Source: a virus. From it: DNA of 64,000 nt. Each line of letters starts with the position of its first letter. Within the stretch, counting starts at the first letter, position 1. This document shows, in pieces, positions 1-64,000 of the stretch. A program made the translations under genes and the position numbers. A model generated the notes under the pieces. That model ran no database searches. It was given only the letters and a program-made list of their open reading frames with translations, and was not told the origin of the DNA. The DNA is taken from positions 124,001-188,000 of the IMG/VR virus record IMGVR_UViG_3300005253_001115; one strand, given 5' to 3'.

Positions 1-649
1 GAAGGTGCTCAACGTACTCTTCAACGTCCTCGATCTTCGTAAGGAGACGCCATTTCGAGGGCTTAGACCACTTATCTGCCTTCTTCTGAGCATCTGAGGT
101 GCCAAGAGCCAGTTGAATGTCGATTTTCCACTGGTCAAAGAAGCTCTGACGCTTCAAAATGTAAGCGGGATCGTGGATGCTAAAGATCTTACCCAATACT
201 GGGTGGTCATAATGCTGGCCACGCGCCTTGGCTATGTTAGGGGTCTCAGGGCACAGAGACTTTAGGACGCTCCCTAGGACAACTATCTTGGTGGGCTTCA
301 GGGTGTCGATGTCCGCCTTTAGGTGCGTCAGACACTCCTCAATGACTTCAGGAGCCAAAGCTGCTCCGGTTCCGGCTAGCTCATCCCAGTTACGAACAAG
401 CTCCGTGTAGGCCACTGAGACACCTCTGACGTTGAGGCGGCGCACAGTCTTTCGTAGGAGATCACCAGCCCTACCAGCAAATGGCAGGCCGCTCTCAGAC
501 TCAGCTCGGCCAGGACCTTCGCCCACGAAGAGAACGGTCTCGTCGGGGTTAGACTTGCCCTTGCGGAACTGTGTGGGAATAAGGGAGCAATCTGCGTATG
601 CAGAGCATTCCTTTCGCTCGCATGTGAAGTTCAGAATTCCTGAATCCAT
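1..649 (-). CDS. Uracil-DNA glycosylase domain, probable N-terminus of a UDG-DNA polymerase fusion (partial)
   Basis: The gene starts at the ATG at 649, where an in-frame stop lies four codons upstream, and runs off the left edge after 216 codons. Residues 43-61 carry the UDG motif 1 (GEGPGRAE, then GLPFAGRAG). Residues 159-164 (HDPAYI) match motif 2 of family-4/5 UDGs. Cysteines 10, 15 and 21 could be part of an Fe-S site. A normal family-4 UDG should end near residue 190, but the frame stays open and residues 199-216 (WRLLTKIEDVEEYVEHL) resemble the start of a 3'-5' exonuclease domain of PolA-type polymerases. SPO1-type phage polymerases have this UDG-exo-pol order. The UDG call is well supported; the polymerase part lies outside the window and is inferred. 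Its place downstream of the tail genes is separate from the rest of the replication set. Confidence 0.8.
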   Translation of the reverse strand, partial: MDSGILNFTCERKECSAYADCSLIPTQFRKGKSNPDETVLFVGEGPGRAESESGLPFAGRAGDLLRKTVRRLNVRGVSVAYTELVRNWDELAGTGAALAPEVIEECLTHLKADIDTLKPTKIVVLGSVLKSLCPETPNIAKARGQHYDHPVLGKIFSIHDPAYILKRQSFFDQWKIDIQLALGTSDAQKKADKWSKPSKWRLLTKIEDVEEYVEHL

Positions 650-670
650 GCGACTTCTTTAGAGTAGCGG

Positions 671-1108
671 CTACTCCCAGAGGTACTTAACTACCACTGC
701 GTTGACGTTTGTCATGGACTTGCGCAGTGATAGGGGCAACATCCAGTAGAAGTCTTCACGCAACTTCGGTGTGATGATGACTGTTCCTTCATCACTTTCT
801 TCGTCGTACATCCCCGGGGAAAGCTTCTGCACTTCACCGACTTCTACGGGGCGGATGGGGGCCAGCACGAAAACACCTTGTGCCTTCGAGGGGCTCGTTT
901 CGCGAAGGATCTCTACCAGCCAGAAAGTTCCATCCTTCGGGGACTCGTCGGTAGGCTCCCACTTAGAGTCGATGACGCCGAGCTTACCCAAGGTGCGGGT
1001 AATCAAATGGTTGTGGATCTTAGGCTTGCCGCCGATCGTACCACCACCCTGAGGCTGGCCGTTGTTGAAGAACTTCACTACTGTTCGGATTCCGGTTACG
1101 GTTTTCAT
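671..1108 (-). CDS. Hypothetical protein
   Basis: A 145-residue protein I do not recognise. I chose the ATG at 1108 rather than the longer reading to 1273, because that extension would lie inside the neighbouring structural gene. The ATG is preceded by AAGAGAAA about 10 nt upstream. The sequence is mixed alpha/beta with a glycine-rich stretch (GGGTIGGKP, residues 22-30) and a C-terminal segment rich in Val and aromatic residues. It sits between the last tail gene and the UDG/polymerase gene, with gaps of about 13 and 21 nt, so it is probably on the same transcript. No function can be assigned. Confidence 0.7.
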   Translation of the reverse strand: MKTVTGIRTVVKFFNNGQPQGGGTIGGKPKIHNHLITRTLGKLGVIDSKWEPTDESPKDGTFWLVEILRETSPSKAQGVFVLAPIRPVEVGEVQKLSPGMYDEESDEGTVIITPKLREDFYWMLPLSLRKSMTNVNAVVVKYLWE

Positions 1109-1121
1109 AAATCTGTTTCTC

Positions 1122-2054
1122 TTATACAGGCAGGAAGTTAGAGGACGCACCCACAATTGAGATCTGCGCCTGCTTCCCGGGGTTAAGCTGTGTGGACACT
1201 TGTACGTAATACGGCCTGTTCTGGGCGAACTTCGTGGTGTCCACATTGAGGATTTGTACTTCTCGGAACTCAAACTGAGATGCCGTGTTGGTGATGCTAC
1301 CGTTGGATATAGCAGGGTATTCCGTACCCTCTTCGTCTACCAGAGATACCGTTACGTTACCGCCTAGTGGTACGTTTGCTTCGATGATGATCCGGTTAGG
1401 CGGCTGTAGCCTAGATACAAACGGGAACAGATGCTTGATCGTGTTAATGGAAGCGGACTGGTTATCCAGATCCATGTGAGCAGCTCCTACCTGACCGGAT
1501 TCGAAGGCCGCGACATTAAATACGTCTGTGGCGACTACAGCCCCCACTACGGGAGACTCAGAGCGGACGTAGATGCGAGGAACGAATGGAGGCACGATCG
1601 TATCGGCAGGGAACTCGGACGGGTTAGTAATTTGGAGCTTGGGAGCTTCGATGAACATATCCGGCTGTAGGGCGGTACCTGCACCGGTCCACCTAATCCA
1701 CCCAACAACAACCGTGTTAGGGATGGTGTCGAATCCAATCAAGCCCTCTCGGATTAGAAGGAGGGCGGGTACGCCACCCTGGACCTGCTGATTATTGTGC
1801 TCGTAGACTACAGTGTAGTCCGTGGGGTCCACGGGAAGCGTATCGCCCACGACTAGGTTGATCGTAGCATCTTCAATCAGTAGAAGCTCGTTGAGCATAA
1901 CCTTGTGGGGAGCGATATTCACGCTCTTGCCACCCAGGCCAACAGACATTTCTGCGCCTTCGAGTACCGCCGGTACGACGATAGATGTGGAAATCTCATT
2001 GATTCTCTGGGCGAGGACTGTATCCCCGAAGTTTACGTATCGTGTCTGTGCCAT
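1122..2054 (-). CDS. Putative tail structural protein
   Basis: A 310-residue beta-rich protein, starting at an ATG four nt after the preceding gene. It has the low-Cys, Thr/Val/Asn-rich composition of phage fibre and baseplate accessory proteins and repeated short strands (for example INLVVGDTLPVDPTDYTVVY). There is no enzyme motif. It is the last gene of the tail operon before polymerase. A structural role is inferred from composition and position; the exact part of the tail is unknown. Confidence 0.6.
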   Translation of the reverse strand: MAQTRYVNFGDTVLAQRINEISTSIVVPAVLEGAEMSVGLGGKSVNIAPHKVMLNELLLIEDATINLVVGDTLPVDPTDYTVVYEHNNQQVQGGVPALLLIREGLIGFDTIPNTVVVGWIRWTGAGTALQPDMFIEAPKLQITNPSEFPADTIVPPFVPRIYVRSESPVVGAVVATDVFNVAAFESGQVGAAHMDLDNQSASINTIKHLFPFVSRLQPPNRIIIEANVPLGGNVTVSLVDEEGTEYPAISNGSITNTASQFEFREVQILNVDTTKFAQNRPYYVQVSTQLNPGKQAQISIVGASSNFLPV

Positions 2055-2058
2055 AATG

Positions 2059-2655
2059 CTACTCCGTGCCGTATAGGCGGAACGTTCCTCGCTCGATGTT
2101 GTCAGAAGTCATAGAAAAGGTAATATTCTCGATTCGTCCGAACTGGAGAGTGGTTTGTCCCTTGTACATACCAAACCCGTCTATGCGAGCAAGCACTGAC
2201 GTGTCGCTCCACCCTGCGGCCTCAAACCCAATCCGAGGAAAGTCCGTAGCGTCCGTTCCTGGGTAAAGCCAGCAGGAATAGTTGAACGTCGAATTTGAAG
2301 CACTCCCGAAATTAGCGTTACCGGAACCTCCAGACATGATGATGGAATCGTCAGAGATATCTTCGTAAAGACTACCGTTATCGTTGGCGGCGTGTGCCTG
2401 ATACAGCCAAGTGTAGTCGCTGGCCCCAACCGGGAAGGTTCCGTTGACTCCGATTCGAGACTGTAGATCTACGTTGTTAGCAACCGAACTTAGTTGGTCG
2501 ATTTCAATCTGAAAGCGGTTGTAGGGTGTGGCCGGAAGAGTCAGCGTTACGGTACCCGTGGGGGAAACAACAGTCTGCGTCTCCAACAGCACCCTAGGTA
2601 CAATCCTATTTCCACTTGCGTCTCTCAAGTCGGGGTTCTGATGCCTAATAGTCAT
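2059..2655 (-). CDS. Putative tail structural protein
   Basis: A 198-residue beta-rich protein whose ATG shares one base with the stop codon of the large fibre gene upstream (TAATG), so the two are translationally coupled. The middle carries a Ser/Asn/Gly-rich stretch (MSGGSGNANFGSASNSTFNY). The C-terminus reads like a jelly-roll or carbohydrate-binding-type sandwich (LQFGRIENITFSMTSDNIERG). This could be a fibre tip or fibre chaperone. The fold is inferred from composition only. Confidence 0.55.
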   Translation of the reverse strand: MTIRHQNPDLRDASGNRIVPRVLLETQTVVSPTGTVTLTLPATPYNRFQIEIDQLSSVANNVDLQSRIGVNGTFPVGASDYTWLYQAHAANDNGSLYEDISDDSIIMSGGSGNANFGSASNSTFNYSCWLYPGTDATDFPRIGFEAAGWSDTSVLARIDGFGMYKGQTTLQFGRIENITFSMTSDNIERGTFRLYGTE

Positions 2656-5600
2656 TAGCTAGCTCCTACGATGACCGCTGTACCGGCCTCAGCCGGATTG
2701 AAGGTCATGGTTACAGTATTGGCATCAACAATATTTACGACAGGGAACTGGGCATCGCCTGATGTGTCGTATGCCGCCCAAGTAACGTCCGTGGTACCAA
2801 GATTGTGTGTAACAGTCCATACGGTGGACGTTGCGAAGGCTTGCGAGAAGACGTTGGTTGCGGGGCCTGTCGGACCCTGGATACCAACCCCTGTCGGGCC
2901 GACAGCTCCGTCAAGACCGTCCGCACCGGGATCACCAGTTGCTCCGTCCGAACCGGCGACTCCTGTCGGACCCTGACCGATGGGGCCAACACTGGTAGTG
3001 TCGGCCAAAGCAAAGTCCGTGAAGATACCGAACATCTCGAACTGTACCTTGTCGATAGGCTCGCCGAAGTCATGCTCGAATACTGCGAAGTTCGGGTTCT
3101 TGGAAATCAGCGCCATATCAGAGAAGCCCTTCCAGTTGCCCGGATCAGATTCCAGAGCAGCCTGTACACGCACTGAAGAGGCCAATAGAGGCTCTGGCGG
3201 GGTGCTTGCCGCGCCACCACTTACGTTCTCTGGGTTGTGCATGACAACAGCGATCTTCTCCACGTCTGCACCCTGTAGACCAACAGGGACACCCAAAGAC
3301 CGGGATCGGTACTTCTTCCGTACCGAGTCTAGATCGGCGGTACTGGCGGGAATTCGTGTACGAAGACCTTCCGAGAAAGCATCGGCCGACGTAGCGATGT
3401 AGCGGCCTGCACCGCCCAAGAAACCGGTGATGTCGATGGGCTCGGGAGCAGTATTTACGAAGATGCCTACAATCACGTTATTGGCCACACCACCCGCGTT
3501 TCGGGTAAGGTCCACAACCTCGTCTGTTCGTACACCCGTTACGCCGGAATCAAAGATAGGGTCAGCCAAAGTAACTACTATGTTGTCACCCGTGGTCTCG
3601 AAATCCGTTCCTGCGCCTACGTTAAATTCGCCATTGGCGGTGACAGCACTGCCGTCCGTTCCCCCGGCCATGCCGGAGGGGAACAGGGAGTAACCGGAGG
3701 ATACTGATTCCACGATGTTGTCGTTACCAGAATCGCCAAGAGCATCATTCACGATGTCTACTTGGTCTCCGGTTCCGATCGAAGCTGTAACCGCCAAAGA
3801 GGATGAAGAGATTGCAGAAATGATAGCTGCCTGTGTCTCAAAAGCCTGGGCGTCCTTACCCACGTTAACAGGAAGGTGCGTGATGTCAGACAGGGCACCG
3901 CCCCCTGTGTCAAACTCGAATACTTCGGTGTCGGTTCCGTCACCCAGAGTGAAGGTATCCTGATCGTTTAGTCCGATCTGACTATCAGAGACCTGAATGG
4001 TAGACGCAGGTGCCAGTGTATCGAAACCTAGAAGCGTGGCAAGAGAGCTATTTACTATGGTGAATGGGTTACTACCAACTGCCGTGATGCTAATGGCGCG
4101 TTGGGTGGTCACAGTCGTTATGTATTCGATGGCATTAGCAACACCGTTGATAAATAGCGAATTCGATGTCAGACCAGAAGCAATATCGGCTGCCAGAACC
4201 TCGGGGTCCTGCCATCCGTTGCCAGTAGACACCGAAATATTGTTACCGGTAGTCTGCTCGTTGATGGTGAGGTTGGTGGAACCAATAAGTATGTTGATGC
4301 CGAACTGCAAGGCAGTCAGAACGCCGCTGGCTGCTGCGGGGGTCTTGGCGATTAGGATCTTGCCATTGCCCAGGTCAATGGTATCGTTGTTGGATATCAG
4401 CTCGTTCTGCACGATAGTCAAGGAGCCCGTGGCCTCAGCCGGACCCTCGTCGCCCTCGAAAATGTCTCCGTAGCGAGGGCTGCGGAAGTCCTCGTATAGC
4501 CAAGCCCTAGCGCCCTGTCCTTCTGGGGTGCCCGTCCCGTTATAAATGGGGGTTCGGGGAAGATCAAGATCAAGAGATACAGGCCGCGCGTCGAGCACAT
4601 TCTCTACAGCGAGGCCATCCCAGAATACGTCAGCTAGGGGACACTTCTCCTTGAAAGTGTCGGTCACAGCCGCCTCTTGGTCGGCATATACGATAATGGT
4701 GGAGTCGTTTCCGTCGTTACTTCGTCCGCCTGTTGCCACACGAACCGTACTAAGCTCAGAGAACAAAGCCGTGGTGCGTTGGAACTGGTCGATGTTCTCG
4801 GCGGCAGCGGGGACGGGGGTGTCGCTCCAGTTGGCGAAGTTGAAAGTGAGATTCTCGCTCACAGCATTACCGTCAGCGTCGGTACCTGTGCATGTCAGGA
4901 TGATCTCCATGTTCGTTACGTCATTAGCACGAGTTAGTCCGATCTCAATGGGGGCAGAACCACGCATGGCGCGCGTGATTTGTAGATCGGCGCTGCCCAT
5001 GGCGTCCAGCTTGATGGGCGGTTGCAAGATCTGAGGAGTAGAAATCAGATCGCCTTCGCTATCAAGAAGAACCCGGAAATCTCGGGGAATGGGTCCAGAG
5101 CCGTCGAAAGAGATGATAGGGGTAGGAATGGATGACACTGCGATTCCATCGGCAACGACCAACTCACTGCCCGCAGGCTGCAAGAACACTAGGTCATTGG
5201 TTGCGGGATCTACTGGACCCTCACCAGCCTGTGCGAACATGTACTCTACCGTGATGCCCTCCGTGGGAATGGGCTCATTGGCGGGGATGACTAGGATGTT
5301 GGTATCCGGCACGAAATCCACAGAGATCTGTCGGGCAGGGTTGCCCACGGCGTAGGCGCTACCGATAGACAGTGGGAAGTGCTGTAGGGCTGCGTAGCTA
5401 GAGCCTGCTGCTCCGAACTGTGTGCTGCGACGTGTAACCGACCCAGAACCGTCCAAGTTGAAGCTAGCTGCTTCAATGTCCTCAGAGGTCTTAATGCCGG
5501 GGTAGCGGGGAACGGAAGAGTCCTTCGACAGAACCATACCATGCGCTACAGCCTGCTGGTACAGGGTGAGGCGACCAGCAGCGAGGTCGTTCAGGCTCGT

Positions 5601-6293
5601 TCCGTGGGGATTGGTATCTGTGGGGTCGGCCGTACCTACCTTGCTACGGTGCTCTATATCGACCGGGCTGAACCAAGGTCGGTTAGTGGGGAAGTTGTTT
5701 CCACCAAGGTCTATAGCCAGATCCAGACTTAGGTCAGCAAGCTGGTTTACCGTAACGTAAGACAGAATTACGATGTCCTTCAAGCGGTCCGGGCTAAATT
5801 GGGCGGCGTCGTTGAAGTTACCGAGAATGTCTACCTTGATGACCGTATCGTTGTCTGCGGGCCTCTGGTTTCGGACAGCAACGTCGATGTTGAATTTACT
5901 CACCCGGCGCTCAGCGCCTTCTTCGGTGAAGTATTCGATGAAGACGACGTTTACAGCGCCGACAGCCGTAGAGGCCAGTTCTAGGCTGGTGATCTTGTTT
6001 AGGAGCTTGACCCAATTACCGAAGGCTGTTACAGCCGTACCGGGAGTGACATCTACCCGGAGATCGTTGTCTGCCGCCACGGAGACGTTGAGGGGCCGGT
6101 CAATATCCGTAGTAGAGATATCCTGGGGATTAGTATCATCAACGATACCGAAGCGGCCGAGGCTGTTCTGGACGGCACCGATCTCTAGACGGGTGCGCTC
6201 CTGCATTTCCTGACCGTTGCTTGTCTGCTGAAACTCCAGGTCGTCGGTTGCAACGGGGGCTTGGAAGTTAGTTCCCGGAAGCTTAGCCACCAT
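2655..6293 (-). CDS. Large tail fibre protein with C-terminal collagen-like segment
   Basis: A 1212-residue protein. The ATG at 6293 has a strong AAGGAGAA ribosome site 5-6 nt upstream, inside the HNH gene. Residues 1-320 read as an attachment region. Residues about 640-940 contain beta-rich units built around D-T-I-D-L-G-N-G and D-T-F-T-L-G-D-G motifs. Residues 1103-1147 are Gly-X-Y triplets (GPIGQGPTG, GPTGVGIQGPTGP) of the collagen type. The last 65 residues (starting VFSQAFATSTVWTVTHNLGT) resemble small trimeric fibre-tip domains. Collagen-like stretches in phage fibres trimerise, and a distal receptor-binding role is inferred from the C-terminal knob. It is coupled to the next gene by TAATG. 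Confidence 0.8.
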   Translation of the reverse strand: MVAKLPGTNFQAPVATDDLEFQQTSNGQEMQERTRLEIGAVQNSLGRFGIVDDTNPQDISTTDIDRPLNVSVAADNDLRVDVTPGTAVTAFGNWVKLLNKITSLELASTAVGAVNVVFIEYFTEEGAERRVSKFNIDVAVRNQRPADNDTVIKVDILGNFNDAAQFSPDRLKDIVILSYVTVNQLADLSLDLAIDLGGNNFPTNRPWFSPVDIEHRSKVGTADPTDTNPHGTSLNDLAAGRLTLYQQAVAHGMVLSKDSSVPRYPGIKTSEDIEAASFNLDGSGSVTRRSTQFGAAGSSYAALQHFPLSIGSAYAVGNPARQISVDFVPDTNILVIPANEPIPTEGITVEYMFAQAGEGPVDPATNDLVFLQPAGSELVVADGIAVSSIPTPIISFDGSGPIPRDFRVLLDSEGDLISTPQILQPPIKLDAMGSADLQITRAMRGSAPIEIGLTRANDVTNMEIILTCTGTDADGNAVSENLTFNFANWSDTPVPAAAENIDQFQRTTALFSELSTVRVATGGRSNDGNDSTIIVYADQEAAVTDTFKEKCPLADVFWDGLAVENVLDARPVSLDLDLPRTPIYNGTGTPEGQGARAWLYEDFRSPRYGDIFEGDEGPAEATGSLTIVQNELISNNDTIDLGNGKILIAKTPAAASGVLTALQFGINILIGSTNLTINEQTTGNNISVSTGNGWQDPEVLAADIASGLTSNSLFINGVANAIEYITTVTTQRAISITAVGSNPFTIVNSSLATLLGFDTLAPASTIQVSDSQIGLNDQDTFTLGDGTDTEVFEFDTGGGALSDITHLPVNVGKDAQAFETQAAIISAISSSSLAVTASIGTGDQVDIVNDALGDSGNDNIVESVSSGYSLFPSGMAGGTDGSAVTANGEFNVGAGTDFETTGDNIVVTLADPIFDSGVTGVRTDEVVDLTRNAGGVANNVIVGIFVNTAPEPIDITGFLGGAGRYIATSADAFSEGLRTRIPASTADLDSVRKKYRSRSLGVPVGLQGADVEKIAVVMHNPENVSGGAASTPPEPLLASSVRVQAALESDPGNWKGFSDMALISKNPNFAVFEHDFGEPIDKVQFEMFGIFTDFALADTTSVGPIGQGPTGVAGSDGATGDPGADGLDGAVGPTGVGIQGPTGPATNVFSQAFATSTVWTVTHNLGTTDVTWAAYDTSGDAQFPVVNIVDANTVTMTFNPAEAGTAVIVGAS
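2853..2987 (-). repeat. Collagen-like Gly-X-Y repeat in tail fibre
   Basis: This encodes about 45 residues near the C-terminus of the large fibre, mostly Gly-X-Y triplets with Pro, Thr and Asp frequent at X/Y. The segment should form a trimeric stalk just before the terminal knob. Confidence 0.8.
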
Positions 6294-6765
6294 GGGTGTT
6301 CTCCTTAATGCTGCTGCTGTGCTCTTCTAAATAGGCTACGGCAGATTCCAAAATCTCTCTATTGTCCCTGAAAGAACCGAGTCCCGTGTTGCAGCCTATG
6401 CAGAGCAAATCTCTAACTTGTCCCGTATCGTGGTTGTGGTCTACTGCCAAATTGTTACCGGAAAGGCAAGCATTTTTGCAAATCTTGCAGACCCCTCCTT
6501 GTCTTTCCAACATATCACCATATTCTTCTAAAGAAATACCAAACTTGGTTTTGAGATTGTATGCTCTTTGCTTTGTGGGTTCTACCTTCCATCCTCGCGC
6601 AGACTTACCATTTTTGTCTTTGTCAAGAAACTTTTTAGGATCTCTATCGTAACGTCTCTTTTCCCTAGCCCGTCGGCAAACTCGGCACATAGTGTGATTA
6701 ACCTGTCCCTTAGAGAGATAAGTATTTTCAGGCGTCCTGGGATGTCCGTTTCTGCAAGTCTTCAT
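6283..6765 (-). CDS. Freestanding HNH endonuclease (endonuclease VII-like)
   Basis: A 160-residue protein. The ATG at 6765 lies four nt after the stop of the upstream structural gene; the longer reading to 6846 would overlap that gene. It has an N-terminal zinc pair (CRNGH and CRVC, residues 4-30). The core is CKIC at 93-96, DHNHDTG at 109-115 and LCIGCN at 121-126, the signature of Endonuclease_7/HNH proteins. The gene overlaps the fibre start by 11 nt and supplies that gene's ribosome site. Freestanding HNH genes between virion genes are usually homing endonucleases. A Holliday-junction resolvase role is possible from the family but less likely here. Confidence 0.85.
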   Translation of the reverse strand: MKTCRNGHPRTPENTYLSKGQVNHTMCRVCRRAREKRRYDRDPKKFLDKDKNGKSARGWKVEPTKQRAYNLKTKFGISLEEYGDMLERQGGVCKICKNACLSGNNLAVDHNHDTGQVRDLLCIGCNTGLGSFRDNREILESAVAYLEEHSSSIKENTHGG

Positions 6766-6769
6766 AGTA

Positions 6770-8197
6770 TCAAAGGAAAAGCATGCCACCGTCGAAACGG
6801 TTTGGCGTTCGATTGGAATCAAAACGCCCCTTGAGGCCCATGGCAAAATTCAAAAACATGGGCTTTTGGAACATGTTCGTTGCCTGCCATTGTGCGTCCC
6901 CAAAAACATCTGCTGTTATTCCGTAGATTAGAGAGAACGCCTGATTCTCGGTGGGAACCCAGTTCCCAAATTCCACTGTTGTCTCGGGCGTCCCGATCAC
7001 TACGATTTCAATCCTTTCTGTCGGCAAGTCATCGGTCGTCGTTCCAATGAGAACTTGCTGTGGGGTGACCGGCGGGAGTTCAAACTCTCGCCATTCGTTC
7101 GGGTAGAAGCGCACCTTCAAAGTGCAGGGTAGATTGGCCGCGACCGGGATGTTCCATTCTGTCCCCGGGGGCATGACCGGAATCATCTCCTGCGTCACCT
7201 GAAACTGCCCGAGGTCGTTACATAGAGATACTGCATTGATTTCTTGGGTGGTTCCGCGCTTCGAGAAAGTAATGGAACCGTCAGCCACCTGCCAAAGGCA
7301 GATAACATCTGCCATCACAGGCATTTCCGTGATTTGGAACTGCTTGTTGATTGGGAGCGGGGCGAGCCCGTCGTGGATGATCGGAGCACCCAGTTTGTCG
7401 AATACGGTGATCGACAACTGCTCATTTACATTATCACGGTCAAACAGCACGCCGGAGACGTAATCCAGCAAAAACGGACCGATATCGTCTAAAAAGCCAG
7501 GAACCAGGGGAATGAATACCTGATTGCTGAGGTAGCTGGGCTGGGCCTTGATGAAAAGGTTCGTGCCGCTTTCTTCGAGGTCCACGGTGAGGGGCTGCTC
7601 CAGCAGAATCTCATAGATCATGGTGAATTCGGTAGATCCGTCCGATATAGCGTCCAGAAAGCGCGCCCGTACCACCTTCACATCCAGAAGGCTCGTCAGA
7701 AGCCCTGGAGTCGTCTCTACGGAAAGATTGTCCCCTGCGAGGACGTGGTATCGGCTTCGGATGATAATCGACGTGGAGCCAGCAGGAGCGTCCAGGGCAG
7801 GCTCGATCGGCGTGGCGAACAGGTTCACGGTGTTCTCTGACGTGAAGTCGCCCAGAATCGGGTCCTGTAGGGTGATGAAATCGTCCCCGAAGTCCTTCAC
7901 GAGAGCAAATTCCTCGTCAGGTCCCAGAGACAGAACGGCACCGATCTCCAGCCACCGGCTGGGTCGATCCAAGATCAGCGTCTTGGTGTTTCTAGGAGCT
8001 GCTTCCTTGAGGCGGATTTCGTTGTCGGGGTTGATAATGGCAAAATCGGCTCCTGTCTTACGGGCGAACCTCACCTGTCCCTTTAGAAGCGGATCTGAAA
8101 AGATGGGAAAGCCTCGCGGCTGTACAATCACATTGCTATAGTGAGGAGAAATCCCACTAACGAGTTGGTTGTACCTTGTAAGACGACCTCTAGCCAT
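6770..8197 (-). CDS. Putative tail/baseplate structural protein
   Basis: A 475-residue beta-rich protein starting at an ATG that overlaps the previous stop by one nt (TAATG). It opens with a basic segment (MARGRLTRYNQLVSG), followed by long runs of short strands and few cysteines. No enzymatic motif is visible. Its place downstream of the fibre genes and upstream of the collagen-type fibre supports a virion role such as a fibre connector or baseplate appendage. I do not recognise a family. Confidence 0.55.
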   Translation of the reverse strand: MARGRLTRYNQLVSGISPHYSNVIVQPRGFPIFSDPLLKGQVRFARKTGADFAIINPDNEIRLKEAAPRNTKTLILDRPSRWLEIGAVLSLGPDEEFALVKDFGDDFITLQDPILGDFTSENTVNLFATPIEPALDAPAGSTSIIIRSRYHVLAGDNLSVETTPGLLTSLLDVKVVRARFLDAISDGSTEFTMIYEILLEQPLTVDLEESGTNLFIKAQPSYLSNQVFIPLVPGFLDDIGPFLLDYVSGVLFDRDNVNEQLSITVFDKLGAPIIHDGLAPLPINKQFQITEMPVMADVICLWQVADGSITFSKRGTTQEINAVSLCNDLGQFQVTQEMIPVMPPGTEWNIPVAANLPCTLKVRFYPNEWREFELPPVTPQQVLIGTTTDDLPTERIEIVVIGTPETTVEFGNWVPTENQAFSLIYGITADVFGDAQWQATNMFQKPMFLNFAMGLKGRFDSNRTPNRFDGGMLFL

Positions 8198-8670
8198 TAA
8201 CTACTACTCTCAATCTTCGATCGCACCAAGCCGATGCGATAGCCAATCGAATGGAGTTCCTCGTCCTGGGACAGCTTAGTTTCAGCCGCCTGCAAGAAGC
8301 GGGCTCCGGCTTCGGCCACATCTCGTGACATGGTTCCGTTGGGGTACAACACTGACCGCAGGCTCTGGGCCATGCTAGTCAGCACAGCCACCACAGCCTT
8401 CGAGTCCCGCTGTTCTAGAACGGCCTCGGTAAGCTCTGCAATCTCTTCCGCAGCCGACACAGCCAGATCCTCGATCGTAAGCTCGTCCATGTCCCCTACA
8501 GCGGCGTAGTTTTCGCGCACCACAGCAGCGAGGCTTTTGTTCCGGGGAAGAGCGCTGTCCGACGACATGATGAAAATGGCGGCGTCCACGTCTGCGCTAA
8601 TGTCCTGATTCTTTCCATCAAGATCATTCGCAAGGATTACCAGTTCTGAGAGAAGTGTGTTTATGTCCAT
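8197..8670 (-). CDS. Hypothetical helical protein in tail operon
   Basis: A 157-residue acidic, alpha-helical protein, unlike its beta-rich neighbours. It is rich in Ala, Glu and Leu with heptad-like spacing (LAVSAAEEIAELTEAVLEQRD). It overlaps the next start by one nt and begins one base after the preceding gene. It could be a chaperone or a coiled-coil connector for the fibre proteins on either side. No family is recognised. Confidence 0.6.
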   Translation of the reverse strand: MDINTLLSELVILANDLDGKNQDISADVDAAIFIMSSDSALPRNKSLAAVVRENYAAVGDMDELTIEDLAVSAAEEIAELTEAVLEQRDSKAVVAVLTSMAQSLRSVLYPNGTMSRDVAEAGARFLQAAETKLSQDEELHSIGYRIGLVRSKIESSS

Positions 8671-8671
8671 A

Positions 8672-9904
8672 TTAGTATTGTGTAATCACTCTCGTCACGT
8701 AGACGCTCTTAGTGTTTTTGGCAACGATCGGGAAATGACCGACGGCGTATAGAATTCTATTTCCAATTTCCAAAGGGTTTACAGAGTCAGTGATGTCAGC
8801 GTAGATTCCAATTTCTCCGAAGCCAACGTTACCAACGTCCTGTGGGACGCGGCACACTAGAGACACGGCCTCTGCGTTGGGGCGCTCTATGTCTAGGAAG
8901 GCTTCTACGTCACTGGGCGCACCAGCAGGGAATGCGGCACTTTCTAGGGAGGGGCTAGCGCCTCCACCCAGGGACCCGGTTCCTGGTAGGACGTCGAAAT
9001 TGTTGATGCCTGTTCCGCCCGCATCGAACTCGACCAAAGTGTTCTCGTTGCCCGCAGTACCGGCAGCCAAAGCTGCGACGGTAACAACGGCATTCACAAC
9101 AGAAGCCCGCACCACGTTCTGGATCAGCGGGTTCGTAGAAGCATTGATAGCGTCAGCGAGGTTCTGCGCAGTATCTTCAACCGTGTCTCCGGGAACCCAA
9201 GTACCCGCACCAGGGCTAGCGGTTAGGATCTGATACGTAGTGGTGATGTCGGGAACCACTGTCCCGTCGCTTCCAGACTGGTCCCAGCTCTTACCAACGT
9301 CCGTTCCATCGGCAGGGTTCGGGGGCTGAGAAACAGGGAACAGGGCACCGTTGAAGTCCGTGATACCAATCTCGATGGTAGTTTGCGTGTTGGATACGAT
9401 CTCTTCATCCAGGCCCGCTAGGGTACCTGAGACGATACGCAAGCGTTGGCCAATGTGGGCGTTAATGGAGAGTCCCGTAGTGATTAAGGTACCACCTCCG
9501 CCTCCAAGGTTGTCCACCACCCCGTCATTGTAGCCGGAGGTAGGTCCACCAGCGTCCGTGCCTCCTCCCGAAGCTGTGCCGGTAGCTACAACTACGATGC
9601 CAACAGGGAAGTCCACCCCGTTGATCCTGATGTTGTCAGTAGTGTCGAAACGGTTATCCGTGATAGCTATTGTAGCGAGCGCCTGGGTAGTGGCGTCCGA
9701 GATAGAAGAAATCTGTAGAGGGTTGTCCAGCTTGTAGCCGCCGTCACCCATAGCGAATCCCGACAGCCGGAAAGACACGAGGGTGCGCAGGGGTTCGTTC
9801 CCAGTGAGCTGGGAACGGGCTATAATGGACCTAGCGAGCAGATTTCGACCCTCTAGGGTCAAAATAGCGATCGGGTCGTCTGTTTGTGACGGGAAAAACG
9901 GCAT
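8672..9904 (-). CDS. Tail fibre/collar-type structural protein with inserted domain
   Basis: A 410-residue protein. Its N-terminus (LTLEGRNLLARSI, SFRLSGFAMGDGGYKLDNP) and C-terminus (FGEIGIYADI, GNRILYAVGHFPI) match the two ends of the 141-residue protein at 14964-15389. The family resembles N-terminal collar-type fibre domains that bind the baseplate. Residues of about 80-340 form an extra block with Gly-rich linkers (TASGGGTDAGG, NLGGGGGT). The block includes a unit like those in the large fibre (A-x-x-L-A-x-A-I-N, then G-T-A-G-N). A structural role is well supported; the exact location is inferred. Confidence 0.65.
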   Translation of the reverse strand: MPFFPSQTDDPIAILTLEGRNLLARSIIARSQLTGNEPLRTLVSFRLSGFAMGDGGYKLDNPLQISSISDATTQALATIAITDNRFDTTDNIRINGVDFPVGIVVVATGTASGGGTDAGGPTSGYNDGVVDNLGGGGGTLITTGLSINAHIGQRLRIVSGTLAGLDEEIVSNTQTTIEIGITDFNGALFPVSQPPNPADGTDVGKSWDQSGSDGTVVPDITTTYQILTASPGAGTWVPGDTVEDTAQNLADAINASTNPLIQNVVRASVVNAVVTVAALAAGTAGNENTLVEFDAGGTGINNFDVLPGTGSLGGGASPSLESAAFPAGAPSDVEAFLDIERPNAEAVSLVCRVPQDVGNVGFGEIGIYADITDSVNPLEIGNRILYAVGHFPIVAKNTKSVYVTRVITQY

Positions 9905-9919
9905 TTACTTTTCCACCTC

Positions 9920-12139
9920 TTATGACCTGCCTATCCATACCCAACTACCGCCATCCCAAAACTCTAGGGCATTGGGGTCCTCATCCGTCCTTATAAAAAG
10001 AGTTCCGGCCGCAGGGTCACTCGGTCTATTGGCCTCCGACCCAAAAGAAAAGGCATGATGACCAGAAACGGGGTCGTGCTCCTGTGTCCACTTGTGGGGA
10101 ATAGCGACGGACGTAATGTTAACGAGAAGCGTATCGTTCGCCGTAGCAATCCCAATATACCAGTCGTTCTCCGTCGTGGTTAGAAGCCCAGGAGTGTTGG
10201 GGTCCGCGTAGTATTTAAGGCCCGGTACGAACGGGGTGCTAGAAGACGCTACGTACAGGCCAGATATGATTACGTTGTTTCCAGTACCTCTCAAGCCGGT
10301 AGGGAGCTTGAGCGGGTCCTGCGTATTTGCCGGGACGAACTTGCCAGAGGCAATCTCAAACGCGCACGTTTGACCCTCTTGCACACCCAGGAAAATATCC
10401 GAGGGGAAGATGACCCCAGGGGTCACCTCCCCACTCGCTTGTAGTGGTATTCCATTCATGTTCACCAAAAGTTCGGTGTCAGAAATGGCCGTTCCAATAA
10501 ACCATTCATTTGGCAAAGTGGTCAGGCTACCTGGGTTGGCTTTGTCGGCGTACACTTGAGAACCAGTCGGGAAACCTCCTGTAGAGAGGTCTAGCATTCC
10601 TTCTTGGATTAGATTGTTGGCAGTACCACGAACGCCAATAGGCATTCGCATAGAATTTGGGTCAGCAACCACGAACTGCGAGCCAGAGGTGTTCCAGGCA
10701 GCTACTTGTCCGGGAGCTACATTGTCCCATTTAGTGTCATCCGAGAACTGTACGTTGATTGTCCCATTGAGCAGACGCAAGATCTCAGTATTGATCTGCG
10801 CGTGCTGCGGGCCACGCTGTAGCATAAACTGCGGAGGGAAATCTCCCCAGTGTGTTCTGCGACCAAACGAAGTTCGTGCCCCTCCAGCACTAATGCTGTT
10901 GCTTAGCAACAGGTATAGTGTTCCTCCAGCTCCCGCATTAGGAACGAAGAAGCCCAAATCGTCAATGTGTGTATCACCGGGAGTAATCGCAGTGAAAGGT
11001 CCGACTCCTCCTGCGCTACCTACTCGCACTTCCTCGACAACAACAGAAGCGAAATCGTCGTTAATGTACCGTTCGTCATCCTCTTGTACCGAAGAGTACA
11101 GGGCGAACCACTGCTTAGAAATGGCGGCAGATACGTCATTGTTTGCCCCAACGAAGTACCCATCGCTGTTTTGTGCCGATCCCAGTTCAACCCAGTTTAA
11201 GCCATCAACACTGATCGAGTTTACTGTAACTTCATCGGGAGTGGCTATAACCTTGGTAGACGTGACGTAAGAGTTAGTAGCGTTGGGAGTCTCGTCCTCA
11301 AGAGGAAGGCCGTTGCCTTCTAGGGCTGCTCTCTGGTCCGCTGTGGGCAGCAAAAGGCTGTCTTCAAGAAGGTACCTATTCGCCAGTGAAGGCATGTCTA
11401 CACCGGCACCGGAGAGCGCAGCAGCCTGCTCTGTGCTGACGTGTAGCTCCGTACCTGATTCGTTCATGTTACCACGGTGCTCGTCTAGCTCAGTCTGTAG
11501 GGCCGAAATGTCCGTGCTGTTGACCCAAGCAGACCCGTTCCAGGTGAAAAAGGAAGGAACGCTCGCGCCGCCAGAGCCATCAGAAATAGTGAAGTAATCA
11601 CCTACACGGTTGGCGTTGAGTCCTGCGATTGGCAATTCCGAAATGTCATTTAGGACGCCACGGAAAGCAGAGCGGCCAAGGACATCAATAGAGTCTCGTT
11701 CAAAAAATGAGATATCCGCAGAGCTAACTGCTGTGTTACCTGCGGGCACTATGACAGTAGCGAACACGATCATGTTCGGGTTGTCGGCACCTTGCTGACC
11801 TATCGGTCCCGTAACAGCAAACACGTCAGAAGTAAGAGCGTCTACACTGATCGTGGGGTCGGAATTCGACTGATACTGCTGTTGGATTACGATATAGGTT
11901 TTGATGTCTACCAGCGGATCGGCTACGATGTCTAAATTCTGGGAGTTGGACTGCTTCACGAACATGCCGTCCGAACCAACCGTGGAGAAGTCAGACAGCG
12001 TAACTCTAAGAACACCAGACACAGGCGCGACGTTCCCGCCCTCAAAGATTCCCTTTACAAGGAGGCCCGCAAGGCGATCGTTGATGTCCTGAGTAGAGTC
12101 AGGATTCCGGTATTTTAGTAATGCTCGTTCGTTAGCCAT
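9920..12139 (-). CDS. Tail fibre protein, paralogue of the next gene upstream
   Basis: A 739-residue protein. Residues 1-250 align with the 936-residue neighbour (RNPDSTQDIND against QNPDSTRDIND; STVGSDGMFV against ATVGADGMFV; an LGR-x-x-x-RG unit at 154). Two tandem copies of a roughly 90-residue unit lie at about 474-563 and 586-677, each with an RGT-x-NN motif, a YAD motif and a final LLVN. The C-terminus ends in a short W-D-G-G-S-W-V-W unit seen in many fibres. The pair looks like a gene duplication, and both products are probably proximal fibre or collar parts. Confidence 0.7.
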   Translation of the reverse strand: MANERALLKYRNPDSTQDINDRLAGLLVKGIFEGGNVAPVSGVLRVTLSDFSTVGSDGMFVKQSNSQNLDIVADPLVDIKTYIVIQQQYQSNSDPTISVDALTSDVFAVTGPIGQQGADNPNMIVFATVIVPAGNTAVSSADISFFERDSIDVLGRSAFRGVLNDISELPIAGLNANRVGDYFTISDGSGGASVPSFFTWNGSAWVNSTDISALQTELDEHRGNMNESGTELHVSTEQAAALSGAGVDMPSLANRYLLEDSLLLPTADQRAALEGNGLPLEDETPNATNSYVTSTKVIATPDEVTVNSISVDGLNWVELGSAQNSDGYFVGANNDVSAAISKQWFALYSSVQEDDERYINDDFASVVVEEVRVGSAGGVGPFTAITPGDTHIDDLGFFVPNAGAGGTLYLLLSNSISAGGARTSFGRRTHWGDFPPQFMLQRGPQHAQINTEILRLLNGTINVQFSDDTKWDNVAPGQVAAWNTSGSQFVVADPNSMRMPIGVRGTANNLIQEGMLDLSTGGFPTGSQVYADKANPGSLTTLPNEWFIGTAISDTELLVNMNGIPLQASGEVTPGVIFPSDIFLGVQEGQTCAFEIASGKFVPANTQDPLKLPTGLRGTGNNVIISGLYVASSSTPFVPGLKYYADPNTPGLLTTTENDWYIGIATANDTLLVNITSVAIPHKWTQEHDPVSGHHAFSFGSEANRPSDPAAGTLFIRTDEDPNALEFWDGGSWVWIGRS
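10109..10720 (-). repeat. Tandem ~90-residue protein repeat, two copies
   Basis: Two diverged copies (10451-10720 and 10109-10384) encode a unit with the order G-Q-x-x-A-W/F, RGT-x-NN, YAD, L-T-T, W-Y/F-I-G, LLVN. The same unit occurs twice in the adjacent fibre gene. Confidence 0.65.
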
Positions 12140-12140
12140 A

Positions 12141-14951
12141 TTATGACAATCCCAGGTCCGTAACCATAATCATTCTGTCGTTGGCGTTTAGCGGTCTATT
12201 CTGTTCCACCCCTACCCGTATTTCCAGGGTATGCGCTGCCGCTGCAACGTTATTCAAGAAACCTACCAGTGTAATCGTAGCTTCTCCATTCTCGGAAACT
12301 TCATGCTGGGCACGAATACTGTTCGGGTTGGTAATCTCAGTGCCATCCATAAAGAATGCTACGGAAATGTCTACTGCGTCACCTGATCTATTGAAGTAAC
12401 AGGGAGCATAGATTTGGATGGTAGAAACACCAGTACGGCCTGTGAAGTCGAACGCCAAAGACTGAATGACGGTAACAGGTAGCGGCCACCCGCCTGTTTG
12501 TGCAATTACCTGTGGGACATCGTTGCCGGAGTTTATGATCTGCTCAACTCGTCCTCGCAAGTAATCCTCAGCACCGAGAAAATGCCTAGAGGCATGCTCG
12601 AACGGGTTCATTGAGTCAGATACGTTGTCGTGTAGAATCTTTGCAGGCATGCGAATCTGAGAGCTAGCAATCAGGTTGTTGTCGATCGTAACAGGGCCGG
12701 TAAAGCGAGTCTGCTCAATCCATGTATTACCCGCTCCGTTGGTGCAGTAGAACACACGTCCCGTATCGGAACCGTAGAACAGCATGCCGGTAGAAGATGC
12801 CTGGGAGTTAGAGGCTGCGAAACGATCGGCTTCTGGGCCGACCCAAGAGCGGGCAGAGCCCTCGTCGTGGGTACCTGTTACGTCATCGTGCTCGAACGTT
12901 ACGATCGCTCGTGCTGTCTCCCACAAGGGAGCATTTACACACTCAAGCATTAGGTTGTCTGTAGTGGTAGCACGCCCAACAAAGAAATCGTTCTGCGTAG
13001 TCGTAAGATCGCCAGGAGTAAGTACACCTCCCGGAGCACCGGAGAACCAAGCGTAATAACGCACACCATTAAGGAACGGTGCTCCGCCGGGCACCCACTG
13101 CTCGTTGGTGATGATGTTGTTCGAGTTACCGAGAATGCCCTGAGGAGCAAAGGCAAAGGATTTCTCCCACGGCTCCCACATAGAGGTACCCGCATTCCAG
13201 GCAACAACCTGTCCGGGAGATGCGTTGATGAGGCCACCGGGGAACGGTATTCCGGGAGGGATAACCGTGCTGGAAATGCCGATCGAGTTCATGCTAACCA
13301 ACAGTTTGGTGGTGGTCAAAAACGTACCGACGAATCTATCATTCGGTGTTACAGTCATGGCTCCGGCTGTAACTTGGTCGGCGTAAACCTCGTCGCCTGC
13401 CGTGAAGCCAGAAGGCGCAGGAAACTCGTAGATACCGTCCTGAATCAAGTTGTTGAAGTTGCCTCGGATACCTACCGGGAATAGATTGCCAGGGATGTCA
13501 TGCTGTACCATGTCTCCGCTAATGGAATCGTAAGCGATAACGTCACCAGGGCTAGTGCCTCCGTCCCACTCAGAGTCTCGGAAGTTCGGTGTGGTATCGG
13601 TGACCAAGACCTGATTCATACGCGAATCAATCTGTCCAAACTGTGGTCCGCGCTCGATAAAGGCTTGGGGCAGCAAGTCCTGCATAGTGGTTCGCTTGCC
13701 GTACCCGATTCGGAAGCCTACATCGGCCTGGCCGTCGATATCTCCGCTGCTTACCTGAAGATACAAGGGACCGCCCGGGTTGCCTTGCACACTTAGGTCT
13801 CGCCAGAAACCCAGGGCGTCTACCTGCGGGTCTTGTGGGTTTAGTTCGTTCGTGAGGCTGGCTTCAGTGAAGACACCGGTAACACGCACAGGGCGACCCT
13901 GTGAGTTTATGAGTTCCTTGTCTCGGTTGGTACCCGTAGTGTCGTCAGCGTAAATGTTGAACCATTGCTGCGCCGTTCCTACGGCACCCTTACCCACGTA
14001 GATTGGACCATCGGACTCAAGAAGCTCGATAACAGCACTGCCAGCGAACGACTTCTCGGTAGGGACCGCGAAGACCTTTGAGTTCAAGGTAAACTGGTTG
14101 TCTGGGCCCGGCTCAGAACCACGGTATCCCGCTCCTTGGTCCAAGTTGCTGCTACCGGACAGAATCGTGGGATCGCCGGTCATACCGTCGTTCTCGTTCT
14201 GGTCCGGGAGGCGTGCGTCTAGCTCTGTCACGAAGCGGTTAGAGCTATTCGGGGTTCCTGTAGTACCAAGGACCGCCTCGAACTGAGTGTTTGTGAGATG
14301 CTTCGCGTTGTTGGAAAGGTTGTCGATGTGCTCCTGTAGGAGTGTTGATAGAACCTGTGCCTGGGTGATGTTCTGCCAGTCGGCTCCGTTCCAGACGTAC
14401 ATCTCCGGCACGTCGCTCTCCCCGCTGGTGACGATGTAGAAGTCGCCGGGACGGTTGGAGTTTAGAGATCCAGCAGGGAGATTTCCTGCATTGGTGATAG
14501 TGCCTCGAAGAGAAAGCCTTCCCAAAGTGTCTACAATGTCAGACTCTAGATAGGAGATCATCGACTGGGTAACGAAAGTGCCAGATAGCGGTACATCTAC
14601 CACTGCGAACACGATCAGGAACCCAATTTCTGCGTCTCCCAGGTACGCTGCCTCATCAAGGCTCTCGACCTGAACCACCGGCTCAGCGTTGTCCTTGTAG
14701 ATGGATCTCAGTACGATGAAGTTGCGAACACCATCTACAACTGCTAGCGTAGTGATATCCGTCTCTTGGACGAACATACCATCAGCGCCAACCGTAGCGA
14801 AAGCCTCTAGGCTAACTACAAGCCCGTCGGCTACGGTTCCGGCAAGTACCTGTCCACCAGAAAACACACCCTTGTTGAATACAAGGTTGGTATCATTGAT
14901 GTCCCGGGTACTGTCAGGATTCTGGAACTGTAGAAGAGGTCGTAGCGGCAA
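12141..14951 (-). CDS. Tail fibre protein, larger paralogue
   Basis: A 936-residue protein. The start is a TTG at 14951, preceded by AAGGGA eight nt upstream. The choice is supported by collinearity with the 739-residue paralogue (PLLQFQNPDS against ALLKYRNPDS). Residues 1-250 are the shared N-terminal domain. Two copies of the same 90-residue unit lie at about 467-555 and 578-673. Residues about 745-936 are a C-terminal extension missing from the paralogue (HASRHFLGAEDYLRGRVEQI, then a beta sandwich). The extension may be a distinct receptor-binding or trimerisation domain. The structural call is firm; the place in the tail is inferred. Confidence 0.7.
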   Translation of the reverse strand: MPLRPLLQFQNPDSTRDINDTNLVFNKGVFSGGQVLAGTVADGLVVSLEAFATVGADGMFVQETDITTLAVVDGVRNFIVLRSIYKDNAEPVVQVESLDEAAYLGDAEIGFLIVFAVVDVPLSGTFVTQSMISYLESDIVDTLGRLSLRGTITNAGNLPAGSLNSNRPGDFYIVTSGESDVPEMYVWNGADWQNITQAQVLSTLLQEHIDNLSNNAKHLTNTQFEAVLGTTGTPNSSNRFVTELDARLPDQNENDGMTGDPTILSGSSNLDQGAGYRGSEPGPDNQFTLNSKVFAVPTEKSFAGSAVIELLESDGPIYVGKGAVGTAQQWFNIYADDTTGTNRDKELINSQGRPVRVTGVFTEASLTNELNPQDPQVDALGFWRDLSVQGNPGGPLYLQVSSGDIDGQADVGFRIGYGKRTTMQDLLPQAFIERGPQFGQIDSRMNQVLVTDTTPNFRDSEWDGGTSPGDVIAYDSISGDMVQHDIPGNLFPVGIRGNFNNLIQDGIYEFPAPSGFTAGDEVYADQVTAGAMTVTPNDRFVGTFLTTTKLLVSMNSIGISSTVIPPGIPFPGGLINASPGQVVAWNAGTSMWEPWEKSFAFAPQGILGNSNNIITNEQWVPGGAPFLNGVRYYAWFSGAPGGVLTPGDLTTTQNDFFVGRATTTDNLMLECVNAPLWETARAIVTFEHDDVTGTHDEGSARSWVGPEADRFAASNSQASSTGMLFYGSDTGRVFYCTNGAGNTWIEQTRFTGPVTIDNNLIASSQIRMPAKILHDNVSDSMNPFEHASRHFLGAEDYLRGRVEQIINSGNDVPQVIAQTGGWPLPVTVIQSLAFDFTGRTGVSTIQIYAPCYFNRSGDAVDISVAFFMDGTEITNPNSIRAQHEVSENGEATITLVGFLNNVAAAAHTLEIRVGVEQNRPLNANDRMIMVTDLGLS
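12933..13553 (-). repeat. Tandem ~90-residue protein repeat, two copies
   Basis: Copies at 13287-13553 and 12933-13220 match those of the neighbouring fibre gene (P-G-x-V-x-A-W/Y, I-R/L-G-N-x-NN, YAD or YAW, N-D-x-F-V-G). The copies are too diverged for recent slippage, so the unit is probably an old structural module. Confidence 0.6.
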
Positions 14952-14963
14952 GTTTCTGTTCCC

Positions 14964-15389
14964 TTAGAAGATTACTGAGACCGTGAACTCGACAACTTCT
15001 GTGTCCACTTTTACCCGAAGAGGGAAGTTTCCGATGGCGAACAGAAATGAAGTACCTGCAAGATCGGGGTCTACGTCGTCCGGGTACGTAGCGAACAAGC
15101 CGATGTTGGATAGTTCACCAACAGCCTCATTCTGCTGTAGAATACACAGGAACGTAGGTGTAAACAGGTCAGGTAGATTAGCCTCATCAACTGGTTCGGG
15201 GCCGAACGTCACACCGGGTAGGTCACTAAGAGATGTGTCTGGGGTCAAGGCGATAATGGGGTTACCCACATCGTGACCGCCGTTTCCTACCTTGAAAGAT
15301 GTGACTGCGAAGGAAGTACCGTTGACCGTCAGGTCAGCGAAAGCTGCACGACCACGATCCGTGATCGCAGCCTTAACGGAAATTGCCAT
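14964..15389 (-). CDS. Collar-type tail fibre base protein
   Basis: A 141-residue protein. The N-terminus (AAITDRGRAAFADL, then FKVGNGGHDVGNP) has the shape of collar-fibre N-terminal domains, which often read I-T-x-x-G-R-x-A-L-A. The C-terminus (FLFAIGNFPLRVKVDTEVVE) closes the same fold. It is a minimal version of the domain that brackets the insert in the protein at 8672-9904. It probably links a fibre to the baseplate. It starts at an ATG with about 20 nt between genes. Confidence 0.6.
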   Translation of the reverse strand: MAISVKAAITDRGRAAFADLTVNGTSFAVTSFKVGNGGHDVGNPIIALTPDTSLSDLPGVTFGPEPVDEANLPDLFTPTFLCILQQNEAVGELSNIGLFATYPDDVDPDLAGTSFLFAIGNFPLRVKVDTEVVEFTVSVIF

Positions 15390-15411
15390 GTCTAAGACTC
15401 CTAACTACTGC

Positions 15412-15690
15412 TTACGATTCGAGAAGTTCGTCCGCCAGATCCTTGTGCCCCTTCTCGTAGAGGTCAGCGGCTACCTGAGTAACGTCTTTCTTGGGCACCA
15501 CGAGAGTGCCATCGGGCTGGACCAGTCCGGCCAGTGCTCTAACCTGATTCCGATACTCCCAAATCTTCAGAGGACGATTGAACTGCCGTGTCCACACACT
15601 GGCAGCGTCAATGGCCTCTTCCATCACAAAAAATCGAGTCTGCTGGCCTGTAACTGCCTTATACTCTGTGTCAAGTACGAATGTTCGCAC
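15412..15690 (-). CDS. Hypothetical small protein in baseplate operon
   Basis: A 92-residue protein. I chose the GTG at 15690 because GGGGGA lies six nt upstream. The only other in-frame start is a TTG at 15816 inside the preceding gene. The product is alpha-rich (AADLYEKGHKDLADELLES at the C-terminus). No family is recognised. The 74 nt upstream hold no other ORF of note. Confidence 0.6.
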   Translation of the reverse strand: MRTFVLDTEYKAVTGQQTRFFVMEEAIDAASVWTRQFNRPLKIWEYRNQVRALAGLVQPDGTLVVPKKDVTQVAADLYEKGHKDLADELLES

Positions 15691-15764
15691 GATATTCCCC
15701 CAATCCGGCCCGGGCTGGTTCCTTCTCTTAGAGATAACCCGGCATTTTGTATTCTGGGCTAGCC

Positions 15765-18584
15765 CTAAGAGCCAATGACCCGGAAGTAATGATGTTCCCC
15801 AGCGTCCGTCACCCAAAGGCTTCCAGCCACTGGTAACAAGTCCTCCGTGGTCTTAGATCGAGGATATAGATACCCTCCGGCCTCTTTAGTCCATACGACC
15901 TGATCTTGAGGGCCTGCTTCGAGGGAATATGTGGAATTTCCAGCCACCACAATCCAATAAGGCGTGGATGCCGCCAAAGCCACCGGAGTAAACAAGCGGA
16001 AATTCGTGTACTTTGGCACCCCTGATGGAATCAGACGGGTTTGAATGCCGTCAGCTCGCTCGATCAGGTCTCCAGGCTTGCCACCGTTGTCTTCGTGAAG
16101 CGAGACAGCAATGCCCCCTACGGGGTCCCCAATGCGGTGTAAATGTAGTTCTAGGTACGATACGGTACCTGGCGCGGCCAGCTCGAACTGCTGCGCCATA
16201 GCCGATCCCAGGCCCCCTATGAGCCCTTCTGAAGAGCCGACGGAGCCTCCAGAAAAGCCTGTGATGTCGATCAGATCAGGCCCCGGGTTGGGGTTTGTGA
16301 AGGATAGCTCCATCTCATCACCCGTGGGGGAGAACTGAGACGTGAAAAAGTTCACATAGCGCTCATCCCCGGGGTTGACGTAACTGCTGGTCTTTACCAG
16401 ACCTTCGATGAACCTGCCACCCTCTTTTCGGAGATTTTCCACTGTTTCTTCACGATTGAAACCCTCAAATCCTTCGCCTGCTGTCCGCTGGATCTTGTAA
16501 CGTCCCGGAATGTAAATGGTATCTCCGTCCACGTTGTAGGAGGGGTCGGCCAGTAGCTTCTGCACGCCACCAAAGCGGTCAGTAAAGGTTAGTTCACTAC
16601 CCCACAGGCTCTCTGGGGCTACATTGTCCACGTCCTCTAGCTCGACCTTGGCACGAGCGGGGCGATAAGTGCCCGAAGCGTCCAGCTTGTACAGCCGCCC
16701 AAAATACAGGTCAGACCAGCCAGGACTACCCTCTACAGCCTGCGGAACTAGACGGAACATCGTGATGTCGGAAGAATCAAAGCCGGGGTCTGAAACTCCT
16801 GCGTCCGGGAAGTCGATAAAGATGGGCAAAACGTTTACGCCCTCTACGAGATCCTCCTTGTCAAAACGCCAGCCACGTTCCCTGCTCAGGCTGTCCTTAA
16901 CGAAGATACTTACTCCCGCCAGGCTTCCAGGGAAGTTGGGTATGTCTTCTACATTAGAATCCGTCCCGAAGGCTTCCGGCCCTATGAAGATGGTTAGGTA
17001 AACAGTTTGCCCCCCAGCGTCGGACCAGTCCTGGGTCGGCCCGGTGTAATCAATAGTGGGGAAGTTATTGGAGGCAGGCGAGACAATCGTGTGCTTTACA
17101 GACGATGTTCCGGCCAGTGCAATGGCGGTGTCCGCAGAGATGGTTCCGGGGGTAATGCCGCCAATAGTGAAATTCGCGAAATCGCTGAAGTCCATCAAAT
17201 TGGTCTCGATCTCGTGCGTTTCCAGATCGACAGCGAACAGCTCATTGCTAACCTCTCCCGCTGCCTCTACGTCAATGTCCAACGTCTGCTCTGAAGAGAA
17301 CGTGCTAACGATCTGTGTGAAGTACCCGTCGTATACACAGTCCTCCAGACCAGAAGAGGGACTAGGTGTAATAAACAGAGAGTCCAGAGCATAAAGTACG
17401 GGGTCTGTGTTAGACACGAACCCCTCGAACCTGCCAGTAAGAGACAAACCTACCCAACCGTCAGCACCAGGATCTAGAGCTGGAGCGTCGAGGAGGTCTC
17501 CAGAGTCAAACGGTAGGTCTGAGTCGAAAGCTAGTCTCTTCTGTCCCAGTGGGCTGTCTGGGGTGATGAAAAGGTCGAACGGGTACGCTGCTGCGCAGAA
17601 CCGGATCAATAGTTTGTCTAGGATCTCCACAACGATACGAAAATCAGTGAAGGTGAACTCGCTGTAGGCTGTGGCTGCCGGATCATCGAAGTCAAACAGG
17701 TGCCGCTCAGCAAATTCGTTCGCCAGCACCAGAATCTCGTGCTCTCCGATTTCTTGTATCTGGTAGAAATGGCGAGCGTTGTTTATGAGACGAATGAAAG
17801 CCAACCAGTGGACAATCTCGAAGTTGGGAATCCAAACATGGGCCTCGTAACCTCCGAACTCTAGTTGGCTCTTGAAGAGGGGCACTACATCCGGCTCGAA
17901 GATGGTACGGTCCGTCTGGGTCGGAACGAAGATGGGAGTAGTCCCCAAAAGCGCTGCCGCGAAGTCTCTCACTCCCTGGGTGGACCCGCTCTTGGTCATG
18001 TAAGACCGTGTTACGAAACGACTAATTAGAGTTCGTAGAGACTTGGGGTCAGCGTACAGATCTTGGAACGGGATCAGGATCTCAGTCATACGAGACGAAA
18101 AGTCACTGAAGAGAGCCCGTGTCTGCTCATCCAGAGGATTCTGGGTGTTACTGAAGATCTCACGAGCGTAGGTGGTTACGAAGGTACCGACGTGAGAAGA
18201 AATCACGGACGTGAAGGTAGAGTCGTTCTCTGTGAATACCTCAATTAAGTTCTCGCCCTTCAACAGGGCTATGAATTCAGTCGTGGTGGTGTTGATGGGT
18301 ACGAACTGCTTCTCAACAATCCGGTTACGGACCTTGAGCACATTGCTTCTGGTATCGTTGCTGATTAGGGTAGCGCGGATGGTGTGCTGCACACCCGGGC
18401 TGTCAGTGGTGATACTGAAGGCCGTTTCCTGAGCCGTGAACTGCGTTACAGGTCCAGACAGGTTGGTGAACTTACCGCGAGGGATGCCCTTGAAGCGTCC
18501 AAGAACCGCATCGGAACTACCGTAAATCATATTGTTCAGGTTTGACTGGTATACCTGGGGCTGTAGTACGACTCTAATAGTCAT
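15765..18584 (-). CDS. Putative baseplate/tail protein (possibly tail protein I-like N-terminus)
   Basis: A 939-residue protein directly downstream of the baseplate J-like gene, with a 2-nt gap. Residues of about 150-400 include a helical part (RALFSDFSSRMTEILIPFQD, then TLISRFVTRSYMTKSG). In other myophages the gene after J encodes tail protein I, with similar helices before a beta region. The second half is beta-rich with repeated sandwich-like segments. The length is far above that of a P2 gpI, so it would be an extended version. The structural role is well supported by context; the tail-I link is tentative. Confidence 0.55.
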   Translation of the reverse strand: MTIRVVLQPQVYQSNLNNMIYGSSDAVLGRFKGIPRGKFTNLSGPVTQFTAQETAFSITTDSPGVQHTIRATLISNDTRSNVLKVRNRIVEKQFVPINTTTTEFIALLKGENLIEVFTENDSTFTSVISSHVGTFVTTYAREIFSNTQNPLDEQTRALFSDFSSRMTEILIPFQDLYADPKSLRTLISRFVTRSYMTKSGSTQGVRDFAAALLGTTPIFVPTQTDRTIFEPDVVPLFKSQLEFGGYEAHVWIPNFEIVHWLAFIRLINNARHFYQIQEIGEHEILVLANEFAERHLFDFDDPAATAYSEFTFTDFRIVVEILDKLLIRFCAAAYPFDLFITPDSPLGQKRLAFDSDLPFDSGDLLDAPALDPGADGWVGLSLTGRFEGFVSNTDPVLYALDSLFITPSPSSGLEDCVYDGYFTQIVSTFSSEQTLDIDVEAAGEVSNELFAVDLETHEIETNLMDFSDFANFTIGGITPGTISADTAIALAGTSSVKHTIVSPASNNFPTIDYTGPTQDWSDAGGQTVYLTIFIGPEAFGTDSNVEDIPNFPGSLAGVSIFVKDSLSRERGWRFDKEDLVEGVNVLPIFIDFPDAGVSDPGFDSSDITMFRLVPQAVEGSPGWSDLYFGRLYKLDASGTYRPARAKVELEDVDNVAPESLWGSELTFTDRFGGVQKLLADPSYNVDGDTIYIPGRYKIQRTAGEGFEGFNREETVENLRKEGGRFIEGLVKTSSYVNPGDERYVNFFTSQFSPTGDEMELSFTNPNPGPDLIDITGFSGGSVGSSEGLIGGLGSAMAQQFELAAPGTVSYLELHLHRIGDPVGGIAVSLHEDNGGKPGDLIERADGIQTRLIPSGVPKYTNFRLFTPVALAASTPYWIVVAGNSTYSLEAGPQDQVVWTKEAGGYLYPRSKTTEDLLPVAGSLWVTDAGEHHYFRVIGS

Positions 18585-18586
18585 GG

Positions 18587-19987
18587 TTACCTAATGTTAA
18601 GCTGGAAGCTCTCGTCGTCTAGCTGTGAAATTTCATTGTCATCCATCTCGATGATTTCTACGTCCCGCAAGGATAGATCCGTGCGCCGAAACTGCTGCAA
18701 ATCTAGAGAGGTCACACCCTGCACAGTGGTCAGAATGCTCTCTCGGAGCTGCTCTGGGAACAGGGTGAACCCGAACACGTTCTGGTTTACATACTCAAGA
18801 GCTACGTTCTGTACTTGATCTGTAGTCCTGGGAACGTCGAACGAAGACGCCACACGAATGGACATCTCTACGGTGATGGGTGCAACCTCTGCCTGATATA
18901 CTAGGATGTCAGTACCGAACAGCAGAGAGTCACCGACGTTGGTAGGCTCGTACACCTGTTGTGTGTCGAACACGAGTCGATTGAAGTCGTAGGAGAACGT
19001 CACCACGTCACCAGCGCTCAGTGGGTTGCTCAATAGCGCTGTGTCCTGCGCCCGTACCGTACCGGCTTCGAGGCCCCCGTCTAACACGATAACAGCCCCA
19101 GAGTCAACCACACCGTTTACTTGTAGGAGCAATGACCCGACCACAGCAGGCGGGCTGGCTAGAAGGATCTGCGTCTCCCCGCCCAGCCCGACGAAGCTCT
19201 GTCGGACAGTCTCGCTGTTGATGCCAGCAATGTAGACATCTAGAGCGGGGGTCTGCGGTGCGCGCAAAAACAGAACGCTTGCAGGCTGAATTATAGCTAC
19301 GTCGTTGACTAGCTCCGGGAAGGCATTGGCCGCAACGAACTTGATGCCGTCGATCGAGCCAGTGTTGAGACCAGCAAACCGCTGGCGAATTCGGGCTACC
19401 TCTGCGGACTGCGTTTCCTGCTCGCTACCTCCGGTAGCTGACGTGCGACTCTCTACGCCGTCGAAATCAGAGTTAGCTGTAACCAAAGTCTGGATTCGGA
19501 AGGCGGGAACATTGAAGTTTTCTCCCGGAGAAACAGCCTTTACGTTGACAGCCACCTCATAGGTGCGCCGGGCTGCGTTGAAGAAGGCTTCAGCGTTAGA
19601 GGGGTCGATTACAGCGTCTTCCTGAACAATGTATTGTAGAGTACCGTCTAGGTTGCTGATGAGGGAGCCACGGCGAACAACTGCGGGCTGCGCGGGCCGG
19701 GTAAACCGGAAGAAGAACACAACCACGGAGGCTTTAGCTCCGGGCGCACGTTGAATGCCGAAGTTGGTAGCCAGGGCGTTGGTCTCATCGACTGTAGCGA
19801 CTTCCTGAAACTGTAGCGAGTACAGGGCGTTGATTCTGTCCTGCTCGCTCTCGATACGAGAAATCTCATTAGAGACAGGCTGTAGCATGATGTTGTACAC
19901 TGGACCACTGCGGGATTCGATCGTGGGATCGGCACCTTCTACAGAATCCGCCATTGACTTTTGAATCTGTTCTACTGAACGCGCCAT
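18587..19987 (-). CDS. Baseplate J/gp6-like wedge protein
   Basis: A 466-residue protein with the layout of the baseplate J family. The N-terminus is helical (residues 1-90, ending LATNFGIQRAPGA). It is followed by the first beta part (VVRRGSLISNLDGTLQY) and the family's typical V-K-A-V-S-P-G-E-N-F-N-V-P segment near residue 150. An R-x-R-F-A-G-L-N-T-G-S segment follows near 205. Such proteins form the wedge dimers around the hub in contractile tails. The start ATG overlaps the stop of the HNH gene by one nt. It sits between the gp25-like and tail-I-like genes, the usual myophage order apart from the HNH insertion. Confidence 0.8.
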   Translation of the reverse strand: MARSVEQIQKSMADSVEGADPTIESRSGPVYNIMLQPVSNEISRIESEQDRINALYSLQFQEVATVDETNALATNFGIQRAPGAKASVVVFFFRFTRPAQPAVVRRGSLISNLDGTLQYIVQEDAVIDPSNAEAFFNAARRTYEVAVNVKAVSPGENFNVPAFRIQTLVTANSDFDGVESRTSATGGSEQETQSAEVARIRQRFAGLNTGSIDGIKFVAANAFPELVNDVAIIQPASVLFLRAPQTPALDVYIAGINSETVRQSFVGLGGETQILLASPPAVVGSLLLQVNGVVDSGAVIVLDGGLEAGTVRAQDTALLSNPLSAGDVVTFSYDFNRLVFDTQQVYEPTNVGDSLLFGTDILVYQAEVAPITVEMSIRVASSFDVPRTTDQVQNVALEYVNQNVFGFTLFPEQLRESILTTVQGVTSLDLQQFRRTDLSLRDVEIIEMDDNEISQLDDESFQLNIR

Positions 19988-20565
19988 TAGATTGACTCCA
20001 AGTGCTCTATAAACTCTTTTCCTGTCTTGGTATGCTTACTCAAGTTACACGCTGAACAGGTCAAAACTACGTTGGTTATGCAATGTTTCCCACCACGGAT
20101 CAAGGGCACATAGTGATCCATGTGGAAATCTCTGCGTTCCATATTCTTTTTGCAGAAAACGCACAGCCCCTTCTGTTCCTGCCACAACATTTGTTCTATT
20201 TCCAAAGCTGTCTTTTTCGGCCATTCCCCTACTTGGGAAACTTTTAATGCTCGTCTCTTTCTTTCTGCTTGCCTGTGTTCTGCTTTTCCCTCGGCCGTTT
20301 GTCTTCTAGCTTTGCCGTAGGCTCTTTGGGCTTCAGCAATATGCTTTTGTTTTCTGTGCTCTCTTTGATATTTTGCCGCCCGTTCTTGAAATTCGGGATC
20401 ACTTCTCCTGACTTCTGCGCGTAGCCTACGAGATTCCCTAAATTCGGTATTTTCCATGCTTAGGGCATGACTGGAACTTCTTCGAACTAGCTTGCACTCC
20501 GAGCAAAAATGCTTAGTTAGACCCCTCTTCTTTTCCAGCCTACTTCCGCACATCTCACACGCCAT
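19987..20565 (-). CDS. Freestanding HNH endonuclease
   Basis: A 192-residue protein with three parts. Cysteine pairs CEMC (3-6) and CSEC (21-24) form an N-terminal zinc finger. A long basic helical linker (about 45-110) is rich in Arg, Lys, Ala and Gln. The HNH core has CVFC at 135-138, HMDH at 148-151, N165 and CSACN at 170-174. The basic helix should bind DNA. It overlaps the gp25-like stop by 11 nt and shares one base with the J-gene start, so it sits exactly between two conserved baseplate genes. A homing endonuclease is the likely role. Confidence 0.88.
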   Translation of the reverse strand: MACEMCGSRLEKKRGLTKHFCSECKLVRRSSSHALSMENTEFRESRRLRAEVRRSDPEFQERAAKYQREHRKQKHIAEAQRAYGKARRQTAEGKAEHRQAERKRRALKVSQVGEWPKKTALEIEQMLWQEQKGLCVFCKKNMERRDFHMDHYVPLIRGGKHCITNVVLTCSACNLSKHTKTGKEFIEHLESI

Positions 20566-21070
20566 TGTACGTTTCTCCTGTAATCACTGGTGTCGGATTT
20601 AGGGCCTTAGTTCGTATCTCCTGAACCTGCTGGCTGCTGCCCGGTGGCAACAGTTGATTCAGCGCTACAGGCTTCTGTTCAATCCTTGCTGATGCTTCTA
20701 CTGACGGTCCTGATGTGGTTAGTACAGATAGGCCGAACAGGATCTCTGTCTGGTCGTTCTTGAACACCTGAATCTGTTCAATAGCCGCAATTTCTTCTTG
20801 TGCTGTGGTGAACGCGCTAGTCCTCTGCAAACTACGCAGCCGCTCAACAGCGTCAAGAACGTAGGATGTTACCTGAGCCTTGCTGATGTTGAACACAGGT
20901 GACGTGTCTGTCAAAACCAGTTCCGAGCCGTAATCCCTGTCGAGATCTAGGTGGGTCAAAAGTACCTCCGCCAGATCTTGGCTAACCTTGCCAAAGTTCC
21001 CGAGAGGGTCCAGACGACCATTTACGTCGAAGAAGATGTCACCATCTACCATTCTGAATGTGGTTGTCAT
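20555..21070 (-). CDS. Baseplate wedge protein, gp25/gpW-like
   Basis: A 171-residue protein. The N-terminal half fits the gp25/gpW fold: a short strand pair (GDIFFDVNGRLDPLGNFGKV), helix (SQDLAEVLLTHL), then D-Y-G-S-E-L and helices of the V-T-S-Y-V-L-D-A-V-E-R-L type. The family has a lysozyme-like fold without activity and starts wedge assembly and sheath attachment. The last 60 residues are a Pro/Gln-rich extension. It lies just before the J-like gene in transcription order. The call rests on motif pattern and synteny. Confidence 0.7.
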   Translation of the reverse strand: MTTTFRMVDGDIFFDVNGRLDPLGNFGKVSQDLAEVLLTHLDLDRDYGSELVLTDTSPVFNISKAQVTSYVLDAVERLRSLQRTSAFTTAQEEIAAIEQIQVFKNDQTEILFGLSVLTTSGPSVEASARIEQKPVALNQLLPPGSSQQVQEIRTKALNPTPVITGETYNGV

Positions 21071-21756
21071 TATCTCGCTCCCGTAACGCGCGCCTGGATA
21101 TCCGTAATAACGTTGCGCCAGGATAGAAGCTCTTCCGCGATCCTATTGTCCGCAATACCGGAGATAGCGTCTCCTGTCCTTACCCTAGAAATACGAGCCT
21201 GATCCATAACTTCATTCATAACTACGCGATATTCCGCTCGTTTCAACTCAGAGGCAATCTGACCCATGGCTGCCTGAGAATCACGCATGATGAGGCTTAT
21301 CTCAGGCACCCCAGAGAAGCGAGAAGGGGGGAATTTCTCAGGCTTGACTGTGGGTCCGGGATCTACCTGCTGAAAGGTATCCCTGAAGGCTGCAAACCGC
21401 TGTGTCCTGCCAGTCAGCTCTTTGGCCTTGGCCATCGCGTCCGTTTTCTCCTCCAGATAGGCTTCTGCGAGGAGGTTGTCTCTGTCCAGCCTCTTTAGCT
21501 GTAGATTTGCGGCCTCGTTGAACCAGACGGTCGCAGCGGAGAGCTTTTCAGGGCTTTGGAGAGCCTGTAGAATCAGGAACGCTTCGAACTGCCGGGAGAT
21601 GGTCTGATTAGGCACATCCCCGATCTTCTGGGTTCCAGCATTGAAGAAGCGGGGAAGGTCAATCGTCTTATCAGAGGCAAAAAGCTGCACGCGCAGCCGT
21701 TCCTCTTTGGTGAGGTTGTTGAAAATATTTGTGTTAAGGAATGTGTCAAGTGACAT
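21070..21756 (-). CDS. Putative baseplate-associated protein
   Basis: A 228-residue, mostly helical protein whose start and stop each overlap a neighbour by one base. It is rich in charged helices (residues 100-120 LLAEAYLEEKTDAMAKAKEL) with a Pro-rich loop near 135-150. I do not recognise a family. The coupling to spike/hub genes on one side and gp25 on the other supports a baseplate or tail-assembly role. Confidence 0.5.
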   Translation of the reverse strand: MSLDTFLNTNIFNNLTKEERLRVQLFASDKTIDLPRFFNAGTQKIGDVPNQTISRQFEAFLILQALQSPEKLSAATVWFNEAANLQLKRLDRDNLLAEAYLEEKTDAMAKAKELTGRTQRFAAFRDTFQQVDPGPTVKPEKFPPSRFSGVPEISLIMRDSQAAMGQIASELKRAEYRVVMNEVMDQARISRVRTGDAISGIADNRIAEELLSWRNVITDIQARVTGAR

Positions 21757-23840
21757 TAAGACTTTCTCAGTTCTGTTACGAGGTTTCTGATCGAATCCCC
21801 GGAGAGGCGGGCAACAAAGAACCTAGCATCGTTGATGGCGCACCCGTAGTTAGAGCCGTAGACTCCTAGGTCTCGAATTGTCGAAATCGCTGTCCGCCGC
21901 AGCACGTCGAAGCTATCTCTAATCTGCCGCAGGGCTTCTTCTTGTCCATTTTCCAGCGGGATGCTGAATGCTTCAGGGAACTCAGCCGACGGCAGTAGTG
22001 CGTCTATCACCGTTACAGGCAAGCTTAGGAGCCTTCCAACCGGATCTTCCTCACTGTCGCCGCGCAGTGCCGAAGCAAACGTCCCTACTTGTAGAGATAC
22101 GCTATTGAAGAGAACTTTTGCCTCGGGAGTAGACAACAGTACCGTTTGGATCTGTGACCGTAATTCCTCAATCCCTGCGGGAAGTTCCGTAACTAAGTTG
22201 CTTGTAGCGGGTTCACCATCAGCCAGTACGACATTGGTCATGCTGCCAACGGATACGCAACTTGCCAGGAAATCCCTAATGTTTCCGTGCCTGTATGAGC
22301 CCAGATACTCGTCAATCAGCAACCGAAGGGCAGAAAGTCCATCCAGCACCTCTTGGAGGTCCGGGTCGATCTGGAAGTCGAAGTCCTCGGGGAATCCAGT
22401 GATCTGGTCTTGGATTCGGAGAGACTTGACCAGATTACAGGCCCTAGTGAGCGTGTTGTTGGTGGACTCGACCGTTCTGGCTCCGGCTATCCTAGGAGCG
22501 GGATCAGGAGGAGTAAGAAACGTCGAGTAGGCTGTCTGAAGACTAACGATGTCGGCCAGCACGGCAAGCAAGGCTTCTGTGATGTCGCGTTGACTAGAAT
22601 TTTCTCGCCCGACGATTACCCGGTGGGCGTCCAAAGAGGCGACTACCCGCTTCGAGGCCGTTACTACATCCTGCCTAAATGTCGGGCTCAGGTTCAAGGC
22701 ACTGCTGGTGAATCTTAGTGTGTCCGGCTCCTGCTGTAGCAAGAACCCCAGAGCCCTGCGCTCAACTTCGTTACTTGTCTGGGGGAACACAGTGACTCGC
22801 AGTTCGTTTGCGTTCAGGTTTGCACCTGTGTAATTCTGATCGTCACGGTTCACCAGAGAGTGTTCCAATTCTGTTTCTGTGACGCCTGCCTCAAAGGCAC
22901 CTGACACCACCTCCGTGTCGGAAAGCACAGTAGTACCAAAAGTCATTTGGGCCAAGAAACGAAAGGCATCCTGCTGTACAGCATCCAGAATCCTTAGAAG
23001 CTCAGGCTGTGAGGGAAGTGAACTTGTTGCGAACTGGAAGCGCGCCAGCATGGCGTCTAGTAGGCCCAGGAATACACTGGAGCTGCTGCGTGCTAGGTCA
23101 TCTCCGAAGGATGCAGAACGTATCTGTAGATTGTTTAGGCCGAGCGTCACCTTCATCTTAGAGAAGTTTTCGGACGTGGGGTTTACGGTTCCGTACCACA
23201 CTACTCGGGTGGACATTTGATCCTTGGGCACATCTGAAGATTTGGACAAGGCGTCTAGCTGCTTGTTAATAGCCAGAAATACTGGGAACACAACGTATAC
23301 CAGTTCTGGAAGTTCCGGGAACTGGAAGAACTCGAATGTATCTATACCCAATTCAGCGGCTATCTGGTCTCGCGTCTTAGCAGTGCCATCAGGGTTTCGG
23401 GCATTGGTAGACACTACCTCGAACTTGTTGATAGTAACATCAAACGTGTTCGTCTCAGGAATACCGGGCGGGTGGGCGTCAATACGCTCCGATACCAGAG
23501 TCAGGTTTTTGTCGGCACTTAGGTAGAATTCTCTAAGGTCTTTCAGGTTGCTTTGTGTAGGAGCAGAAGGCACAAACACCGCCCCTAGAGCTGTTACTTC
23601 TGTGTAGGATAGGCGTACCTGATCGTACAAGACAGTGGGGCTGATAGGCGGCAGAGCCCGCTGGCTTACCAACTGATCGTACCCCACCCCCAGAACCTTT
23701 CTAGTGATGGTATCGTACTTGTCCCTCAGGGCTAAGATAGCGGTCGTGCTTAGGTCTAGGCTTCCCAAATTCTCGCGAATCTGGTCCGCGAGGGCTGTAC
23801 CCTCTTCAACAACTCCCCGTACTGCGCTTTGAACAGTCAT
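21756..23840 (-). CDS. Putative large baseplate/tail protein
   Basis: A 694-residue protein of mostly helical character with some strand segments. It lacks Cys-rich or catalytic motifs. There are repeated helix pairs of the type L-R-D-x-F-D-V-L-R-R. It lies between the spike-like gene and the baseplate accessory gene, coupled on both sides by one-base overlaps. It could be a wedge or hub adaptor. No family is recognised. Confidence 0.5.
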   Translation of the reverse strand: MTVQSAVRGVVEEGTALADQIRENLGSLDLSTTAILALRDKYDTITRKVLGVGYDQLVSQRALPPISPTVLYDQVRLSYTEVTALGAVFVPSAPTQSNLKDLREFYLSADKNLTLVSERIDAHPPGIPETNTFDVTINKFEVVSTNARNPDGTAKTRDQIAAELGIDTFEFFQFPELPELVYVVFPVFLAINKQLDALSKSSDVPKDQMSTRVVWYGTVNPTSENFSKMKVTLGLNNLQIRSASFGDDLARSSSSVFLGLLDAMLARFQFATSSLPSQPELLRILDAVQQDAFRFLAQMTFGTTVLSDTEVVSGAFEAGVTETELEHSLVNRDDQNYTGANLNANELRVTVFPQTSNEVERRALGFLLQQEPDTLRFTSSALNLSPTFRQDVVTASKRVVASLDAHRVIVGRENSSQRDITEALLAVLADIVSLQTAYSTFLTPPDPAPRIAGARTVESTNNTLTRACNLVKSLRIQDQITGFPEDFDFQIDPDLQEVLDGLSALRLLIDEYLGSYRHGNIRDFLASCVSVGSMTNVVLADGEPATSNLVTELPAGIEELRSQIQTVLLSTPEAKVLFNSVSLQVGTFASALRGDSEEDPVGRLLSLPVTVIDALLPSAEFPEAFSIPLENGQEEALRQIRDSFDVLRRTAISTIRDLGVYGSNYGCAINDARFFVARLSGDSIRNLVTELRKS

Positions 23841-25267
23841 TACGATCTAATTGCCTTTGCACTGGACAGACCGCCTGCGGTACCCTTAGTACCGCTGCGG
23901 TCCTTCCTTCCCAGGTTCGGGGCCACGATGCCCGAATTGCTTAGCACGCCACCAGCCCTGATAACACCTGTCACGTCTAGGTTTCCTGCTACTGTCACTA
24001 GAGGTGTCTCTAACACAATAGACTTGGCCAGAACCGTAAACACGTCGCACTCGAAAGAACCAGTGGTTTTCGTGAAACCCATCTTGCTGGCTGATCCCGA
24101 CGAAACCGACAGAGAACCCGTCACCTTGATAAGCTTGTTTCCTTCCACCGTCTCTGTTGAGTTGGCCTTCATGAGGCGAATCTCGTCTCCCGTTACGGTG
24201 ACCCTGTGGATGTTGCCTACTTCCTTGATGTCATCATTACCGATTCGCTGGATCTTATCCACACCAATGCTAACATCCTCGTTGCGTCCGATGGTGCGCT
24301 CAAAGTTGAGACCAATCTGAGCCTTCAGTGTGCCTGCTGGCAGAATGAAAGTTCCACCGATGCTGGCCTCTACCGGGTGCTCAATCTTGAAGTTTCCATT
24401 CTCGTCTAGCTGCACCAGGACTGAGGTTTCGGCGGGCGTGAAATACTCCGCCCGTGCGCGAAGATTCAAACCCGTATCGTCCAGAGTGTAAGGCATACCT
24501 TCGTCGTCAATAGCGTTCCCTGTTCTCGTATCGAACAGAACAGCAGGGGACGCACTCTGTGCATTGGACATCCGAATAAGATATTCCTTTGCAAACCCGC
24601 TGGCATTCTCTCCCCGTTTGCCCTTGTCGTCTGGGAAGAACTTGTCTACGTAACTTCCTGCGTCCTGCCTTCGCACAACGCCAAAGCGTTCCTCGTCCTT
24701 GATGGTGTTCTCGTCGTTCTGGTATCCGCGTCTAATGTGCAACGGAGCCTTCATCCCAAACTCGGCCTCGTCTTGGTCCATCTTCATGCTTATGATGCCC
24801 GCCCGCATGTCAATGTGCGGTCTGCTACCCATGTAGAGGTTGGTCCCGCCGCGCGAAGTAATATCAATCTCACCCTCTTCTAGGGGCCGGAAAGCCTCTG
24901 CTGATACAAGCTCGCCGGAACCGCTGATGAGATTTTCAACGTTTCCCCGGAAGTCAATAAGGCGCTGTTGTGTATCTGTGTGCCAGTATCGCATGTGCTC
25001 CGGCTCTTGGGAGTCACTACGGGTGATTAAGAGAGTTCCCATGCCAGCTTCGGGCGCAGCGCGCATCCAAGCAGAGCGGCCCAGGTGGGGCTGGGGGTTA
25101 GCTATGATTCGGCGTCCACCGTGGCTGTCCACCATTGTGGTATCGGATTGGGCGTTGTATTCCTTGATGAACCCAAAATACGGCCTATCAGTCCCCTGCA
25201 ATTTAGCTACGGTCTTCTGCTTAGCCTTGCGCAATAGCTGTGCTCTGGTTTCTACGTTTCTAGCCAT
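23840..25267 (-). CDS. Baseplate spike protein, gp5/gpV-like
   Basis: A 475-residue protein. Residues about 25-115 read like an OB-fold domain (YFGFIKEYNAQSDTTMVDSH, with a following TLLITRSD segment). The C-terminal third is a chain of short beta segments (KEVGNIHRVTVTGDEIRL, STETVEGNKLIKVTGSLSVS). It ends with AGNLDVTGVIRAGG, typical of the trimeric beta-helix spike that pierces the outer membrane. No lysozyme insert is visible in this protein. It is adjacent to the hub gene with a 1-nt gap, as in other myophages. The family call is by pattern. Confidence 0.65.
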   Translation of the reverse strand: MARNVETRAQLLRKAKQKTVAKLQGTDRPYFGFIKEYNAQSDTTMVDSHGGRRIIANPQPHLGRSAWMRAAPEAGMGTLLITRSDSQEPEHMRYWHTDTQQRLIDFRGNVENLISGSGELVSAEAFRPLEEGEIDITSRGGTNLYMGSRPHIDMRAGIISMKMDQDEAEFGMKAPLHIRRGYQNDENTIKDEERFGVVRRQDAGSYVDKFFPDDKGKRGENASGFAKEYLIRMSNAQSASPAVLFDTRTGNAIDDEGMPYTLDDTGLNLRARAEYFTPAETSVLVQLDENGNFKIEHPVEASIGGTFILPAGTLKAQIGLNFERTIGRNEDVSIGVDKIQRIGNDDIKEVGNIHRVTVTGDEIRLMKANSTETVEGNKLIKVTGSLSVSSGSASKMGFTKTTGSFECDVFTVLAKSIVLETPLVTVAGNLDVTGVIRAGGVLSNSGIVAPNLGRKDRSGTKGTAGGLSSAKAIRS

Positions 25268-25268
25268 C

Positions 25269-28200
25269 TTAACCCTGATCCTCGTCCTCGTCGCCGAAAT
25301 CGAATTCGTACTTAAACCGGCTCTGCTCGGCCTGCACTTCTATAGCGCCTGCCTCTGTGCTGGGTGTTGCGGCTACGTCCGACGTTGCAAAGACCAGCAC
25401 CCCGACAGTAGACTGGAAGCCTTGACCCGATGGCAGTACCCCTGCCGTCTCGGCCTCTTCGACAGCGGCCTTAGCTTCGGCAGATTTCGCTACTTCGACA
25501 GGATCTACCTCTCCCGGGAACAGCTCGCTGTACGCACTCTTTAGAGGTTGCGCAATTTTCTCCCATGCCGCACCTAGCTTCTTATTGACAGCTCCCTTAG
25601 TCTTTTTCCAGTTTTCCAGTGTTAACGGGTTCTTAATCCCGTCGGGACCAAGATCGAATTCGGCTGCGACCATATCGAAATCACCCTTCCACTTGTAAGT
25701 TAGTTTTCTCCAGTATCCGTCTGCTGCTATAGTCTGCTCGTTAATATCGGCGGAGTCTCCAATGCCCAGGCCCTCCCTTTGTTCAGAGGATAGACCAAAT
25801 AGACCGTAGGACCCGTCCAGCAAGCGGTTTAGCGGATTCCAGCCACTATTCTGTTGGGCCATAGCCAGGAACCTACCTACAGACTCGGCAGACGGAACAG
25901 GGCTTCCGCCGGGTTCAGCTATGTCTTGAACGCCCGTTGACACCTGAGCGCTTGTTTCTGTTTGTAAAGGTTCTTCCTTGGCAGGCAGAGAGGTAGTCCT
26001 ATCCTCAGACCCAGCTAGGACGGGGGTTCCTTTAGCCGAACCGGTGGCAGGTGTAATAGTGCTGTTCTCGAAGATTTCCCTGTAGGTGATCGGCATAGTA
26101 GTACCACTGAAGATAAAGGTGTAGTTGGCCGTGCCGTCGGGTCGGAATATCTGTCTTCGCACGTATCTAGTGGTGATGGCCGTGTTACCCTCCTTGAACA
26201 CCGTCAGGGAGTTGTTCACGACCGTAGTGAGCCCGATACGCTTCCTCTCCATGTGTTCCATGGGACGGTTGGGTAGAATCCACGGGCGATAATTGAAGGC
26301 CATGTTCATTTTGTTGGACTCGGCCAGCTTCTTCTGGAACTCGATCTGCGCAAGACGGCCCAGGGCGTCAACTTGGGATACGAACGGCAAAGTAAGTTCG
26401 TGCTCTAGCACCCCGTACCTCATCATCATCATAGGGGACACCACCACAGCCTTAGGTTGGATGAAGTCAGGAATATTGGACGCCTCTCCTTCCGGCCGGA
26501 TACGCCCATGAGCGATAACGCAAGTAACCATATCACCCGCCTCATCCTGAATGGTGTCGCTTGTGAGATGCTTGTCTACCTTGAAGACTGTGCTATACTC
26601 TCCGTAATCCTCAGGCATGAAGTCATACTGTGGAAACTCTACAATGAAATCCCCCATGGGAGAAACCCAGAACTGGTAGTCGATACGGGCAGAGAAGTCC
26701 TGCATGATGTCGAGTCGGGAACGGAAGTCAATCTGGTTGCTGTTGGCGTTCTCCACGTCGGAATCGAGAAGGTTCTTGGCTCCGGTGCCGGAAGCTGGCA
26801 AAAGAAAGTGTACATACTGCTTGTGCGGTGACCACTCTCCGTCGTGCGTTGTTGCCTTGCCAATGTAGGTCGCTTCTGCGGCCGTAAGATAGCGGCGATC
26901 TAAATTCCCTGTTGCTGCCGCAACCTTTTCAGCCGAGACGCTACCTTGAGTGGAATTAAGTAGTTGCTCTTCCTTCTCGGTGGTCTTCTTAATGGTCTTG
27001 ATTACACCCCCCACCTTTTCAGAAGCATCCCCGTCTAGTGAAACTCTGCGAAACTGGTTTGCCCCGTTGGTTCCGAACAAACAAAGAGCATGCCAGTGTT
27101 CTAGCGGGTCGGGTGCTATCTTTTTTTCCGCCTTGCTATCTCCGGGGCGGTATGAGATCTTCTCACCGAGCGTGAAGTCACCAATTCCTCGCCGGAACTT
27201 GGATTCACCAAATGCTTTGTTCAGTTCTTCCGATTCTGTGGACGTTCCTGTAATGAGGAACTCCATAACGTCTTCATAGCGCTTGGCTTGAAGAGGGTGT
27301 CCTTGGATTGTGGGACTCAACAGGTCAGTAAATAACGATGCAGAGCCCGCCGCATCCTTGCCCTGGAACAAGGCGCGAGGATTAGTTACACCGGTTACGG
27401 CAGTTTCCTGTACACGCATCTTAGCGGCTATAGCGCGAATGTCGTAACAAGAAATCTTAACCTGTGACTGTCCGTTGATGTAGTTAGTGTCGTAACTGAT
27501 CTCCGATAGATAGCCGGTGAAGGCAGGCATCCACTCGTTCGCTTCCCGTATCGGGTTCTTTCTAAAAACTCGGATAGGATCGTGCTTGTGGAACACTGTA
27601 GACATGAACCCTAGCTGCCACCGCCTGTCTGTAAGGCCGGTATTAGCCTGGAAGGTAGTCTTTTCGGCTCGATTCTTCTTAGGTGCTACGGCCTCGCCCT
27701 TTACAGGAGGTACAACTTTTCCGGTAGCGTTGGATACCGCATCTATCTGCTTGCCTGTTGCGTCGATATTTTCCACACCTTGTGTGATGGACACCTGGGT
27801 CAATCTCATTTTCTCGATATCAACGAGCGGGTTCCTGTTAAGGTCATTTTTGTACTCGATCAAATCCTTCTTGGCCTGCTCGCTGTACTTTCTCTCGCCT
27901 TGTCCGTCTGCGGTTCGGAACGTGCCCTTCAAGTCATTATTGAAACCCATGTTCTCTTGGGTGATGACAAAGTTATTCATGGCATTGTTTAGAGTGAGAT
28001 TGCACTCGTTCCAACCGTCCTTGTCAACTATGTTGATGTTTAGCTGACCCACTAAGTAACCGGAAACGTCCACGCCACTGATGAATACCATGACATCGTG
28101 AGAAAAGACTTGGTTCTTATGCTCCACAAACTTTACTTGGGGGCGTGTAATGTAAGGGAAGTTCGAAACACCGGCTTGCTCCAAAAGCCCTTCGGATTCC

Positions 28201-28790
28201 AGCTCCTTTACAGCCGCAAGTTCGTTTAGGCCCTGAGTTTCTAGATCCGCGTCTTTGGGAGCTTCCTTGATACCTGTTGAATTGGCAGTCTCGTCCCCCT
28301 CCTGAGCAGCACCTGGATCTACTTGGACTCGCTTGATTAGGTTTCTCGCGAGTTCGCCCTGGGGAGACAGCTTAGCCGCTTCTGTGCCAGAGCCGTTTGC
28401 GTTAACGCCATAGCGGATGCCGGTCTTTCCGCCGGTTGGGAAGAACGAAACGGTGCCTATCTGGTGACCGGCAGAGACCTTCTCTCCCACTTGTACATTG
28501 ACAGATCCCAAATTTGCATAGGAGGTATTTGGGAATTCTGCAAGATTTACGTTGGGGTCAGACGGGGTGCGGCCGGAGAGGTCCGTGCCATTCTCTGTAG
28601 CGGCCAGAATAATGGTGAAGAACTTTTGGGACTTGATGATGGACTTGACGCGGCCGGGGTGTGTAGAACGGACCGGATCGCCTCCCCGAGCAAAGATGGA
28701 GAGCCTTTTGTCCTTAGCACCCAGGGGACCGACTTCCGCTTTGTCCTTGTCTATCGGAGACTTCATCCTGTCTAGAGAGTCTGTTGTCAT
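25269..28790 (-). CDS. Baseplate hub protein with degenerate LytM-like and lysozyme-like domains
   Basis: A 1173-residue protein. Residues about 30-146 have the outline of a LytM/M23 domain (PGRVKSII, YANLGSVNVQVGEKVSAGHQIGTV), but the zinc-binding HxxxD and HxH are not present (GIRYGV where HLH is expected). Residues about 215-900 contain a hub region starting VMVFISGVDVSGYLVGQLNI, like gp27/late-control D proteins. Residues about 972-1040 look like a soluble lytic transglycosylase core (NSGWNP, GSYGLFGLS), with Asn where the catalytic Glu of ESGxNP belongs. The C-terminus is acidic. The hub role is supported by the neighbouring spike gene. The two domains look structural or relic. Confidence 0.7.
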   Translation of the reverse strand: MTTDSLDRMKSPIDKDKAEVGPLGAKDKRLSIFARGGDPVRSTHPGRVKSIIKSQKFFTIILAATENGTDLSGRTPSDPNVNLAEFPNTSYANLGSVNVQVGEKVSAGHQIGTVSFFPTGGKTGIRYGVNANGSGTEAAKLSPQGELARNLIKRVQVDPGAAQEGDETANSTGIKEAPKDADLETQGLNELAAVKELESEGLLEQAGVSNFPYITRPQVKFVEHKNQVFSHDVMVFISGVDVSGYLVGQLNINIVDKDGWNECNLTLNNAMNNFVITQENMGFNNDLKGTFRTADGQGERKYSEQAKKDLIEYKNDLNRNPLVDIEKMRLTQVSITQGVENIDATGKQIDAVSNATGKVVPPVKGEAVAPKKNRAEKTTFQANTGLTDRRWQLGFMSTVFHKHDPIRVFRKNPIREANEWMPAFTGYLSEISYDTNYINGQSQVKISCYDIRAIAAKMRVQETAVTGVTNPRALFQGKDAAGSASLFTDLLSPTIQGHPLQAKRYEDVMEFLITGTSTESEELNKAFGESKFRRGIGDFTLGEKISYRPGDSKAEKKIAPDPLEHWHALCLFGTNGANQFRRVSLDGDASEKVGGVIKTIKKTTEKEEQLLNSTQGSVSAEKVAAATGNLDRRYLTAAEATYIGKATTHDGEWSPHKQYVHFLLPASGTGAKNLLDSDVENANSNQIDFRSRLDIMQDFSARIDYQFWVSPMGDFIVEFPQYDFMPEDYGEYSTVFKVDKHLTSDTIQDEAGDMVTCVIAHGRIRPEGEASNIPDFIQPKAVVVSPMMMMRYGVLEHELTLPFVSQVDALGRLAQIEFQKKLAESNKMNMAFNYRPWILPNRPMEHMERKRIGLTTVVNNSLTVFKEGNTAITTRYVRRQIFRPDGTANYTFIFSGTTMPITYREIFENSTITPATGSAKGTPVLAGSEDRTTSLPAKEEPLQTETSAQVSTGVQDIAEPGGSPVPSAESVGRFLAMAQQNSGWNPLNRLLDGSYGLFGLSSEQREGLGIGDSADINEQTIAADGYWRKLTYKWKGDFDMVAAEFDLGPDGIKNPLTLENWKKTKGAVNKKLGAAWEKIAQPLKSAYSELFPGEVDPVEVAKSAEAKAAVEEAETAGVLPSGQGFQSTVGVLVFATSDVAATPSTEAGAIEVQAEQSRFKYEFDFGDEDEDQG

Positions 28791-28861
28791 TATTGTGCCT
28801 GATGCTGGAACCCGGGCACCTCATCGACGCTCTCCGGGTATAAGTCTACGTAAAGCTTCTC
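28790..28861 (-). other. In-frame extension after the TAG of the upstream gene (possible readthrough)
   Basis: Directly after the TAG at 28862-28864 the same frame stays open for 23 codons and then ends in a TAA that shares its last two bases with the hub ATG (TAATG). The peptide begins EKLYVDLYPESVDEVPGFQ and looks coding. No ATG, GTG or TTG can start it as its own gene, apart from a GTG nine codons from its end. An SD-like AGGAG overlaps the TAG. It could be a readthrough extension, a gene split by a point mutation, or chance. Confidence 0.4.
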
Positions 28862-29416
28862 CTAAGAGATAACCTCTCCCGCTCCCGGAAGCTCTGGCAG
28901 CACATCTTCGTCCTCAGGGGCTTCATCTTCGACAATTTGTACCCCAAGGGCACCCAAAATTTGTTCAGCACTTGTGGGGCTGTTCACTGTAATTTGCGCA
29001 GTCTTTGCCAGCCACGGGTGCATACCTGTAGGCGTAAAAGAAACCGCCACTATCGGGATTCCCCAGAGAGCAGCCAGCAGCGGGATTTCCAAAGTGGACC
29101 CGTTCTCCACAACCACAGCGTCAGCACGGAGCAGAAGCCACTGGTCACGCCATACGAGGTGATCGGTGCTGGCAAGCTGGTCAGCTTGCAGCAAGGTGTC
29201 CCGGGCTTCTGACAGGGACTTCCAGAGTCCAGCATCGAGCTGGAACCCCTCGGCGAACCGAGCTGCCCTCTCGGCAGGTTCCTTGTCGGCCAGAATCTCA
29301 GCCAGAGACTCCTCTTGCATAGAGAATGGATACCCGGGCGTAAAGGCGGGCACCAGTCCCCGCAGGGACAATGCCCACGGCGGCTCCTTACCGTTGTAGT
29401 GCATGTAAATGAACAT
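28862..29416 (-). CDS. Hypothetical protein, possible nucleoside deoxyribosyltransferase-like fold
   Basis: A 184-residue protein whose ATG directly follows the stop of the upstream gene. The segment near residues 97-122 (LLRADAVVVENGSTLEIPLL, then ALWGIPIVAVS) recalls the Rossmann-like core of nucleoside 2-deoxyribosyltransferases (A-D-x-V-V, then E-x-x-x-A and G-x-P-V). The N-terminal strand MFIYMHYNG would fit the first strand. Key catalytic residues cannot be confirmed, so the link is weak. The C-terminus is acidic and the frame reopens after the TAG (see the extension). Confidence 0.5.
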   Translation of the reverse strand: MFIYMHYNGKEPPWALSLRGLVPAFTPGYPFSMQEESLAEILADKEPAERAARFAEGFQLDAGLWKSLSEARDTLLQADQLASTDHLVWRDQWLLLRADAVVVENGSTLEIPLLAALWGIPIVAVSFTPTGMHPWLAKTAQITVNSPTSAEQILGALGVQIVEDEAPEDEDVLPELPGAGEVIS

Positions 29417-29932
29417 CTACTTCTTCTTTACCCCCGGCCCCCTAACGTGCCCCGGGGAAAACAACCTGTCCACAGTGTGCTCTGCGATACGGTCTGCCAG
29501 TTCCGACCCGAGGCCAAAGGCCCAGGCCATTTCTCGCATCATTCCGACGATGGCCATGTTACCGGCAGCCCTCTCGAATTTCTCATCCTCGAAACCAGTG
29601 TCTATGCCACGGGCTTCCATCATCGTGGTGAAAGCGATCACAATGTTGTGAGCAGCCTCTTGTCTGGTAAAGGACCGGGCCAGAATCTCATCTAGAGACC
29701 GGAAGTAGTTGATGCCTATCTGGTGATTCCTGCGTTTCTTCCCGTCCTTGCTCCTCTCGGGCTCTGGTTCCGGCTTGGGCTTGGGCGTGCGAACCGGACG
29801 GTTGTACTTGTCCGGCTCCAGATCCAGGCCAGGACCTTCTCCGTCTACAATCTGATCCCGCATGGATAGCGAATCTGGGTGGTCTTCCGACCTAACGCGC
29901 ACAGCACCCACGCCTCTCTTAGGTCTAGGCAT
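29417..29932 (-). CDS. Hypothetical protein
   Basis: A 171-residue protein with a basic N-terminus (MPRPKRGVGAVRVR) and a Pro/Lys/Glu-rich linker at residues 50-68. A helical C-terminal half follows (AAHNIVIAFTTMMEARGID). It ends in a Lys-rich tail. No family is recognised. The position between replication and tail genes and the unstructured linker would fit a DNA-binding or assembly factor, but this is not shown by any motif. Confidence 0.55.
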   Translation of the reverse strand: MPRPKRGVGAVRVRSEDHPDSLSMRDQIVDGEGPGLDLEPDKYNRPVRTPKPKPEPEPERSKDGKKRRNHQIGINYFRSLDEILARSFTRQEAAHNIVIAFTTMMEARGIDTGFEDEKFERAAGNMAIVGMMREMAWAFGLGSELADRIAEHTVDRLFSPGHVRGPGVKKK

Positions 29933-30470
29933 CGAAGGATCTCCTTACTTTACGAGCCTCAAGGATAGTCCTGCCGTTCTCACCGATCTCGCGTAGAGCG
30001 AAGTAGGTCTCGTTCAGGTTTTGTCTAGCCATTTCACCGATACCCTTCAGGCTCTTCCATTGTGCCTGTCGTCTGATGACAGGTCCAAATACATAACGGA
30101 TCGCGGCTTCACGAGTTTCCTTGTTGGAGCACTTCTTCATCAGATCGTTATACTCGGTAAAGAGGTAGCTCTCTCCCGTGGAAATGACAATTTGCAGCTC
30201 GTCAATGGCGATGGAAGTCTGGATCATGATACCAGTGAGGCGGTCCCGGTATGCCTGGGTTTCCTGCATCTCGTCAATCAGTTGCTTCAGGTCGTCAGCA
30301 GTCTTGGGCTCAAACGGCTTGCGGTTGTCCTTGGCGAAAATGATGTAACGCCGTATCTCGTCCTTGAGCGAGCTATCCAGAGCGAATTTCTGTAGCTTGG
30401 CCTGACGGTTGATCTTGATGACTTTCTCATCCCCCATGGCCTCTGCAAATAGGTTTTCGGCCTCAGCCAT
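29925..30470 (-). CDS. Hypothetical helical protein
   Basis: A 181-residue, highly helical and charged protein. It has long amphipathic stretches (SLKDEIRRYIIFAKD, DDLKQLIDEMQETQAYRDRL) and a basic C-terminus (ILEARKVRRSF). It overlaps both neighbours by 8 nt, so the operon is tightly coupled. I do not recognise a family. Confidence 0.55.
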   Translation of the reverse strand: MAEAENLFAEAMGDEKVIKINRQAKLQKFALDSSLKDEIRRYIIFAKDNRKPFEPKTADDLKQLIDEMQETQAYRDRLTGIMIQTSIAIDELQIVISTGESYLFTEYNDLMKKCSNKETREAAIRYVFGPVIRRQAQWKSLKGIGEMARQNLNETYFALREIGENGRTILEARKVRRSFDA

Positions 30471-30855
30471 CTTTCTTTCTCCTATAGATGAATACGTACA
30501 TACGGTTCTTCAGATATGCACCGAACTTGATTAAGCGAATAGAAGAGTCTGGTTTGCCTCTTAGCTTGGGTAGAACCATGTCCTTGGGCTTCTCACCCTT
30601 CTTCACATAGTCCAACAACACGTAGAAGTTGTCGTCTATAATAGAGGGGCTGCCCTTAAAGTCCAGCACGTAACCTACGCAGTAACCTCTTTTGTTGTAA
30701 AACCCTGTGAGTGTCACTTTGTGGTCGTTGAAGAGCTTCTCGGAACGTGGCTCCAAATCCGACACAGCCTTAGCCACTCTCAGAACGTATTTATGCTCCG
30801 TAACCTTCAAGAGGCTACCAATAGGGTAGATCATCCATGTCAACTTACTCTTCAT
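30463..30855 (-). CDS. Hypothetical protein
   Basis: A protein of up to 130 residues. The start is uncertain: ATG codons at 30855 and 30834 are both possible, and neither has a clear ribosome site. The reading upstream to 30909 would run inside the neighbouring gene. The sequence is mixed alpha/beta with a basic C-terminus (FGAYLKNRMYVFIYRRKKDG). No family is recognised. Confidence 0.5.
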   Translation of the reverse strand: MKSKLTWMIYPIGSLLKVTEHKYVLRVAKAVSDLEPRSEKLFNDHKVTLTGFYNKRGYCVGYVLDFKGSPSIIDDNFYVLLDYVKKGEKPKDMVLPKLRGKPDSSIRLIKFGAYLKNRMYVFIYRRKKDG

Positions 30856-31075
30856 CGTCGTCGTCGTTATTTGTAAAATACACCACTGGCATAAAGATCG
30901 GCCACCCAAAAGCTGAAATTACGGTCCAGAAACGGTACGCTATAGGCCCCACGTCGTACTCGTCTGCGGGATTGAAACCCTCCTCAAGGCTCTCGGCGTC
31001 CAACAGCCACAGCTCCACTAGTCGGTAGCACCCTACCCCAAACCAAATTCCAAACACGATGCCGTATAGATCCAA
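30845..31075 (-). CDS. Small membrane protein with two TM segments
   Basis: A 76-residue protein with a TTG start at 31075 and AGGA eight nt upstream, overlapping the sliding-clamp stop. Residues about 4-25 (LYGIVFGIWFGVGCYRLVEL) and 49-67 (FWTVISAFGWPIFMPVVYF) are hydrophobic. A charged loop and an acidic tail (NNDDDDEE) follow. Two TM segments in about 70 residues is the size of a class II holin or a small membrane anchor. Its place beside the clamp gene does not point to lysis. Confidence 0.5.
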   Translation of the reverse strand: MDLYGIVFGIWFGVGCYRLVELWLLDAESLEEGFNPADEYDVGPIAYRFWTVISAFGWPIFMPVVYFTNNDDDDEE

Positions 31076-31079
31076 TAGT

Positions 31080-32192
31080 CTAGTCCTGTAGAACTGGAGA
31101 CACGGAGGATGCGGGGACCTTGAGGCTCTCCATCACGATCGTGTCTTCCATGACCAGTAAGCGCGTCGGGCCGTACTTCAGCCCCTCGTCTCGGGTCAGC
31201 TTCAAAATGTCTTGGAAGGTATCCGAGCTTACTCGGAATTCCACATCTTCGTCACCATCCATAGTGACGTTAATGTCGAACTCAGACTCCATCTCTCCGG
31301 CAGCGCTCTCCGCAGAGAGGACGGCCAAGCCCTCCTTCTTGATGGTGACGAAAAATCGTGCTCCGTCCTTGTCCGCAGACCGGATGATGCCTTTGGTGGC
31401 GTCGATTGCGTCAGTTACTGCATTGCCGTCGAACTCTACCACGGCGAGATGATCTCCCTCGGATTTAAGCTGGGTAATCACCTCCTTCACATCCTGAGAG
31501 TCTTCTTGCATCACGGCGTGATAGAGATCAAATGTGTCCGTCCGAAGACGAAAGAAACAATCGTCAGCACCCATCTTGACGACACCATCGGGCTGAACCT
31601 TGGATATGATGTTCCGCCAGACCTCTAGCTCGACTGTGAGTTGGAAAGCTTCCTTGGCACGAATCTCCTCATTGGAGACCCCGTAGTGTGTACCCATGTA
31701 GGTGTCGTAAGCGCTGATGTTCAGCTCTCTGTTCTCGACTTGGAGAATGACGGTAGGGCTGCTGGCGTCTATTAGCGGCTTGAATGCCGTGGCCCCGGTT
31801 GCGAATACCAGCAGCTTAGCCGGAACCACAGCCTGGACTTTCACAGTATCCTCTGGGCGCTCGATGTCGATGTCCTCTTCAGGGAGAACCCGAATGGCAC
31901 CACGGGTTCTACCCATAGTTACATTAACATTGTCCCCGTCTTCGAATACCATTGTAAGCGTCTTCGTCTTGGGCTTCACAGACCCTAGGAACTCGATCTT
32001 CGTGCAACACGCACCCTCGCCAGAGCTGGACTCAAGCTTCAAGGGCACCTGAACGTAAGCCTCGGGGTTGGACGCCTCGATACGCGCCTTCCCGTCCGCC
32101 AGCTTCAGGATGCAGTCCACCTCTGTACCCAGAAGGGATGTAATGGTAGAAACTGCCATGTTGTAGGACTCAGATTCGACTACCAGTTCCAT
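31080..32192 (-). CDS. DNA sliding clamp (DnaN-like processivity factor)
   Basis: A 370-residue protein, the length of bacterial beta clamps, which have three repeated domains of about 120 residues. The N-terminus (MELVVESESYNMAVSTITSL) and the third-domain pattern (VVEFDGNAVTDAIDATKGI) fit the DnaN/PCNA fold, and the whole protein is acidic as clamps are. The clamp rings DNA and tethers the replicative polymerase. Its neighbours are a DEDDh exonuclease and the UvrD-like helicase. The family is inferred from length, composition and context. Confidence 0.6.
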   Translation of the reverse strand: MELVVESESYNMAVSTITSLLGTEVDCILKLADGKARIEASNPEAYVQVPLKLESSSGEGACCTKIEFLGSVKPKTKTLTMVFEDGDNVNVTMGRTRGAIRVLPEEDIDIERPEDTVKVQAVVPAKLLVFATGATAFKPLIDASSPTVILQVENRELNISAYDTYMGTHYGVSNEEIRAKEAFQLTVELEVWRNIISKVQPDGVVKMGADDCFFRLRTDTFDLYHAVMQEDSQDVKEVITQLKSEGDHLAVVEFDGNAVTDAIDATKGIIRSADKDGARFFVTIKKEGLAVLSAESAAGEMESEFDINVTMDGDEDVEFRVSSDTFQDILKLTRDEGLKYGPTRLLVMEDTIVMESLKVPASSVSPVLQD

Positions 32193-32194
32193 GC

Positions 32195-32770
32195 TTACCT
32201 CATCACAGAGAGAAGAATTGTCGCGATCATGCGAGCGTCATCCACGCCCCTGTGGGGTCGTCCATCGAACTTTAGACCCAGAATATCCAGGGCCTTTCCT
32301 ACACCGAATCCCTTGGATCGCCCTGTCAGCATCGAGAAAAGCCCCTTGATGTTGTAGTGTGCCCGCGCGAACGGGTACGTGATGCCCTTCCTGGCGCATT
32401 CTCGGTAAAGCTGAACTCGGTCGTAATCTCCCCAGCTACCCCAGGGTTGCTGGCTGAGATCAAACTTGTTCGCTTTGCACCAAACCTTCAGGTCATTCTT
32501 TAGTGTGACCTCCAGATTCGGCTTGTCCTTCACATCCTCGAAGGTTAGGCTCGTCAGTTCCTCGCAGAACTGTCCCATGGGGCCATCCGGCCGCACTAGA
32601 AAAGATTCGACCGCCTCGATTTCCTTGGCGGGCAGGTTGTAAATGACAGCCCCGATCTCGGTGATTTCCTGATCTTGGGCGGCTACCCAGCCTGCGGGCT
32701 TATCGGCATCGTCATCTCGGAAGCACGTAGCCTCGAAATCGACAATCAGCATTTTTGACCATTGGTGCAT
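32195..32770 (-). CDS. DEDDh 3'-5' exonuclease (ERI1/DnaQ-like)
   Basis: A 191-residue protein. The motif LIVDFEATC near residues 8-16 supplies the first Asp/Glu of the DEDD set. EIGAV follows near 38. A conserved D appears in SWGDYDRVQL near 115. HRGVDDARM near 178 gives the histidine and last Asp. ERI1-type enzymes trim 3' ends of RNA or DNA; DnaQ-type ones proofread. A nuclease role in DNA repair or nucleotide scavenging is likely. The start ATG shares one base with the stop of the UvrD-like gene (TAATG). Confidence 0.8.
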   Translation of the reverse strand: MHQWSKMLIVDFEATCFRDDDADKPAGWVAAQDQEITEIGAVIYNLPAKEIEAVESFLVRPDGPMGQFCEELTSLTFEDVKDKPNLEVTLKNDLKVWCKANKFDLSQQPWGSWGDYDRVQLYRECARKGITYPFARAHYNIKGLFSMLTGRSKGFGVGKALDILGLKFDGRPHRGVDDARMIATILLSVMR

Positions 32771-35715
32771 TATTCAATCTCCTCTTCTGGATCGCGCCCG
32801 AACATTTCGAACATGAAAGGACTTGGGTCCTGTTCCTGTATACTGCTCCATTTGCGTACTTGCTCGGGATAACTGACGTGAAGGTGGTCTTTGGCTCTGG
32901 TGACGGCCACGTAGAACAGTCTACGCTCCTCGTCACCTCGTCCTTCGTCCACGGCTAGTGTGAAGGGCACCACACCTGCTGCGGCCCCCACAATGAATAC
33001 TATCGGAAACTCCAGACCTTTACTTGAGTGCATTGACATCAGGGACACAGCGTCATCGACTCGATTATCGTCCCCTTCCTGCACCAACGCGATCTGCTGG
33101 AGAAACTTCTCCAGCGAGGGCTTCGAGTTGGCATCTTCAAATTCTCCAATTCCGATGACGAACGTCTCCAGATTCTCCAATCGCTGGATGCTCCGGGGTC
33201 CGTCTTTTTCTTCATCAGCCTCATTCTTGAGATGGCCCATGTAGCCACTTTCTCGAACAAGCTCATCAACTACGGTCATTAAGCTCCTACCGTTGCGCAT
33301 CTCCTCTCGTTTTCGTTCCATTAGCATAGCAAATTCATCGAGAAGCGCCCGTGTTGATTTTCGCCCGGTCCTGATCTTGGCCGCAGCGTCCGTTACGTTG
33401 ATTCCCTCTTTCTTGGCCAATATGTCTATCTTGCCGATCAGGACATCTCCAACGCCTCTCTTAGGATACGAAATCGCTTGCGCAAAAGCTGCACTATCCG
33501 CCGGGTTCGTGAGGAGCTTCATGTAGGCCAGAGTCGTCTTGATTTCCTTACGAGCGAAAAAGCTGGGGCCTCCCTTGGTCTTGTAGGGAATGCTGCTCTG
33601 GCTAAGGGCCATCTCAAACGCCTGGGATTGCTTGTTGAGGCGATAGATGACTGCCATGTCCCCCCACTTGTATCCCTTGTCGTGATAGCAGTGCATCAGA
33701 TGCGCAGTCTGGTTAGCTTCCTCCCACTCGTTCTCATATCGGTGGATTTCTACAGCACCACCCTCACCCCTCTCCGATATGAGTTCCACGTCATCGTTGT
33801 TTGGGTTCTGCCGTATTACATTCTGTGCCTTCTCCAGAATCTCTGACCGGGACCGGTAGTTCCTAGGCAACTCTAGGATCAAGGCTCCGGGATAGTCCTT
33901 CTGGAAATTCTTGAGGTTCTCCGGCTTGGCTCCCCGCCAGGAAAATATGGATTGGTCATAATCCCCAACCATAAACAAGTTTCCGTGGGACGCAAGAATT
34001 CTTGCGATGGCGTATTGGACATCGTTCGTGTCCTGGGCCTCATCGACCATGATGAACTTGAAGCGCTTGGATAGCTTGGTAGCGATGTCCGGGCACTTCG
34101 TCAGGATCTTCCATGTCAGGTACAACATACCGCTGAAATCGACGGCATTGGCGTCGTGAAGCTCACGAATGTACATACCGATACGGGGGTCGCAGTTCTC
34201 CAGATCGAACGGCTTAGCGCTTTCTCGGAGGTCTCCTGCGACGTTCATTAGCCTGCCTCGCTCTTTCGGACCCAGCTTTAGGTCTTCGTCCTCCTGCTCT
34301 GCCGCCCACATTCGGTGGACCTTTTGCATTAGGCCCTTGCAGTCATCATCGTCGTAGATGGAAAAACCGTCTCTCAGTCCTACCCTATCGCCGTAGCTGC
34401 GAAGCAGTTTCACACCCATTTTGTGGAAAGTGCTGACCCAGACGCGCTTGGCTCCGGGATCAGAAGCCAGGATACGCTCCTTCATCTCGGTGGACGCCTT
34501 GTTGGTGAAGGTAATGCAACAGATCGAGCGCGGGTCCTCTCCCCGAGCAAGGAGACGGATCACCCGCTGGGTGAGGGTGGCCGTTTTACCAGAATTGTGA
34601 GTAACCGTAAAATCCTCCAGCAGATATAAGCTGTCTCCGTCTAGAGCGAACCCAAAATATTCGTCAGGTGCTGATTCTTTTAGACTGAACCCCGTAACAC
34701 GGTGATTTTTAATCTGCTTTCTGTAAGATCCTTTCTTTCTACTTAGCTTAGCTGGAATTAAGTCGCAGTTACCAGAAATAGATACCTTCCAGTAAGTTCC
34801 CCATCTTTCCGATCCCCTGTATGTGCAATATTTATCTACTGGTCGCGTGTAAGCGGCGAACCCCAGACTTCGCGCCAAAAAGGCAATGTCTTCAAGCAGT
34901 GCTTCGCGTTTCTGCGTAATCTCATAGCACCCCTTGCCATAATAGCCGTCAGAATCAATCAACCCAGCTAACAGCCACAAACGATCGTCCACGCTTGCGG
35001 TTAGATATACTTTTGGTATGTGTTTATTTTCCAGAACACCTATTTGTCGTAGACTGTTGCGAGCAGGATTTTTGAAAGGTTTAACTAAGCCCCCCGACTG
35101 CACTGCCGCATACGTTGTCGCTTTATTACCCCCGGGCAGCTTATATTTGTTTATTTCGGAACCCAAGGAAGTGGCCCAAGCACACCACGCTTCCTGCACT
35201 TCGTTATCCATAGTGGTTAATGTAGGGCTGTGAGAACATCCGTCGCCCAACCAAAGACCTAGTATGTATGGAGGGACAGGAAGTTCAGATTTAGCTTCCC
35301 AGTTAATTGCTTCGGAACGATAAAGCTTAGATCTAGCTTTAAGTCCGGGTCCCTGTTGAATAAAGGTAGAAACCTTCATGTTAAAGTTAGGTTTATCCTT
35401 GTGTCTATTTCCTGACCGGCGTAGAGCAAGAATGTGATCTTCGTTTACAAAAAACGATTTTCCTTTTACCGGAATGACTTCATACATTTTACCGAAGCCT
35501 GTTTTTAGCTCTAAAACTCGCCTGGGTTTGCTGTCAGGTCCCATAAGAAGGTCACCGACAAGAACCCCACTCACGTCCTTCATGCTGCCATCAAACATAA
35601 TTACCCGAGTGCCGCGAGGGTGGCACCCCGGAACTGCTGTTACTAGGCAGGCTCCTGTGTAGTGGTTTGCGGCTTTTTCTTGTTCAGCATTGAGGTTAAC
35701 GGAAGAGGAACTCAT
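32770..35715 (-). CDS. UvrD/PcrA-like SF1 helicase containing an intein
   Basis: The precursor is 981 residues. The Walker A loop AVPG/SGKT is split after residue 30, where a 344-residue intein is inserted, and the helicase resumes with SGKTATLT. Other SF1 motifs are present: VDEAQDTND (II), DQSIFSWRG (III), RNYRS (IV), MSMHSSKGLEF (V) and FYVAVTRAKDHL (VI). The extein is about 637 residues. Such helicases unwind DNA in 3'-5' direction during repair or replication. The C-terminus is acidic (DPEEEIE). Splicing is needed for a working P-loop. Confidence 0.88.
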   Translation of the reverse strand: MSSSSVNLNAEQEKAANHYTGACLVTAVPGCHPRGTRVIMFDGSMKDVSGVLVGDLLMGPDSKPRRVLELKTGFGKMYEVIPVKGKSFFVNEDHILALRRSGNRHKDKPNFNMKVSTFIQQGPGLKARSKLYRSEAINWEAKSELPVPPYILGLWLGDGCSHSPTLTTMDNEVQEAWCAWATSLGSEINKYKLPGGNKATTYAAVQSGGLVKPFKNPARNSLRQIGVLENKHIPKVYLTASVDDRLWLLAGLIDSDGYYGKGCYEITQKREALLEDIAFLARSLGFAAYTRPVDKYCTYRGSERWGTYWKVSISGNCDLIPAKLSRKKGSYRKQIKNHRVTGFSLKESAPDEYFGFALDGDSLYLLEDFTVTHNSGKTATLTQRVIRLLARGEDPRSICCITFTNKASTEMKERILASDPGAKRVWVSTFHKMGVKLLRSYGDRVGLRDGFSIYDDDDCKGLMQKVHRMWAAEQEDEDLKLGPKERGRLMNVAGDLRESAKPFDLENCDPRIGMYIRELHDANAVDFSGMLYLTWKILTKCPDIATKLSKRFKFIMVDEAQDTNDVQYAIARILASHGNLFMVGDYDQSIFSWRGAKPENLKNFQKDYPGALILELPRNYRSRSEILEKAQNVIRQNPNNDDVELISERGEGGAVEIHRYENEWEEANQTAHLMHCYHDKGYKWGDMAVIYRLNKQSQAFEMALSQSSIPYKTKGGPSFFARKEIKTTLAYMKLLTNPADSAAFAQAISYPKRGVGDVLIGKIDILAKKEGINVTDAAAKIRTGRKSTRALLDEFAMLMERKREEMRNGRSLMTVVDELVRESGYMGHLKNEADEEKDGPRSIQRLENLETFVIGIGEFEDANSKPSLEKFLQQIALVQEGDDNRVDDAVSLMSMHSSKGLEFPIVFIVGAAAGVVPFTLAVDEGRGDEERRLFYVAVTRAKDHLHVSYPEQVRKWSSIQEQDPSPFMFEMFGRDPEEEIE
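34594..35625 (-). mobile_element. Class 1 intein with LAGLIDADG homing endonuclease in Walker A of UvrD-like helicase
   Basis: It encodes 344 residues, beginning with Cys at precursor residue 31 (block A CHPRGTRVIM) and ending THN before Ser. Block B carries the conserved histidine (FVNEDHIL). LAGLIDADG-like motifs lie at residues 152-159 (LGLWLGDG) and 248-257 (LLAGLIDSDG). Cys1, the penultimate His and final Asn, with Ser at +1, are the normal class 1 nucleophiles. The insertion lies between the two glycines of the P-loop, a common intein target. Confidence 0.9.
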
Positions 35716-36649
35716 GATTACCCTGGGCTAAGATTGTGTTGCACTCGTAGTGGTCTAGGATGTCTGTCATTTGCTGCTTGGAGCCCCGGTGGTGCGTCTC
35801 CTCCAGCTCCAGTTCCTTCTTTAGGGTAATGATCTCCAGATTCCGCCGGACGAGCTGTTCGTACTCAACGAGAAGCTTGTGTGCTCGGGGCTTCTCCAGC
35901 CTCGCAGCCGCCTCAATCACCAGAGACACGGGGTCTCCGGTTCCCTCGGCGTAGCTAACATTCCGCATGGCCTCGTGAAAGGCTTTCGTGGGTATTCGTG
36001 GCACCTTGGGGATATTATCGCTCACGTCCCCCATCACCGCCTTGTAGAGAGCGATCATGTGGGCTCGCTTGCGGGTGGTGTCGAACTTCTTCAGCAGGTC
36101 CGCATCTGTTACCTTCTCTGACTTTCGAAGGCTGATCTGGGTCACCCGAGGATTGTTAAGAAGCTGCCAGAGATCCTTGTCGGAAGAGAACACGAAGGTA
36201 GGCTTCCGGTACTTCTTCGTGATGGTGGCGATAACGTCATCGGCCTCCTCGCCCGCAGCCTCAGCGAAGGTGCAGGGAAAGGTCGCTAGGAAGTCGAAGA
36301 AGCTCTCCAGTCGCTCGTTTCTCTCTTCCTCTTGCATCACCTGATTTTCGTCCCGGTTCATCTTGTACTCCGGGAAGAGCGCCTGTTTTTCTGTAGGCTC
36401 GTTATCGAGAGCGATCACCAGTGCAATACGCTGTCCGGGCTTCGTGTATTTCTTGACGTGCCCACGGATGCGTTGGAACGTGCCGAATACTTGAGACGAG
36501 GGCCTACCGTCGCTGGTAGCCAGCGGTCCTAGGTACTTACTTAGGGTTACAGAGAAGAATAGGTTCAGTGCATCATAGACAAAGATCGCGCTAGCTTTGT
36601 CCGGCGTTGTGAACCGGCTCTGAGTCCCGAACAGGGGTTTCATCTTCAT
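35696..36649 (-). CDS. 5'-3' exonuclease / flap nuclease (FEN-like)
   Basis: A 317-residue protein starting at the ATG at 36649, which has GGAG ten nt upstream. Two other ATGs, at 36670 and 36643, are less favoured. FEN motifs include VYDALNLF near the N-terminus, the acidic set AGEEADDVIA, SSDKDLWQLL, and GDVSDNIP of the H3TH motif that grips DNA. These enzymes remove RNA primers and flaps. The gene overlaps the helicase start by 20 nt and the upstream small gene by 59 nt. It is probably the replacement for PolA's 5' nuclease. Confidence 0.85.
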   Translation of the reverse strand: MKMKPLFGTQSRFTTPDKASAIFVYDALNLFFSVTLSKYLGPLATSDGRPSSQVFGTFQRIRGHVKKYTKPGQRIALVIALDNEPTEKQALFPEYKMNRDENQVMQEEERNERLESFFDFLATFPCTFAEAAGEEADDVIATITKKYRKPTFVFSSDKDLWQLLNNPRVTQISLRKSEKVTDADLLKKFDTTRKRAHMIALYKAVMGDVSDNIPKVPRIPTKAFHEAMRNVSYAEGTGDPVSLVIEAAARLEKPRAHKLLVEYEQLVRRNLEIITLKKELELEETHHRGSKQQMTDILDHYECNTILAQGNHEFLFR

Positions 36650-36854
36650 TGCCCATTTTCTCCACTTCAAGTGTTTGCATGTTCACCCTGAACCACTGGT
36701 TCCGGTCGGAGCCAGCGGGGATCACATTGAACTCAACAGTATCATCCCTCATGCAGAAACCAATCTGGTTTCCCTCTGCGGTTTCGATCAGAGCGCCAGA
36801 GTAGACTTCTTTGATTACCGGGCACATCTCCTTGTAGTCTATATCAATCTTCAT
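36591..36854 (-). CDS. Hypothetical small protein
   Basis: An 87-residue protein. I chose the ATG at 36854 (GAGG five nt upstream). It reads as a small beta-rich domain (MKIDIDYKEM, then IGFCMRDDTVEFNVIPAGSD) with an acidic C-terminus. Its end overlaps the 5'-3' exonuclease start, so the two are coupled. No family is recognised. Confidence 0.6.
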   Translation of the reverse strand: MKIDIDYKEMCPVIKEVYSGALIETAEGNQIGFCMRDDTVEFNVIPAGSDRNQWFRVNMQTLEVEKMGNEDETPVRDSEPVHNAGQS

Positions 36855-37194
36855 TTTCGTCCTCAACAATCGTCTTTGCTAGTGCGGCCTTCTTCTCATC
36901 TATGTCCTTCATGATAGCCTTATGTCGGTCCGTCATGGAGGTGACCTTCTTTCCCTTCTTGGCTTTCAGCTCTCTAGCTACAAGGAACATAGCTTCACCA
37001 GTCTTCTTGCGGCTACTGGCACCGGATATCTTCCATGCCCTATCGAGAAGCTCTTGGGCACGCTTGAAGTCCCGGCCTTTATCGAGCCCGAGATGCTTCA
37101 CAAGATGTAGAAGCCCTCTCGCGAGAAGCTTCTCGTCCCCATTCTTGTCCTTCGATCGGCGGAAGTAATCTTGCGCGCGGTCAATATCAGCCAT
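36844..37194 (-). CDS. Hypothetical small helical protein
   Basis: A 116-residue, basic, helical protein with a Lys-rich middle (ELKAKKGKKVTSM) and an acidic end. The sequence looks like paired helices and could bind nucleic acid, but no motif supports this. Overlaps on both sides (8-11 nt) place it in the replication operon. Confidence 0.55.
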   Translation of the reverse strand: MADIDRAQDYFRRSKDKNGDEKLLARGLLHLVKHLGLDKGRDFKRAQELLDRAWKISGASSRKKTGEAMFLVARELKAKKGKKVTSMTDRHKAIMKDIDEKKAALAKTIVEDENED

Positions 37195-37549
37195 TGTTTC
37201 TCTCCTTTTGATCTCTTATTGCTGCCCTGCGCGAGAACAGCTCTCGCTCCATAGCTATAAGTTTCTTGCCCATTACCCGAATGCAGGATTGCGCGTTCCG
37301 GTGTGACCAGTCGCTACCGGATTGCTGATCTACTTCACCTAGACCGCACGTTTTGCATGTTCTCTCATCAAAGGAAGCAATGTGTGCATCAATCTCCTTC
37401 TGCGTCGTTTTACAGTGGCACGTCTCCCCTGCCAGCGGTGCCCCAAGAGAGTCGCGCCGAAAAGCATAGTCACACGTAAAGCTTTTTCCGTTGTTGTGGA
37501 CGCTTCTATGGTGTCCGCACCCCCGGCAATCGGTGTATCGGTTGTTCAT
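37187..37549 (-). CDS. Hypothetical protein with zinc-finger-like cysteines
   Basis: A 120-residue protein starting at the ATG at 37549, which shares a base with the preceding stop (TGATG). Cys/His pairs are seen at the N-terminus (CRGCGHHRSVH), in the middle (CHCKTTQ) and at CKTCG near residue 73. They may form one or two zinc sites. The C-terminus is basic. A nucleic-acid-binding role is plausible but not shown. Confidence 0.55.
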   Translation of the reverse strand: MNNRYTDCRGCGHHRSVHNNGKSFTCDYAFRRDSLGAPLAGETCHCKTTQKEIDAHIASFDERTCKTCGLGEVDQQSGSDWSHRNAQSCIRVMGKKLIAMERELFSRRAAIRDQKERNNG

Positions 37550-37968
37550 CAATCACCCTTCTGGATTCGATAGCTGTCGTCTTCAAAGTGCTGCGTTGAA
37601 ATCTCAATAATAGTGGACTGTGCATCTACGCCAATGAACTGGTGCGGAGTGTTCGGCGGGATAACCAACCTGTCGCCCTTCTCCATCAAGAATTCAGAAC
37701 CGTGCTCGATGTTCGGGAACTCTTCAAGAAAGACCATCGGCCCTGTAGGCCACCCGTGAGAGTCGTCTTCCCACACCCTCATGATAATACAGCCATCCTG
37801 AATGTAGAACGTCTCGTCCTTGAGCTTGTGGAAATGGATAGAGCATCTGAGACCCGTTTCTACTACTAGCAGCTTGCCGCAGTACAGCTCGCTGTTGGCC
37901 ATCAATTTTTCATAGCCCCAGCCCTTGCGATGGAATGCTACGTCTCGGTCCTTAGAGATCATCGTCAT
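37549..37968 (-). CDS. Cupin-fold protein, mannose-6-phosphate isomerase-like
   Basis: A 139-residue protein starting at the ATG at 37968 (GGAG six nt upstream). It has the double cupin signature: HFHKLKDETFYI and, about 60 residues later, PPNTPHQF. The final IIEISTQHFEDDSYRI matches the C-terminus of type II sugar isomerase and sugar-binding cupins. The likely substrate is a sugar or sugar phosphate, bound through a metal at the His/Glu cluster. It overlaps the DnaB-like gene by 17 nt. A link to the glycan cluster a few kb away is possible but not shown. Confidence 0.7.
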   Translation of the reverse strand: MTMISKDRDVAFHRKGWGYEKLMANSELYCGKLLVVETGLRCSIHFHKLKDETFYIQDGCIIMRVWEDDSHGWPTGPMVFLEEFPNIEHGSEFLMEKGDRLVIPPNTPHQFIGVDAQSTIIEISTQHFEDDSYRIQKGD

Positions 37969-39322
37969 CGTCCTCTCCAATGTTTCCAAACATGGGCTTT
38001 GCTGTCGGGTGTCGTTCGTGCTTCTTCCTGCCCTTCTTTTTAATGGCTACATCCTTGGCGTTGTCAGGGTTTCCCGGATTCCTAAATTGCTGGGTCTTGA
38101 AGCGCTCTACCAGAGGGAACTTGAAGCGCGGGCTGTGCCGGGCCTTGACTACGTTGATCTCAACAAGGTGACTCTCATTCTCAGCGTCACCGTAGACCCA
38201 CGTAAGCATATAATCGCTATTTTCCCTGATGGCCTTACTGTACTTAACGTCTCCCTGCTCATTTAGCTGTGCCAACACGACCCAAGCAGTATTTGTGGAA
38301 CTTGCCTGTTGCTTGGCTTCCTTAGCGATATCTCCCAGAAGTTTGGCGTCATTGGAGTTCTTGCTAGTACCCTCTTCTTCTGTGAGAAGGTTGATGTAGT
38401 CAATGACGATGAGGTCGTAGTTGAGGGCGCGCATCTCCAAGGCAATTTCGGACAACGTAGCTCGGCTTCTGTGATAAATGTCGAAGCGCTTGTTGCCGTC
38501 TTCGCACTCTTTTTGCCATTTAGCCGCCTCCCTACTGATGACGGTCTTCTGCATCTCTGTGAGTGATGCTCTATTGATAGCACCGTAGTCTACACCAGAC
38601 AGATTCGAATCGACTCGCCCTGTGGTCTGCTCTTTGTGCATTTCCAAAGTTACGATAGCCGCACTGTACCCAGCTTTTACAGTGTTAAGGCACATCTGCA
38701 CAGCCATGCAGCTCTTACCGCCGCCGGAAGTAGCGGCCAATACGGTGAGACCTCCACGGGGTAATCCACCTGCCGAGGCGTCAAATTCGTGGAACCCGGT
38801 AGGGATTGTGTTAGGCTTCTTTCGGCTGAGAAGTAGTGCTGTAGCCTCAAGGAAGTTACCGTCTGCTCCCATCGACAGGGTTTCGTCGGACTGGTCGGTT
38901 CTGGCCTTTAGGAGCATCTGCTCCAAAATCGTGAAGGCGTCCTCAGGGTTCACATTATCGTCCTTCATGAACGCGAAGGTTTCGGACAAGCCATCATTGA
39001 TTACACGACATTTTCGCATTGTTTCTAGAGAGTGATGTAGTTGCTCGGCATCACCCTCTGTTTTCACTGCGGGGTAGGCTACGGGGTCGAGCAACTCGCG
39101 AGCTTCTTGTGAGAGCAGGGTGTCGTGCTGCATGGTGTCGTAGGTCGGCATCTCTTTACGAGACTTGACCATGGCCATGATGCGGGTGTACGTCTCGACA
39201 GTCCGTGCGTCACTAAAGTGGTCGGGTCGAAGGAACGCAGCAAGGTAGGTTCGTGACTTGTCATGGAAGCCGATAAGCGTCATGAGAGCCTTTACCTCGT
39301 TGTCAAGATCCTGAACGTTCAT
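37952..39322 (-). CDS. DnaB-like replicative DNA helicase
   Basis: A 456-residue protein. The N-terminal helical domain (about 1-110) is like DnaB-N. The RecA-like core holds Walker A AATSGGGKS at 196-204 and Walker B LIVIDY at 304-309. The segment SAAIVTLEMHKEQTTGR near 220-236 is typical of DnaB. The ring unwinds DNA at the fork 5'-3'. The C-terminus is basic, then acidic (EDDDDD). The gene is coupled by ATGA to the DnaC-like gene upstream, the usual helicase/loader pairing. Confidence 0.9.
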   Translation of the reverse strand: MNVQDLDNEVKALMTLIGFHDKSRTYLAAFLRPDHFSDARTVETYTRIMAMVKSRKEMPTYDTMQHDTLLSQEARELLDPVAYPAVKTEGDAEQLHHSLETMRKCRVINDGLSETFAFMKDDNVNPEDAFTILEQMLLKARTDQSDETLSMGADGNFLEATALLLSRKKPNTIPTGFHEFDASAGGLPRGGLTVLAATSGGGKSCMAVQMCLNTVKAGYSAAIVTLEMHKEQTTGRVDSNLSGVDYGAINRASLTEMQKTVISREAAKWQKECEDGNKRFDIYHRSRATLSEIALEMRALNYDLIVIDYINLLTEEEGTSKNSNDAKLLGDIAKEAKQQASSTNTAWVVLAQLNEQGDVKYSKAIRENSDYMLTWVYGDAENESHLVEINVVKARHSPRFKFPLVERFKTQQFRNPGNPDNAKDVAIKKKGRKKHERHPTAKPMFGNIGEDDDDDL

Positions 39323-39948
39323 ATCACCATCTTCTTCTTGGGTCTGCCCGCGAAGTGATACACTTCATCTGGCTCCATAAATAAAGACTCTCTAGCGAAC
39401 TTGAACGGATTATCCGCAGCAGCTACCACCACTCGGTAACTGCCTTCGTTACTACTCAGAAGATCACGTAACAGAGACAACCGTTCCCTAGAGGTGTTGG
39501 GAGTCAGGTTGTGGATAGCCAAGAACTTAGGCGATGTAGGGTAGAAATCACGCTTCAACGACAAGCACTTCTCGTACTCCTGAATATCGTCCAGCCGGAC
39601 ACGGGCAATCGTTATCTGTTCCACAGACCTACGAATCAGGGCTGTAGCGAGAAGGCTAGCCGCTGCTAGGGCGTGCTCATCCGTGGGACTAGAAGTCATC
39701 ACAACCAGCCGGTTGGATTCCAAAAGATCCGGCTGCTCCAGACGAGCAGTCAAATACTGCTTCTGGAGAGCAGCGGACACCTGCACCATTTCATTGGAAT
39801 TGTCTTCAAACTTGAAGCTCTTAGGCCGAACTGAGGACACAGCCGTGTTCCAGAAGCGCTCGGGAATACCAGCAACCCATTGCAACTTTTCGAAATCGGA
39901 AGCCGAGTAATACTCAGGGGGTCGTTGTCGTTTCCACGGTGCGCTCAT
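39319..39948 (-). CDS. Putative helicase loader, DnaC-like without a clear P-loop
   Basis: A 209-residue protein. The N-terminal AGIPERFWNTAV matches the start of DnaC/DnaI AAA+ loaders (typical G-I-P-x-R-F). The loop where Walker A should sit reads TSSPTDEHALAAA, with no GKT/GKS. Later helices and strands (ARVRLDDIQEY, PKFLAIHNL, RERLSLLRDLL) follow the AAA+ layout. It is directly coupled to the DnaB-like gene by a 4-nt overlap. The role as a loader or helicase partner is inferred from motif and pairing. Confidence 0.55.
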   Translation of the reverse strand: MSAPWKRQRPPEYYSASDFEKLQWVAGIPERFWNTAVSSVRPKSFKFEDNSNEMVQVSAALQKQYLTARLEQPDLLESNRLVVMTSSPTDEHALAAASLLATALIRRSVEQITIARVRLDDIQEYEKCLSLKRDFYPTSPKFLAIHNLTPNTSRERLSLLRDLLSSNEGSYRVVVAAADNPFKFARESLFMEPDEVYHFAGRPKKKMVI

Positions 39949-40192
39949 GGTTATCCTTTATTGTGGTGCAGGAGAAGTCGAACTCAACGCTCCTGTGTCT
40001 CTCCATGAGGTGCATCTCGGTCTGGTAGACCCGATTCCTGTTATCTCGGCTTTCAGAATCGACGAAGGTAGTGGCCTTTATGCGCTTCTTTCCGCGACTG
40101 GAAACTGTAGCCTCTACAGCAACCTTACGAACGTGCGCAAGGTTGCTGAGAAATTGAAAAACGTCCTGCTCAAGATCTCTCAGGGAACTCAT
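39914..40192 (-). CDS. Hypothetical small protein
   Basis: A 92-residue basic protein with an alternating strand pattern (KVAVEATVSSRGKKRIKATTF). It has a Thr-rich C-terminus that overlaps the loader-like gene by 35 nt. The upstream stop overlaps its ATG by 4 nt. No family is recognised. Confidence 0.5.
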   Translation of the reverse strand: MSSLRDLEQDVFQFLSNLAHVRKVAVEATVSSRGKKRIKATTFVDSESRDNRNRVYQTEMHLMERHRSVEFDFSCTTIKDNHERTVETTTTP

Positions 40193-40653
40193 TTCTCTTC
40201 TCCTAGAGCTTCGATTAAGAAATCGTACACTTCTTGCTGCAATCCTGGGTTCTTAGACTCTCTGTTGCCTGCAACATTTAGTGTCTCAATCTTGTACATC
40301 TGGAGAAACTCTCCAAACAGATGAAAAGACTCCTCGCTAAATTCCTCAATCACCAAGCAAGGCTTGTTACTGTCCTTGCACATTCGTCTGGTGGTGTGCG
40401 AGCCGGGAGAGGAGACTCTCCCGAAAATGACAGTGGCATCAGAGTCTACCACATTGTACCGGGTTCGGGGAGCGTATTCGCCAGAAGCCAGCTCGCCTAC
40501 ATCGTACATTTTGGCGTATTCGGGATGATAGCCGTCTTCGGTCTTGAAGCCAAGGGGCATCTTGCCTCCTGTGGGAATACCCAGATATTTGGCTGCCTCT
40601 AAGCCACCTAGGTCCGCCCCGGACTGCGCTCCTGATATGATCTTCTTCAGCAT
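40189..40653 (-). CDS. SLOG-family protein (cpYpsA / putative molybdenum carrier-like)
   Basis: A 154-residue protein. The N-terminus IISGAQSGADLGGLEAAKYL is the glycine-rich nucleotide-binding loop of the circularly permuted YpsA/SLOG group. GGKMPLGFKTEDGYHPEYA follows. RTRYNVVDSDATVIFGR near residue 65 and the later kinked loop complete the pattern. SLOG proteins bind nucleotides or their derivatives. In phages and bacteria some act in defence or sensing. It lies between the glycosyltransferase cluster and the loader-like gene. The ligand is not predictable. Confidence 0.75.
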   Translation of the reverse strand: MLKKIISGAQSGADLGGLEAAKYLGIPTGGKMPLGFKTEDGYHPEYAKMYDVGELASGEYAPRTRYNVVDSDATVIFGRVSSPGSHTTRRMCKDSNKPCLVIEEFSEESFHLFGEFLQMYKIETLNVAGNRESKNPGLQQEVYDFLIEALGEEK

Positions 40654-41612
40654 TACTTCTCCTGAGATTTAGCCTGCCGCATGCGGCTGGCAGTACGCTT
40701 ATGTTCCGCTTCAATCTTGTCGATGGTAGCCGGTCGCCCATCAAAGAGATACTTGGTGGGGTTCATGGCCTTGTCACGATCGAAATTGCCTTTGTTGTGG
40801 AAACCCCATTTTCCAAAATGTTCAACATAAGATACAAGACTTGTAACCGCCTTACGTCCCGCGATTTCCCTGGAGTAGAAGCCGTCCCAGCCTCGCCCGT
40901 CCGGCACCTGAACCTTCTTGGGATTGTCCCGGAAACTCTTCATTCGGAAGAACATCGAGATGCCAGCCGCCATGCCACGTACCGAGGTGTATGGGTCGAT
41001 TACTTGGTTCTCGGTTCGTTTGCCACGAGGCGAGTGGAACTTGGCGTTGTAGAGGCAAATTGTACCCCAATTCGGGTACATTTCCATAATCTCGTGAAGA
41101 CGGTAGAAGAAATGTGGATCGTGTAGGCCGTCGCTATCGACGTGATAGAGGTACTCTGGTCCGTCAGGCCCAAAGTCCTCATCGAGCCAGGGCTTGAAGA
41201 TATCCGGCTTGAAATCACCCAGTACGCTCTTGGTAATGTTCGAGCGCAGGTTCTTAACGCCCCGCTTGCCACCCCTGGAGCGCTCGTGCCGGTACACCCG
41301 GTCGCAGAACTGCGCCAGCCACTCCTCGTCATATTCGTCGGAGCCGTCGTCATGGATGTACAGTTTCGCTTCCATCTTGTGGCGGTTCGTAGCCCCGATG
41401 CACATCTCTGCCGTGCCTCGGCGATTGTAGGTAAGAGGCGTGATGAGGGTCTTACGGGAGAGTGCCTTGACAGCTTCGTGATCGTAGTCAGCGAAGTGCG
41501 CAACAGCGTCAAACGGGACAATATATCCCGGCGCATTTGGATCAAACGGAATGGCTATAGACTTCACAGCTCGGGAAGGTGCCGGATTTTTTGGATCGGG
41601 TCTAATTGCCAT
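40653..41612 (-). CDS. Glycosyltransferase, GT2-like (GT-A fold)
   Basis: A 319-residue protein. The core has TLITPLTYNRRG, KLYIHDDGSDE and a DxD-like site in YLYHVDSDGLHDP (about residue 160), which binds the metal and sugar nucleotide in GT-A enzymes. A further FYSREIAGRK segment may shape the acceptor site. It is the last gene of the 20-gene decoration cluster in transcription order. The sugar and acceptor are unknown. Confidence 0.75.
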   Translation of the reverse strand: MAIRPDPKNPAPSRAVKSIAIPFDPNAPGYIVPFDAVAHFADYDHEAVKALSRKTLITPLTYNRRGTAEMCIGATNRHKMEAKLYIHDDGSDEYDEEWLAQFCDRVYRHERSRGGKRGVKNLRSNITKSVLGDFKPDIFKPWLDEDFGPDGPEYLYHVDSDGLHDPHFFYRLHEIMEMYPNWGTICLYNAKFHSPRGKRTENQVIDPYTSVRGMAAGISMFFRMKSFRDNPKKVQVPDGRGWDGFYSREIAGRKAVTSLVSYVEHFGKWGFHNKGNFDRDKAMNPTKYLFDGRPATIDKIEAEHKRTASRMRQAKSQEK

Positions 41613-42402
41613 TTCGGTTGTTTTTCCTGTGAAGGGCTAGTGTCAAGGCGAAGACCTCATCTAAGTCGTCTCCCGCTGCGACTACTTTAGGGTAGCTGCG
41701 CATTTTGGCGGGAAAACGATTAGTGAAGGATGCTACGGTTGGCACCCCCAATGCTGCTGCGATGTGGAATCCTCCGCTGTCCGGTCCCACAAACAGACGG
41801 GAGCATTGAATCTCATTCGCCATCTTTAGCATGTGGGAGCGCCCAGGCTCCATGTGGTCCTGCCCCACCATCCTCACGAGAGGGTGCTGCCCGTGGGAAT
41901 CCATGAACTCCATGAAGCGCGAAATGACCCTGCGCCCGGATTCCCATGCCTTGTTGCGGGGCTCCTGTGGGATGTGGAAGGAGATATCGACAGTGGGTGG
42001 GGCCTTGATCTCAGGATGGGAGATCTCCGGGTAGCGGTCATCCTCGGTCCTTACAGGACACATTGTGCCGTCTAGGTAGAGCTTGGGTTGCCTGCGCTCC
42101 AGAGTGACACCGGCAGCCTCCGCAAAAGCGTCGATACCGTGTTGGCCGAAGGGTGCTCGCTCGATTACACCGTGTAGATTTACATGCACATCATACCCCT
42201 CGGGGGTAGGGTCCCAGCAGCCGGTACGAGTACAGAGAATCTCATCAATCAGGGGGTGATAGAGCATCAGGTCGTAAACGTGCCTGTGGGTCCGGTAGGT
42301 AATGTAACAGGGGGCATACTTATCGTGAAGAGCCCGGAGGATGGGCTCTGTCATAAGCATGTCTCCGGCACCACCGAGACGTGTAAGAAGAATTCTAGTC
42401 AC
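41602..42402 (-). CDS. Glycosyltransferase, GT9 heptosyltransferase-like
   Basis: A 266-residue protein with GTG start at 42402, just before TRILLTRLGGAGDMLMTEP. That loop is the N-terminal signature of the ADP-heptose:LPS heptosyltransferase family (GT9). The C-terminal half has LFVGPDSGGFHIAAALGVPT, the family's second motif. It overlaps the upstream gene by 8 nt. Together with the HldD-like epimerase in the same cluster, the donor may be an ADP-heptose, but GT9-like phage enzymes can use other sugars. Confidence 0.75.
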   Translation of the reverse strand: MTRILLTRLGGAGDMLMTEPILRALHDKYAPCYITYRTHRHVYDLMLYHPLIDEILCTRTGCWDPTPEGYDVHVNLHGVIERAPFGQHGIDAFAEAAGVTLERRQPKLYLDGTMCPVRTEDDRYPEISHPEIKAPPTVDISFHIPQEPRNKAWESGRRVISRFMEFMDSHGQHPLVRMVGQDHMEPGRSHMLKMANEIQCSRLFVGPDSGGFHIAAALGVPTVASFTNRFPAKMRSYPKVVAAGDDLDEVFALTLALHRKNNRNGN

Positions 42403-43402
42403 GAAGAGTGCCCACCCAAGAACTTGCAGCCCCGTCAGCAGGAACATCTTCCCCGCTGATAAACTTCATCATCTTTTCCATTTGCTGGTCCCAGCCCCAG
42501 TTGGCGGACCATTCCCAACCCCGTCTTGCGATCTCTAGCCGTTCTTTGCTTTGATCCTTGTCCATCCAGTAACGTGCCTTCTCCAGAAGGTCCGGCACGT
42601 CACCGAAATTGAAGGTTACTAGCTGGTTGCCTTCCTCGAAGGAAGCAGCCACGTCCGTGTTCCTCTCGCTGAGAGCGAAGCCGCTGGAAGTTAGCAGGCG
42701 CACTAGGCGATTTGATGTGATGCCAACAGGGGTATCACCCTCACCCGGAGTACCACACACCATGTTCAGGCAAATGCCGCTGTTGTAGTACAACTTAGAA
42801 GCGTCCTCGTGGAAGATCCGCTTGTTGTGATGTACGCGAAAACCGTTACGCGCGAGAGCGGAAATTTTCGCCCGCCGACCACCGTCCCCTTTGTAGTTCG
42901 CGGACCCCAGAAACGCAATCTGGTCTGGGTTGGTGCGTGGAACATCAAGGTTCTGTGGACGCCAAAGACTGTGGCGACAACCCTGGTATATCTGGGCGAT
43001 TCGCCCCTTGAAGCCGTTGTTTCGGAACCAACGAGCGCCCTCTGATCCTGTCAAGAGGATACGGTCACACAGCAAACCGCGCTTCCCAATCTCATCTGGG
43101 CGACCCGGAGGACCACAGCCATTACCGCTAACGGAATCAAAGGTAAGGTACGTTGTGTCAGGCAGCGCGTTTACTAGGGCTGTGTAGACGCCCAGTGGGA
43201 TTACGGTGCCTTTACCGATTATGGTCGTATCGCAGCCCTCTGCCAGGGATGTTACGTAGTTGACGTAAGAATGGCTCTTGACAAGAGCGTTCTTGTTGGT
43301 CTCGATTTCTACCCATGTATGTCCCCCGGCCCGAAGACCGTCCAGCACACCGTAGATAGTGCTGCGCTTGTCGTTGAACGGGGCCATGATTGCAACCTTC
43401 AT
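42395..43402 (-). CDS. Glycosyltransferase, CgeB/GT-B-like
   Basis: A 335-residue protein starting at the ATG at 43402, which overlaps the upstream stop by ATGA. Reading further upstream would intrude on the epimerase gene. The C-terminal part (GITSNRLVRLLTSSGFALSE, then an E-E-G-N-Q-L segment) matches glycosyltransferases of the spore-maturation CgeB / Glyco_trans_1_2 group. The N-terminal half reads as the acceptor-binding Rossmann domain (MKVAIMAPFND). Sugar and acceptor are unknown. Confidence 0.7.
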   Translation of the reverse strand: MKVAIMAPFNDKRSTIYGVLDGLRAGGHTWVEIETNKNALVKSHSYVNYVTSLAEGCDTTIIGKGTVIPLGVYTALVNALPDTTYLTFDSVSGNGCGPPGRPDEIGKRGLLCDRILLTGSEGARWFRNNGFKGRIAQIYQGCRHSLWRPQNLDVPRTNPDQIAFLGSANYKGDGGRRAKISALARNGFRVHHNKRIFHEDASKLYYNSGICLNMVCGTPGEGDTPVGITSNRLVRLLTSSGFALSERNTDVAASFEEGNQLVTFNFGDVPDLLEKARYWMDKDQSKERLEIARRGWEWSANWGWDQQMEKMMKFISGEDVPADGAASSWVGTLRD

Positions 43403-44352
43403 AGTCCCAACCTCCTTACATAAGCGTTGATACCTCTCTGTAGGTCGATGAAGGACTGCGTATAGCCCGCGCGCCGCAACTTCGTCATCTCGGCCTTGGT
43501 GTAATACTGGTACTGGTCTCGAATGTCTTCCGGCGTGTCCACCCATACGATCTTGGGAAAGACTTTGAGGGCTTCGAAGGCTTTGATAGCTAGATCTAAG
43601 AAGGGGCTGGATGCGCCTGTACCTAGGTTGTAGATGCCACGCTTCGAGTTGGCAATAGACCAGTGCAGCACCTTCACCACGTCATCGACGTAGATGAAGT
43701 CTCGGGACTGCATACCGTCATCGTACTCTTCGTTGTGTGACCGAAACAGTATCAGCTTCTTTGTTTCCTTGATCTGTTTTAACGCCTGGTACACCATGCT
43801 GGCCATGCGGCCCTTATGGGACTCGCCGTATCCGTAGACGTTGAAGAACTTGAAGCCTGCCCAGCTCGGAGGTACGATACCTCGACGCTCTAATTTCAGA
43901 ACATCTAGGTCGAAGGCGTGCTTGGACATGCCGTAGTGGTTTAGTGGCATCAGGTTCCGCAGGTCGTCTTCGTCGTCCGAGAACGTATCCGCTGCTCCGT
44001 AGGTGGCTGCGCTAGAAGCGTACACGAAGGGAACCAGATACTCGGAAGCGTACTCCCACAGGTCGTGAGAGAAGTCCGTGTTGAGTCTACGAAGCTCGTG
44101 TATGTCGGAAGCTGCGGTGTCCGTAATAGCCCCTAGGTGAATAATGGCATCAATGTGCCGTGGGGCATCATGAAGAAGATGCTGCATGATGTCGTCGGTA
44201 TCAAGCTTCAGACCAAAATCGAGCCCATCGTGGTCTGGTCGGGAGAAATTGGCGAGCTTATCGACAGAGATCAGCTCGATCTTTTCCTTGTTGCAGCTCT
44301 CCACGAACCGGGCTCCGATGAACCCGGCGGCTCCTGTGACTAGGTATCTCAT
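43399..44352 (-). CDS. NAD-dependent epimerase, ADP-heptose 6-epimerase-like (HldD/RfaD)
   Basis: A 317-residue SDR-type epimerase. The NAD loop GAAGFIG is at residues 7-13, the catalytic Ser region SSA at 113-115, and Y140xxxK144. HLGAITDTAASD, RDFIYVDDVV and the end DQYQYYTKAEMTKLRRAGY match HldD, which converts ADP-D-glycero- to ADP-L-glycero-D-manno-heptose. HldD is needed for LPS core heptose. Other enzymes of that route are not in this window, so the phage may use host ADP-heptose. Substrate is inferred from family resemblance. Confidence 0.8.
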   Translation of the reverse strand: MRYLVTGAAGFIGARFVESCNKEKIELISVDKLANFSRPDHDGLDFGLKLDTDDIMQHLLHDAPRHIDAIIHLGAITDTAASDIHELRRLNTDFSHDLWEYASEYLVPFVYASSAATYGAADTFSDDEDDLRNLMPLNHYGMSKHAFDLDVLKLERRGIVPPSWAGFKFFNVYGYGESHKGRMASMVYQALKQIKETKKLILFRSHNEEYDDGMQSRDFIYVDDVVKVLHWSIANSKRGIYNLGTGASSPFLDLAIKAFEALKVFPKIVWVDTPEDIRDQYQYYTKAEMTKLRRAGYTQSFIDLQRGINAYVRRLGL

Positions 44353-44362
44353 GTCTGTACCT

Positions 44363-44929
44363 TTAGGGTATCTTGTAGAAGCACGCCTGAATATCGTCCA
44401 TGCCGTTCCAGTCCCTGGCCTGGAGAGGCTCTAACGAAAGGCGTGCAACAGTAGCTTCAAGCTGGTCCGGGAATACCTCGACACCGTAATCGTGGGCCGC
44501 GATGACAGACCCCATGGGGAGATGGTCGGCGTAGAAGTTGAACTCATCGACTTTGTTACCGCCGTCGCAGAAAAAGAAAGTGGGGCGATTGTCCATGAGG
44601 TTCGTGATAGCGCCCAGGCACTCCCAGTGATCTTGTGGGGAATTTCGCACGCCCAGGGCGTTGAATACAGGAAGAAGTGGCTCGTGTAGTTCGGGTCTGT
44701 TGTCGTAGGTAAGGAGTCTGTTCCCGCGCTGTACCGCGTGGAGGGCCAAAATCACCGACAGTGCTCCGGCTCCTGTCCCGATCTCCACAAAGCGTTGGAG
44801 CTGAGGGTTGGACGTAACGATGTCGTCAATGACCTTGTAAAGCCAGTACGTGTGCTGCTGACGCTGCCCTAGGAAGGTCTTGTACCATCGCTCTTGCACT
44901 ACCGGGTTGTCTCTGTTGTTGGGCCTCAC
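44363..44929 (-). CDS. SAM-dependent methyltransferase-like protein
   Basis: A 188-residue protein with GTG start overlapping the upstream stop by GTGA. FVEIGTGAGALSVILALHA near residues 47-65 is a class I SAM-binding motif. FFFCDGGNKVDEF near 115 may be the post-I acidic loop. The set of HDYGVEV and DWNGMDDIQ later is seen in sugar O-methyltransferases. It is part of the decoration cluster; the acceptor is unknown. Confidence 0.7.
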   Translation of the reverse strand: MRPNNRDNPVVQERWYKTFLGQRQQHTYWLYKVIDDIVTSNPQLQRFVEIGTGAGALSVILALHAVQRGNRLLTYDNRPELHEPLLPVFNALGVRNSPQDHWECLGAITNLMDNRPTFFFCDGGNKVDEFNFYADHLPMGSVIAAHDYGVEVFPDQLEATVARLSLEPLQARDWNGMDDIQACFYKIP

Positions 44930-45585
44930 AGCGGAACCGAAATCAAAGCTTCACCCTGCCCGGAAGGTAGGTGTATGTAGAACCAACCCGTGTCCGCAAC
45001 GAATGTCTTAACAGCCGCCGTTACCCCCACCTGTGCCCTATTCCACGGAGCTTCTTCCTTAAAGTCGTCTGCTAGAATGAAGCCGCCGGGACGCACAATG
45101 TCACGGGCAAGATACAGATCGCTGAGGCACCCTTCCTCGCTATGGTCGCCGTCAACGTGTACCAAATCAAAAAGCTCCATAGACTCCGCAAGGACCCGGG
45201 CCTCTGGGCTCAGAGAGTTTACCTCATAAGTAACAACAGTAGCCTCTGGGTACTTGTCTCGGAGAGTGTCTGTGGCGTGGTGCATGAAATTTCTCCTACC
45301 GCCCCAAGGAGCAAGACCCTTAACGCTCTGATTCATGTCCATACCCACATAGGTAGCTGTCGGGCATGCGTACAAAAAGGCCGCTGCCGCGTAGCCTGCC
45401 CGTATTCCTATCTCAAGAATGCGCTTTGGCTGCGTATGCTTGGCAATGGCAGCCTTATAGAGAGTGGATTCGTAAGCATCTGCCTTCCACGTCTTGCCGT
45501 CCGGCCCAGGGGGCTCAGACGGGTGAATGAACGGAGTATAGTCGAAAGTGCAACTTTCCGCACTAGCAATTATTTCTTCTCTCAC
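44926..45585 (-). CDS. SAM-dependent methyltransferase (Methyltransf_24-like)
   Basis: A 219-residue protein, GTG start with GTGA overlap. RILEIGIRAGYAAAAFLYA near residue 55 is motif I. DLVHVDGDHSEEG near 140 and RPGGFILADDF near 165 fit the Methyltransf_24 family, which methylates sugars and small molecules. No target residue can be named. It is coupled on both sides within the cluster. Confidence 0.78.
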   Translation of the reverse strand: MREEIIASAESCTFDYTPFIHPSEPPGPDGKTWKADAYESTLYKAAIAKHTQPKRILEIGIRAGYAAAAFLYACPTATYVGMDMNQSVKGLAPWGGRRNFMHHATDTLRDKYPEATVVTYEVNSLSPEARVLAESMELFDLVHVDGDHSEEGCLSDLYLARDIVRPGGFILADDFKEEAPWNRAQVGVTAAVKTFVADTGWFYIHLPSGQGEALISVPL

Positions 45586-46193
45586 TGTGCTTCTCCTTCA
45601 AACCAGAGCATAATTTCGATACCGTTGAGAATCTTATAGCGGGAAGCTCGCGCAGCTAGCTCATCATGTTCATCTAGTTGAACCCTGTGTTCCTTGGCGT
45701 CAGCCCATTTCTTGTCGGAGTAGGGAGCTACGAAAACCACAGCCTCCCTTGCTCGACTCAAACATTTTGGAAGCACGATGTCCATAAGTTGATCTCGTGT
45801 GAAGTGTTCAATCGTATGCGAAGAGAAAACGTAATCGAATGTCTCCACGTCTTCCTTTAGTATATCATGGACCCGAAAATCTATGGACTTGTCCAAACCC
45901 TTTTTGGCCTCCTCCAAAAGGTCCGTGGCCAAAATTGTGCCCAAATTCGATAGGTTACGAATAAGGTTGCAGTGTACTGGGTGCCCCGCTCCGAAAACCC
46001 ACAAGGAACTACCTTCCTTGAATTCGGAAATGGCCTCGTCGTAGTACCGAGGCGGTTTTTTTTCTTCCCCGCCGGGACCACCACGGTACTTCTTACGGTA
46101 GTACGGAAAAGTAGCAGCCTCGGTAGTAGACTCTCTTTCGATCATGCGTTTCAGCGGTTTGCCTGCGTCTTCAGGAATTGGTGTCCACTTCAT
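45582..46193 (-). CDS. SAM-dependent methyltransferase-like protein
   Basis: A 203-residue protein starting at the ATG at 46193 (ATGA overlap). Motif I is weak (SLWVFGAGHPVHCNLI) but FDYVFSSHTIEHF near 127 and the later strand FVAPY are typical of class I methyltransferases. The N-terminus is basic with a Pro/Glu-rich stretch. Activity is less certain than for the neighbours. Confidence 0.65.
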   Translation of the reverse strand: MKWTPIPEDAGKPLKRMIERESTTEAATFPYYRKKYRGGPGGEEKKPPRYYDEAISEFKEGSSLWVFGAGHPVHCNLIRNLSNLGTILATDLLEEAKKGLDKSIDFRVHDILKEDVETFDYVFSSHTIEHFTRDQLMDIVLPKCLSRAREAVVFVAPYSDKKWADAKEHRVQLDEHDELAARASRYKILNGIEIMLWFEGEAQ

Positions 46194-46819
46194 TTTCGTG
46201 CCCTGAAGCAATAGTGAGAATTCTTTCTCTCGGCACTAATAATCCCAGCATCATACTCGACCTCTGCGCCAAGGGATTCGGCAATAATTTCGGGACTTCT
46301 AACGTTCATGTGACTACATCGTTTTCGGGGAGGGTCTACATCGAAGGCCCATCCTCTATATTTTGGGTGTGCGTCATCAATGATAAGGAACATGCCTCCG
46401 GGTTTCACAACACGGCTAAGCTCTGAAGACCAGATCTTAAACTGTTCTGGTTCTACTATGTGCTGAATGACGGTGATGGCCACAACGGAATCAAATTCGC
46501 CGTCGTCGAAAGGAATTCTGTCATCCGGCAGGGCCACGTAAGATGTACCCTCCAGCTCCGGGGCAAATTTGAAAGCTCCTTCGTTAATGTCGGCTCCAAC
46601 GTAACTATCAGCCCTCTCCATCAGGGCTTCGGCAAAGCGACCCACCCCACACCCAAAATCCAGAACCCTCCCTATACTGGGCGGACAGATTCCCAGGATG
46701 GCGTCCTTGAATACTTCCCACTGCTGGTCTTTTACCGTGGTGCTGTTGCGTGTGGATACGTACAAGGCACCTTGGTTTTCTAGTCTGTCGGCCCACCACT
46801 GTCGGTTATACTCCGCCAT
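46190..46819 (-). CDS. SAM-dependent methyltransferase, paralogue of 51075-51698
   Basis: A 209-residue protein. The ATG at 46819 is preceded by GGGAGG eight nt upstream. VLDFGCGVGRFAEAL is the SAM motif I. ITVIQHIVEPE and RVVKPGGMFLIIDDA follow. It is clearly related to the methyltransferase at 51075-51698 (ALYVSTRNS, DFGCGVGRF, DDRIPF, QHIV, IDDA shared). The pair suggests duplication within the cluster. Acceptor unknown. Confidence 0.82.
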   Translation of the reverse strand: MAEYNRQWWADRLENQGALYVSTRNSTTVKDQQWEVFKDAILGICPPSIGRVLDFGCGVGRFAEALMERADSYVGADINEGAFKFAPELEGTSYVALPDDRIPFDDGEFDSVVAITVIQHIVEPEQFKIWSSELSRVVKPGGMFLIIDDAHPKYRGWAFDVDPPRKRCSHMNVRSPEIIAESLGAEVEYDAGIISAERKNSHYCFRARK

Positions 46820-47384
46820 ATCCGTAACCTCCCTTTCTAGGTCGGGCAGCATCCACCTTTTCCGCGATGTTCTTAAAGGTGTTTCTGTCCAGACCAAGCC
46901 ACTGTGCTATACCGTCCATAGTGTCGTGAAACTCGCTCATAAGATCTTCGTACCTTACGGTATAGATATCGGACCGGGTTTCCGCAAAACTGAGCCACTT
47001 TTCAACGGCTTCTTTCCAGCACTCATAAGGTGTCATGTATTGCTGGTCTCCTTCGATCCACCTGTTTAGTTGCTCCTGCTTCACTTTTCCGTCCTCTACC
47101 AGCTTGATCCAGGGTGTATTATTGAAAACTTTTGGAGAAATATCGCCGTTAATTCGGGATGACTGGGCTAGAAGAGAAGCTAAAACGTCTTCGTAGTTTC
47201 TCCACACGTACAAAAACCTTTCGTTCTTCTTCTCGAACAGTTTACCCAGAGGCTCGCCTGAGAAGGGAGGAGGCCATCTGTGGTGTTGGTTTCCCCTCTG
47301 TTGCATCGGTCCAAAAGCGTTCACCTCTACGAGATGGCATAGGTAGTGATTGCCGGAGCGCGGGTGGCCGAAGACGTGTATCAT
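46806..47384 (-). CDS. Sulfotransferase (PAPS-dependent)
   Basis: A 192-residue protein starting at the ATG at 47384 (ATGA overlap). HPRSGNHYL at residues 7-15 is the PAPS 5'-phosphosulfate loop. YVWRNYEDVLASLL near 65-80 holds the conserved Arg/Ser that bind the 3'-phosphate. TVRYEDLMSEF and IAQWLGLD near the C-terminus match the sulfotransferase fold. It should move sulfate from PAPS to a hydroxyl, most likely on a sugar. PAPS would come from the host. It is one of two in the cluster. Confidence 0.8.
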   Translation of the reverse strand: MIHVFGHPRSGNHYLCHLVEVNAFGPMQQRGNQHHRWPPPFSGEPLGKLFEKKNERFLYVWRNYEDVLASLLAQSSRINGDISPKVFNNTPWIKLVEDGKVKQEQLNRWIEGDQQYMTPYECWKEAVEKWLSFAETRSDIYTVRYEDLMSEFHDTMDGIAQWLGLDRNTFKNIAEKVDAARPRKGGYGYGGV

Positions 47385-48178
47385 AGAAGATGGTCCATAA
47401 ATTGGTGAAACGGCTCTGGATTTTCTGTTCTGCTTTTGAAGTACATGGTCAAGTAAGTGACCCATTGAGGAAATAACCGTCCGTAAAATGCTTGGGTGTG
47501 ACCAGAGGTTCTTGTGTACACCACACTAGGAACTTTTTGGCTGAGGGCAACGTAAGCCATTAGTCCCTGTATGCCTATGAACCCCGTGGCTCGGGATACT
47601 ACACCCATGCCCTCTAGTAAAGAGGTTTTCCCTATCAAATTCAACACATTGGGCTTAGTGAAAGTAGAGTACCTGTTAGCCTCCCCCACAAGTACAAAAG
47701 TATGCTTTGGGTACGCTCCGGTCATCCATTCCAATTCTTCATGTATGTCACGATGTCCCTGCTGCGGCTTTCCCGACTTAGGACAACAGGCTATGTAACT
47801 CCCTACTGGTTCGTGTTCTGACACAGGGAAAGTAAACTTCGGGTAGGCTGTCACGGGGGCGATTCCTCTGTTTGCACTCACGATTGGGCTGGGTCTGAAT
47901 CCGGGAGGGTCTCCTCTGACATTAGCTGGACAGGACCCTAGTGTTCTTTTCCACTCCTCGTGGTCTATGAAATTCACGTCTACGTTATGAGAAAGGGAAT
48001 AGATCTTCTCTATAAGGGGAATACCTTGCTGTTGCGTCTCAGGATCGCTACTGATGCACTGGTTGACAGTTATAGGTGTCCGGCTGGGGTCGTATAGTAT
48101 GGCGTTGAACAGGAATGCGTCTCCAATTGATCCTTTGCATACCAGATTCCGAACGTCGAGAGGGGGGCGTCTGCTCAT
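47381..48178 (-). CDS. GT9-like glycosyltransferase, paralogue of 50323-51075
   Basis: A 265-residue protein. The C-terminal motif (NLIGKTSLLEGMGVVSRATG, then FIGIQGLMAYVALSQKVPSV) resembles the donor-binding part of GT9/heptosyltransferases. There is no clear N-terminal LGD loop, but KGSIGDAFLFNAILYD is similar in shape. It is coupled by ATGA on both sides. The paralogue at 50323 shares the GKTS and KVPS motifs. Donor and acceptor unknown. Confidence 0.6.
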   Translation of the reverse strand: MSRRPPLDVRNLVCKGSIGDAFLFNAILYDPSRTPITVNQCISSDPETQQQGIPLIEKIYSLSHNVDVNFIDHEEWKRTLGSCPANVRGDPPGFRPSPIVSANRGIAPVTAYPKFTFPVSEHEPVGSYIACCPKSGKPQQGHRDIHEELEWMTGAYPKHTFVLVGEANRYSTFTKPNVLNLIGKTSLLEGMGVVSRATGFIGIQGLMAYVALSQKVPSVVYTRTSGHTQAFYGRLFPQWVTYLTMYFKSRTENPEPFHQFMDHLL

Positions 48179-48783
48179 AGCGGCTGACCTCCGATCTTCT
48201 CCTTAACGTCAACAAATTCACGGTTTTCCTCTCCGAGCCACGCAGCCATGTCACTCGTCGTTTTCTGAAATGAAGAAACAAGGAGATCGTAGTCCACCAC
48301 ATACACGTCTGTGCGATGAGCGGAGAAGTCTAACCAACTGCTCACATGGTGCTTCCAGTATTCATAAGGTGTCACCTCTGGAGGAGGGAGTGCCGAGGAA
48401 AAAGCACTGCCCGCGCCTCTCTTCGTTTCTCCGTCTATTTTCCACGCCCAGTGAGTTCCAGCTACGTGAAGCTCTCCCCAGGGAGTATCTGAGAACTCGG
48501 TCACTGTCAAATCTGTCCTGTGGATGCCGAACCTACCGGGCATGCGGAGAATAGACTTCGCCACGTCTTCGAACCCACGCCAAATGTAGAGATGTGGCAG
48601 GTCGTTTTCCTTGAAGGTGTTGGGTAAGCCATGCAGGGGGTAAGCCATGGTCTTTCGTCCATTTGCTTCGCGTAGGTGTCCCCAGGCCACTTCCCATATA
48701 CTGGGCTTGTGGATGAAGTTGGCATTCAGCACTGCCATGAGGTAGTGCGTGCCAGAGCGTGGGTGACTGTGAACGTTGTACAT
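48175..48783 (-). CDS. Sulfotransferase (PAPS-dependent), second copy
   Basis: A 202-residue protein. HPRSGTHYL at residues 7-15 is the PAPS loop. LYIWRGFEDVAKSIL near 75 gives the conserved Arg/Ser. VYVVDYDLLVSSF and MAAWLGEE match the later fold of sulfotransferases. It is diverged from the copy at 46806, so the two may act on different positions. It overlaps both neighbours. Confidence 0.8.
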   Translation of the reverse strand: MYNVHSHPRSGTHYLMAVLNANFIHKPSIWEVAWGHLREANGRKTMAYPLHGLPNTFKENDLPHLYIWRGFEDVAKSILRMPGRFGIHRTDLTVTEFSDTPWGELHVAGTHWAWKIDGETKRGAGSAFSSALPPPEVTPYEYWKHHVSSWLDFSAHRTDVYVVDYDLLVSSFQKTTSDMAAWLGEENREFVDVKEKIGGQPL

Positions 48784-49433
48784 TAACTTTTCGGTAGTGC
48801 TATCAAATAGATGGAATCCTTGTGGATCTTCTCTATGGTGTGGGTAGCTTCCAGTTCGCTAGTGATGAATTCGGAGGTTCCTGGGTTGTCGTAACCACGT
48901 TCCACGTACCAGTTCTTCGAGCCGTTCTTGTCGTACAGTCGCATGTCGTCAATGATAAACACGTCACCGCTGATGTCTCTTTGGGCCTTGATAACGCCCA
49001 GCTCCCTCTCAAGAGGGAAGGCAACGTCTCTATGAAGAAGCTCTGCCGTCGTTGCCTCTTTGTCTTTTTCGAATCTGGCACCCTTCTTCGGTACATGGGC
49101 GTCGAGCCACCACAGAATGTTTCCCTCAGAGATCTCAATAGCCTCGGGGAGCTTGTCCGCAGACTCTCCGTGAATCAGGTTGATGCTGTCGTCTAGCATC
49201 TTACGTTCGGGTGCTCCGGGTGCTGGATCGTGGTGCATTAGACCTATTTCGCCTGCCGATACAATCCACTTGTAGTCTATCTCGACCGCTACGAACTTCT
49301 CGATCCCAGACAGATTAGTAGTGGCCCAAGCCATACTTCGACCGTGTTCCAAACCGGTCTCAACAAGCGTCTTCAGGTTGTACTTGTCAACCCAGAGTTG
49401 GACCGTTAGAGCGTCACTTCCTAAATATCCCAT
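48783..49433 (-). CDS. Methyltransferase-like protein
   Basis: A 216-residue protein with TLVETGLEHGRSMAW near residue 22, similar to the first motif of class I methyltransferases (V-E-T/I-G-x-x-x-G). It also has FVAVEIDYKWI and a later ILWWLDAHVPKKG near 106, and ends VFIIDDMRLYD. Motif spacing fits a SAM-binding fold. The assignment is weaker than for its neighbours, and the cluster context supports it. Confidence 0.55.
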   Translation of the reverse strand: MGYLGSDALTVQLWVDKYNLKTLVETGLEHGRSMAWATTNLSGIEKFVAVEIDYKWIVSAGEIGLMHHDPAPGAPERKMLDDSINLIHGESADKLPEAIEISEGNILWWLDAHVPKKGARFEKDKEATTAELLHRDVAFPLERELGVIKAQRDISGDVFIIDDMRLYDKNGSKNWYVERGYDNPGTSEFITSELEATHTIEKIHKDSIYLIALPKS

Positions 49434-50326
49434 TACGTTCTCCTTTTTGCGGCGTGATAAGCCCTGAAATCCTCAATTTGCGGTAGACCGGCCTCTTCGA
49501 TTACCGGAGGATGCGGACCTTCGTACACATACAAGTTACCCCCACTATCGGGTGTAAAGCCCGGAGTCCAGCAGGGATTTCTGCGCTTGTAGTCTGCACC
49601 GAACAGCTCCATGCTCTTGTCGGTCCAGTAGGCTTCGTTATCTAGCTCAAAAGGCCGATAGATCTGATTCAACCAGTTCCATTTCCTCTGTTGTGCCTCG
49701 AATACGCGACCGGACTGCTGCTTGTATTCAGTCTTCCATTGTCTTTCCTTGTAGTCCTCTGGTGTCAGTAGACTGTAGTGGAACATACCTTTCTGCCCGG
49801 TGTCTCTAACAACATTGCGGTACTCAACCCGAGAATTCCAAGAGCAGGTCGGCAGGAACTTGCCGTTTCGGTCCTTGATTTTGTACAGGCGGTGGTGGGT
49901 GGAATGCAGGTACCTCTCCATATTGATAAAGAAGAACTTAGCGGGAAACTGGATAGTGTCTGCTGTCGGGTCATTCTCGATAATGTCTCTGGCTTCCTGT
50001 AGCGTTTCATCGAAATAAAACTCGTCCACATCCAACATGAACACCCAGTTTCCCGGCTCGTACAGAGTGCTGGCTGCCAGCATATTATTCAATGTCTTGC
50101 ACTTCCCTGTCGCTATGAACCCGTCGTTTATACAAGGCACCAAGGTAATCTTGTCGCCAAATTCTTGGGCCTTGAGCAGGGTAGTATCATGAAGCTCTGC
50201 CAGCAGCGGGGTATGTGCTCCGATGGAAACTATAACTTCGTCACAGAAGCTTAGAGCTTGCTTGATAGACGGACCAATGAAATCCTCAGCGTAATGCGCC
50301 CCGATCAGACCTATGATTTTGTTCAT
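49433..50326 (-). CDS. Glycosyltransferase, GT2-like
   Basis: A 297-residue protein starting at the ATG at 50326 (ATGA overlap). IIGLIGAHYAEDFI is the N-terminal strand-loop, and FMLDVDEFYFDE near residue 98 provides the DxD metal site. Later QFPAKFFFINMERYLHS and TCSWNSRVEY form the acceptor part. The pattern matches GT2-like enzymes found in phages and surface polysaccharide loci. Acceptor unknown. Confidence 0.75.
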   Translation of the reverse strand: MNKIIGLIGAHYAEDFIGPSIKQALSFCDEVIVSIGAHTPLLAELHDTTLLKAQEFGDKITLVPCINDGFIATGKCKTLNNMLAASTLYEPGNWVFMLDVDEFYFDETLQEARDIIENDPTADTIQFPAKFFFINMERYLHSTHHRLYKIKDRNGKFLPTCSWNSRVEYRNVVRDTGQKGMFHYSLLTPEDYKERQWKTEYKQQSGRVFEAQQRKWNWLNQIYRPFELDNEAYWTDKSMELFGADYKRRNPCWTPGFTPDSGGNLYVYEGPHPPVIEEAGLPQIEDFRAYHAAKRRT

Positions 50327-51075
50327 ATCATGAACCTCTTGAACGCCAACGGGTCTTCCGATCGGCAGGTTTTGACTACAGAACAGTATCTCTCCCATTC
50401 AGGGAATAGGCGAGATCGAAACGCTTTATCGTACCCCACCGATTTGGTGTAAACAAAACTGGGGACCTTGGAACTGGCTGCGACGTACACCATCAATCCC
50501 TGTACGCCGATGAATTTTTTGGCTCGGGATACAATTCCGATAGCTTCCAAAATTGAAGTCTTTCCTATCAAGTTCGTCACATTATGGCGGGAATAGCCAA
50601 GGAATTCTGGATTGTCACCCACGAGAACGAACTGCTGGTCTTTGTACTCCTCGATTAGGGAGGATATCTCATCCTCCCCCACCTGTCTGTGTCCCTCGTT
50701 TGATTTCCCGCCACGGGGAGAGCAGGCGATGTAGCTTCCTGTCACCTGTTTCGTTGCGGGGAACTTAAACGGTGGGTGTGGGTTCATTACGCTCATCCCA
50801 CCCTCTCTTTCTCTTGCTTTTTCTATGGACGGCCAGAGGCGAGGAAATTTCTGCGAAGGTAGACTGTTAAACTCTTCTTTGTTAACGAATTCCACCTGAA
50901 TTTTTGGCATAAGAGAATAGATCTGCCGGATATGCGGCTCCCAATGGTCTACAGCATTGCCAGCGTAATCGCTGCACTGCTTGATAAGGATCTTCTCGCG
51001 ACTCGCTAACCCGTGAACTACACAGTTAACGATGTACGAGTCCCCAAGTGTTCCTCTGCACTTAAACGTTTTCAT
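50323..51075 (-). CDS. GT9-like glycosyltransferase, paralogue of 47381-48178
   Basis: A 250-residue protein. It shares the pattern RGTLGDSYIVN at the N-terminus and NLIGKTSILEAIGIVSRAKK, then FIGVQGLMVYVAASSKVPSF with its paralogue. The middle part differs. One-base and 4-nt overlaps couple it to its neighbours. Duplication and divergence are likely; donor unknown. Confidence 0.6.
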   Translation of the reverse strand: MKTFKCRGTLGDSYIVNCVVHGLASREKILIKQCSDYAGNAVDHWEPHIRQIYSLMPKIQVEFVNKEEFNSLPSQKFPRLWPSIEKAREREGGMSVMNPHPPFKFPATKQVTGSYIACSPRGGKSNEGHRQVGEDEISSLIEEYKDQQFVLVGDNPEFLGYSRHNVTNLIGKTSILEAIGIVSRAKKFIGVQGLMVYVAASSKVPSFVYTKSVGYDKAFRSRLFPEWERYCSVVKTCRSEDPLAFKRFMI

Positions 51076-51698
51076 TAGACTTTCCTTGATCGGAACAAGT
51101 AGTGAGAATTAGGCCGCTCGGCGCTGATGACTCCGAAATCCTCATCAATTACCGAACCCAGAGACTCGCTTATGACTTGGGGACCACGGATCTTCATGTG
51201 TTTACCCATCTTAGGGCTCTGATCTGCGTCATCAATGATGTAGATAAGGCCACCGGGCTTAACTACCCGGGCGATTTCGCTGGACCAGATAACGTAGTGC
51301 TCGGGGTCAACAATGTGCTGGAGAACGGTGAGGGCCATAGCGGAATCGAAGCTATTGTCCTCGAAGGGAATACGGTCCTCTGGCAGACCGACGAACTCCA
51401 CGTTCGGGAGATCGGGGGCATGCTCGAAAGCGCCTGAGTTGATATCGACGCCTACGTAGCTAGAAGCGAACTCCCTAGCCGCCGCAGCAAAGCGACCTAC
51501 ACCGCAGCCAAAGTCGATAATGCGCCCCGGGTCAGTACCCTCCATGGCCTGCCTGAGGGAGTCTCGGAAGACTTCCCACTGGTGGTCATTCACTGTCTTG
51601 CTGTTTCGCGTGGACACATATAGGGCACCCTCCTTCTTCAGGCGAGCAGGCCAGTATTCCCTGGCGATGTACGGGTTTTTTCGCAGGTCAGTGCTCAT
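51075..51698 (-). CDS. SAM-dependent methyltransferase, paralogue of 46190-46819
   Basis: A 207-residue protein starting at the ATG at 51698 (ATGA overlap). It has IIDFGCGVGRFAAAA as motif I, LPEDRIPFEDNSFDSAMALT as motif II region and VVKPGGLIYIIDDA as the later strand. It is strongly related to the 46190 gene, and the order methyltransferase then GT9-like is similar at both sites. Acceptor unknown. Confidence 0.82.
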   Translation of the reverse strand: MSTDLRKNPYIAREYWPARLKKEGALYVSTRNSKTVNDHQWEVFRDSLRQAMEGTDPGRIIDFGCGVGRFAAAAREFASSYVGVDINSGAFEHAPDLPNVEFVGLPEDRIPFEDNSFDSAMALTVLQHIVDPEHYVIWSSEIARVVKPGGLIYIIDDADQSPKMGKHMKIRGPQVISESLGSVIDEDFGVISAERPNSHYLFRSRKV

Positions 51699-52528
51699 GT
51701 CTTTGTCCAATGCTTAATGGGGGTTTCTGGGTTCATTCTGGCCACACAGCTATTGAAGGATAAGTCCACGTTAGGGGTTGGAACGTCGATGAACGTGACT
51801 GGGGTATTGAAGGGGTTCCAGTAGCTAAGGTAGCGTTCCATAGAAACTACGGGACGCCCGTACCAAGAGACGTGAGGTGTGCCGCAAGCACTAGCAAGAT
51901 GTAATGTCCCGCTGCTGGGTCCGATAGCAACTTTAGCCGCAGACAAGGCTCCACACAGGTCTCCCAGACCAACTCCTCTGAAGTCTACCGTACCTTCGAT
52001 GTACACGTTGTCAGTGCCTCCGTAACAGGCCACAGAATACCCGGCGTCTAGAAGACGTTTGACCAGACCTTCGCATTTGTCCCGTGGATACTCCTTTTCC
52101 GGGTAAGATCGTTTGCGGTACTTCTTCGGACCACGGAAGGCGCACATGATGTCTGCAACATGCTTGGGCCTCTCTGACCCCAGCTTCCTCCATTCTTTGG
52201 GGTGAATACCGTCCACCTTATCAGCCACCTTGATGGCCTTGAACTCTTTCTTGGCGTGGGCTTTCCAGAACCACATAGGGGTAATTGACCTCGTTCCCGC
52301 AGGAGGCTGGAAGGCAGGCTTGGACACTTTGCCAGAGTACATGTCGAAGTCCGGCAAGTGCGGATTTATGATGATCTCGTCCGCAAACTCGTACAAGTAT
52401 TCGCTGTCGGGCTGTGTCTCCACAATGACATGATCGTAGTCCTTAGCGATGTGCCGGATAGACGGGCTCCACGAGGCGATCTCCCACCCGAACTCTCCTA
52501 CCCAAGGCCCTGCGTACAGTTTCTTCAC
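51695..52528 (-). CDS. Glycosyltransferase, GT9-like
   Basis: A 277-residue protein, GTG start in a GTGA overlap. Near the end, AAKVAIGPSSGTLHLASACG and PHVSWYG match the second motif of heptosyltransferase-like enzymes. The N-terminus (MKKLYAGPWVGEFGWEIASW) resembles the GEFGWE type of GT-B phage/bacterial transferases. Donor and acceptor unknown. Confidence 0.7.
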   Translation of the reverse strand: MKKLYAGPWVGEFGWEIASWSPSIRHIAKDYDHVIVETQPDSEYLYEFADEIIINPHLPDFDMYSGKVSKPAFQPPAGTRSITPMWFWKAHAKKEFKAIKVADKVDGIHPKEWRKLGSERPKHVADIMCAFRGPKKYRKRSYPEKEYPRDKCEGLVKRLLDAGYSVACYGGTDNVYIEGTVDFRGVGLGDLCGALSAAKVAIGPSSGTLHLASACGTPHVSWYGRPVVSMERYLSYWNPFNTPVTFIDVPTPNVDLSFNSCVARMNPETPIKHWTKT

Positions 52529-53418
52529 GTCTTGTCTCCGAGCATGTAGTCCAGCCTGTGCGCAGCCGTGTCCCTACTTCGATACAGCTCTGTACCCCAG
52601 TTGCGAATTCTTGCCACCTCCCCAGGATTCTCTAAGTAGTAGCTGGCCAGTTCTCGGGCCTCCTGTGGAGTCTTAAACCACACCAGATGTTTCTTGTTCT
52701 CGAACAGCTTCTCGATTCCGGGGAACCAGTTCACCAACGCGAAACCGTTGGAACTAAGGATATTGTACAGGCGGTTCGAGGTGTACCCTTTGGCGGGTAG
52801 TGATATGGACAAGGACACGGGAGACATAGCATACAGGTACTTCTGGTCCTTGGTTAGACCCTCTCTGTTGATGATCTTGACAGGGTGTTCTTTCCTGATC
52901 TCTTCGATAATAGGGGAGCGGTTTCCGTGAAACTCCCTGGCACTAATCAACGCCTTCAATTTGTCCGTGTCTGTCGGGTTTGAAGCCTCGAACGCGCTAC
53001 CTGGTCGTACTATCCCAAGGAACAGGATGTCCTCATCGAACTTCCTTCCGTTTTTGACATCGGCATCGTTTCCGCACTGCGGGAGGTAGTAGGCTGGCTT
53101 ACCAAAATGCTCAGCGTAGGCATCCGTGAACAACTGGTTGCATACAAACATTTCGGAAGCAGTTGTGCCGGATGTGATGATCTTCGGGTCCCGCAAATCG
53201 CACATCCACCACAGTATTTTGGCAGAAGTCTGGAAAGTCGGTGGGGTATTCATGAAGTACACGATGACATCGTAGTCGTCCCAACTCTTACCGCCAGGGG
53301 CAATGCCTTCCTTGCCCTTGGGCATCTCCAGCACATCAAAGCCTTTTGCCTTGGCGGCGATGGCTAGGGATGCTTGGATGGGACCGATAGGGAGTCTGTA
53401 CGCCACTGCTACTTTCAC
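52525..53418 (-). CDS. Glycosyltransferase, CgeB/GT-B-like
   Basis: A 297-residue protein, GTG start in a GTGA overlap. The C-terminal part (AKGYTSNRLYNILSSNGFAL, then WFPGIEKLFE) closely resembles that at 42395, with the same NGFAL/SGFAL core. The N-terminus reads MKVAVAYRLPIGP. It belongs to the CgeB/Glyco_trans_1_2 group. Sugar unknown. Confidence 0.72.
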   Translation of the reverse strand: MKVAVAYRLPIGPIQASLAIAAKAKGFDVLEMPKGKEGIAPGGKSWDDYDVIVYFMNTPPTFQTSAKILWWMCDLRDPKIITSGTTASEMFVCNQLFTDAYAEHFGKPAYYLPQCGNDADVKNGRKFDEDILFLGIVRPGSAFEASNPTDTDKLKALISAREFHGNRSPIIEEIRKEHPVKIINREGLTKDQKYLYAMSPVSLSISLPAKGYTSNRLYNILSSNGFALVNWFPGIEKLFENKKHLVWFKTPQEARELASYYLENPGEVARIRNWGTELYRSRDTAAHRLDYMLGDKT

Positions 53419-53855
53419 GGCTTGACCAGCTCACATGTGAAGAATCTCTTGTCCGTCTCCAGCTTTCGCAGGGTCCATCCCTGGAAACCGTAGTGGCGGC
53501 CGTAATTCTTCCATTGCTGTGTGGCCAGGTCCATGTAGAGAAACGACCGAGGGAAGAAGAACCGCTTGTGGGTAGGGTCTCCGAAAGCAGCATCGGGCCA
53601 ATTCTCGGCATCCGGTACCTTCCACCAAAACACCCCGCCCTTCTGTACTACCCGGAACACCTCATTCATGGCGAACATGAACTCATCGTTGTCGAAGTGT
53701 TCCATGAGGTTATCGGCCTCGACTAGCTCCACGGAGTTGTCCTCGTAGGGTAGCCGGTCCTTGCCGATGTTGCAGATGACATCCGCAGGAGCCTGCATGT
53801 CAATGTTGACATAGCCCTTCTTGTGCAGCTTACCGCACCCGATATTTAGCTTCAT
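53415..53855 (-). CDS. SAM-dependent methyltransferase (short, Methyltransf_11-like)
   Basis: A 146-residue protein beginning KLNIGCGKLHKKGYVNID, with the SAM motif right at the N-terminus. VELVEADNLMEHF and VFRVVQKGGVFWWKVPD follow. It lacks the usual N-terminal helical part, so it is at the lower end of the family's size. This short form is common in polysaccharide loci. Acceptor unknown. Confidence 0.75.
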   Translation of the reverse strand: MKLNIGCGKLHKKGYVNIDMQAPADVICNIGKDRLPYEDNSVELVEADNLMEHFDNDEFMFAMNEVFRVVQKGGVFWWKVPDAENWPDAAFGDPTHKRFFFPRSFLYMDLATQQWKNYGRHYGFQGWTLRKLETDKRFFTCELVKP

Positions 53856-54685
53856 TTGTTGCCCCCAGTTCCGGGAGGAGCCATGGCCGCTTTTAGGGCG
53901 TTAAATTTCGCGTCTGCTCTTTTTTGTGCTGCTGAACGCTGTATCGCTTTGGCCACTTGTTTCGCTCTGTCCGCATTTGCCGCCCTGTTCGCTTGTGCCG
54001 CGCTACCCGTTTGTGTTTTTTTAGCTATGGCCGCTTGTGCCACAGCCATCCTTTCAGGAGTGTGCCATTTACTGATGAACAGCTCCTTGGCCTTTTTCTT
54101 GAGGGCCAATATATCCTTGCCGCGTGCTTCAGCTATTGGGGTGCTAGACATTCCGTGATGGAATATGAATACGTCTGTACGGATTGCGGTGGTATAGCCG
54201 TGTTCCTGTACCTCCATACAAAAATCACTGTCTTCGCCGTAAAGTTCAAACTCTTCGTCAAAGCCTCCTATCTCTTCCCACACAGACTTTGGAAAAACGA
54301 TACAAAAACCAACTAGCGGGTACTTGACAACCATAAGCCGCTTGTGCTTTGTTTGGAACTTCCTGCAATTTCCTTGCGGCCCTGTAGACTTGTTGGTCAT
54401 GGGGCCAACGGCCCCCAGTTTGTCATCTTCTTCGAAGCACTCAAGCAGGCGGCTTAGCCACGCTGCCTCTACTCGGGTGTCGTTGTTCAGAAGGCAAATA
54501 TACTCGGCATCCGAGGCCCGAATAAGGTCGTTCCAGACCTTAGACAGCCCCTCATCGGCTTCGTAGTTGTCGTGCGCCGTCAGGACATACTCCACGTCCT
54601 GAGTGTGCTCTTCCACACTAGAGACGCACTCGGCCTCTAGTTCCGGTAAGCCGTATTTGACGATGATGATCTCACACTTCGCCAT
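53852..54685 (-). CDS. Glycosyltransferase, GT2-like, with Ala/Lys-rich C-terminal tail
   Basis: A 277-residue protein starting at the ATG at 54685 (GAGG six nt upstream). CEIIIVKYGLPELEAECVSS opens the GT-A fold. YICLLNNDTRVEAAWL near residue 72 is the nucleotide-sugar site. GGFDEEFELYGEDSDFCMEV near 145 is the typical rhamnosyl/GT2 acceptor motif. Residues of about 213-277 form an Ala/Lys/Arg-rich helix not found in normal GT2 enzymes. Sugar unknown. Confidence 0.8.
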   Translation of the reverse strand: MAKCEIIIVKYGLPELEAECVSSVEEHTQDVEYVLTAHDNYEADEGLSKVWNDLIRASDAEYICLLNNDTRVEAAWLSRLLECFEEDDKLGAVGPMTNKSTGPQGNCRKFQTKHKRLMVVKYPLVGFCIVFPKSVWEEIGGFDEEFELYGEDSDFCMEVQEHGYTTAIRTDVFIFHHGMSSTPIAEARGKDILALKKKAKELFISKWHTPERMAVAQAAIAKKTQTGSAAQANRAANADRAKQVAKAIQRSAAQKRADAKFNALKAAMAPPGTGGNK

Positions 54686-55256
54686 CACGAACCTCGTTCT
54701 TTACGCATCGGGTTCCGTACCGCTTGTTGGGGCCGGACACCTCAATTGATTGCCAAGTGTCGAAATATTCGTCCACGGCCTTATTGGTACCTGGACATCT
54801 GGGGGCATTGTAGTCATCGAAGACCATGATCCCGCCTTCCACCAGACGCGGCCAGAATAGTTCAATGGCAGCCTTCGTGGATTCGTAGATGTCCACATCG
54901 ACATGCACTAGACAGAATCTAAGGTCCGTGAGTCCCTCGGCGCTCTCCGGGAACCAGCCAGGCCAGAACTCCACGTTGTCCCTGTCCTTTAGTAAAGCCT
55001 GTACGGCCTCCAGGGAGGTGTCAGCGAAGTCCCCCGGCTCGTGTATGTCGAACTCGGGGTTGGTCGGCGGCATCCCTTCGAAGGTGTCAAAGAGGTGAAT
55101 GAGCTTCATAGGCAAGTAATCGGCAAGTATCTGGGCAGTTCCGCCTTTATACACACCAATCTCTGCCACACTACCAGTAAGGTCGCGCACCTGTAAACAC
55201 TGCTTGGCTAGGAATTCTTGCCGTACCTCGGGTACGACGCTATTCGTCTTCCTCAT
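54672..55256 (-). CDS. TylF/macrocin-type sugar O-methyltransferase
   Basis: A 194-residue protein starting at the ATG at 55256. VAEIGVYKGGTAQILADYLP is motif I, LIHLFDTFEGMPP follows and CLVHVDVDIYESTKAAIELF with MVFDDYNAPRCPG provides the metal-binding acidic residues typical of TylF enzymes. These methylate deoxysugar hydroxyls. It is the first gene of the cluster in transcription order, overlapping the PhoH stop by 17 nt. Confidence 0.82.
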   Translation of the reverse strand: MRKTNSVVPEVRQEFLAKQCLQVRDLTGSVAEIGVYKGGTAQILADYLPMKLIHLFDTFEGMPPTNPEFDIHEPGDFADTSLEAVQALLKDRDNVEFWPGWFPESAEGLTDLRFCLVHVDVDIYESTKAAIELFWPRLVEGGIMVFDDYNAPRCPGTNKAVDEYFDTWQSIEVSGPNKRYGTRCVKNEVRDGEV

Positions 55257-56991
55257 ACTTTTCAAGCGAAATCAGCACATCCTTGACGATCTTGCTTCTC
55301 GCAACATCCTGGGCCTTGAACATAGTGACTCCAACATCCTCCGTCTCTTGCAACCGTTCAACGATTTTGGCGAGTCCTGACTTGCCGTTAAGGTCCGACT
55401 GGCTGCTGTCACCGCTGATGACCAACTTCACGTTGTCACCGAGCCGGGTTAGCACCATCTTTATTTGGCTATAGGTGCAGTTCTGCGCCTCGTCTAGGAT
55501 GACGAAGCAGTTGTGAAAGGTTCGACCTCTCATGTATGCCACCGGAGCGATCTCAATCACCCCCTTGGCAATCTTGTCTTTAGCTACGTCTATACCCACG
55601 ATGTCGTTCATCGCGTCATACAGGGGTCGCATGTATGGGTCCATCTTCTCTTCTAGCACACCTGGGAGAAAGCCCAGTTTCTCGCCCGCCTCCACGACCG
55701 GTCGAGTCAAAACGATTCTGTTGATGCCTGTGTCCTTCTTGTTCCAAAGATGGCACAAGGCTTGGTACATTGCGAGGTACGTATTGTGCGTAACGCAGTA
55801 ATCGTCAGTAATGTACAGGTGCTCAGAACTATCCACCGATATACATTGGCACTCGATTTCTCCTACGTACTCTATCTTGTCTATCCTCTTTTTTAGCCCT
55901 GCTTCATACTGGCCCTCTCCTTGCAACCTATCAATTTTTCTAGACAATCGAAATAACCTGCGGGGGTTCTTCATTCTTATAGTTACGTTATACGCTCGCT
56001 TACCCTGCTTCAGTTTCCCCTTATACGTGTAATTGGGAATCCTAGTGGTTATCTTGGCAAGCCCACCGAGAGACCTAACTACTTCCTGAACAGACTTCGC
56101 CAGCCGCTCGCTTGCACTGGAATAACTAATTCCTCGTTTAACCTCTACCGTGCCGTCTGTATCCATAAGCCCTTGCAGTAGGGAGAACCGCTGTTCCACC
56201 GTGCCGCTTAGGTAATCGTCAGGTATGAACTTTTCATGGCTTCTTTTGCCAAATAGTCCAATACGCTTCAATTCTACTGTTATGTCATTAGGTGCATTTC
56301 TTTTGTTTTCTCGCTTAACTGTGTAGTCGTATACAGAACTGTTTATTTTGTTCAACATGTAACCAGCGGGTAATTCACTCCCCACTATTTCCAGCATTTC
56401 TGTGTCCGCTGTGGTCAGGCGCGGAGTGTTGGTAGTAAAAGAACCGTCCCCCAACAAAGCCCCCATCAGGTAAGGTGAGATGAAATGCTCAGCGTGCAGC
56501 CCATAGGCTGGCTCGCAAAGTGGTATATACAGCCTATTGCTCTTACTGGGAAGCTTTTTGTACTCAATTAAGTCTTCCAGGCTGACTACTTGGTAACCGT
56601 CAGTATTCCTGGCCCAATCAACATTCCACACTTTCCACAAGTGCTCCTTGCAGGATTCTGCTGAGCTTCCATCAATGAATGTGATTTTATAATAGGCTTT
56701 CTTACCTTGCGGAAAAACTTCACGAACACGCGCAGTCTTGCCATCAGGGGTACATACCTCGTCCCCTGGCTTAATGCTGCCCATGGTCACCCAGCCAGAA
56801 GGCGTTTTTATCCTGGCATGCAAAGGCTGCGCTTTGCCCGTACCTGCGGGTCCTAGTCCGAACGTGACAATATTGTCCTCAATGGTGTCGAGGTATACCT
56901 CTTGGTTTTCAGTCCGAGGCGCAATCTCCTTCAAGGAGTTGTAGTTCTGCGCCTTCTTGCGAGGGGTAGGAGTCGATTTTTGTCGAGTCAA
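55240..56991 (-). CDS. PhoH-like ATPase containing an intein
   Basis: The precursor is 583 residues and starts with TTG at 56991; a TAG two codons upstream rules out an earlier start. Exteins join as GPAGTGK/TYLA, a normal Walker A. C-terminal motifs are ILDEAQNCTYSQIK and ISGDSSQSD. The spliced protein is about 233 residues, the usual phage PhoH size. PhoH proteins are RNA/DNA helicase-like ATPases of uncertain role in phages. The N-terminus overlaps the patatin-like gene by 83 nt. Confidence 0.85.
   Translation of the reverse strand: MTRQKSTPTPRKKAQNYNSLKEIAPRTENQEVYLDTIEDNIVTFGLGPAGTGKAQPLHARIKTPSGWVTMGSIKPGDEVCTPDGKTARVREVFPQGKKAYYKITFIDGSSAESCKEHLWKVWNVDWARNTDGYQVVSLEDLIEYKKLPSKSNRLYIPLCEPAYGLHAEHFISPYLMGALLGDGSFTTNTPRLTTADTEMLEIVGSELPAGYMLNKINSSVYDYTVKRENKRNAPNDITVELKRIGLFGKRSHEKFIPDDYLSGTVEQRFSLLQGLMDTDGTVEVKRGISYSSASERLAKSVQEVVRSLGGLAKITTRIPNYTYKGKLKQGKRAYNVTIRMKNPRRLFRLSRKIDRLQGEGQYEAGLKKRIDKIEYVGEIECQCISVDSSEHLYITDDYCVTHNTYLAMYQALCHLWNKKDTGINRIVLTRPVVEAGEKLGFLPGVLEEKMDPYMRPLYDAMNDIVGIDVAKDKIAKGVIEIAPVAYMRGRTFHNCFVILDEAQNCTYSQIKMVLTRLGDNVKLVISGDSSQSDLNGKSGLAKIVERLQETEDVGVTMFKAQDVARSKIVKDVLISLEKYEEDE
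55783..56832 (-). mobile_element. Class 3-type intein (A1, W-C-T triplet) in Walker A of PhoH
   Basis: It encodes 350 residues, from Ala at precursor residue 54 to Asn before Thr (CVTHN/T). Position 1 is Ala rather than Cys or Ser. Block B has histidine then Trp two later (KEHLWK; intein H64, W66). Block F has Cys at its fourth position (intein C330 in ECQCISVD). Block G carries Thr (T348). This W-C-T set is the mark of class 3 inteins, which start splicing from the block F Cys. LAGLIDADG motifs are LMGALLGDG (122-130) and LLQGLMDTDG. Confidence 0.85.
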
Positions 56992-57814
56992 TGGCTAGTT
57001 CCATATCCAGGGAGTTGGTATATCCCATATCGAACGCTTCGCGAGCTTGCTCAGGTGTCCAATTCAATAGCTCAACAGGTACTGCCGTGCGCGGGCGTAT
57101 TAGGTTAACCTTGATCTTCTTGAACCCGGGTACGTGATTTCTAGCGGCGCATAGTTTCAAGTCCTTAATAGCAGAACTTGCCAAAGTTCCATCAGTCAAT
57201 GAGTTAATGACATCGAACAGGTCATCCGGGTTGCACTTGTAGGTGGTCTTCTGCGACAGGAGTATCAAGGTGATCTCGTCGCAGCCTGCGGAGATGGCGG
57301 GTGCAAGCAGCGCGTTATCAATAGCGCCGCCGTCTACACAGACCAAATCGTCGTTGAACTTTACCGGGGGAAACAGCACAGGAATAGCGCCAGAAGCAAC
57401 AACGTATCGGTAGATGTCAGGATCTTTTCGCGAGAGTTCAAATACCTTTCTCCTTTGTGTGAGGATGTTAGTAGCCACGGCATAAGACTTGAACGAAAAA
57501 TCCAAGGTGTGCCGTGGAAACAGTTTTTGCAAGGTGGGGAGCATAGGAGTGTTGTCTACCAAGTTGCGCGCTTGGATGATGCGCTTCAACTTGGTGATCT
57601 TCTTCGGCTGCTTGAAGAAGTCATCTGGACCTATCTTGTCGGCCAGGTCCCAGGCTCGCTGAGGGTTGCCTTGCATCCATAGAAGGGTGGCTACAGCGCC
57701 TGTGGATGTTCCGTACACATAGTCAAACGCATGCCCTTCTTTCTTGAGGCCAGCCATAGCTCCTGCGCAGTACCACATTTTTGCACCCCCGCCAGACATT
57801 ACCAAGGCTTTCAT
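56909..57814 (-). CDS. Patatin-like phospholipase
   Basis: A 301-residue protein starting at ATG 57814 with GAGGAG nine nt upstream. The oxyanion-hole GGG is at residues 8-10, the nucleophile motif GTSTG at 35-39 (Ser37), and D161-G-G completes the dyad. The family hydrolyses acyl chains of membrane lipids. No signal peptide is seen, so it acts inside the cell. Possible roles are membrane damage for lysis or control of the host membrane. It overlaps the PhoH start by 83 nt. Confidence 0.85.
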   Translation of the reverse strand: MKALVMSGGGAKMWYCAGAMAGLKKEGHAFDYVYGTSTGAVATLLWMQGNPQRAWDLADKIGPDDFFKQPKKITKLKRIIQARNLVDNTPMLPTLQKLFPRHTLDFSFKSYAVATNILTQRRKVFELSRKDPDIYRYVVASGAIPVLFPPVKFNDDLVCVDGGAIDNALLAPAISAGCDEITLILLSQKTTYKCNPDDLFDVINSLTDGTLASSAIKDLKLCAARNHVPGFKKIKVNLIRPRTAVPVELLNWTPEQAREAFDMGYTNSLDMELAIDSTKIDSYPSQEGAELQLLEGDCASD

Positions 57815-57858
57815 GAGGCAAACTCCTCAGCAGTCTTTGTGCAAACTCTCGTTTCCAT
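57811..57858 (-). CDS. Possible 15-codon leader peptide coupled to patatin-like gene
   Basis: An ATG at 57858 with AGGGGAAG about 4 nt upstream opens a 15-codon frame (METRVCTKTAEEFAS) whose TGA overlaps the patatin ATG by four nt. The stop-start overlap and strong ribosome site make a leader plausible, but chance is not excluded. Confidence 0.35.
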   Translation of the reverse strand: METRVCTKTAEEFAS

Positions 57859-57884
57859 AGTCTTCCCCTACCGAAGAGATAAGG

Positions 57885-59375
57885 TCACTCAGATTTTCTG
57901 GTTCGCCTTCCCCAAGTGAGTCTCTTAGTCTTCTTGGGGCGGAAGGCCGCGTTTTTGATGTCGAACCCCTGCTCAAGGTAGACAGCGTTTCTCTTGGTCA
58001 TAGTGCCTATGATAGCACCACGAACCTCGTTCTCCACGTCGTCAACGAAGTCCTTGATGATTGGCTCAGGCTTGCCGTCGTAGTGAGTTCTGATTCGGGA
58101 AAACTCTTGATAAAAGTTGTAAGGGTTGGATGTAGGTAGGACATTGTAGAAGGTGTCCCACAAAGGAACGTCAATTCCGAGTCGGGTAATGCGGCGCATG
58201 GCTACCACGACACGAACCTCTCCCTTGCGAGCACGGTCCCATAGCTTGTCTCGTTCGGTAGTAGCACCGACTACGTGGATGGCGGTGATGCCACGAGCGT
58301 TGATGGCGTCGCTAAGTGCCTTAGCGTGCTTAACGCGCTCGGTCGTAATGAGAATGTAGCGCCCTGCTTCCGCATCTCGTACAGCCTCATCTACAATCAG
58401 TTCGTTACGCTCTTTGCTCTTTACCATGCCAGCTAGCATACTTGGCCATGCGGAAAATTTCTCGACTGTGTAGTCCGTGTGGACGTACTCAACCGAGCAC
58501 TTCATCTGTTTGCTGTTCCCCTCCACCACCACAGGACCCAGGATGTTCTCAATGATTACGTGCAGCTCATTTAGCTTGTAGGGTGTAGCCGAGTTTCCAC
58601 AGCGGTACTTTGCATTGAATGAGCCTACAACCTTTGCGTAACAGGCTGCCTGAGACAGGTGGCTCTCGTCAACGAACACTACGCCGAAGGAGTCCCGGTA
58701 CTTTTTGAGGTAGTGTCGTTTCGACGGGTGCCACCACGACTGCCAGGACGACAGTACGACATCTAGACCCTCGATGTTGTCGAACCCAATCTTATCGAGG
58801 CGACCGACGAGTTTTCGCCCCGCCATCTTCTCCACGTCCTCTACGTCCGTGTGTTCGCGGATAGTTTTCTCGAACTGATCCAAAATATCCCAAATATGGG
58901 AGAGAATCAAAGTCTTTTTCCCAAGGGAACACATGATGTCGGAAACCGTGATGGTCTTTCCAAATCGAGCGGGTGCTTTGATTTGTCCGTAGCCATACTT
59001 CAGCCACGTAGCGGCAACCTCTTGCTGGTTGCGGCCTTGCTCGTCGGTCTCTGGCGTATAGAGCGCGGTCCTCATCGTCAGGGGGTGCTCCATAGGAGGA
59101 GCTACACGTCGGTCCTTGATCTTGAAGCCAGCCTTGCGGCCGAAAAACTTCTTGATCTTGCCTATGTCTCCACGGGCAAAAGAAACCACACGCCCACCGT
59201 TATGCTCACGCCAGAGCTGGATTTCAATTTTGTCTTCTGGATCTTCTGGGTCGGGATCGGGGACGAGATAAGTCCATGCTTGATACATCTCGTCAGTAAC
59301 GAACTCGACAGGAACGTACACTCGTTCTCTAAGGACGGCCTTAGGCTTCTTGGTCGTCTCCTGTCTTGTCGTCAT
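57885..59375 (-). CDS. SF2 DNA helicase (UvsW-like layout)
   Basis: A 496-residue protein starting at the ATG at 59375 with GAGG nine nt upstream. Motif I is IKAPARFGKTIT, motif II VVFVDESH, motif III GNSATPY and motif VI QEFSRIRTH. The N-terminal domain up to about residue 120 is like the DNA-binding part of UvsW-type helicases. Such helicases remodel recombination and replication intermediates. Motif I has R-F-G-K-T rather than the classic G-x-G-K-T. The C-terminus is basic (KTKRLTWGRRTRK). Confidence 0.8.
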   Translation of the reverse strand: MTTRQETTKKPKAVLRERVYVPVEFVTDEMYQAWTYLVPDPDPEDPEDKIEIQLWREHNGGRVVSFARGDIGKIKKFFGRKAGFKIKDRRVAPPMEHPLTMRTALYTPETDEQGRNQQEVAATWLKYGYGQIKAPARFGKTITVSDIMCSLGKKTLILSHIWDILDQFEKTIREHTDVEDVEKMAGRKLVGRLDKIGFDNIEGLDVVLSSWQSWWHPSKRHYLKKYRDSFGVVFVDESHLSQAACYAKVVGSFNAKYRCGNSATPYKLNELHVIIENILGPVVVEGNSKQMKCSVEYVHTDYTVEKFSAWPSMLAGMVKSKERNELIVDEAVRDAEAGRYILITTERVKHAKALSDAINARGITAIHVVGATTERDKLWDRARKGEVRVVVAMRRITRLGIDVPLWDTFYNVLPTSNPYNFYQEFSRIRTHYDGKPEPIIKDFVDDVENEVRGAIIGTMTKRNAVYLEQGFDIKNAAFRPKKTKRLTWGRRTRKSE

Positions 59376-59466
59376 CTTTTCGTACCTCACCACTTACGAC
59401 ATCACCAGTGACTACCTGTCCGACTATCGGCTTAGCTCGGTGCGTCTCCGCAACATGCTCGCCCAT
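59341..59466 (-). CDS. Hypothetical very small acidic protein
   Basis: A 41-residue protein starting at the ATG at 59466, with AGAAGG five nt upstream. A longer in-frame reading starts at 59511 or 59532 inside the upstream gene. Residues 14-30 (IVGQVVTGDVVSGEVRK) could form a small strand pair, and the ends are charged. It overlaps the SF2 helicase start by 35 nt. No family is recognised. Confidence 0.4.
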   Translation of the reverse strand: MGEHVAETHRAKPIVGQVVTGDVVSGEVRKDDDKTGDDQEA

Positions 59467-59491
59467 CGTGACCTTCTCTTCGTTTTCGTTC

Positions 59492-59890
59492 TCATTCGAA
59501 TTCGTCGTCATCGAAATCATCCCCATCGTCATCGAAATCGTCAGATTCCGAGAAGATGTCTTCGCTCGCGTCCTCCTCCGTGACTACGGGCTCTGTTGCT
59601 GCTACCGGCGTAGGCTCTACTGTGCCCTCTACGGTCACATCACCTTCCACTGTTAGTTCTTGCTTGGGCTTGGCCTCCTTGGCTTTCCTGGGCTTACGAT
59701 CGGGCTTGATGTCCTCGTAGACGATTCCTTCAAGCTTCTCTCGGGGGATAAACTCCAGGCGTGTGCCCTTTCTGTATGTGTGCCGAACAGCGACTCCTTC
59801 GGGGGTCTCCGAGACGATCTCAACGTCTTCATCGAGGCAAACAACCTTCGTTTCTCGGTAGAACACCAGAATTTTACCAGTATCAGCCAT
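59492..59890 (-). CDS. Hypothetical protein with very acidic C-terminus
   Basis: A 132-residue protein. The N-terminus (MADTGKILVFYRETKVVCLD) reads as a small beta domain. A Lys-rich hinge follows near residue 63-77. The last 30 residues are mostly Asp, Glu and Phe (DDFDDDGDDFDDDEFE). Acidic C-termini of this kind are common in single-strand-binding and DNA-mimic proteins, but no binding domain is clear. Confidence 0.6.
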   Translation of the reverse strand: MADTGKILVFYRETKVVCLDEDVEIVSETPEGVAVRHTYRKGTRLEFIPREKLEGIVYEDIKPDRKPRKAKEAKPKQELTVEGDVTVEGTVEPTPVAATEPVVTEEDASEDIFSESDDFDDDGDDFDDDEFE

Positions 59891-60156
59891 TACACCTTCC
59901 TCACTTTTACGCTCCCGAGCTTGGACTCGTCACTCGGCCCATTCTTCAGTGTCTCTAGCATCTCCTTTAGGGTAGCGATACCAGATTCAACCTGCGTTAC
60001 CCCACAATCGGGGCAAAAATTGTCTACTTTGGGGTGGGGGCTGTGTCTTACGTAGCTCGTCACCTTCAGCAGCACATCGGGCTTCCTGACCTTCTCCTTG
60101 CACTTTCGGCACGCATTTCCGCGAGGACCGGCAGTAATGATCTTGGCATTAATCAC
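59890..60156 (-). CDS. Hypothetical zinc-ribbon-like protein
   Basis: An 88-residue protein with GTG start at 60156, GGAG seven nt upstream. CRKC (residues 16-19) and CPDC (48-51) are spaced like a zinc ribbon, and the rest is basic with a helical C-terminus. A role in nucleic acid binding or transcription is possible. It shares one base with its downstream neighbour. Confidence 0.6.
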   Translation of the reverse strand: MINAKIITAGPRGNACRKCKEKVRKPDVLLKVTSYVRHSPHPKVDNFCPDCGVTQVESGIATLKEMLETLKNGPSDESKLGSVKVRKV

Positions 60157-60274
60157 TGTCTGGCTCCTCTAGAGATAATACAGCGGGGTTACGATCCGGC
60201 CCCCCTTGGGGACGCAGCCCCTCTTCGGGGTCTTCGTGGCTGCGGGCCGGTTGTCCGCAAAACGGGCATTTCAT
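60149..60274 (-). CDS. Hypothetical 41-residue protein with CxxC
   Basis: A small gene filling the gap between the DHH and zinc-ribbon genes. ATG at 60274 overlaps the DHH stop by four nt (ATGA) and the TAA at 60149 overlaps the next GTG start region. The product begins MKCPFCGQPARSH, one CxxC plus His. The other half is Pro/Glu/Asp-rich. The coupling on both sides supports it as a real gene. Confidence 0.5.
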   Translation of the reverse strand: MKCPFCGQPARSHEDPEEGLRPQGGPDRNPAVLSLEEPDSD

Positions 60275-61164
60275 TTAGTCTTCTTTCCAGCTCCCGGAGA
60301 CGGAAGCTCCTCAATCTCGTGATCTAGGGTGAAGCCAGAGGCTTTAACGTGACCACCACCCCCGAAGCTCTTGGCGAGCTTGCTAACGTCAAAATCGCTA
60401 TCGGCTGCGACCCGGCCGCTGTACTGGTACTTTCCGTCGTTACGCTTGAAGTAGGCCAACACGAATGGGTGACCCTCGGCAATGCCGTTCAGCAAAGAGG
60501 AGATTCCCCAGTGAGAGGTATTTACCACCGGAATGTCGAAATGAATCGACCCGTCAGGTGCCTGAAACGTGATCTGGCGCATCGAGGCCAGCACTGTCTC
60601 GCTGTTGTACTGCTCGATGTAGGCAGTGATAGCCTCACCCTTGTCCCGACACTCGCCGAAGGTAATGTCCCTATCGTAGAGTTTGTCGTAGGTCTCGAAG
60701 CTAATGGGTAGAGTATCAATGAACGCTAGAACATCTGTGGCGTTAGGCCACTTCCATGTCCAGATGTCTCGGGTCTCGATGTAATCGACATGCCAGGGGC
60801 GCTCGACCCCTGGGAAGAAATAGTCCCAGCTCATCCCAGCTCCGCTGCGATCCATGTCGAACTCGCAGAAGTCCAACCCGTGGCACTGGGCCTCGGCAGA
60901 CTTGTGGTGATCGATCACCTTGAGATCAGTCATCCCCGCTATCTTGACGAGATCCTGACGAGGGAAGCAGAAGTCTAGGCTGAAGGTCTGGTCAGCCTTG
61001 GTGATTCGCTTGTACGGCGGCGGCTTGTTGTGTACAGCAGGGTAGTATTCTATCTCCACGTCCTCCATGCCCCGGAAGTACAAATCGGCGCACCACGCGG
61101 CACATACACCGTCCGCGCAACGCCCGTGGTAGATTACCAGAACTTTTTTAGTGCGGTGTGTCAT
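60271..61164 (-). CDS. DHH-family phosphoesterase
   Basis: A 297-residue protein. The ATG at 61164 has AGGAGG six nt upstream; longer readings to 61242 lack a good ribosome site. HGRCADG near residues 13-19, SLDF near 62, VIDHH near 83-87 and TRDIW near 131 are the DHH metal motifs. FGGGGHVKASGF near the C-terminus is DHHA1. Enzymes of the family cleave short oligonucleotides, cyclic dinucleotides or oligo-RNA (NrnA/GdpP-like). In a phage this may recycle nucleotides or break down a host signal. Confidence 0.85.
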   Translation of the reverse strand: MTHRTKKVLVIYHGRCADGVCAAWCADLYFRGMEDVEIEYYPAVHNKPPPYKRITKADQTFSLDFCFPRQDLVKIAGMTDLKVIDHHKSAEAQCHGLDFCEFDMDRSGAGMSWDYFFPGVERPWHVDYIETRDIWTWKWPNATDVLAFIDTLPISFETYDKLYDRDITFGECRDKGEAITAYIEQYNSETVLASMRQITFQAPDGSIHFDIPVVNTSHWGISSLLNGIAEGHPFVLAYFKRNDGKYQYSGRVAADSDFDVSKLAKSFGGGGHVKASGFTLDHEIEELPSPGAGKKTK

Positions 61165-61222
61165 CGATCCCTCCTTGAGATTGGCTGCTTCTTCAAGTTC
61201 AAAATTTGTCATAATTCTCGAC

Positions 61223-61612
61223 CTATCTGTCATCACCATCACCCTTTAGCACATTCCTGGCTTGGCGGTCCATAAGCTGGTCGTAGTTATAGTTCAGAAC
61301 ATCCTCGATGCGAAGGTCAAACTCTTCAGCAGTCGCGTTCAGGTACCATGCTACCCCGCCCAGTTCACCAAGAACCTTCCGTCTAATCTCGTCGTCCACT
61401 ATTCCCCCGTTATCTCGGAGAATTTTCTTGACCTTGTTGGCCACTTCTCCTGCCTCTCCGGCCAGTCCTGTAGCAGCATAGAAGATCTTGAGCATCTTCG
61501 CAATGTCTTCTCTAGAAGACGAATCCAAGAGAGCCTCTACACCATCTCTGTAGATTGCTGCCCCATGAACCATTTCTGCGTATTCTCGCAGCTTTACGTC
61601 TCCATTACGCAT
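61223..61612 (-). CDS. MazG-like nucleotide pyrophosphohydrolase
   Basis: A 129-residue protein starting at ATG 61612 with GAGAAG four nt upstream. GLAGEAGEVANKVKK near residues 49-63 is the E-x-x-E helix of all-alpha NTP pyrophosphatases, and ELGGVAWYL near 83-91 is the second helix. The second motif normally reads E-L-G-D; here the Asp is Gly (residue 86). The fold is clear, but full activity is less sure. Phage MazG proteins act on dNTPs or (p)ppGpp-related pools. Confidence 0.75.
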   Translation of the reverse strand: MRNGDVKLREYAEMVHGAAIYRDGVEALLDSSSREDIAKMLKIFYAATGLAGEAGEVANKVKKILRDNGGIVDDEIRRKVLGELGGVAWYLNATAEEFDLRIEDVLNYNYDQLMDRQARNVLKGDGDDR

Positions 61613-61901
61613 CAAACTTCTCTACTCTCATAATGTCAAGATCTTCTTCCAAGATCCACAAGCATTCCCATTCGGGGCGTGGTCGGTCCACCACTTCAAA
61701 GTAGGCGTCAATATCTTCGGGGTCAGCAGGCATCCATATTGGCATGCCTTTTGTCCACCCAATGTGACGCCACACGAACTCGTGACCTACCATCTGCTGG
61801 GTGCCTGCATTCAGCCCAGAGTGGTCTCTGGGCCGGAATATGGCGCGCACGTCCCTGTTCTCGTACAATGGGTGCGGCCTGCAACCCTCCTCAGTCGCCA
61901 T
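61605..61901 (-). CDS. Hypothetical small protein
   Basis: A 98-residue protein with several Trp and Pro residues (HEFVWRHIGWTKGMPIWMPA) and an acidic C-terminal part (WILEEDLDIM). No family is recognised. It overlaps the MazG-like start by eight nt and the small gene upstream by eleven. Confidence 0.55.
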   Translation of the reverse strand: MATEEGCRPHPLYENRDVRAIFRPRDHSGLNAGTQQMVGHEFVWRHIGWTKGMPIWMPADPEDIDAYFEVVDRPRPEWECLWILEEDLDIMRVEKFDA

Positions 61902-62043
61902 CTTCGACCACTGGCTCAGAGGTGGTGCGGATCTGCATGGCCTGATTGAAGGCTCTCACTGTGTGAGTGTGGGTCTTCTGTTCTTCGACCGCAGCTTCCA
62001 GGGCTTCAACTCGTTCTTCTAGCGTAGGGGTTTCATTTTCCAT
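61891..62043 (-). CDS. Hypothetical 50-residue coiled-coil protein
   Basis: A small gene between 61901 and 62058. The ATG at 62043 has AAGG a few nt upstream. The product MENETPTLEERVEALEAAVE has a heptad pattern, then His/Thr residues and an acidic end. Its TGA at 61891 overlaps the next gene by 11 nt. The coding look and coupling support it. Confidence 0.5.
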   Translation of the reverse strand: MENETPTLEERVEALEAAVEEQKTHTHTVRAFNQAMQIRTTSEPVVEDGD

Positions 62044-62057
62044 GCCCCTTCTTTAGC

Positions 62058-62357
62058 CTAAGGACTATCTTCGTCCCTTACCAACTGGATGACGGGTGCG
62101 TCTGGATGGCTGCCCTTCCTCAGAGGGGTTTTCATGACCGTTACAATGTAACCCTCCTGTAGTCCTCGGAGCTTGTCCCACAGCCGTCCAAATACGCCGG
62201 ACCGTGCCAGCACCACAACGTGAGAAGCACAGAAATCTTCGAACTCTTCCTGGGTAAGTTTGAGGTGTCCCTCGTCCCCCAGGAACGCGATTAGTGCCTC
62301 CTTGACCTGATTAGCCAGTCTGTCCAGGTCTTCGCCTGTGTAGGTGTAAACGTTCAT
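62058..62357 (-). CDS. Hypothetical small protein
   Basis: A 99-residue protein with a helical N-terminal half (DLDRLANQVKEALIAFLGDE) and a strand-rich C-terminus. It overlaps the ligase stop by four nt (ATGA), so it is translationally coupled. No family is recognised. Confidence 0.55.
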   Translation of the reverse strand: MNVYTYTGEDLDRLANQVKEALIAFLGDEGHLKLTQEEFEDFCASHVVVLARSGVFGRLWDKLRGLQEGYIVTVMKTPLRKGSHPDAPVIQLVRDEDSP

Positions 62358-63739
62358 ACAGTCTCCTTGGGAAGGTCGTCTCGTAGCCGCATGAAGACCG
62401 GGTTCCGGGCAGCGTCACCGAGAGCGTGAGCATCCTTCTGTTGTGTCATTTCGATGATCATGCCGACAAGTTCATCTCGCCGAGTCCAGTGGTCCGCTCG
62501 GTTCGCGTCACCCCGGACGTTACAGCGGGTCTCGGCACCGTTCGCCAGCCGAACCCGGTACCGACCGGCCCAATGCTCGTTACGCTTGCCCGCAGTTCCG
62601 GGCATCACTTCTAGGAGGATGCCGTCAATGAACTCCTCTTCCTTACGCTTGAGCATGATGGGCGACCGGGACGGAAGATAAGGTGAGTTGAGATCCTTAA
62701 TCATCGAGCCTTCGTGCTTCTCGCTCATGTACTGCTGGTGCGCGTCGGTAAGCTCCTCGTGGTTGTTGCAGATGACCTGGGGCATCAAGTTCGTAGAAGC
62801 GTCCTCCTCACCTAGCGAGGCCACCAGCTTAACGAGATTCGCCCGCCGCTCATGGTGCGGCGTCCTGTCCATAGCGATCGTCGGATCGTACACGTCGAGA
62901 CTGATGCGGTCGAAAGCCCAAAACTTCAACTCACTCTGAAGCTCAAGCCACATGTCGGGAGTAACCCGCTCCGGGCGGAAAATACCCTGGTAGGTGCCCG
63001 TCTTCAGCATGGCTGAAGTCTTTCCCCACGGCGACCTGTACTTCTTGCCACCGTAGGTGGAAAGAGGACCATTGGGTTCCCAATCAGCGTAGATTTCTCC
63101 ATCGACTGCGCCGTTGACGACTATCGGGGCCAACTCGTCAATGATGTGCTTGAGGACTTCGTTGTACTCCTTGCCGGAGCGGGTCTTCGCGACCCCTTTG
63201 CCGTCCGTGAAGACCATGGTAATGCGAAGCCCGTCATACTTGGGCTCGCAAGCTACCGGGAACTGAATCCCCATGTGGTGATCCTTGAACTTTTCTGCGA
63301 GGGAGACAGCGAAACTGGACGCTAGGTCAGGCCAGATCTCGCCGAAAGTGTTGACGTTCGCGCCAATCTGAAGGTTCCGGTTGAGGACGCGGCCGTACCA
63401 CTGAGCCCGATTGGGGTCGATGGCTCGCATGAAGCGGGTAATGGTGTCAATCGCTTCCTGCCCGGTGATGTTCCGAGCGGCAAGCTCATCGAGTATGGCG
63501 AGGAAAACGTCCCATTCCTCTTCCATCGAATACGAGTCGCCGAAGATGGCTTTTGCCTTGGGAAGGTCGAGCTGCTTCCATGTGATCCCATAGGTGGTCT
63601 TCCAGTCATAAGCCCGCCGAAACAACTCCTTCAAGATGGGGTTATTTGCGGCAGACCGCAGAAGATCCTTCTTCTCAGTCCGCTTGGAGGTGGCTTCGAC
63701 ATTCTCCAGGCACTTGATAGCGCGCTCTAGGTTCTGCAT
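62354..63739 (-). CDS. ATP-dependent DNA ligase
   Basis: A 461-residue protein. The adenylation motif EPKYDGLR near 165-172 gives Lys167 as the AMP-bound residue. AVDGEIY near 211-217 is motif III, EGSMIKD near 340 is motif IV and MLKRK near 360 is motif V. An N-terminal helical domain precedes the core and an OB-like part follows. It seals nicks after primer removal by the 5'-3' exonuclease. It lies at the right end near the dCMP deaminase gene. Confidence 0.92.
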   Translation of the reverse strand: MQNLERAIKCLENVEATSKRTEKKDLLRSAANNPILKELFRRAYDWKTTYGITWKQLDLPKAKAIFGDSYSMEEEWDVFLAILDELAARNITGQEAIDTITRFMRAIDPNRAQWYGRVLNRNLQIGANVNTFGEIWPDLASSFAVSLAEKFKDHHMGIQFPVACEPKYDGLRITMVFTDGKGVAKTRSGKEYNEVLKHIIDELAPIVVNGAVDGEIYADWEPNGPLSTYGGKKYRSPWGKTSAMLKTGTYQGIFRPERVTPDMWLELQSELKFWAFDRISLDVYDPTIAMDRTPHHERRANLVKLVASLGEEDASTNLMPQVICNNHEELTDAHQQYMSEKHEGSMIKDLNSPYLPSRSPIMLKRKEEEFIDGILLEVMPGTAGKRNEHWAGRYRVRLANGAETRCNVRGDANRADHWTRRDELVGMIIEMTQQKDAHALGDAARNPVFMRLRDDLPKETV

Positions 63740-63770
63740 TCATCTCTCTTCGGCGGTTAGCAGAGGAACT

Positions 63771-64000
63771 TTAGATAAAAACCAGTGCTTCGCTAACATC
63801 CGTAATTTCGTATCCCCAGCGTTCGTATTCGATTCCTGCGTTTGCTAGGTTAATAAGCGCCTGGGGATCGGTACCTGTGGCGTCGCCTTCCCATCGCTTG
63901 CCGGTCTCCGGGTCGCACTCAAACTTGTTCAGAGTGGGCCACACCACTCTGGTGATACCTGCTTGGATGATAGCCTGCGTGCAATTCGTACATGGAGGAC
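63771..64000 (-). CDS. dCMP deaminase-like protein, C-terminal part (partial)
   Basis: The window ends inside this gene. The visible 75 residues begin PPCTNCTQAI, the PCxxC zinc site of cytidine/deoxycytidylate deaminases, followed by AGITRVVW and a longer insertion (FECDPETGKRWEGDA). The stop is at 63771. The missing N-terminus should hold the HAE motif. dCMP deaminase feeds dUMP for dTTP synthesis. The call rests on the zinc motif and following strand. Confidence 0.75.
   Translation of the reverse strand, partial: PPCTNCTQAIIQAGITRVVWPTLNKFECDPETGKRWEGDATGTDPQALINLANAGIEYERWGYEITDVSEALVFI

Follow-up and report, generated by a model that had tools for sequence, protein, structure and literature searches.

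A putative jumbo-phage assembly line for a methylated, sulfated glycan, with a conserved core, an exchangeable cassette and collagen-like tail fibres as candidate acceptors

The window, a stretch of 64,000 nucleotides, is part of a 266,640-bp jumbo-phage record, IMGVR_UViG_3300005253_001115 (G000; its sister phage is referred to as G001). It contains a glycan cluster of 20 consecutive minus-strand ORFs (g01–g20, window coordinates 55265–40653), located between genes encoding PhoH and a YpsA-like protein. The genes overlap and fill the whole 14.6-kb locus, and chance is ruled out as the origin of such a run of twenty sugar-type genes. The coordinates, strand and number of coupled genes given in the initial annotation were right. 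After five gene starts had been shifted to internal start codons, neighbouring genes overlap by 1–4 nt at 12 of the 19 junctions and by 8–22 nt at six, and the remaining junction leaves a gap of 10 nt. Scans for promoters and terminators gave nothing above chance level. The locus is laid out as follows.

55240..56991, minus: PhoH, conserved flank and upstream boundary, with an apparent intein insert
54672..55265, minus: g01, TylF-type sugar O-methyltransferase (PF05711, 71 bits, cut-off 23)
53852..54688, minus: g02, GT2 glycosyltransferase (PF13632, 36.8 bits, cut-off 27)
53415..53855, minus: g03, small methyltransferase, Methyltransf_11 (PF08241, 24.7 bits, cut-off 21.2; 34% to its G001 counterpart)
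52525..53418, minus: g04, CgeB-like glycosyltransferase, Glyco_trans_1_2 (PF13524, 51 bits, cut-off 25)
51695..52528, minus: g05, GT9-like glycosyltransferase (PF01075, 24.3 bits, cut-off 22; 49% to G001 gene L002:4488-5285)
51075..51710, minus: g06, methyltransferase, Methyltransf_11 (PF08241, 62 bits; paralogue of g13, 54%)
50323..51075, minus: g07, putative GT-B/GT9-like enzyme (paralogue of g11; weak profile link to GT9)
49433..50326, minus: g08, weakly GT2-like (PF13704, E 0.0055, below cut-off; DxD-like motif DVD; start shifted 24 aa)
48783..49433, minus: g09, no family match (Pfam, PHROG, NCBIfam and PDB searched)
48175..48783, minus: g10, sulfotransferase, Sulfotransfer_1 (PF00685, 28.7 bits, cut-off 22; motifs HPRSGTH and RGFEDVAKS)
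47381..48178, minus: g11, putative, paralogue of g07 (39%)
46806..47384, minus: g12, sulfotransferase, Sulfotransfer_1 (PF00685, 41.4 bits; HPRSGNH and RNYEDVLAS; 31% to g10; start shifted 27 aa)
46190..46819, minus: g13, methyltransferase, Methyltransf_11, paralogue of g06 (PF08241, 60.5 bits; start shifted 26 aa)
45582..46211, minus: g14, weakly methyltransferase-like (PF08241, E 0.0069, below cut-off)
44926..45585, minus: g15, methyltransferase, Methyltransf_24 (PF13578, 47.9 bits, cut-off 26.3)
44363..44929, minus: g16, weakly methyltransferase-like (PF13578, 19.9 bits, E 0.0014, below cut-off 26.3; motif I EIGTGAG)
43399..44352, minus: g17, HldD, ADP-glyceromanno-heptose 6-epimerase, first gene of the conserved core (TIGR02197; 74% in G001)
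42395..43402, minus: g18, core, CgeB-like glycosyltransferase, Glyco_trans_1_2 (PF13524, 39.5 bits; 71% in G001; start shifted 48 aa)
41602..42402, minus: g19, core, heptosyltransferase-like GT9 (PF01075, 31 bits, cut-off 22; 81% in G001)
40653..41612, minus: g20, core, weakly GT2-like (PF00535, E 0.0017; DxD-like motif DSD; 77% in G001)
40189..40653, minus: circularly permuted YpsA, downstream boundary (PF12694, 122.9 bits; 86% in G001)

Thirteen of the 20 genes score above the curated cut-off of a glycosyltransferase, methyltransferase, sulfotransferase or HldD family, and the earlier reading of the locus as an assembly line holds for these enzymes of sugar, methyl or sulfo transfer and heptose-nucleotide metabolism. 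Both CgeB-like glycosyltransferases (g04 and g18), both sulfotransferases (g10 and g12) and the HldD-like epimerase (g17, scoring 307 bits where the cut-off is 274.6) were borne out; the sulfotransferases carry the PAPS 5' loop HPRSG[TN]H and the 3'-phosphate motif RxxEDVxxS, and g17 the SDR motifs GAAGFIG and YGMSK. The other counts were partly upheld. Among three proposed GT2-like enzymes, g02 is firm and g08 and g20 match weakly; among four GT9-like enzymes, g05 and g19 are firm and g07 and g11 unproven; and among eight methyltransferase-like proteins, five are firm (g01, g03, g06, g13 and g15), two weak (g14 and g16) and one, g09, unproven. This gives five firm and up to four weak or unproven glycosyltransferases. 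PDB searches with the four weakly matching proteins (g08, g14, g16 and g20) returned no meaningful match. Neither g07 nor g11 has a match in Pfam, NCBIfam, PHROG or PDB, their profile link to GT9 is weak (hhalign probability 18%, E 0.0014), and the predicted structure of g07 is a low-confidence model (pLDDT 51), while that of g09, likewise without a match, is poor (pLDDT 32). The seven of 20 genes that are weakly assigned or without family count against the explanation favoured below. g19 reached 40.7 bits with a heptosyltransferase III profile, below its cut-off, and g20 shares 32% identity with a protein of a 636-kb uncultured phage. No clear transmembrane segment was found in any cluster protein.

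The sister phage G001 (184 kb) is colinear with G000, with a median protein identity of 78%, and keeps the locus flanks as well as the last four genes, g17–g20 (71–81% identity). In place of g01–g16, however, it carries a different decorating set, including a pyruvyltransferase and a PhyH dioxygenase; not one of g01–g16 reaches 60% identity with any G001 gene, whereas 89 of the 128 other genes do. For the claim of a single assembly line, this inheritance check gave a divided result: replacement of g01–g16 beside conserved g17–g20 shows that the cluster is not inherited as a single unit and is partly refuting, but the genes are not scattered, and locus and task are kept. Judged from the two sequences, the locus appears to behave like a serotype cassette, in which a heptose core is conserved and the decorations are exchangeable, much like the gene replacements by which bacteria change serotype. 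The G001 PhoH orthologue (232 aa) is without the insert of G000 PhoH, and directly after its g20 orthologue G001 has an inserted gene for a 772-aa protein, whose distant relative in G000 (22%) is 1031 aa long. No whole-locus DNA similarity to phage records was found, and searches of IMG/VR for close relatives of the sulfotransferases, the helicase, g20, g07/g11 and a 938-aa protein described below gave the sister contig alone or none. The nearest bacterial HldD proteins are 45–54% identical and come from records, mostly MAGs, of Myxococcaceae, Planctomycetota, Oligoflexia/Bdellovibrionales and Bacteroidetes; the rest of the cluster is absent from 80 neighbourhoods of these genes beyond a few marginal matches, and no bacterial donor of the entire block was therefore found.

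The pathway extends beyond the window, to the following genes (G000 record coordinates).

30948-31361: HldE2-like adenylyltransferase, RfaE domain II (TIGR02199, 150.8 bits, equivalog cut-off 181.5)
77.7-80.5 kb: 938-aa methyltransferase-GT2-TPR-GT9 protein, amid collagen-like fibre genes
114.5 kb: a further GT9 gene

HldE2-like genes occur in both phages (TIGR02199, about 151 and 159 bits). The G000 protein contains the nucleotidyltransferase motif HVGH and looks like HldE2, short of the equivalog score, suggesting, together with HldD, that heptose is probably one of the sugars. No PF00294 match (PfkB/HldE1) was found in G000 or G001, so the heptose supply is likely to depend on the host. The 'capsular polysaccharide modification' clusters of P-SSM2 and jumbo phages (PMC7824862; NC_006883) are similar: they too group many sugar genes of a large phage, include ADP-heptose enzymes (HldE2 type and HldD-like epimerase) and are polymorphic among related phages; in P-SSM2 the set has tail-fibre genes on either side, and phoH is close by. 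Unlike G000, in which no upstream heptose genes were found, P-SSM2 encodes a phosphoheptose isomerase together with a carbohydrate kinase and a carbamoyltransferase, and no sulfotransferase appears among the annotations of its listed genes, whereas the G000 cluster comprises 20 genes with two sulfotransferases and up to eight methyltransferases. Complete cyanophage sets include the PfkB-type kinase, which is missing from other jumbo phages with reduced sets, as it is from G000 and G001.

Similar sugar clusters of cyanophages, pelagimyophages and other jumbo phages have been read as host-surface modification (PMC7824862, PMC7029224), in which the enzymes would build or decorate the O-antigen or capsule of the host during infection and block superinfection. 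This is consistent with ADP-heptose, GT9 and HldD being classical LPS-core enzymes, with the ADP-heptose set of P-SSM2, with another phage contig (L003) on which PfkB, cupin, HldE2-like and HldD-like genes follow one another, and with the polymorphism between sister phages, which fits a cell-surface arms race. However, Pfam scans of G000, in which gene calls outside the window are approximate and may have passed over an export gene, revealed no flippase, polymerase, lipid-carrier glycosyltransferase, GtrA or ABC-exporter membrane family, and multi-TM ORFs are few in the record. A lipid-linked envelope polymer is therefore less likely, and an envelope product would need a host pathway; moreover, up to nine glycosyltransferases are many for a small edit, and the bacterial HldD neighbourhoods are missing the rest of the cluster. 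We consider host-envelope modification unlikely, though worth serious attention. O-antigen conversion of the GtrABC/Oac type was set aside, as neither a membrane flippase or lipid-linked glycosyltransferase family nor a clear TM segment was found.

Release of an oligosaccharide or saccharide-tailored secondary metabolite by the infected cell is very unlikely: no polyketide or peptide scaffold synthase and no exporter were found in the Pfam scans, against which stand the macrolide-sugar methyltransferase family of TylF, a weak match of the sulfotransferases to the tailoring enzyme Teg14 and a metabolite role considered for a second cyanophage cluster (PMC7824862). The initial annotation left the target open, with phage DNA as a less likely choice; DNA now looks less likely still, since neither record contains a hydroxymethylase/thymidylate synthase homologue (PF00303), only Thy1; T4-like DNA glucosylation was set aside on the same ground. 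Phages do glucosylate DNA, and the methylase families MethyltransfD12 and N6_N4_Mtase are encoded elsewhere in the G000 record, but there was no match to known DNA-glucosyltransferase families and we know of no precedent for a methylated and sulfated oligosaccharide on DNA bases, making attachment to hypermodified bases scarcely credible.

Given that no flippase, polymerase, lipid-carrier glycosyltransferase or hydroxymethyl-pyrimidine synthase was found, assembly should be cytoplasmic and on a soluble acceptor, for which a tail-fibre protein is the best-supported candidate. Ten collagen-like tail-fibre genes lie at 63–109 kb of the G000 record, and Thr occupies the Y position in 506 of 819 Gly-X-Y triplets (62%) of their products and in 335 of 542 in the G001 collagen-like proteins, compared with 31.6% in all bacterial collagens and 48.3% in those of Gram-positives (PMC8968730). 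The gene for the 938-aa protein lies two genes downstream of a collagen-like gene and is 84% conserved in G001. Thr at Y is frequent in bacterial collagens whether glycosylated or not, which counts against the fibre reading, as do the position of the cluster beside replication genes and its distance from the closest collagen-like gene and from the gene for the 938-aa protein (at least 56 and 84 kb, respectively).

The 938-aa protein combines Methyltransf_23, GT2, TPR and GT9 domains, with the TPR repeats following GT2 (PF00535, 58.8 bits; TPR_12, 29.8 bits, just below the cut-off of 30.1). Its TPR part matches engineered TPRs (E 3.6e-9), and its GT2 part GmaR (E 2.5e-4); the 938-aa protein also matches phrog_13126 (5.9e-27). 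Its predicted domains follow the GT-TPR arrangement known from Clostridioides difficile SgtA, whose gene adjoins that of the collagen-like protein BclA3 and which O-glycosylates Thr of Gly-Pro-Thr collagen repeats (PMC7157674); in Caulobacter FlmG, the acceptor is bound by the TPR part (PMC7591256). SgtA differs in being cellular, in using UDP-GlcNAc as donor and in lacking the fused methyltransferase and GT9 domains. In unrelated Manatee Spring podoviruses, a GT2-TPR gene with glycosyltransferase and methyltransferase neighbours follows the major capsid gene, and the stretches checked contain no collagen repeats; GT2-TPR alone thus does not imply a collagen acceptor. Glycosylation of capsid, sheath or LamG proteins instead of the fibres could be suggested by these phages and by the 772-aa protein of G001, but is improbable in view of the conserved fused enzyme beside the collagen-like fibre genes.

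We therefore favour, at a probability of about 0.5, a phage-encoded, all-cytoplasmic glycan line that pairs a conserved core with an exchangeable cassette and acts on a virion protein, likeliest the collagen-like fibres. The first sugar would be primed by the 938-aa enzyme on a virion structural protein, probably on Thr of the Gly-X-Thr repeats. GT9, GT2 and CgeB-like enzymes, including those encoded elsewhere, would add sugars singly to the soluble acceptor, and the g01–g16 enzymes may add further sugars and cap these with SAM-derived O-methyl groups and with sulfate supplied by the PAPS of the host. A cassette swap between sister phages would alter the exposed decoration in a serotype-like manner, possibly serving to vary the outer chemistry of the virion. 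The fuller proposal, that this tailed phage attaches a sulfated, methylated, heptose-containing glycan to its collagen-like fibres and owes its virion serotype to the swappable cassette, is more tentative, at somewhat under even odds.

Sugar clusters of this kind are already known from cyanophages and mimiviruses; what sets this one apart is its size, its predicted sulfation and the proposed fibre link. Mimivirus glycogene clusters (PMC9614988) are likewise clade-variable, comprise 6–33 genes with glycosyl-, methyl- and pyruvyltransferases and some sulfate metabolism, and accompany collagen-like proteins whose glycosyltransferase, L230, is encoded outside the cluster. These eukaryotic giant viruses, however, make their own rare sugar nucleotides, and L230 belongs to another family and acts by a different chemistry, in which lysine is hydroxylated and glucosylated. 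The pelagimyophage host-recognition cluster (PMC7029224) is a hypervariable island in a syntenic genome, with glycosyltransferases and rfaE, and tail-fibre and collagen-repeat genes occur in the structural region; in contrast to G000, where fibre genes and variable glycan cassette lie apart, the island contains the fibres themselves, and no sulfotransferase is mentioned. If the fibre proposal is true, the phage system would parallel the glycosylated spore collagens and, among giant viruses, the glycosylated fibrils, and would make available soluble enzymes with which sulfated O-glycans could be built on collagen repeats. It would also bear on an old ambiguity, whether the virion or the host envelope is the target of the many sugar clusters in jumbo and marine phages: some phages would, beyond editing the host surface, cover their own fibres in an elaborate methylated and sulfated sugar that differs by lineage, and virion glycosylation would be a trait that changes by cassette exchange.

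Twenty minus-strand ORFs (g01-g20, numbered in transcription order) run without a break from position 55265 down to 40653 of the window, as the initial annotation had claimed, and its description of mostly 1-4-nt overlaps holds for 12 of the 19 junctions, the remainder being six overlaps of 8-22 nt and one gap of 10 nt; these counts were taken after shifting five gene starts to internal start codons. The families it had assigned were borne out above curated cut-offs for 13 of the 20 proteins, but were less secure for the others.

Family assignments of the glycan-cluster genes (minus strand)
g01: TylF methyltransferase, passes curated cut-off
g02: GT2 glycosyltransferase (GT), passes curated cut-off
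g03, g06, g13: Methyltransf_11, pass curated cut-off
g04, g18: CgeB-like GT, pass curated cut-off
g05, g19: GT9, pass curated cut-off
g10, g12: sulfotransferases, pass curated cut-off
g15: Methyltransf_24, passes curated cut-off
g17: HldD, passes curated cut-off
g08, g20: GT2, weak match
g14, g16: methyltransferase, weak match

No firm family match was obtained for g07 or g11, and g09 gave no match in family and profile searches. Both sulfotransferases retain the PAPS-binding motifs and give profile matches to sulfotransferases of solved structure. Paralogous pairs within the cluster (g06/g13, 54% identity; g07/g11, 39%; g10/g12, 31%) suggest that it grew by duplication. The reading of the cluster as an assembly line stands, with seven genes weakly matched or lacking a firm family.

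The window spans positions 124001-188000 of an IMG/VR record 266,640 bp long. Around it lie structural and replication genes (among them matches to tail sheath and sliding clamp, and a DNA ligase), and the phage helicase has distant relatives (~30% identity) in large myoviruses, GR7B, NCTB, Lu11 and BcepSauron among them. The PhoH gene (window 55240-56991, minus strand) carries an apparent in-frame intein of ~350 aa at the P-loop (GTGK^TYLA); PhoH of the sister phage is a 232-aa protein without it. Directly upstream, a patatin-like protein (window 56909-57814, minus strand) is conserved in both phages.

This sister phage, contig IMGVR_UViG_3300037755_000305 (G001; 184,111 bp), was located via its HldD and is colinear, in inverted orientation, with the record's first 192 kb. 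Matches in G001 were found for 113 of 128 background genes (median identity 78%), 89 of them at ≥60% identity across most of their length, and patatin, PhoH and YpsA form conserved flanks of the glycan locus. Within it, g17 (74%), g18 (71%), g19 (81%) and g20 (77%) are retained, while none of the 16 genes g01-g16 has a G001 counterpart at ≥60% identity over most of its length. Below that level, relatives were seen for g05 (49%), g06/g13 (50%) and g03, g04, g10 and g12 (30-34%); no G001 relatives of useful length were found for the others. In their place, G001 encodes a GT9, methyltransferases, a PhyH dioxygenase, a sulfotransferase, a polysaccharide pyruvyltransferase and a CgeB-like GT. Judged from sequence, the locus therefore combines a conserved core with a cassette that has been exchanged for one of similar task and different chemistry. 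In G001, two additional genes lie within or after the core; they encode a 161-aa MgtC-like protein with about four hydrophobic segments (L002:11897-12382) and a 772-aa LamG-like protein (L002:14102-16420).

An HldE2-like adenylyltransferase is encoded at record 30948-31361 (TIGR02199, 151 bits, under the 181.5 equivalog cut-off) and is 77% identical between the record and G001; together with HldD, it would therefore give both phages the enzymes for the final two steps of ADP-heptose synthesis. Neither phage yielded a match for a PfkB-type HldE1. On another phage contig (L003:340-2977), consecutive PfkB, cupin, HldE2-like and HldD-like genes form a near-complete ADP-heptose operon, and the ADP-heptose genes of P-SSM2 sit between its tail-fibre genes. 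In G001, the immediate neighbour of the HldE2-like gene is a sulfotransferase-like gene (G001:151919-152518, L025) whose product has a PAPS-type loop (HPRSGTS). Two further GT genes lie outside the window:

record 114504-115631: additional GT9
record 77675-80491: 938-aa protein with Methyltransf_23, GT2, TPR and GT9 regions

As to the acceptor, no clear transmembrane segment was found in the g01-g20 proteins, Pfam scans covering the remainder of the record returned no export or lipid-carrier families, and few ORFs in the record have several hydrophobic segments, from which we infer that glycan assembly would be cytoplasmic, with a soluble molecule as acceptor. Sugar clusters of jumbo and marine phages have been interpreted by their describers as host-surface modifiers (PMC7824862; PMC7029224). 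Hydroxymethylated DNA is argued against by the absence of PF00303 from both phages, in keeping with the earlier remark that the window holds no base-hypermodification synthase.

A virion protein may be the target, with the collagen-like tail-fibre proteins as the best candidate. The 938-aa enzyme (84% identical to its G001 orthologue) is encoded two genes downstream of collagen-like fibre genes; its GT2 part matches Listeria GmaR and its GT2-TPR part phrog_13126. A stand-alone methyltransferase at record 213605-214432 (L012:5605-6432) shares 42% identity with the methyltransferase region of this 938-aa protein. SgtA of C. difficile, a GT-plus-TPR protein encoded beside bclA3, glycosylates Thr of collagen repeats (PMC7157674), and the TPRs of FlmG bind its acceptor (PMC7591256). 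Ten collagen-like genes with long Gly-X-Thr repeats occur within record 63-109 kb (63456-108733). Thr occupies 62% of collagen Y positions in the record and G001 alike, and 92% in the fibre at 87359-88858, the 62% being higher than the bacterial collagen averages of 31.6% overall and 48.3% in Gram-positives (PMC8968730). The gene at 72926-75199, one of the collagen-like fibre genes upstream of the 938-aa enzyme, encodes a protein that appears to end in a phage tail-collar domain. Fibre content differs between the two phages as well: three of the ten collagen-like genes, at record 84.4-90.7 kb, lack a syntenic match in G001. In an unrelated podovirus, a GT2-TPR gene lies right behind the major capsid gene region, and further GT and methyltransferase genes come after it; since no collagen repeats were found there, this comparison would support a virion protein generally, not collagen specifically. 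The link to the fibres is genuinely weakened by distance: no collagen-like gene lies within 56 kb of the glycan cluster.

Elsewhere, record 60-124 kb (L007-L010) encodes one protein matching Acb1 (anti-CBASS, PF23474, E 8.6e-8) and one matching 2_5_RNA_ligase2, possibly for counter-defence. Record 188-266 kb (L011-L014) may hold an NAD/purine gene set of the phage, judging by its NAPRTase, PRPP synthetase, IMPDH and NUDIX domains; a GGDEF (diguanylate cyclase) and a ribosomal L7/L12 C-terminal domain are encoded there too.

In giant viruses, glycogene clusters are clade-specific and in some cases include methyl-, pyruvyl- or sulfate-related enzymes; a collagen glucosyltransferase is encoded as well (PMC9614988). 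Full-text searches limited to open-access papers gave no paper in which phage-encoded sulfotransferases occur together with glycosyl- and methyltransferases and, among the papers listed, none on a sulfated phage virion; this speaks for novelty only weakly. Phage sugar clusters as such are already known, and the finding itself is real; new are the size of this cluster, its two sulfotransferases, the core with a swapped cassette that emerges when the two sister phages are compared directly, and the presence in the genome of a GT2-TPR enzyme gene beside Thr-rich collagen-like fibre genes.
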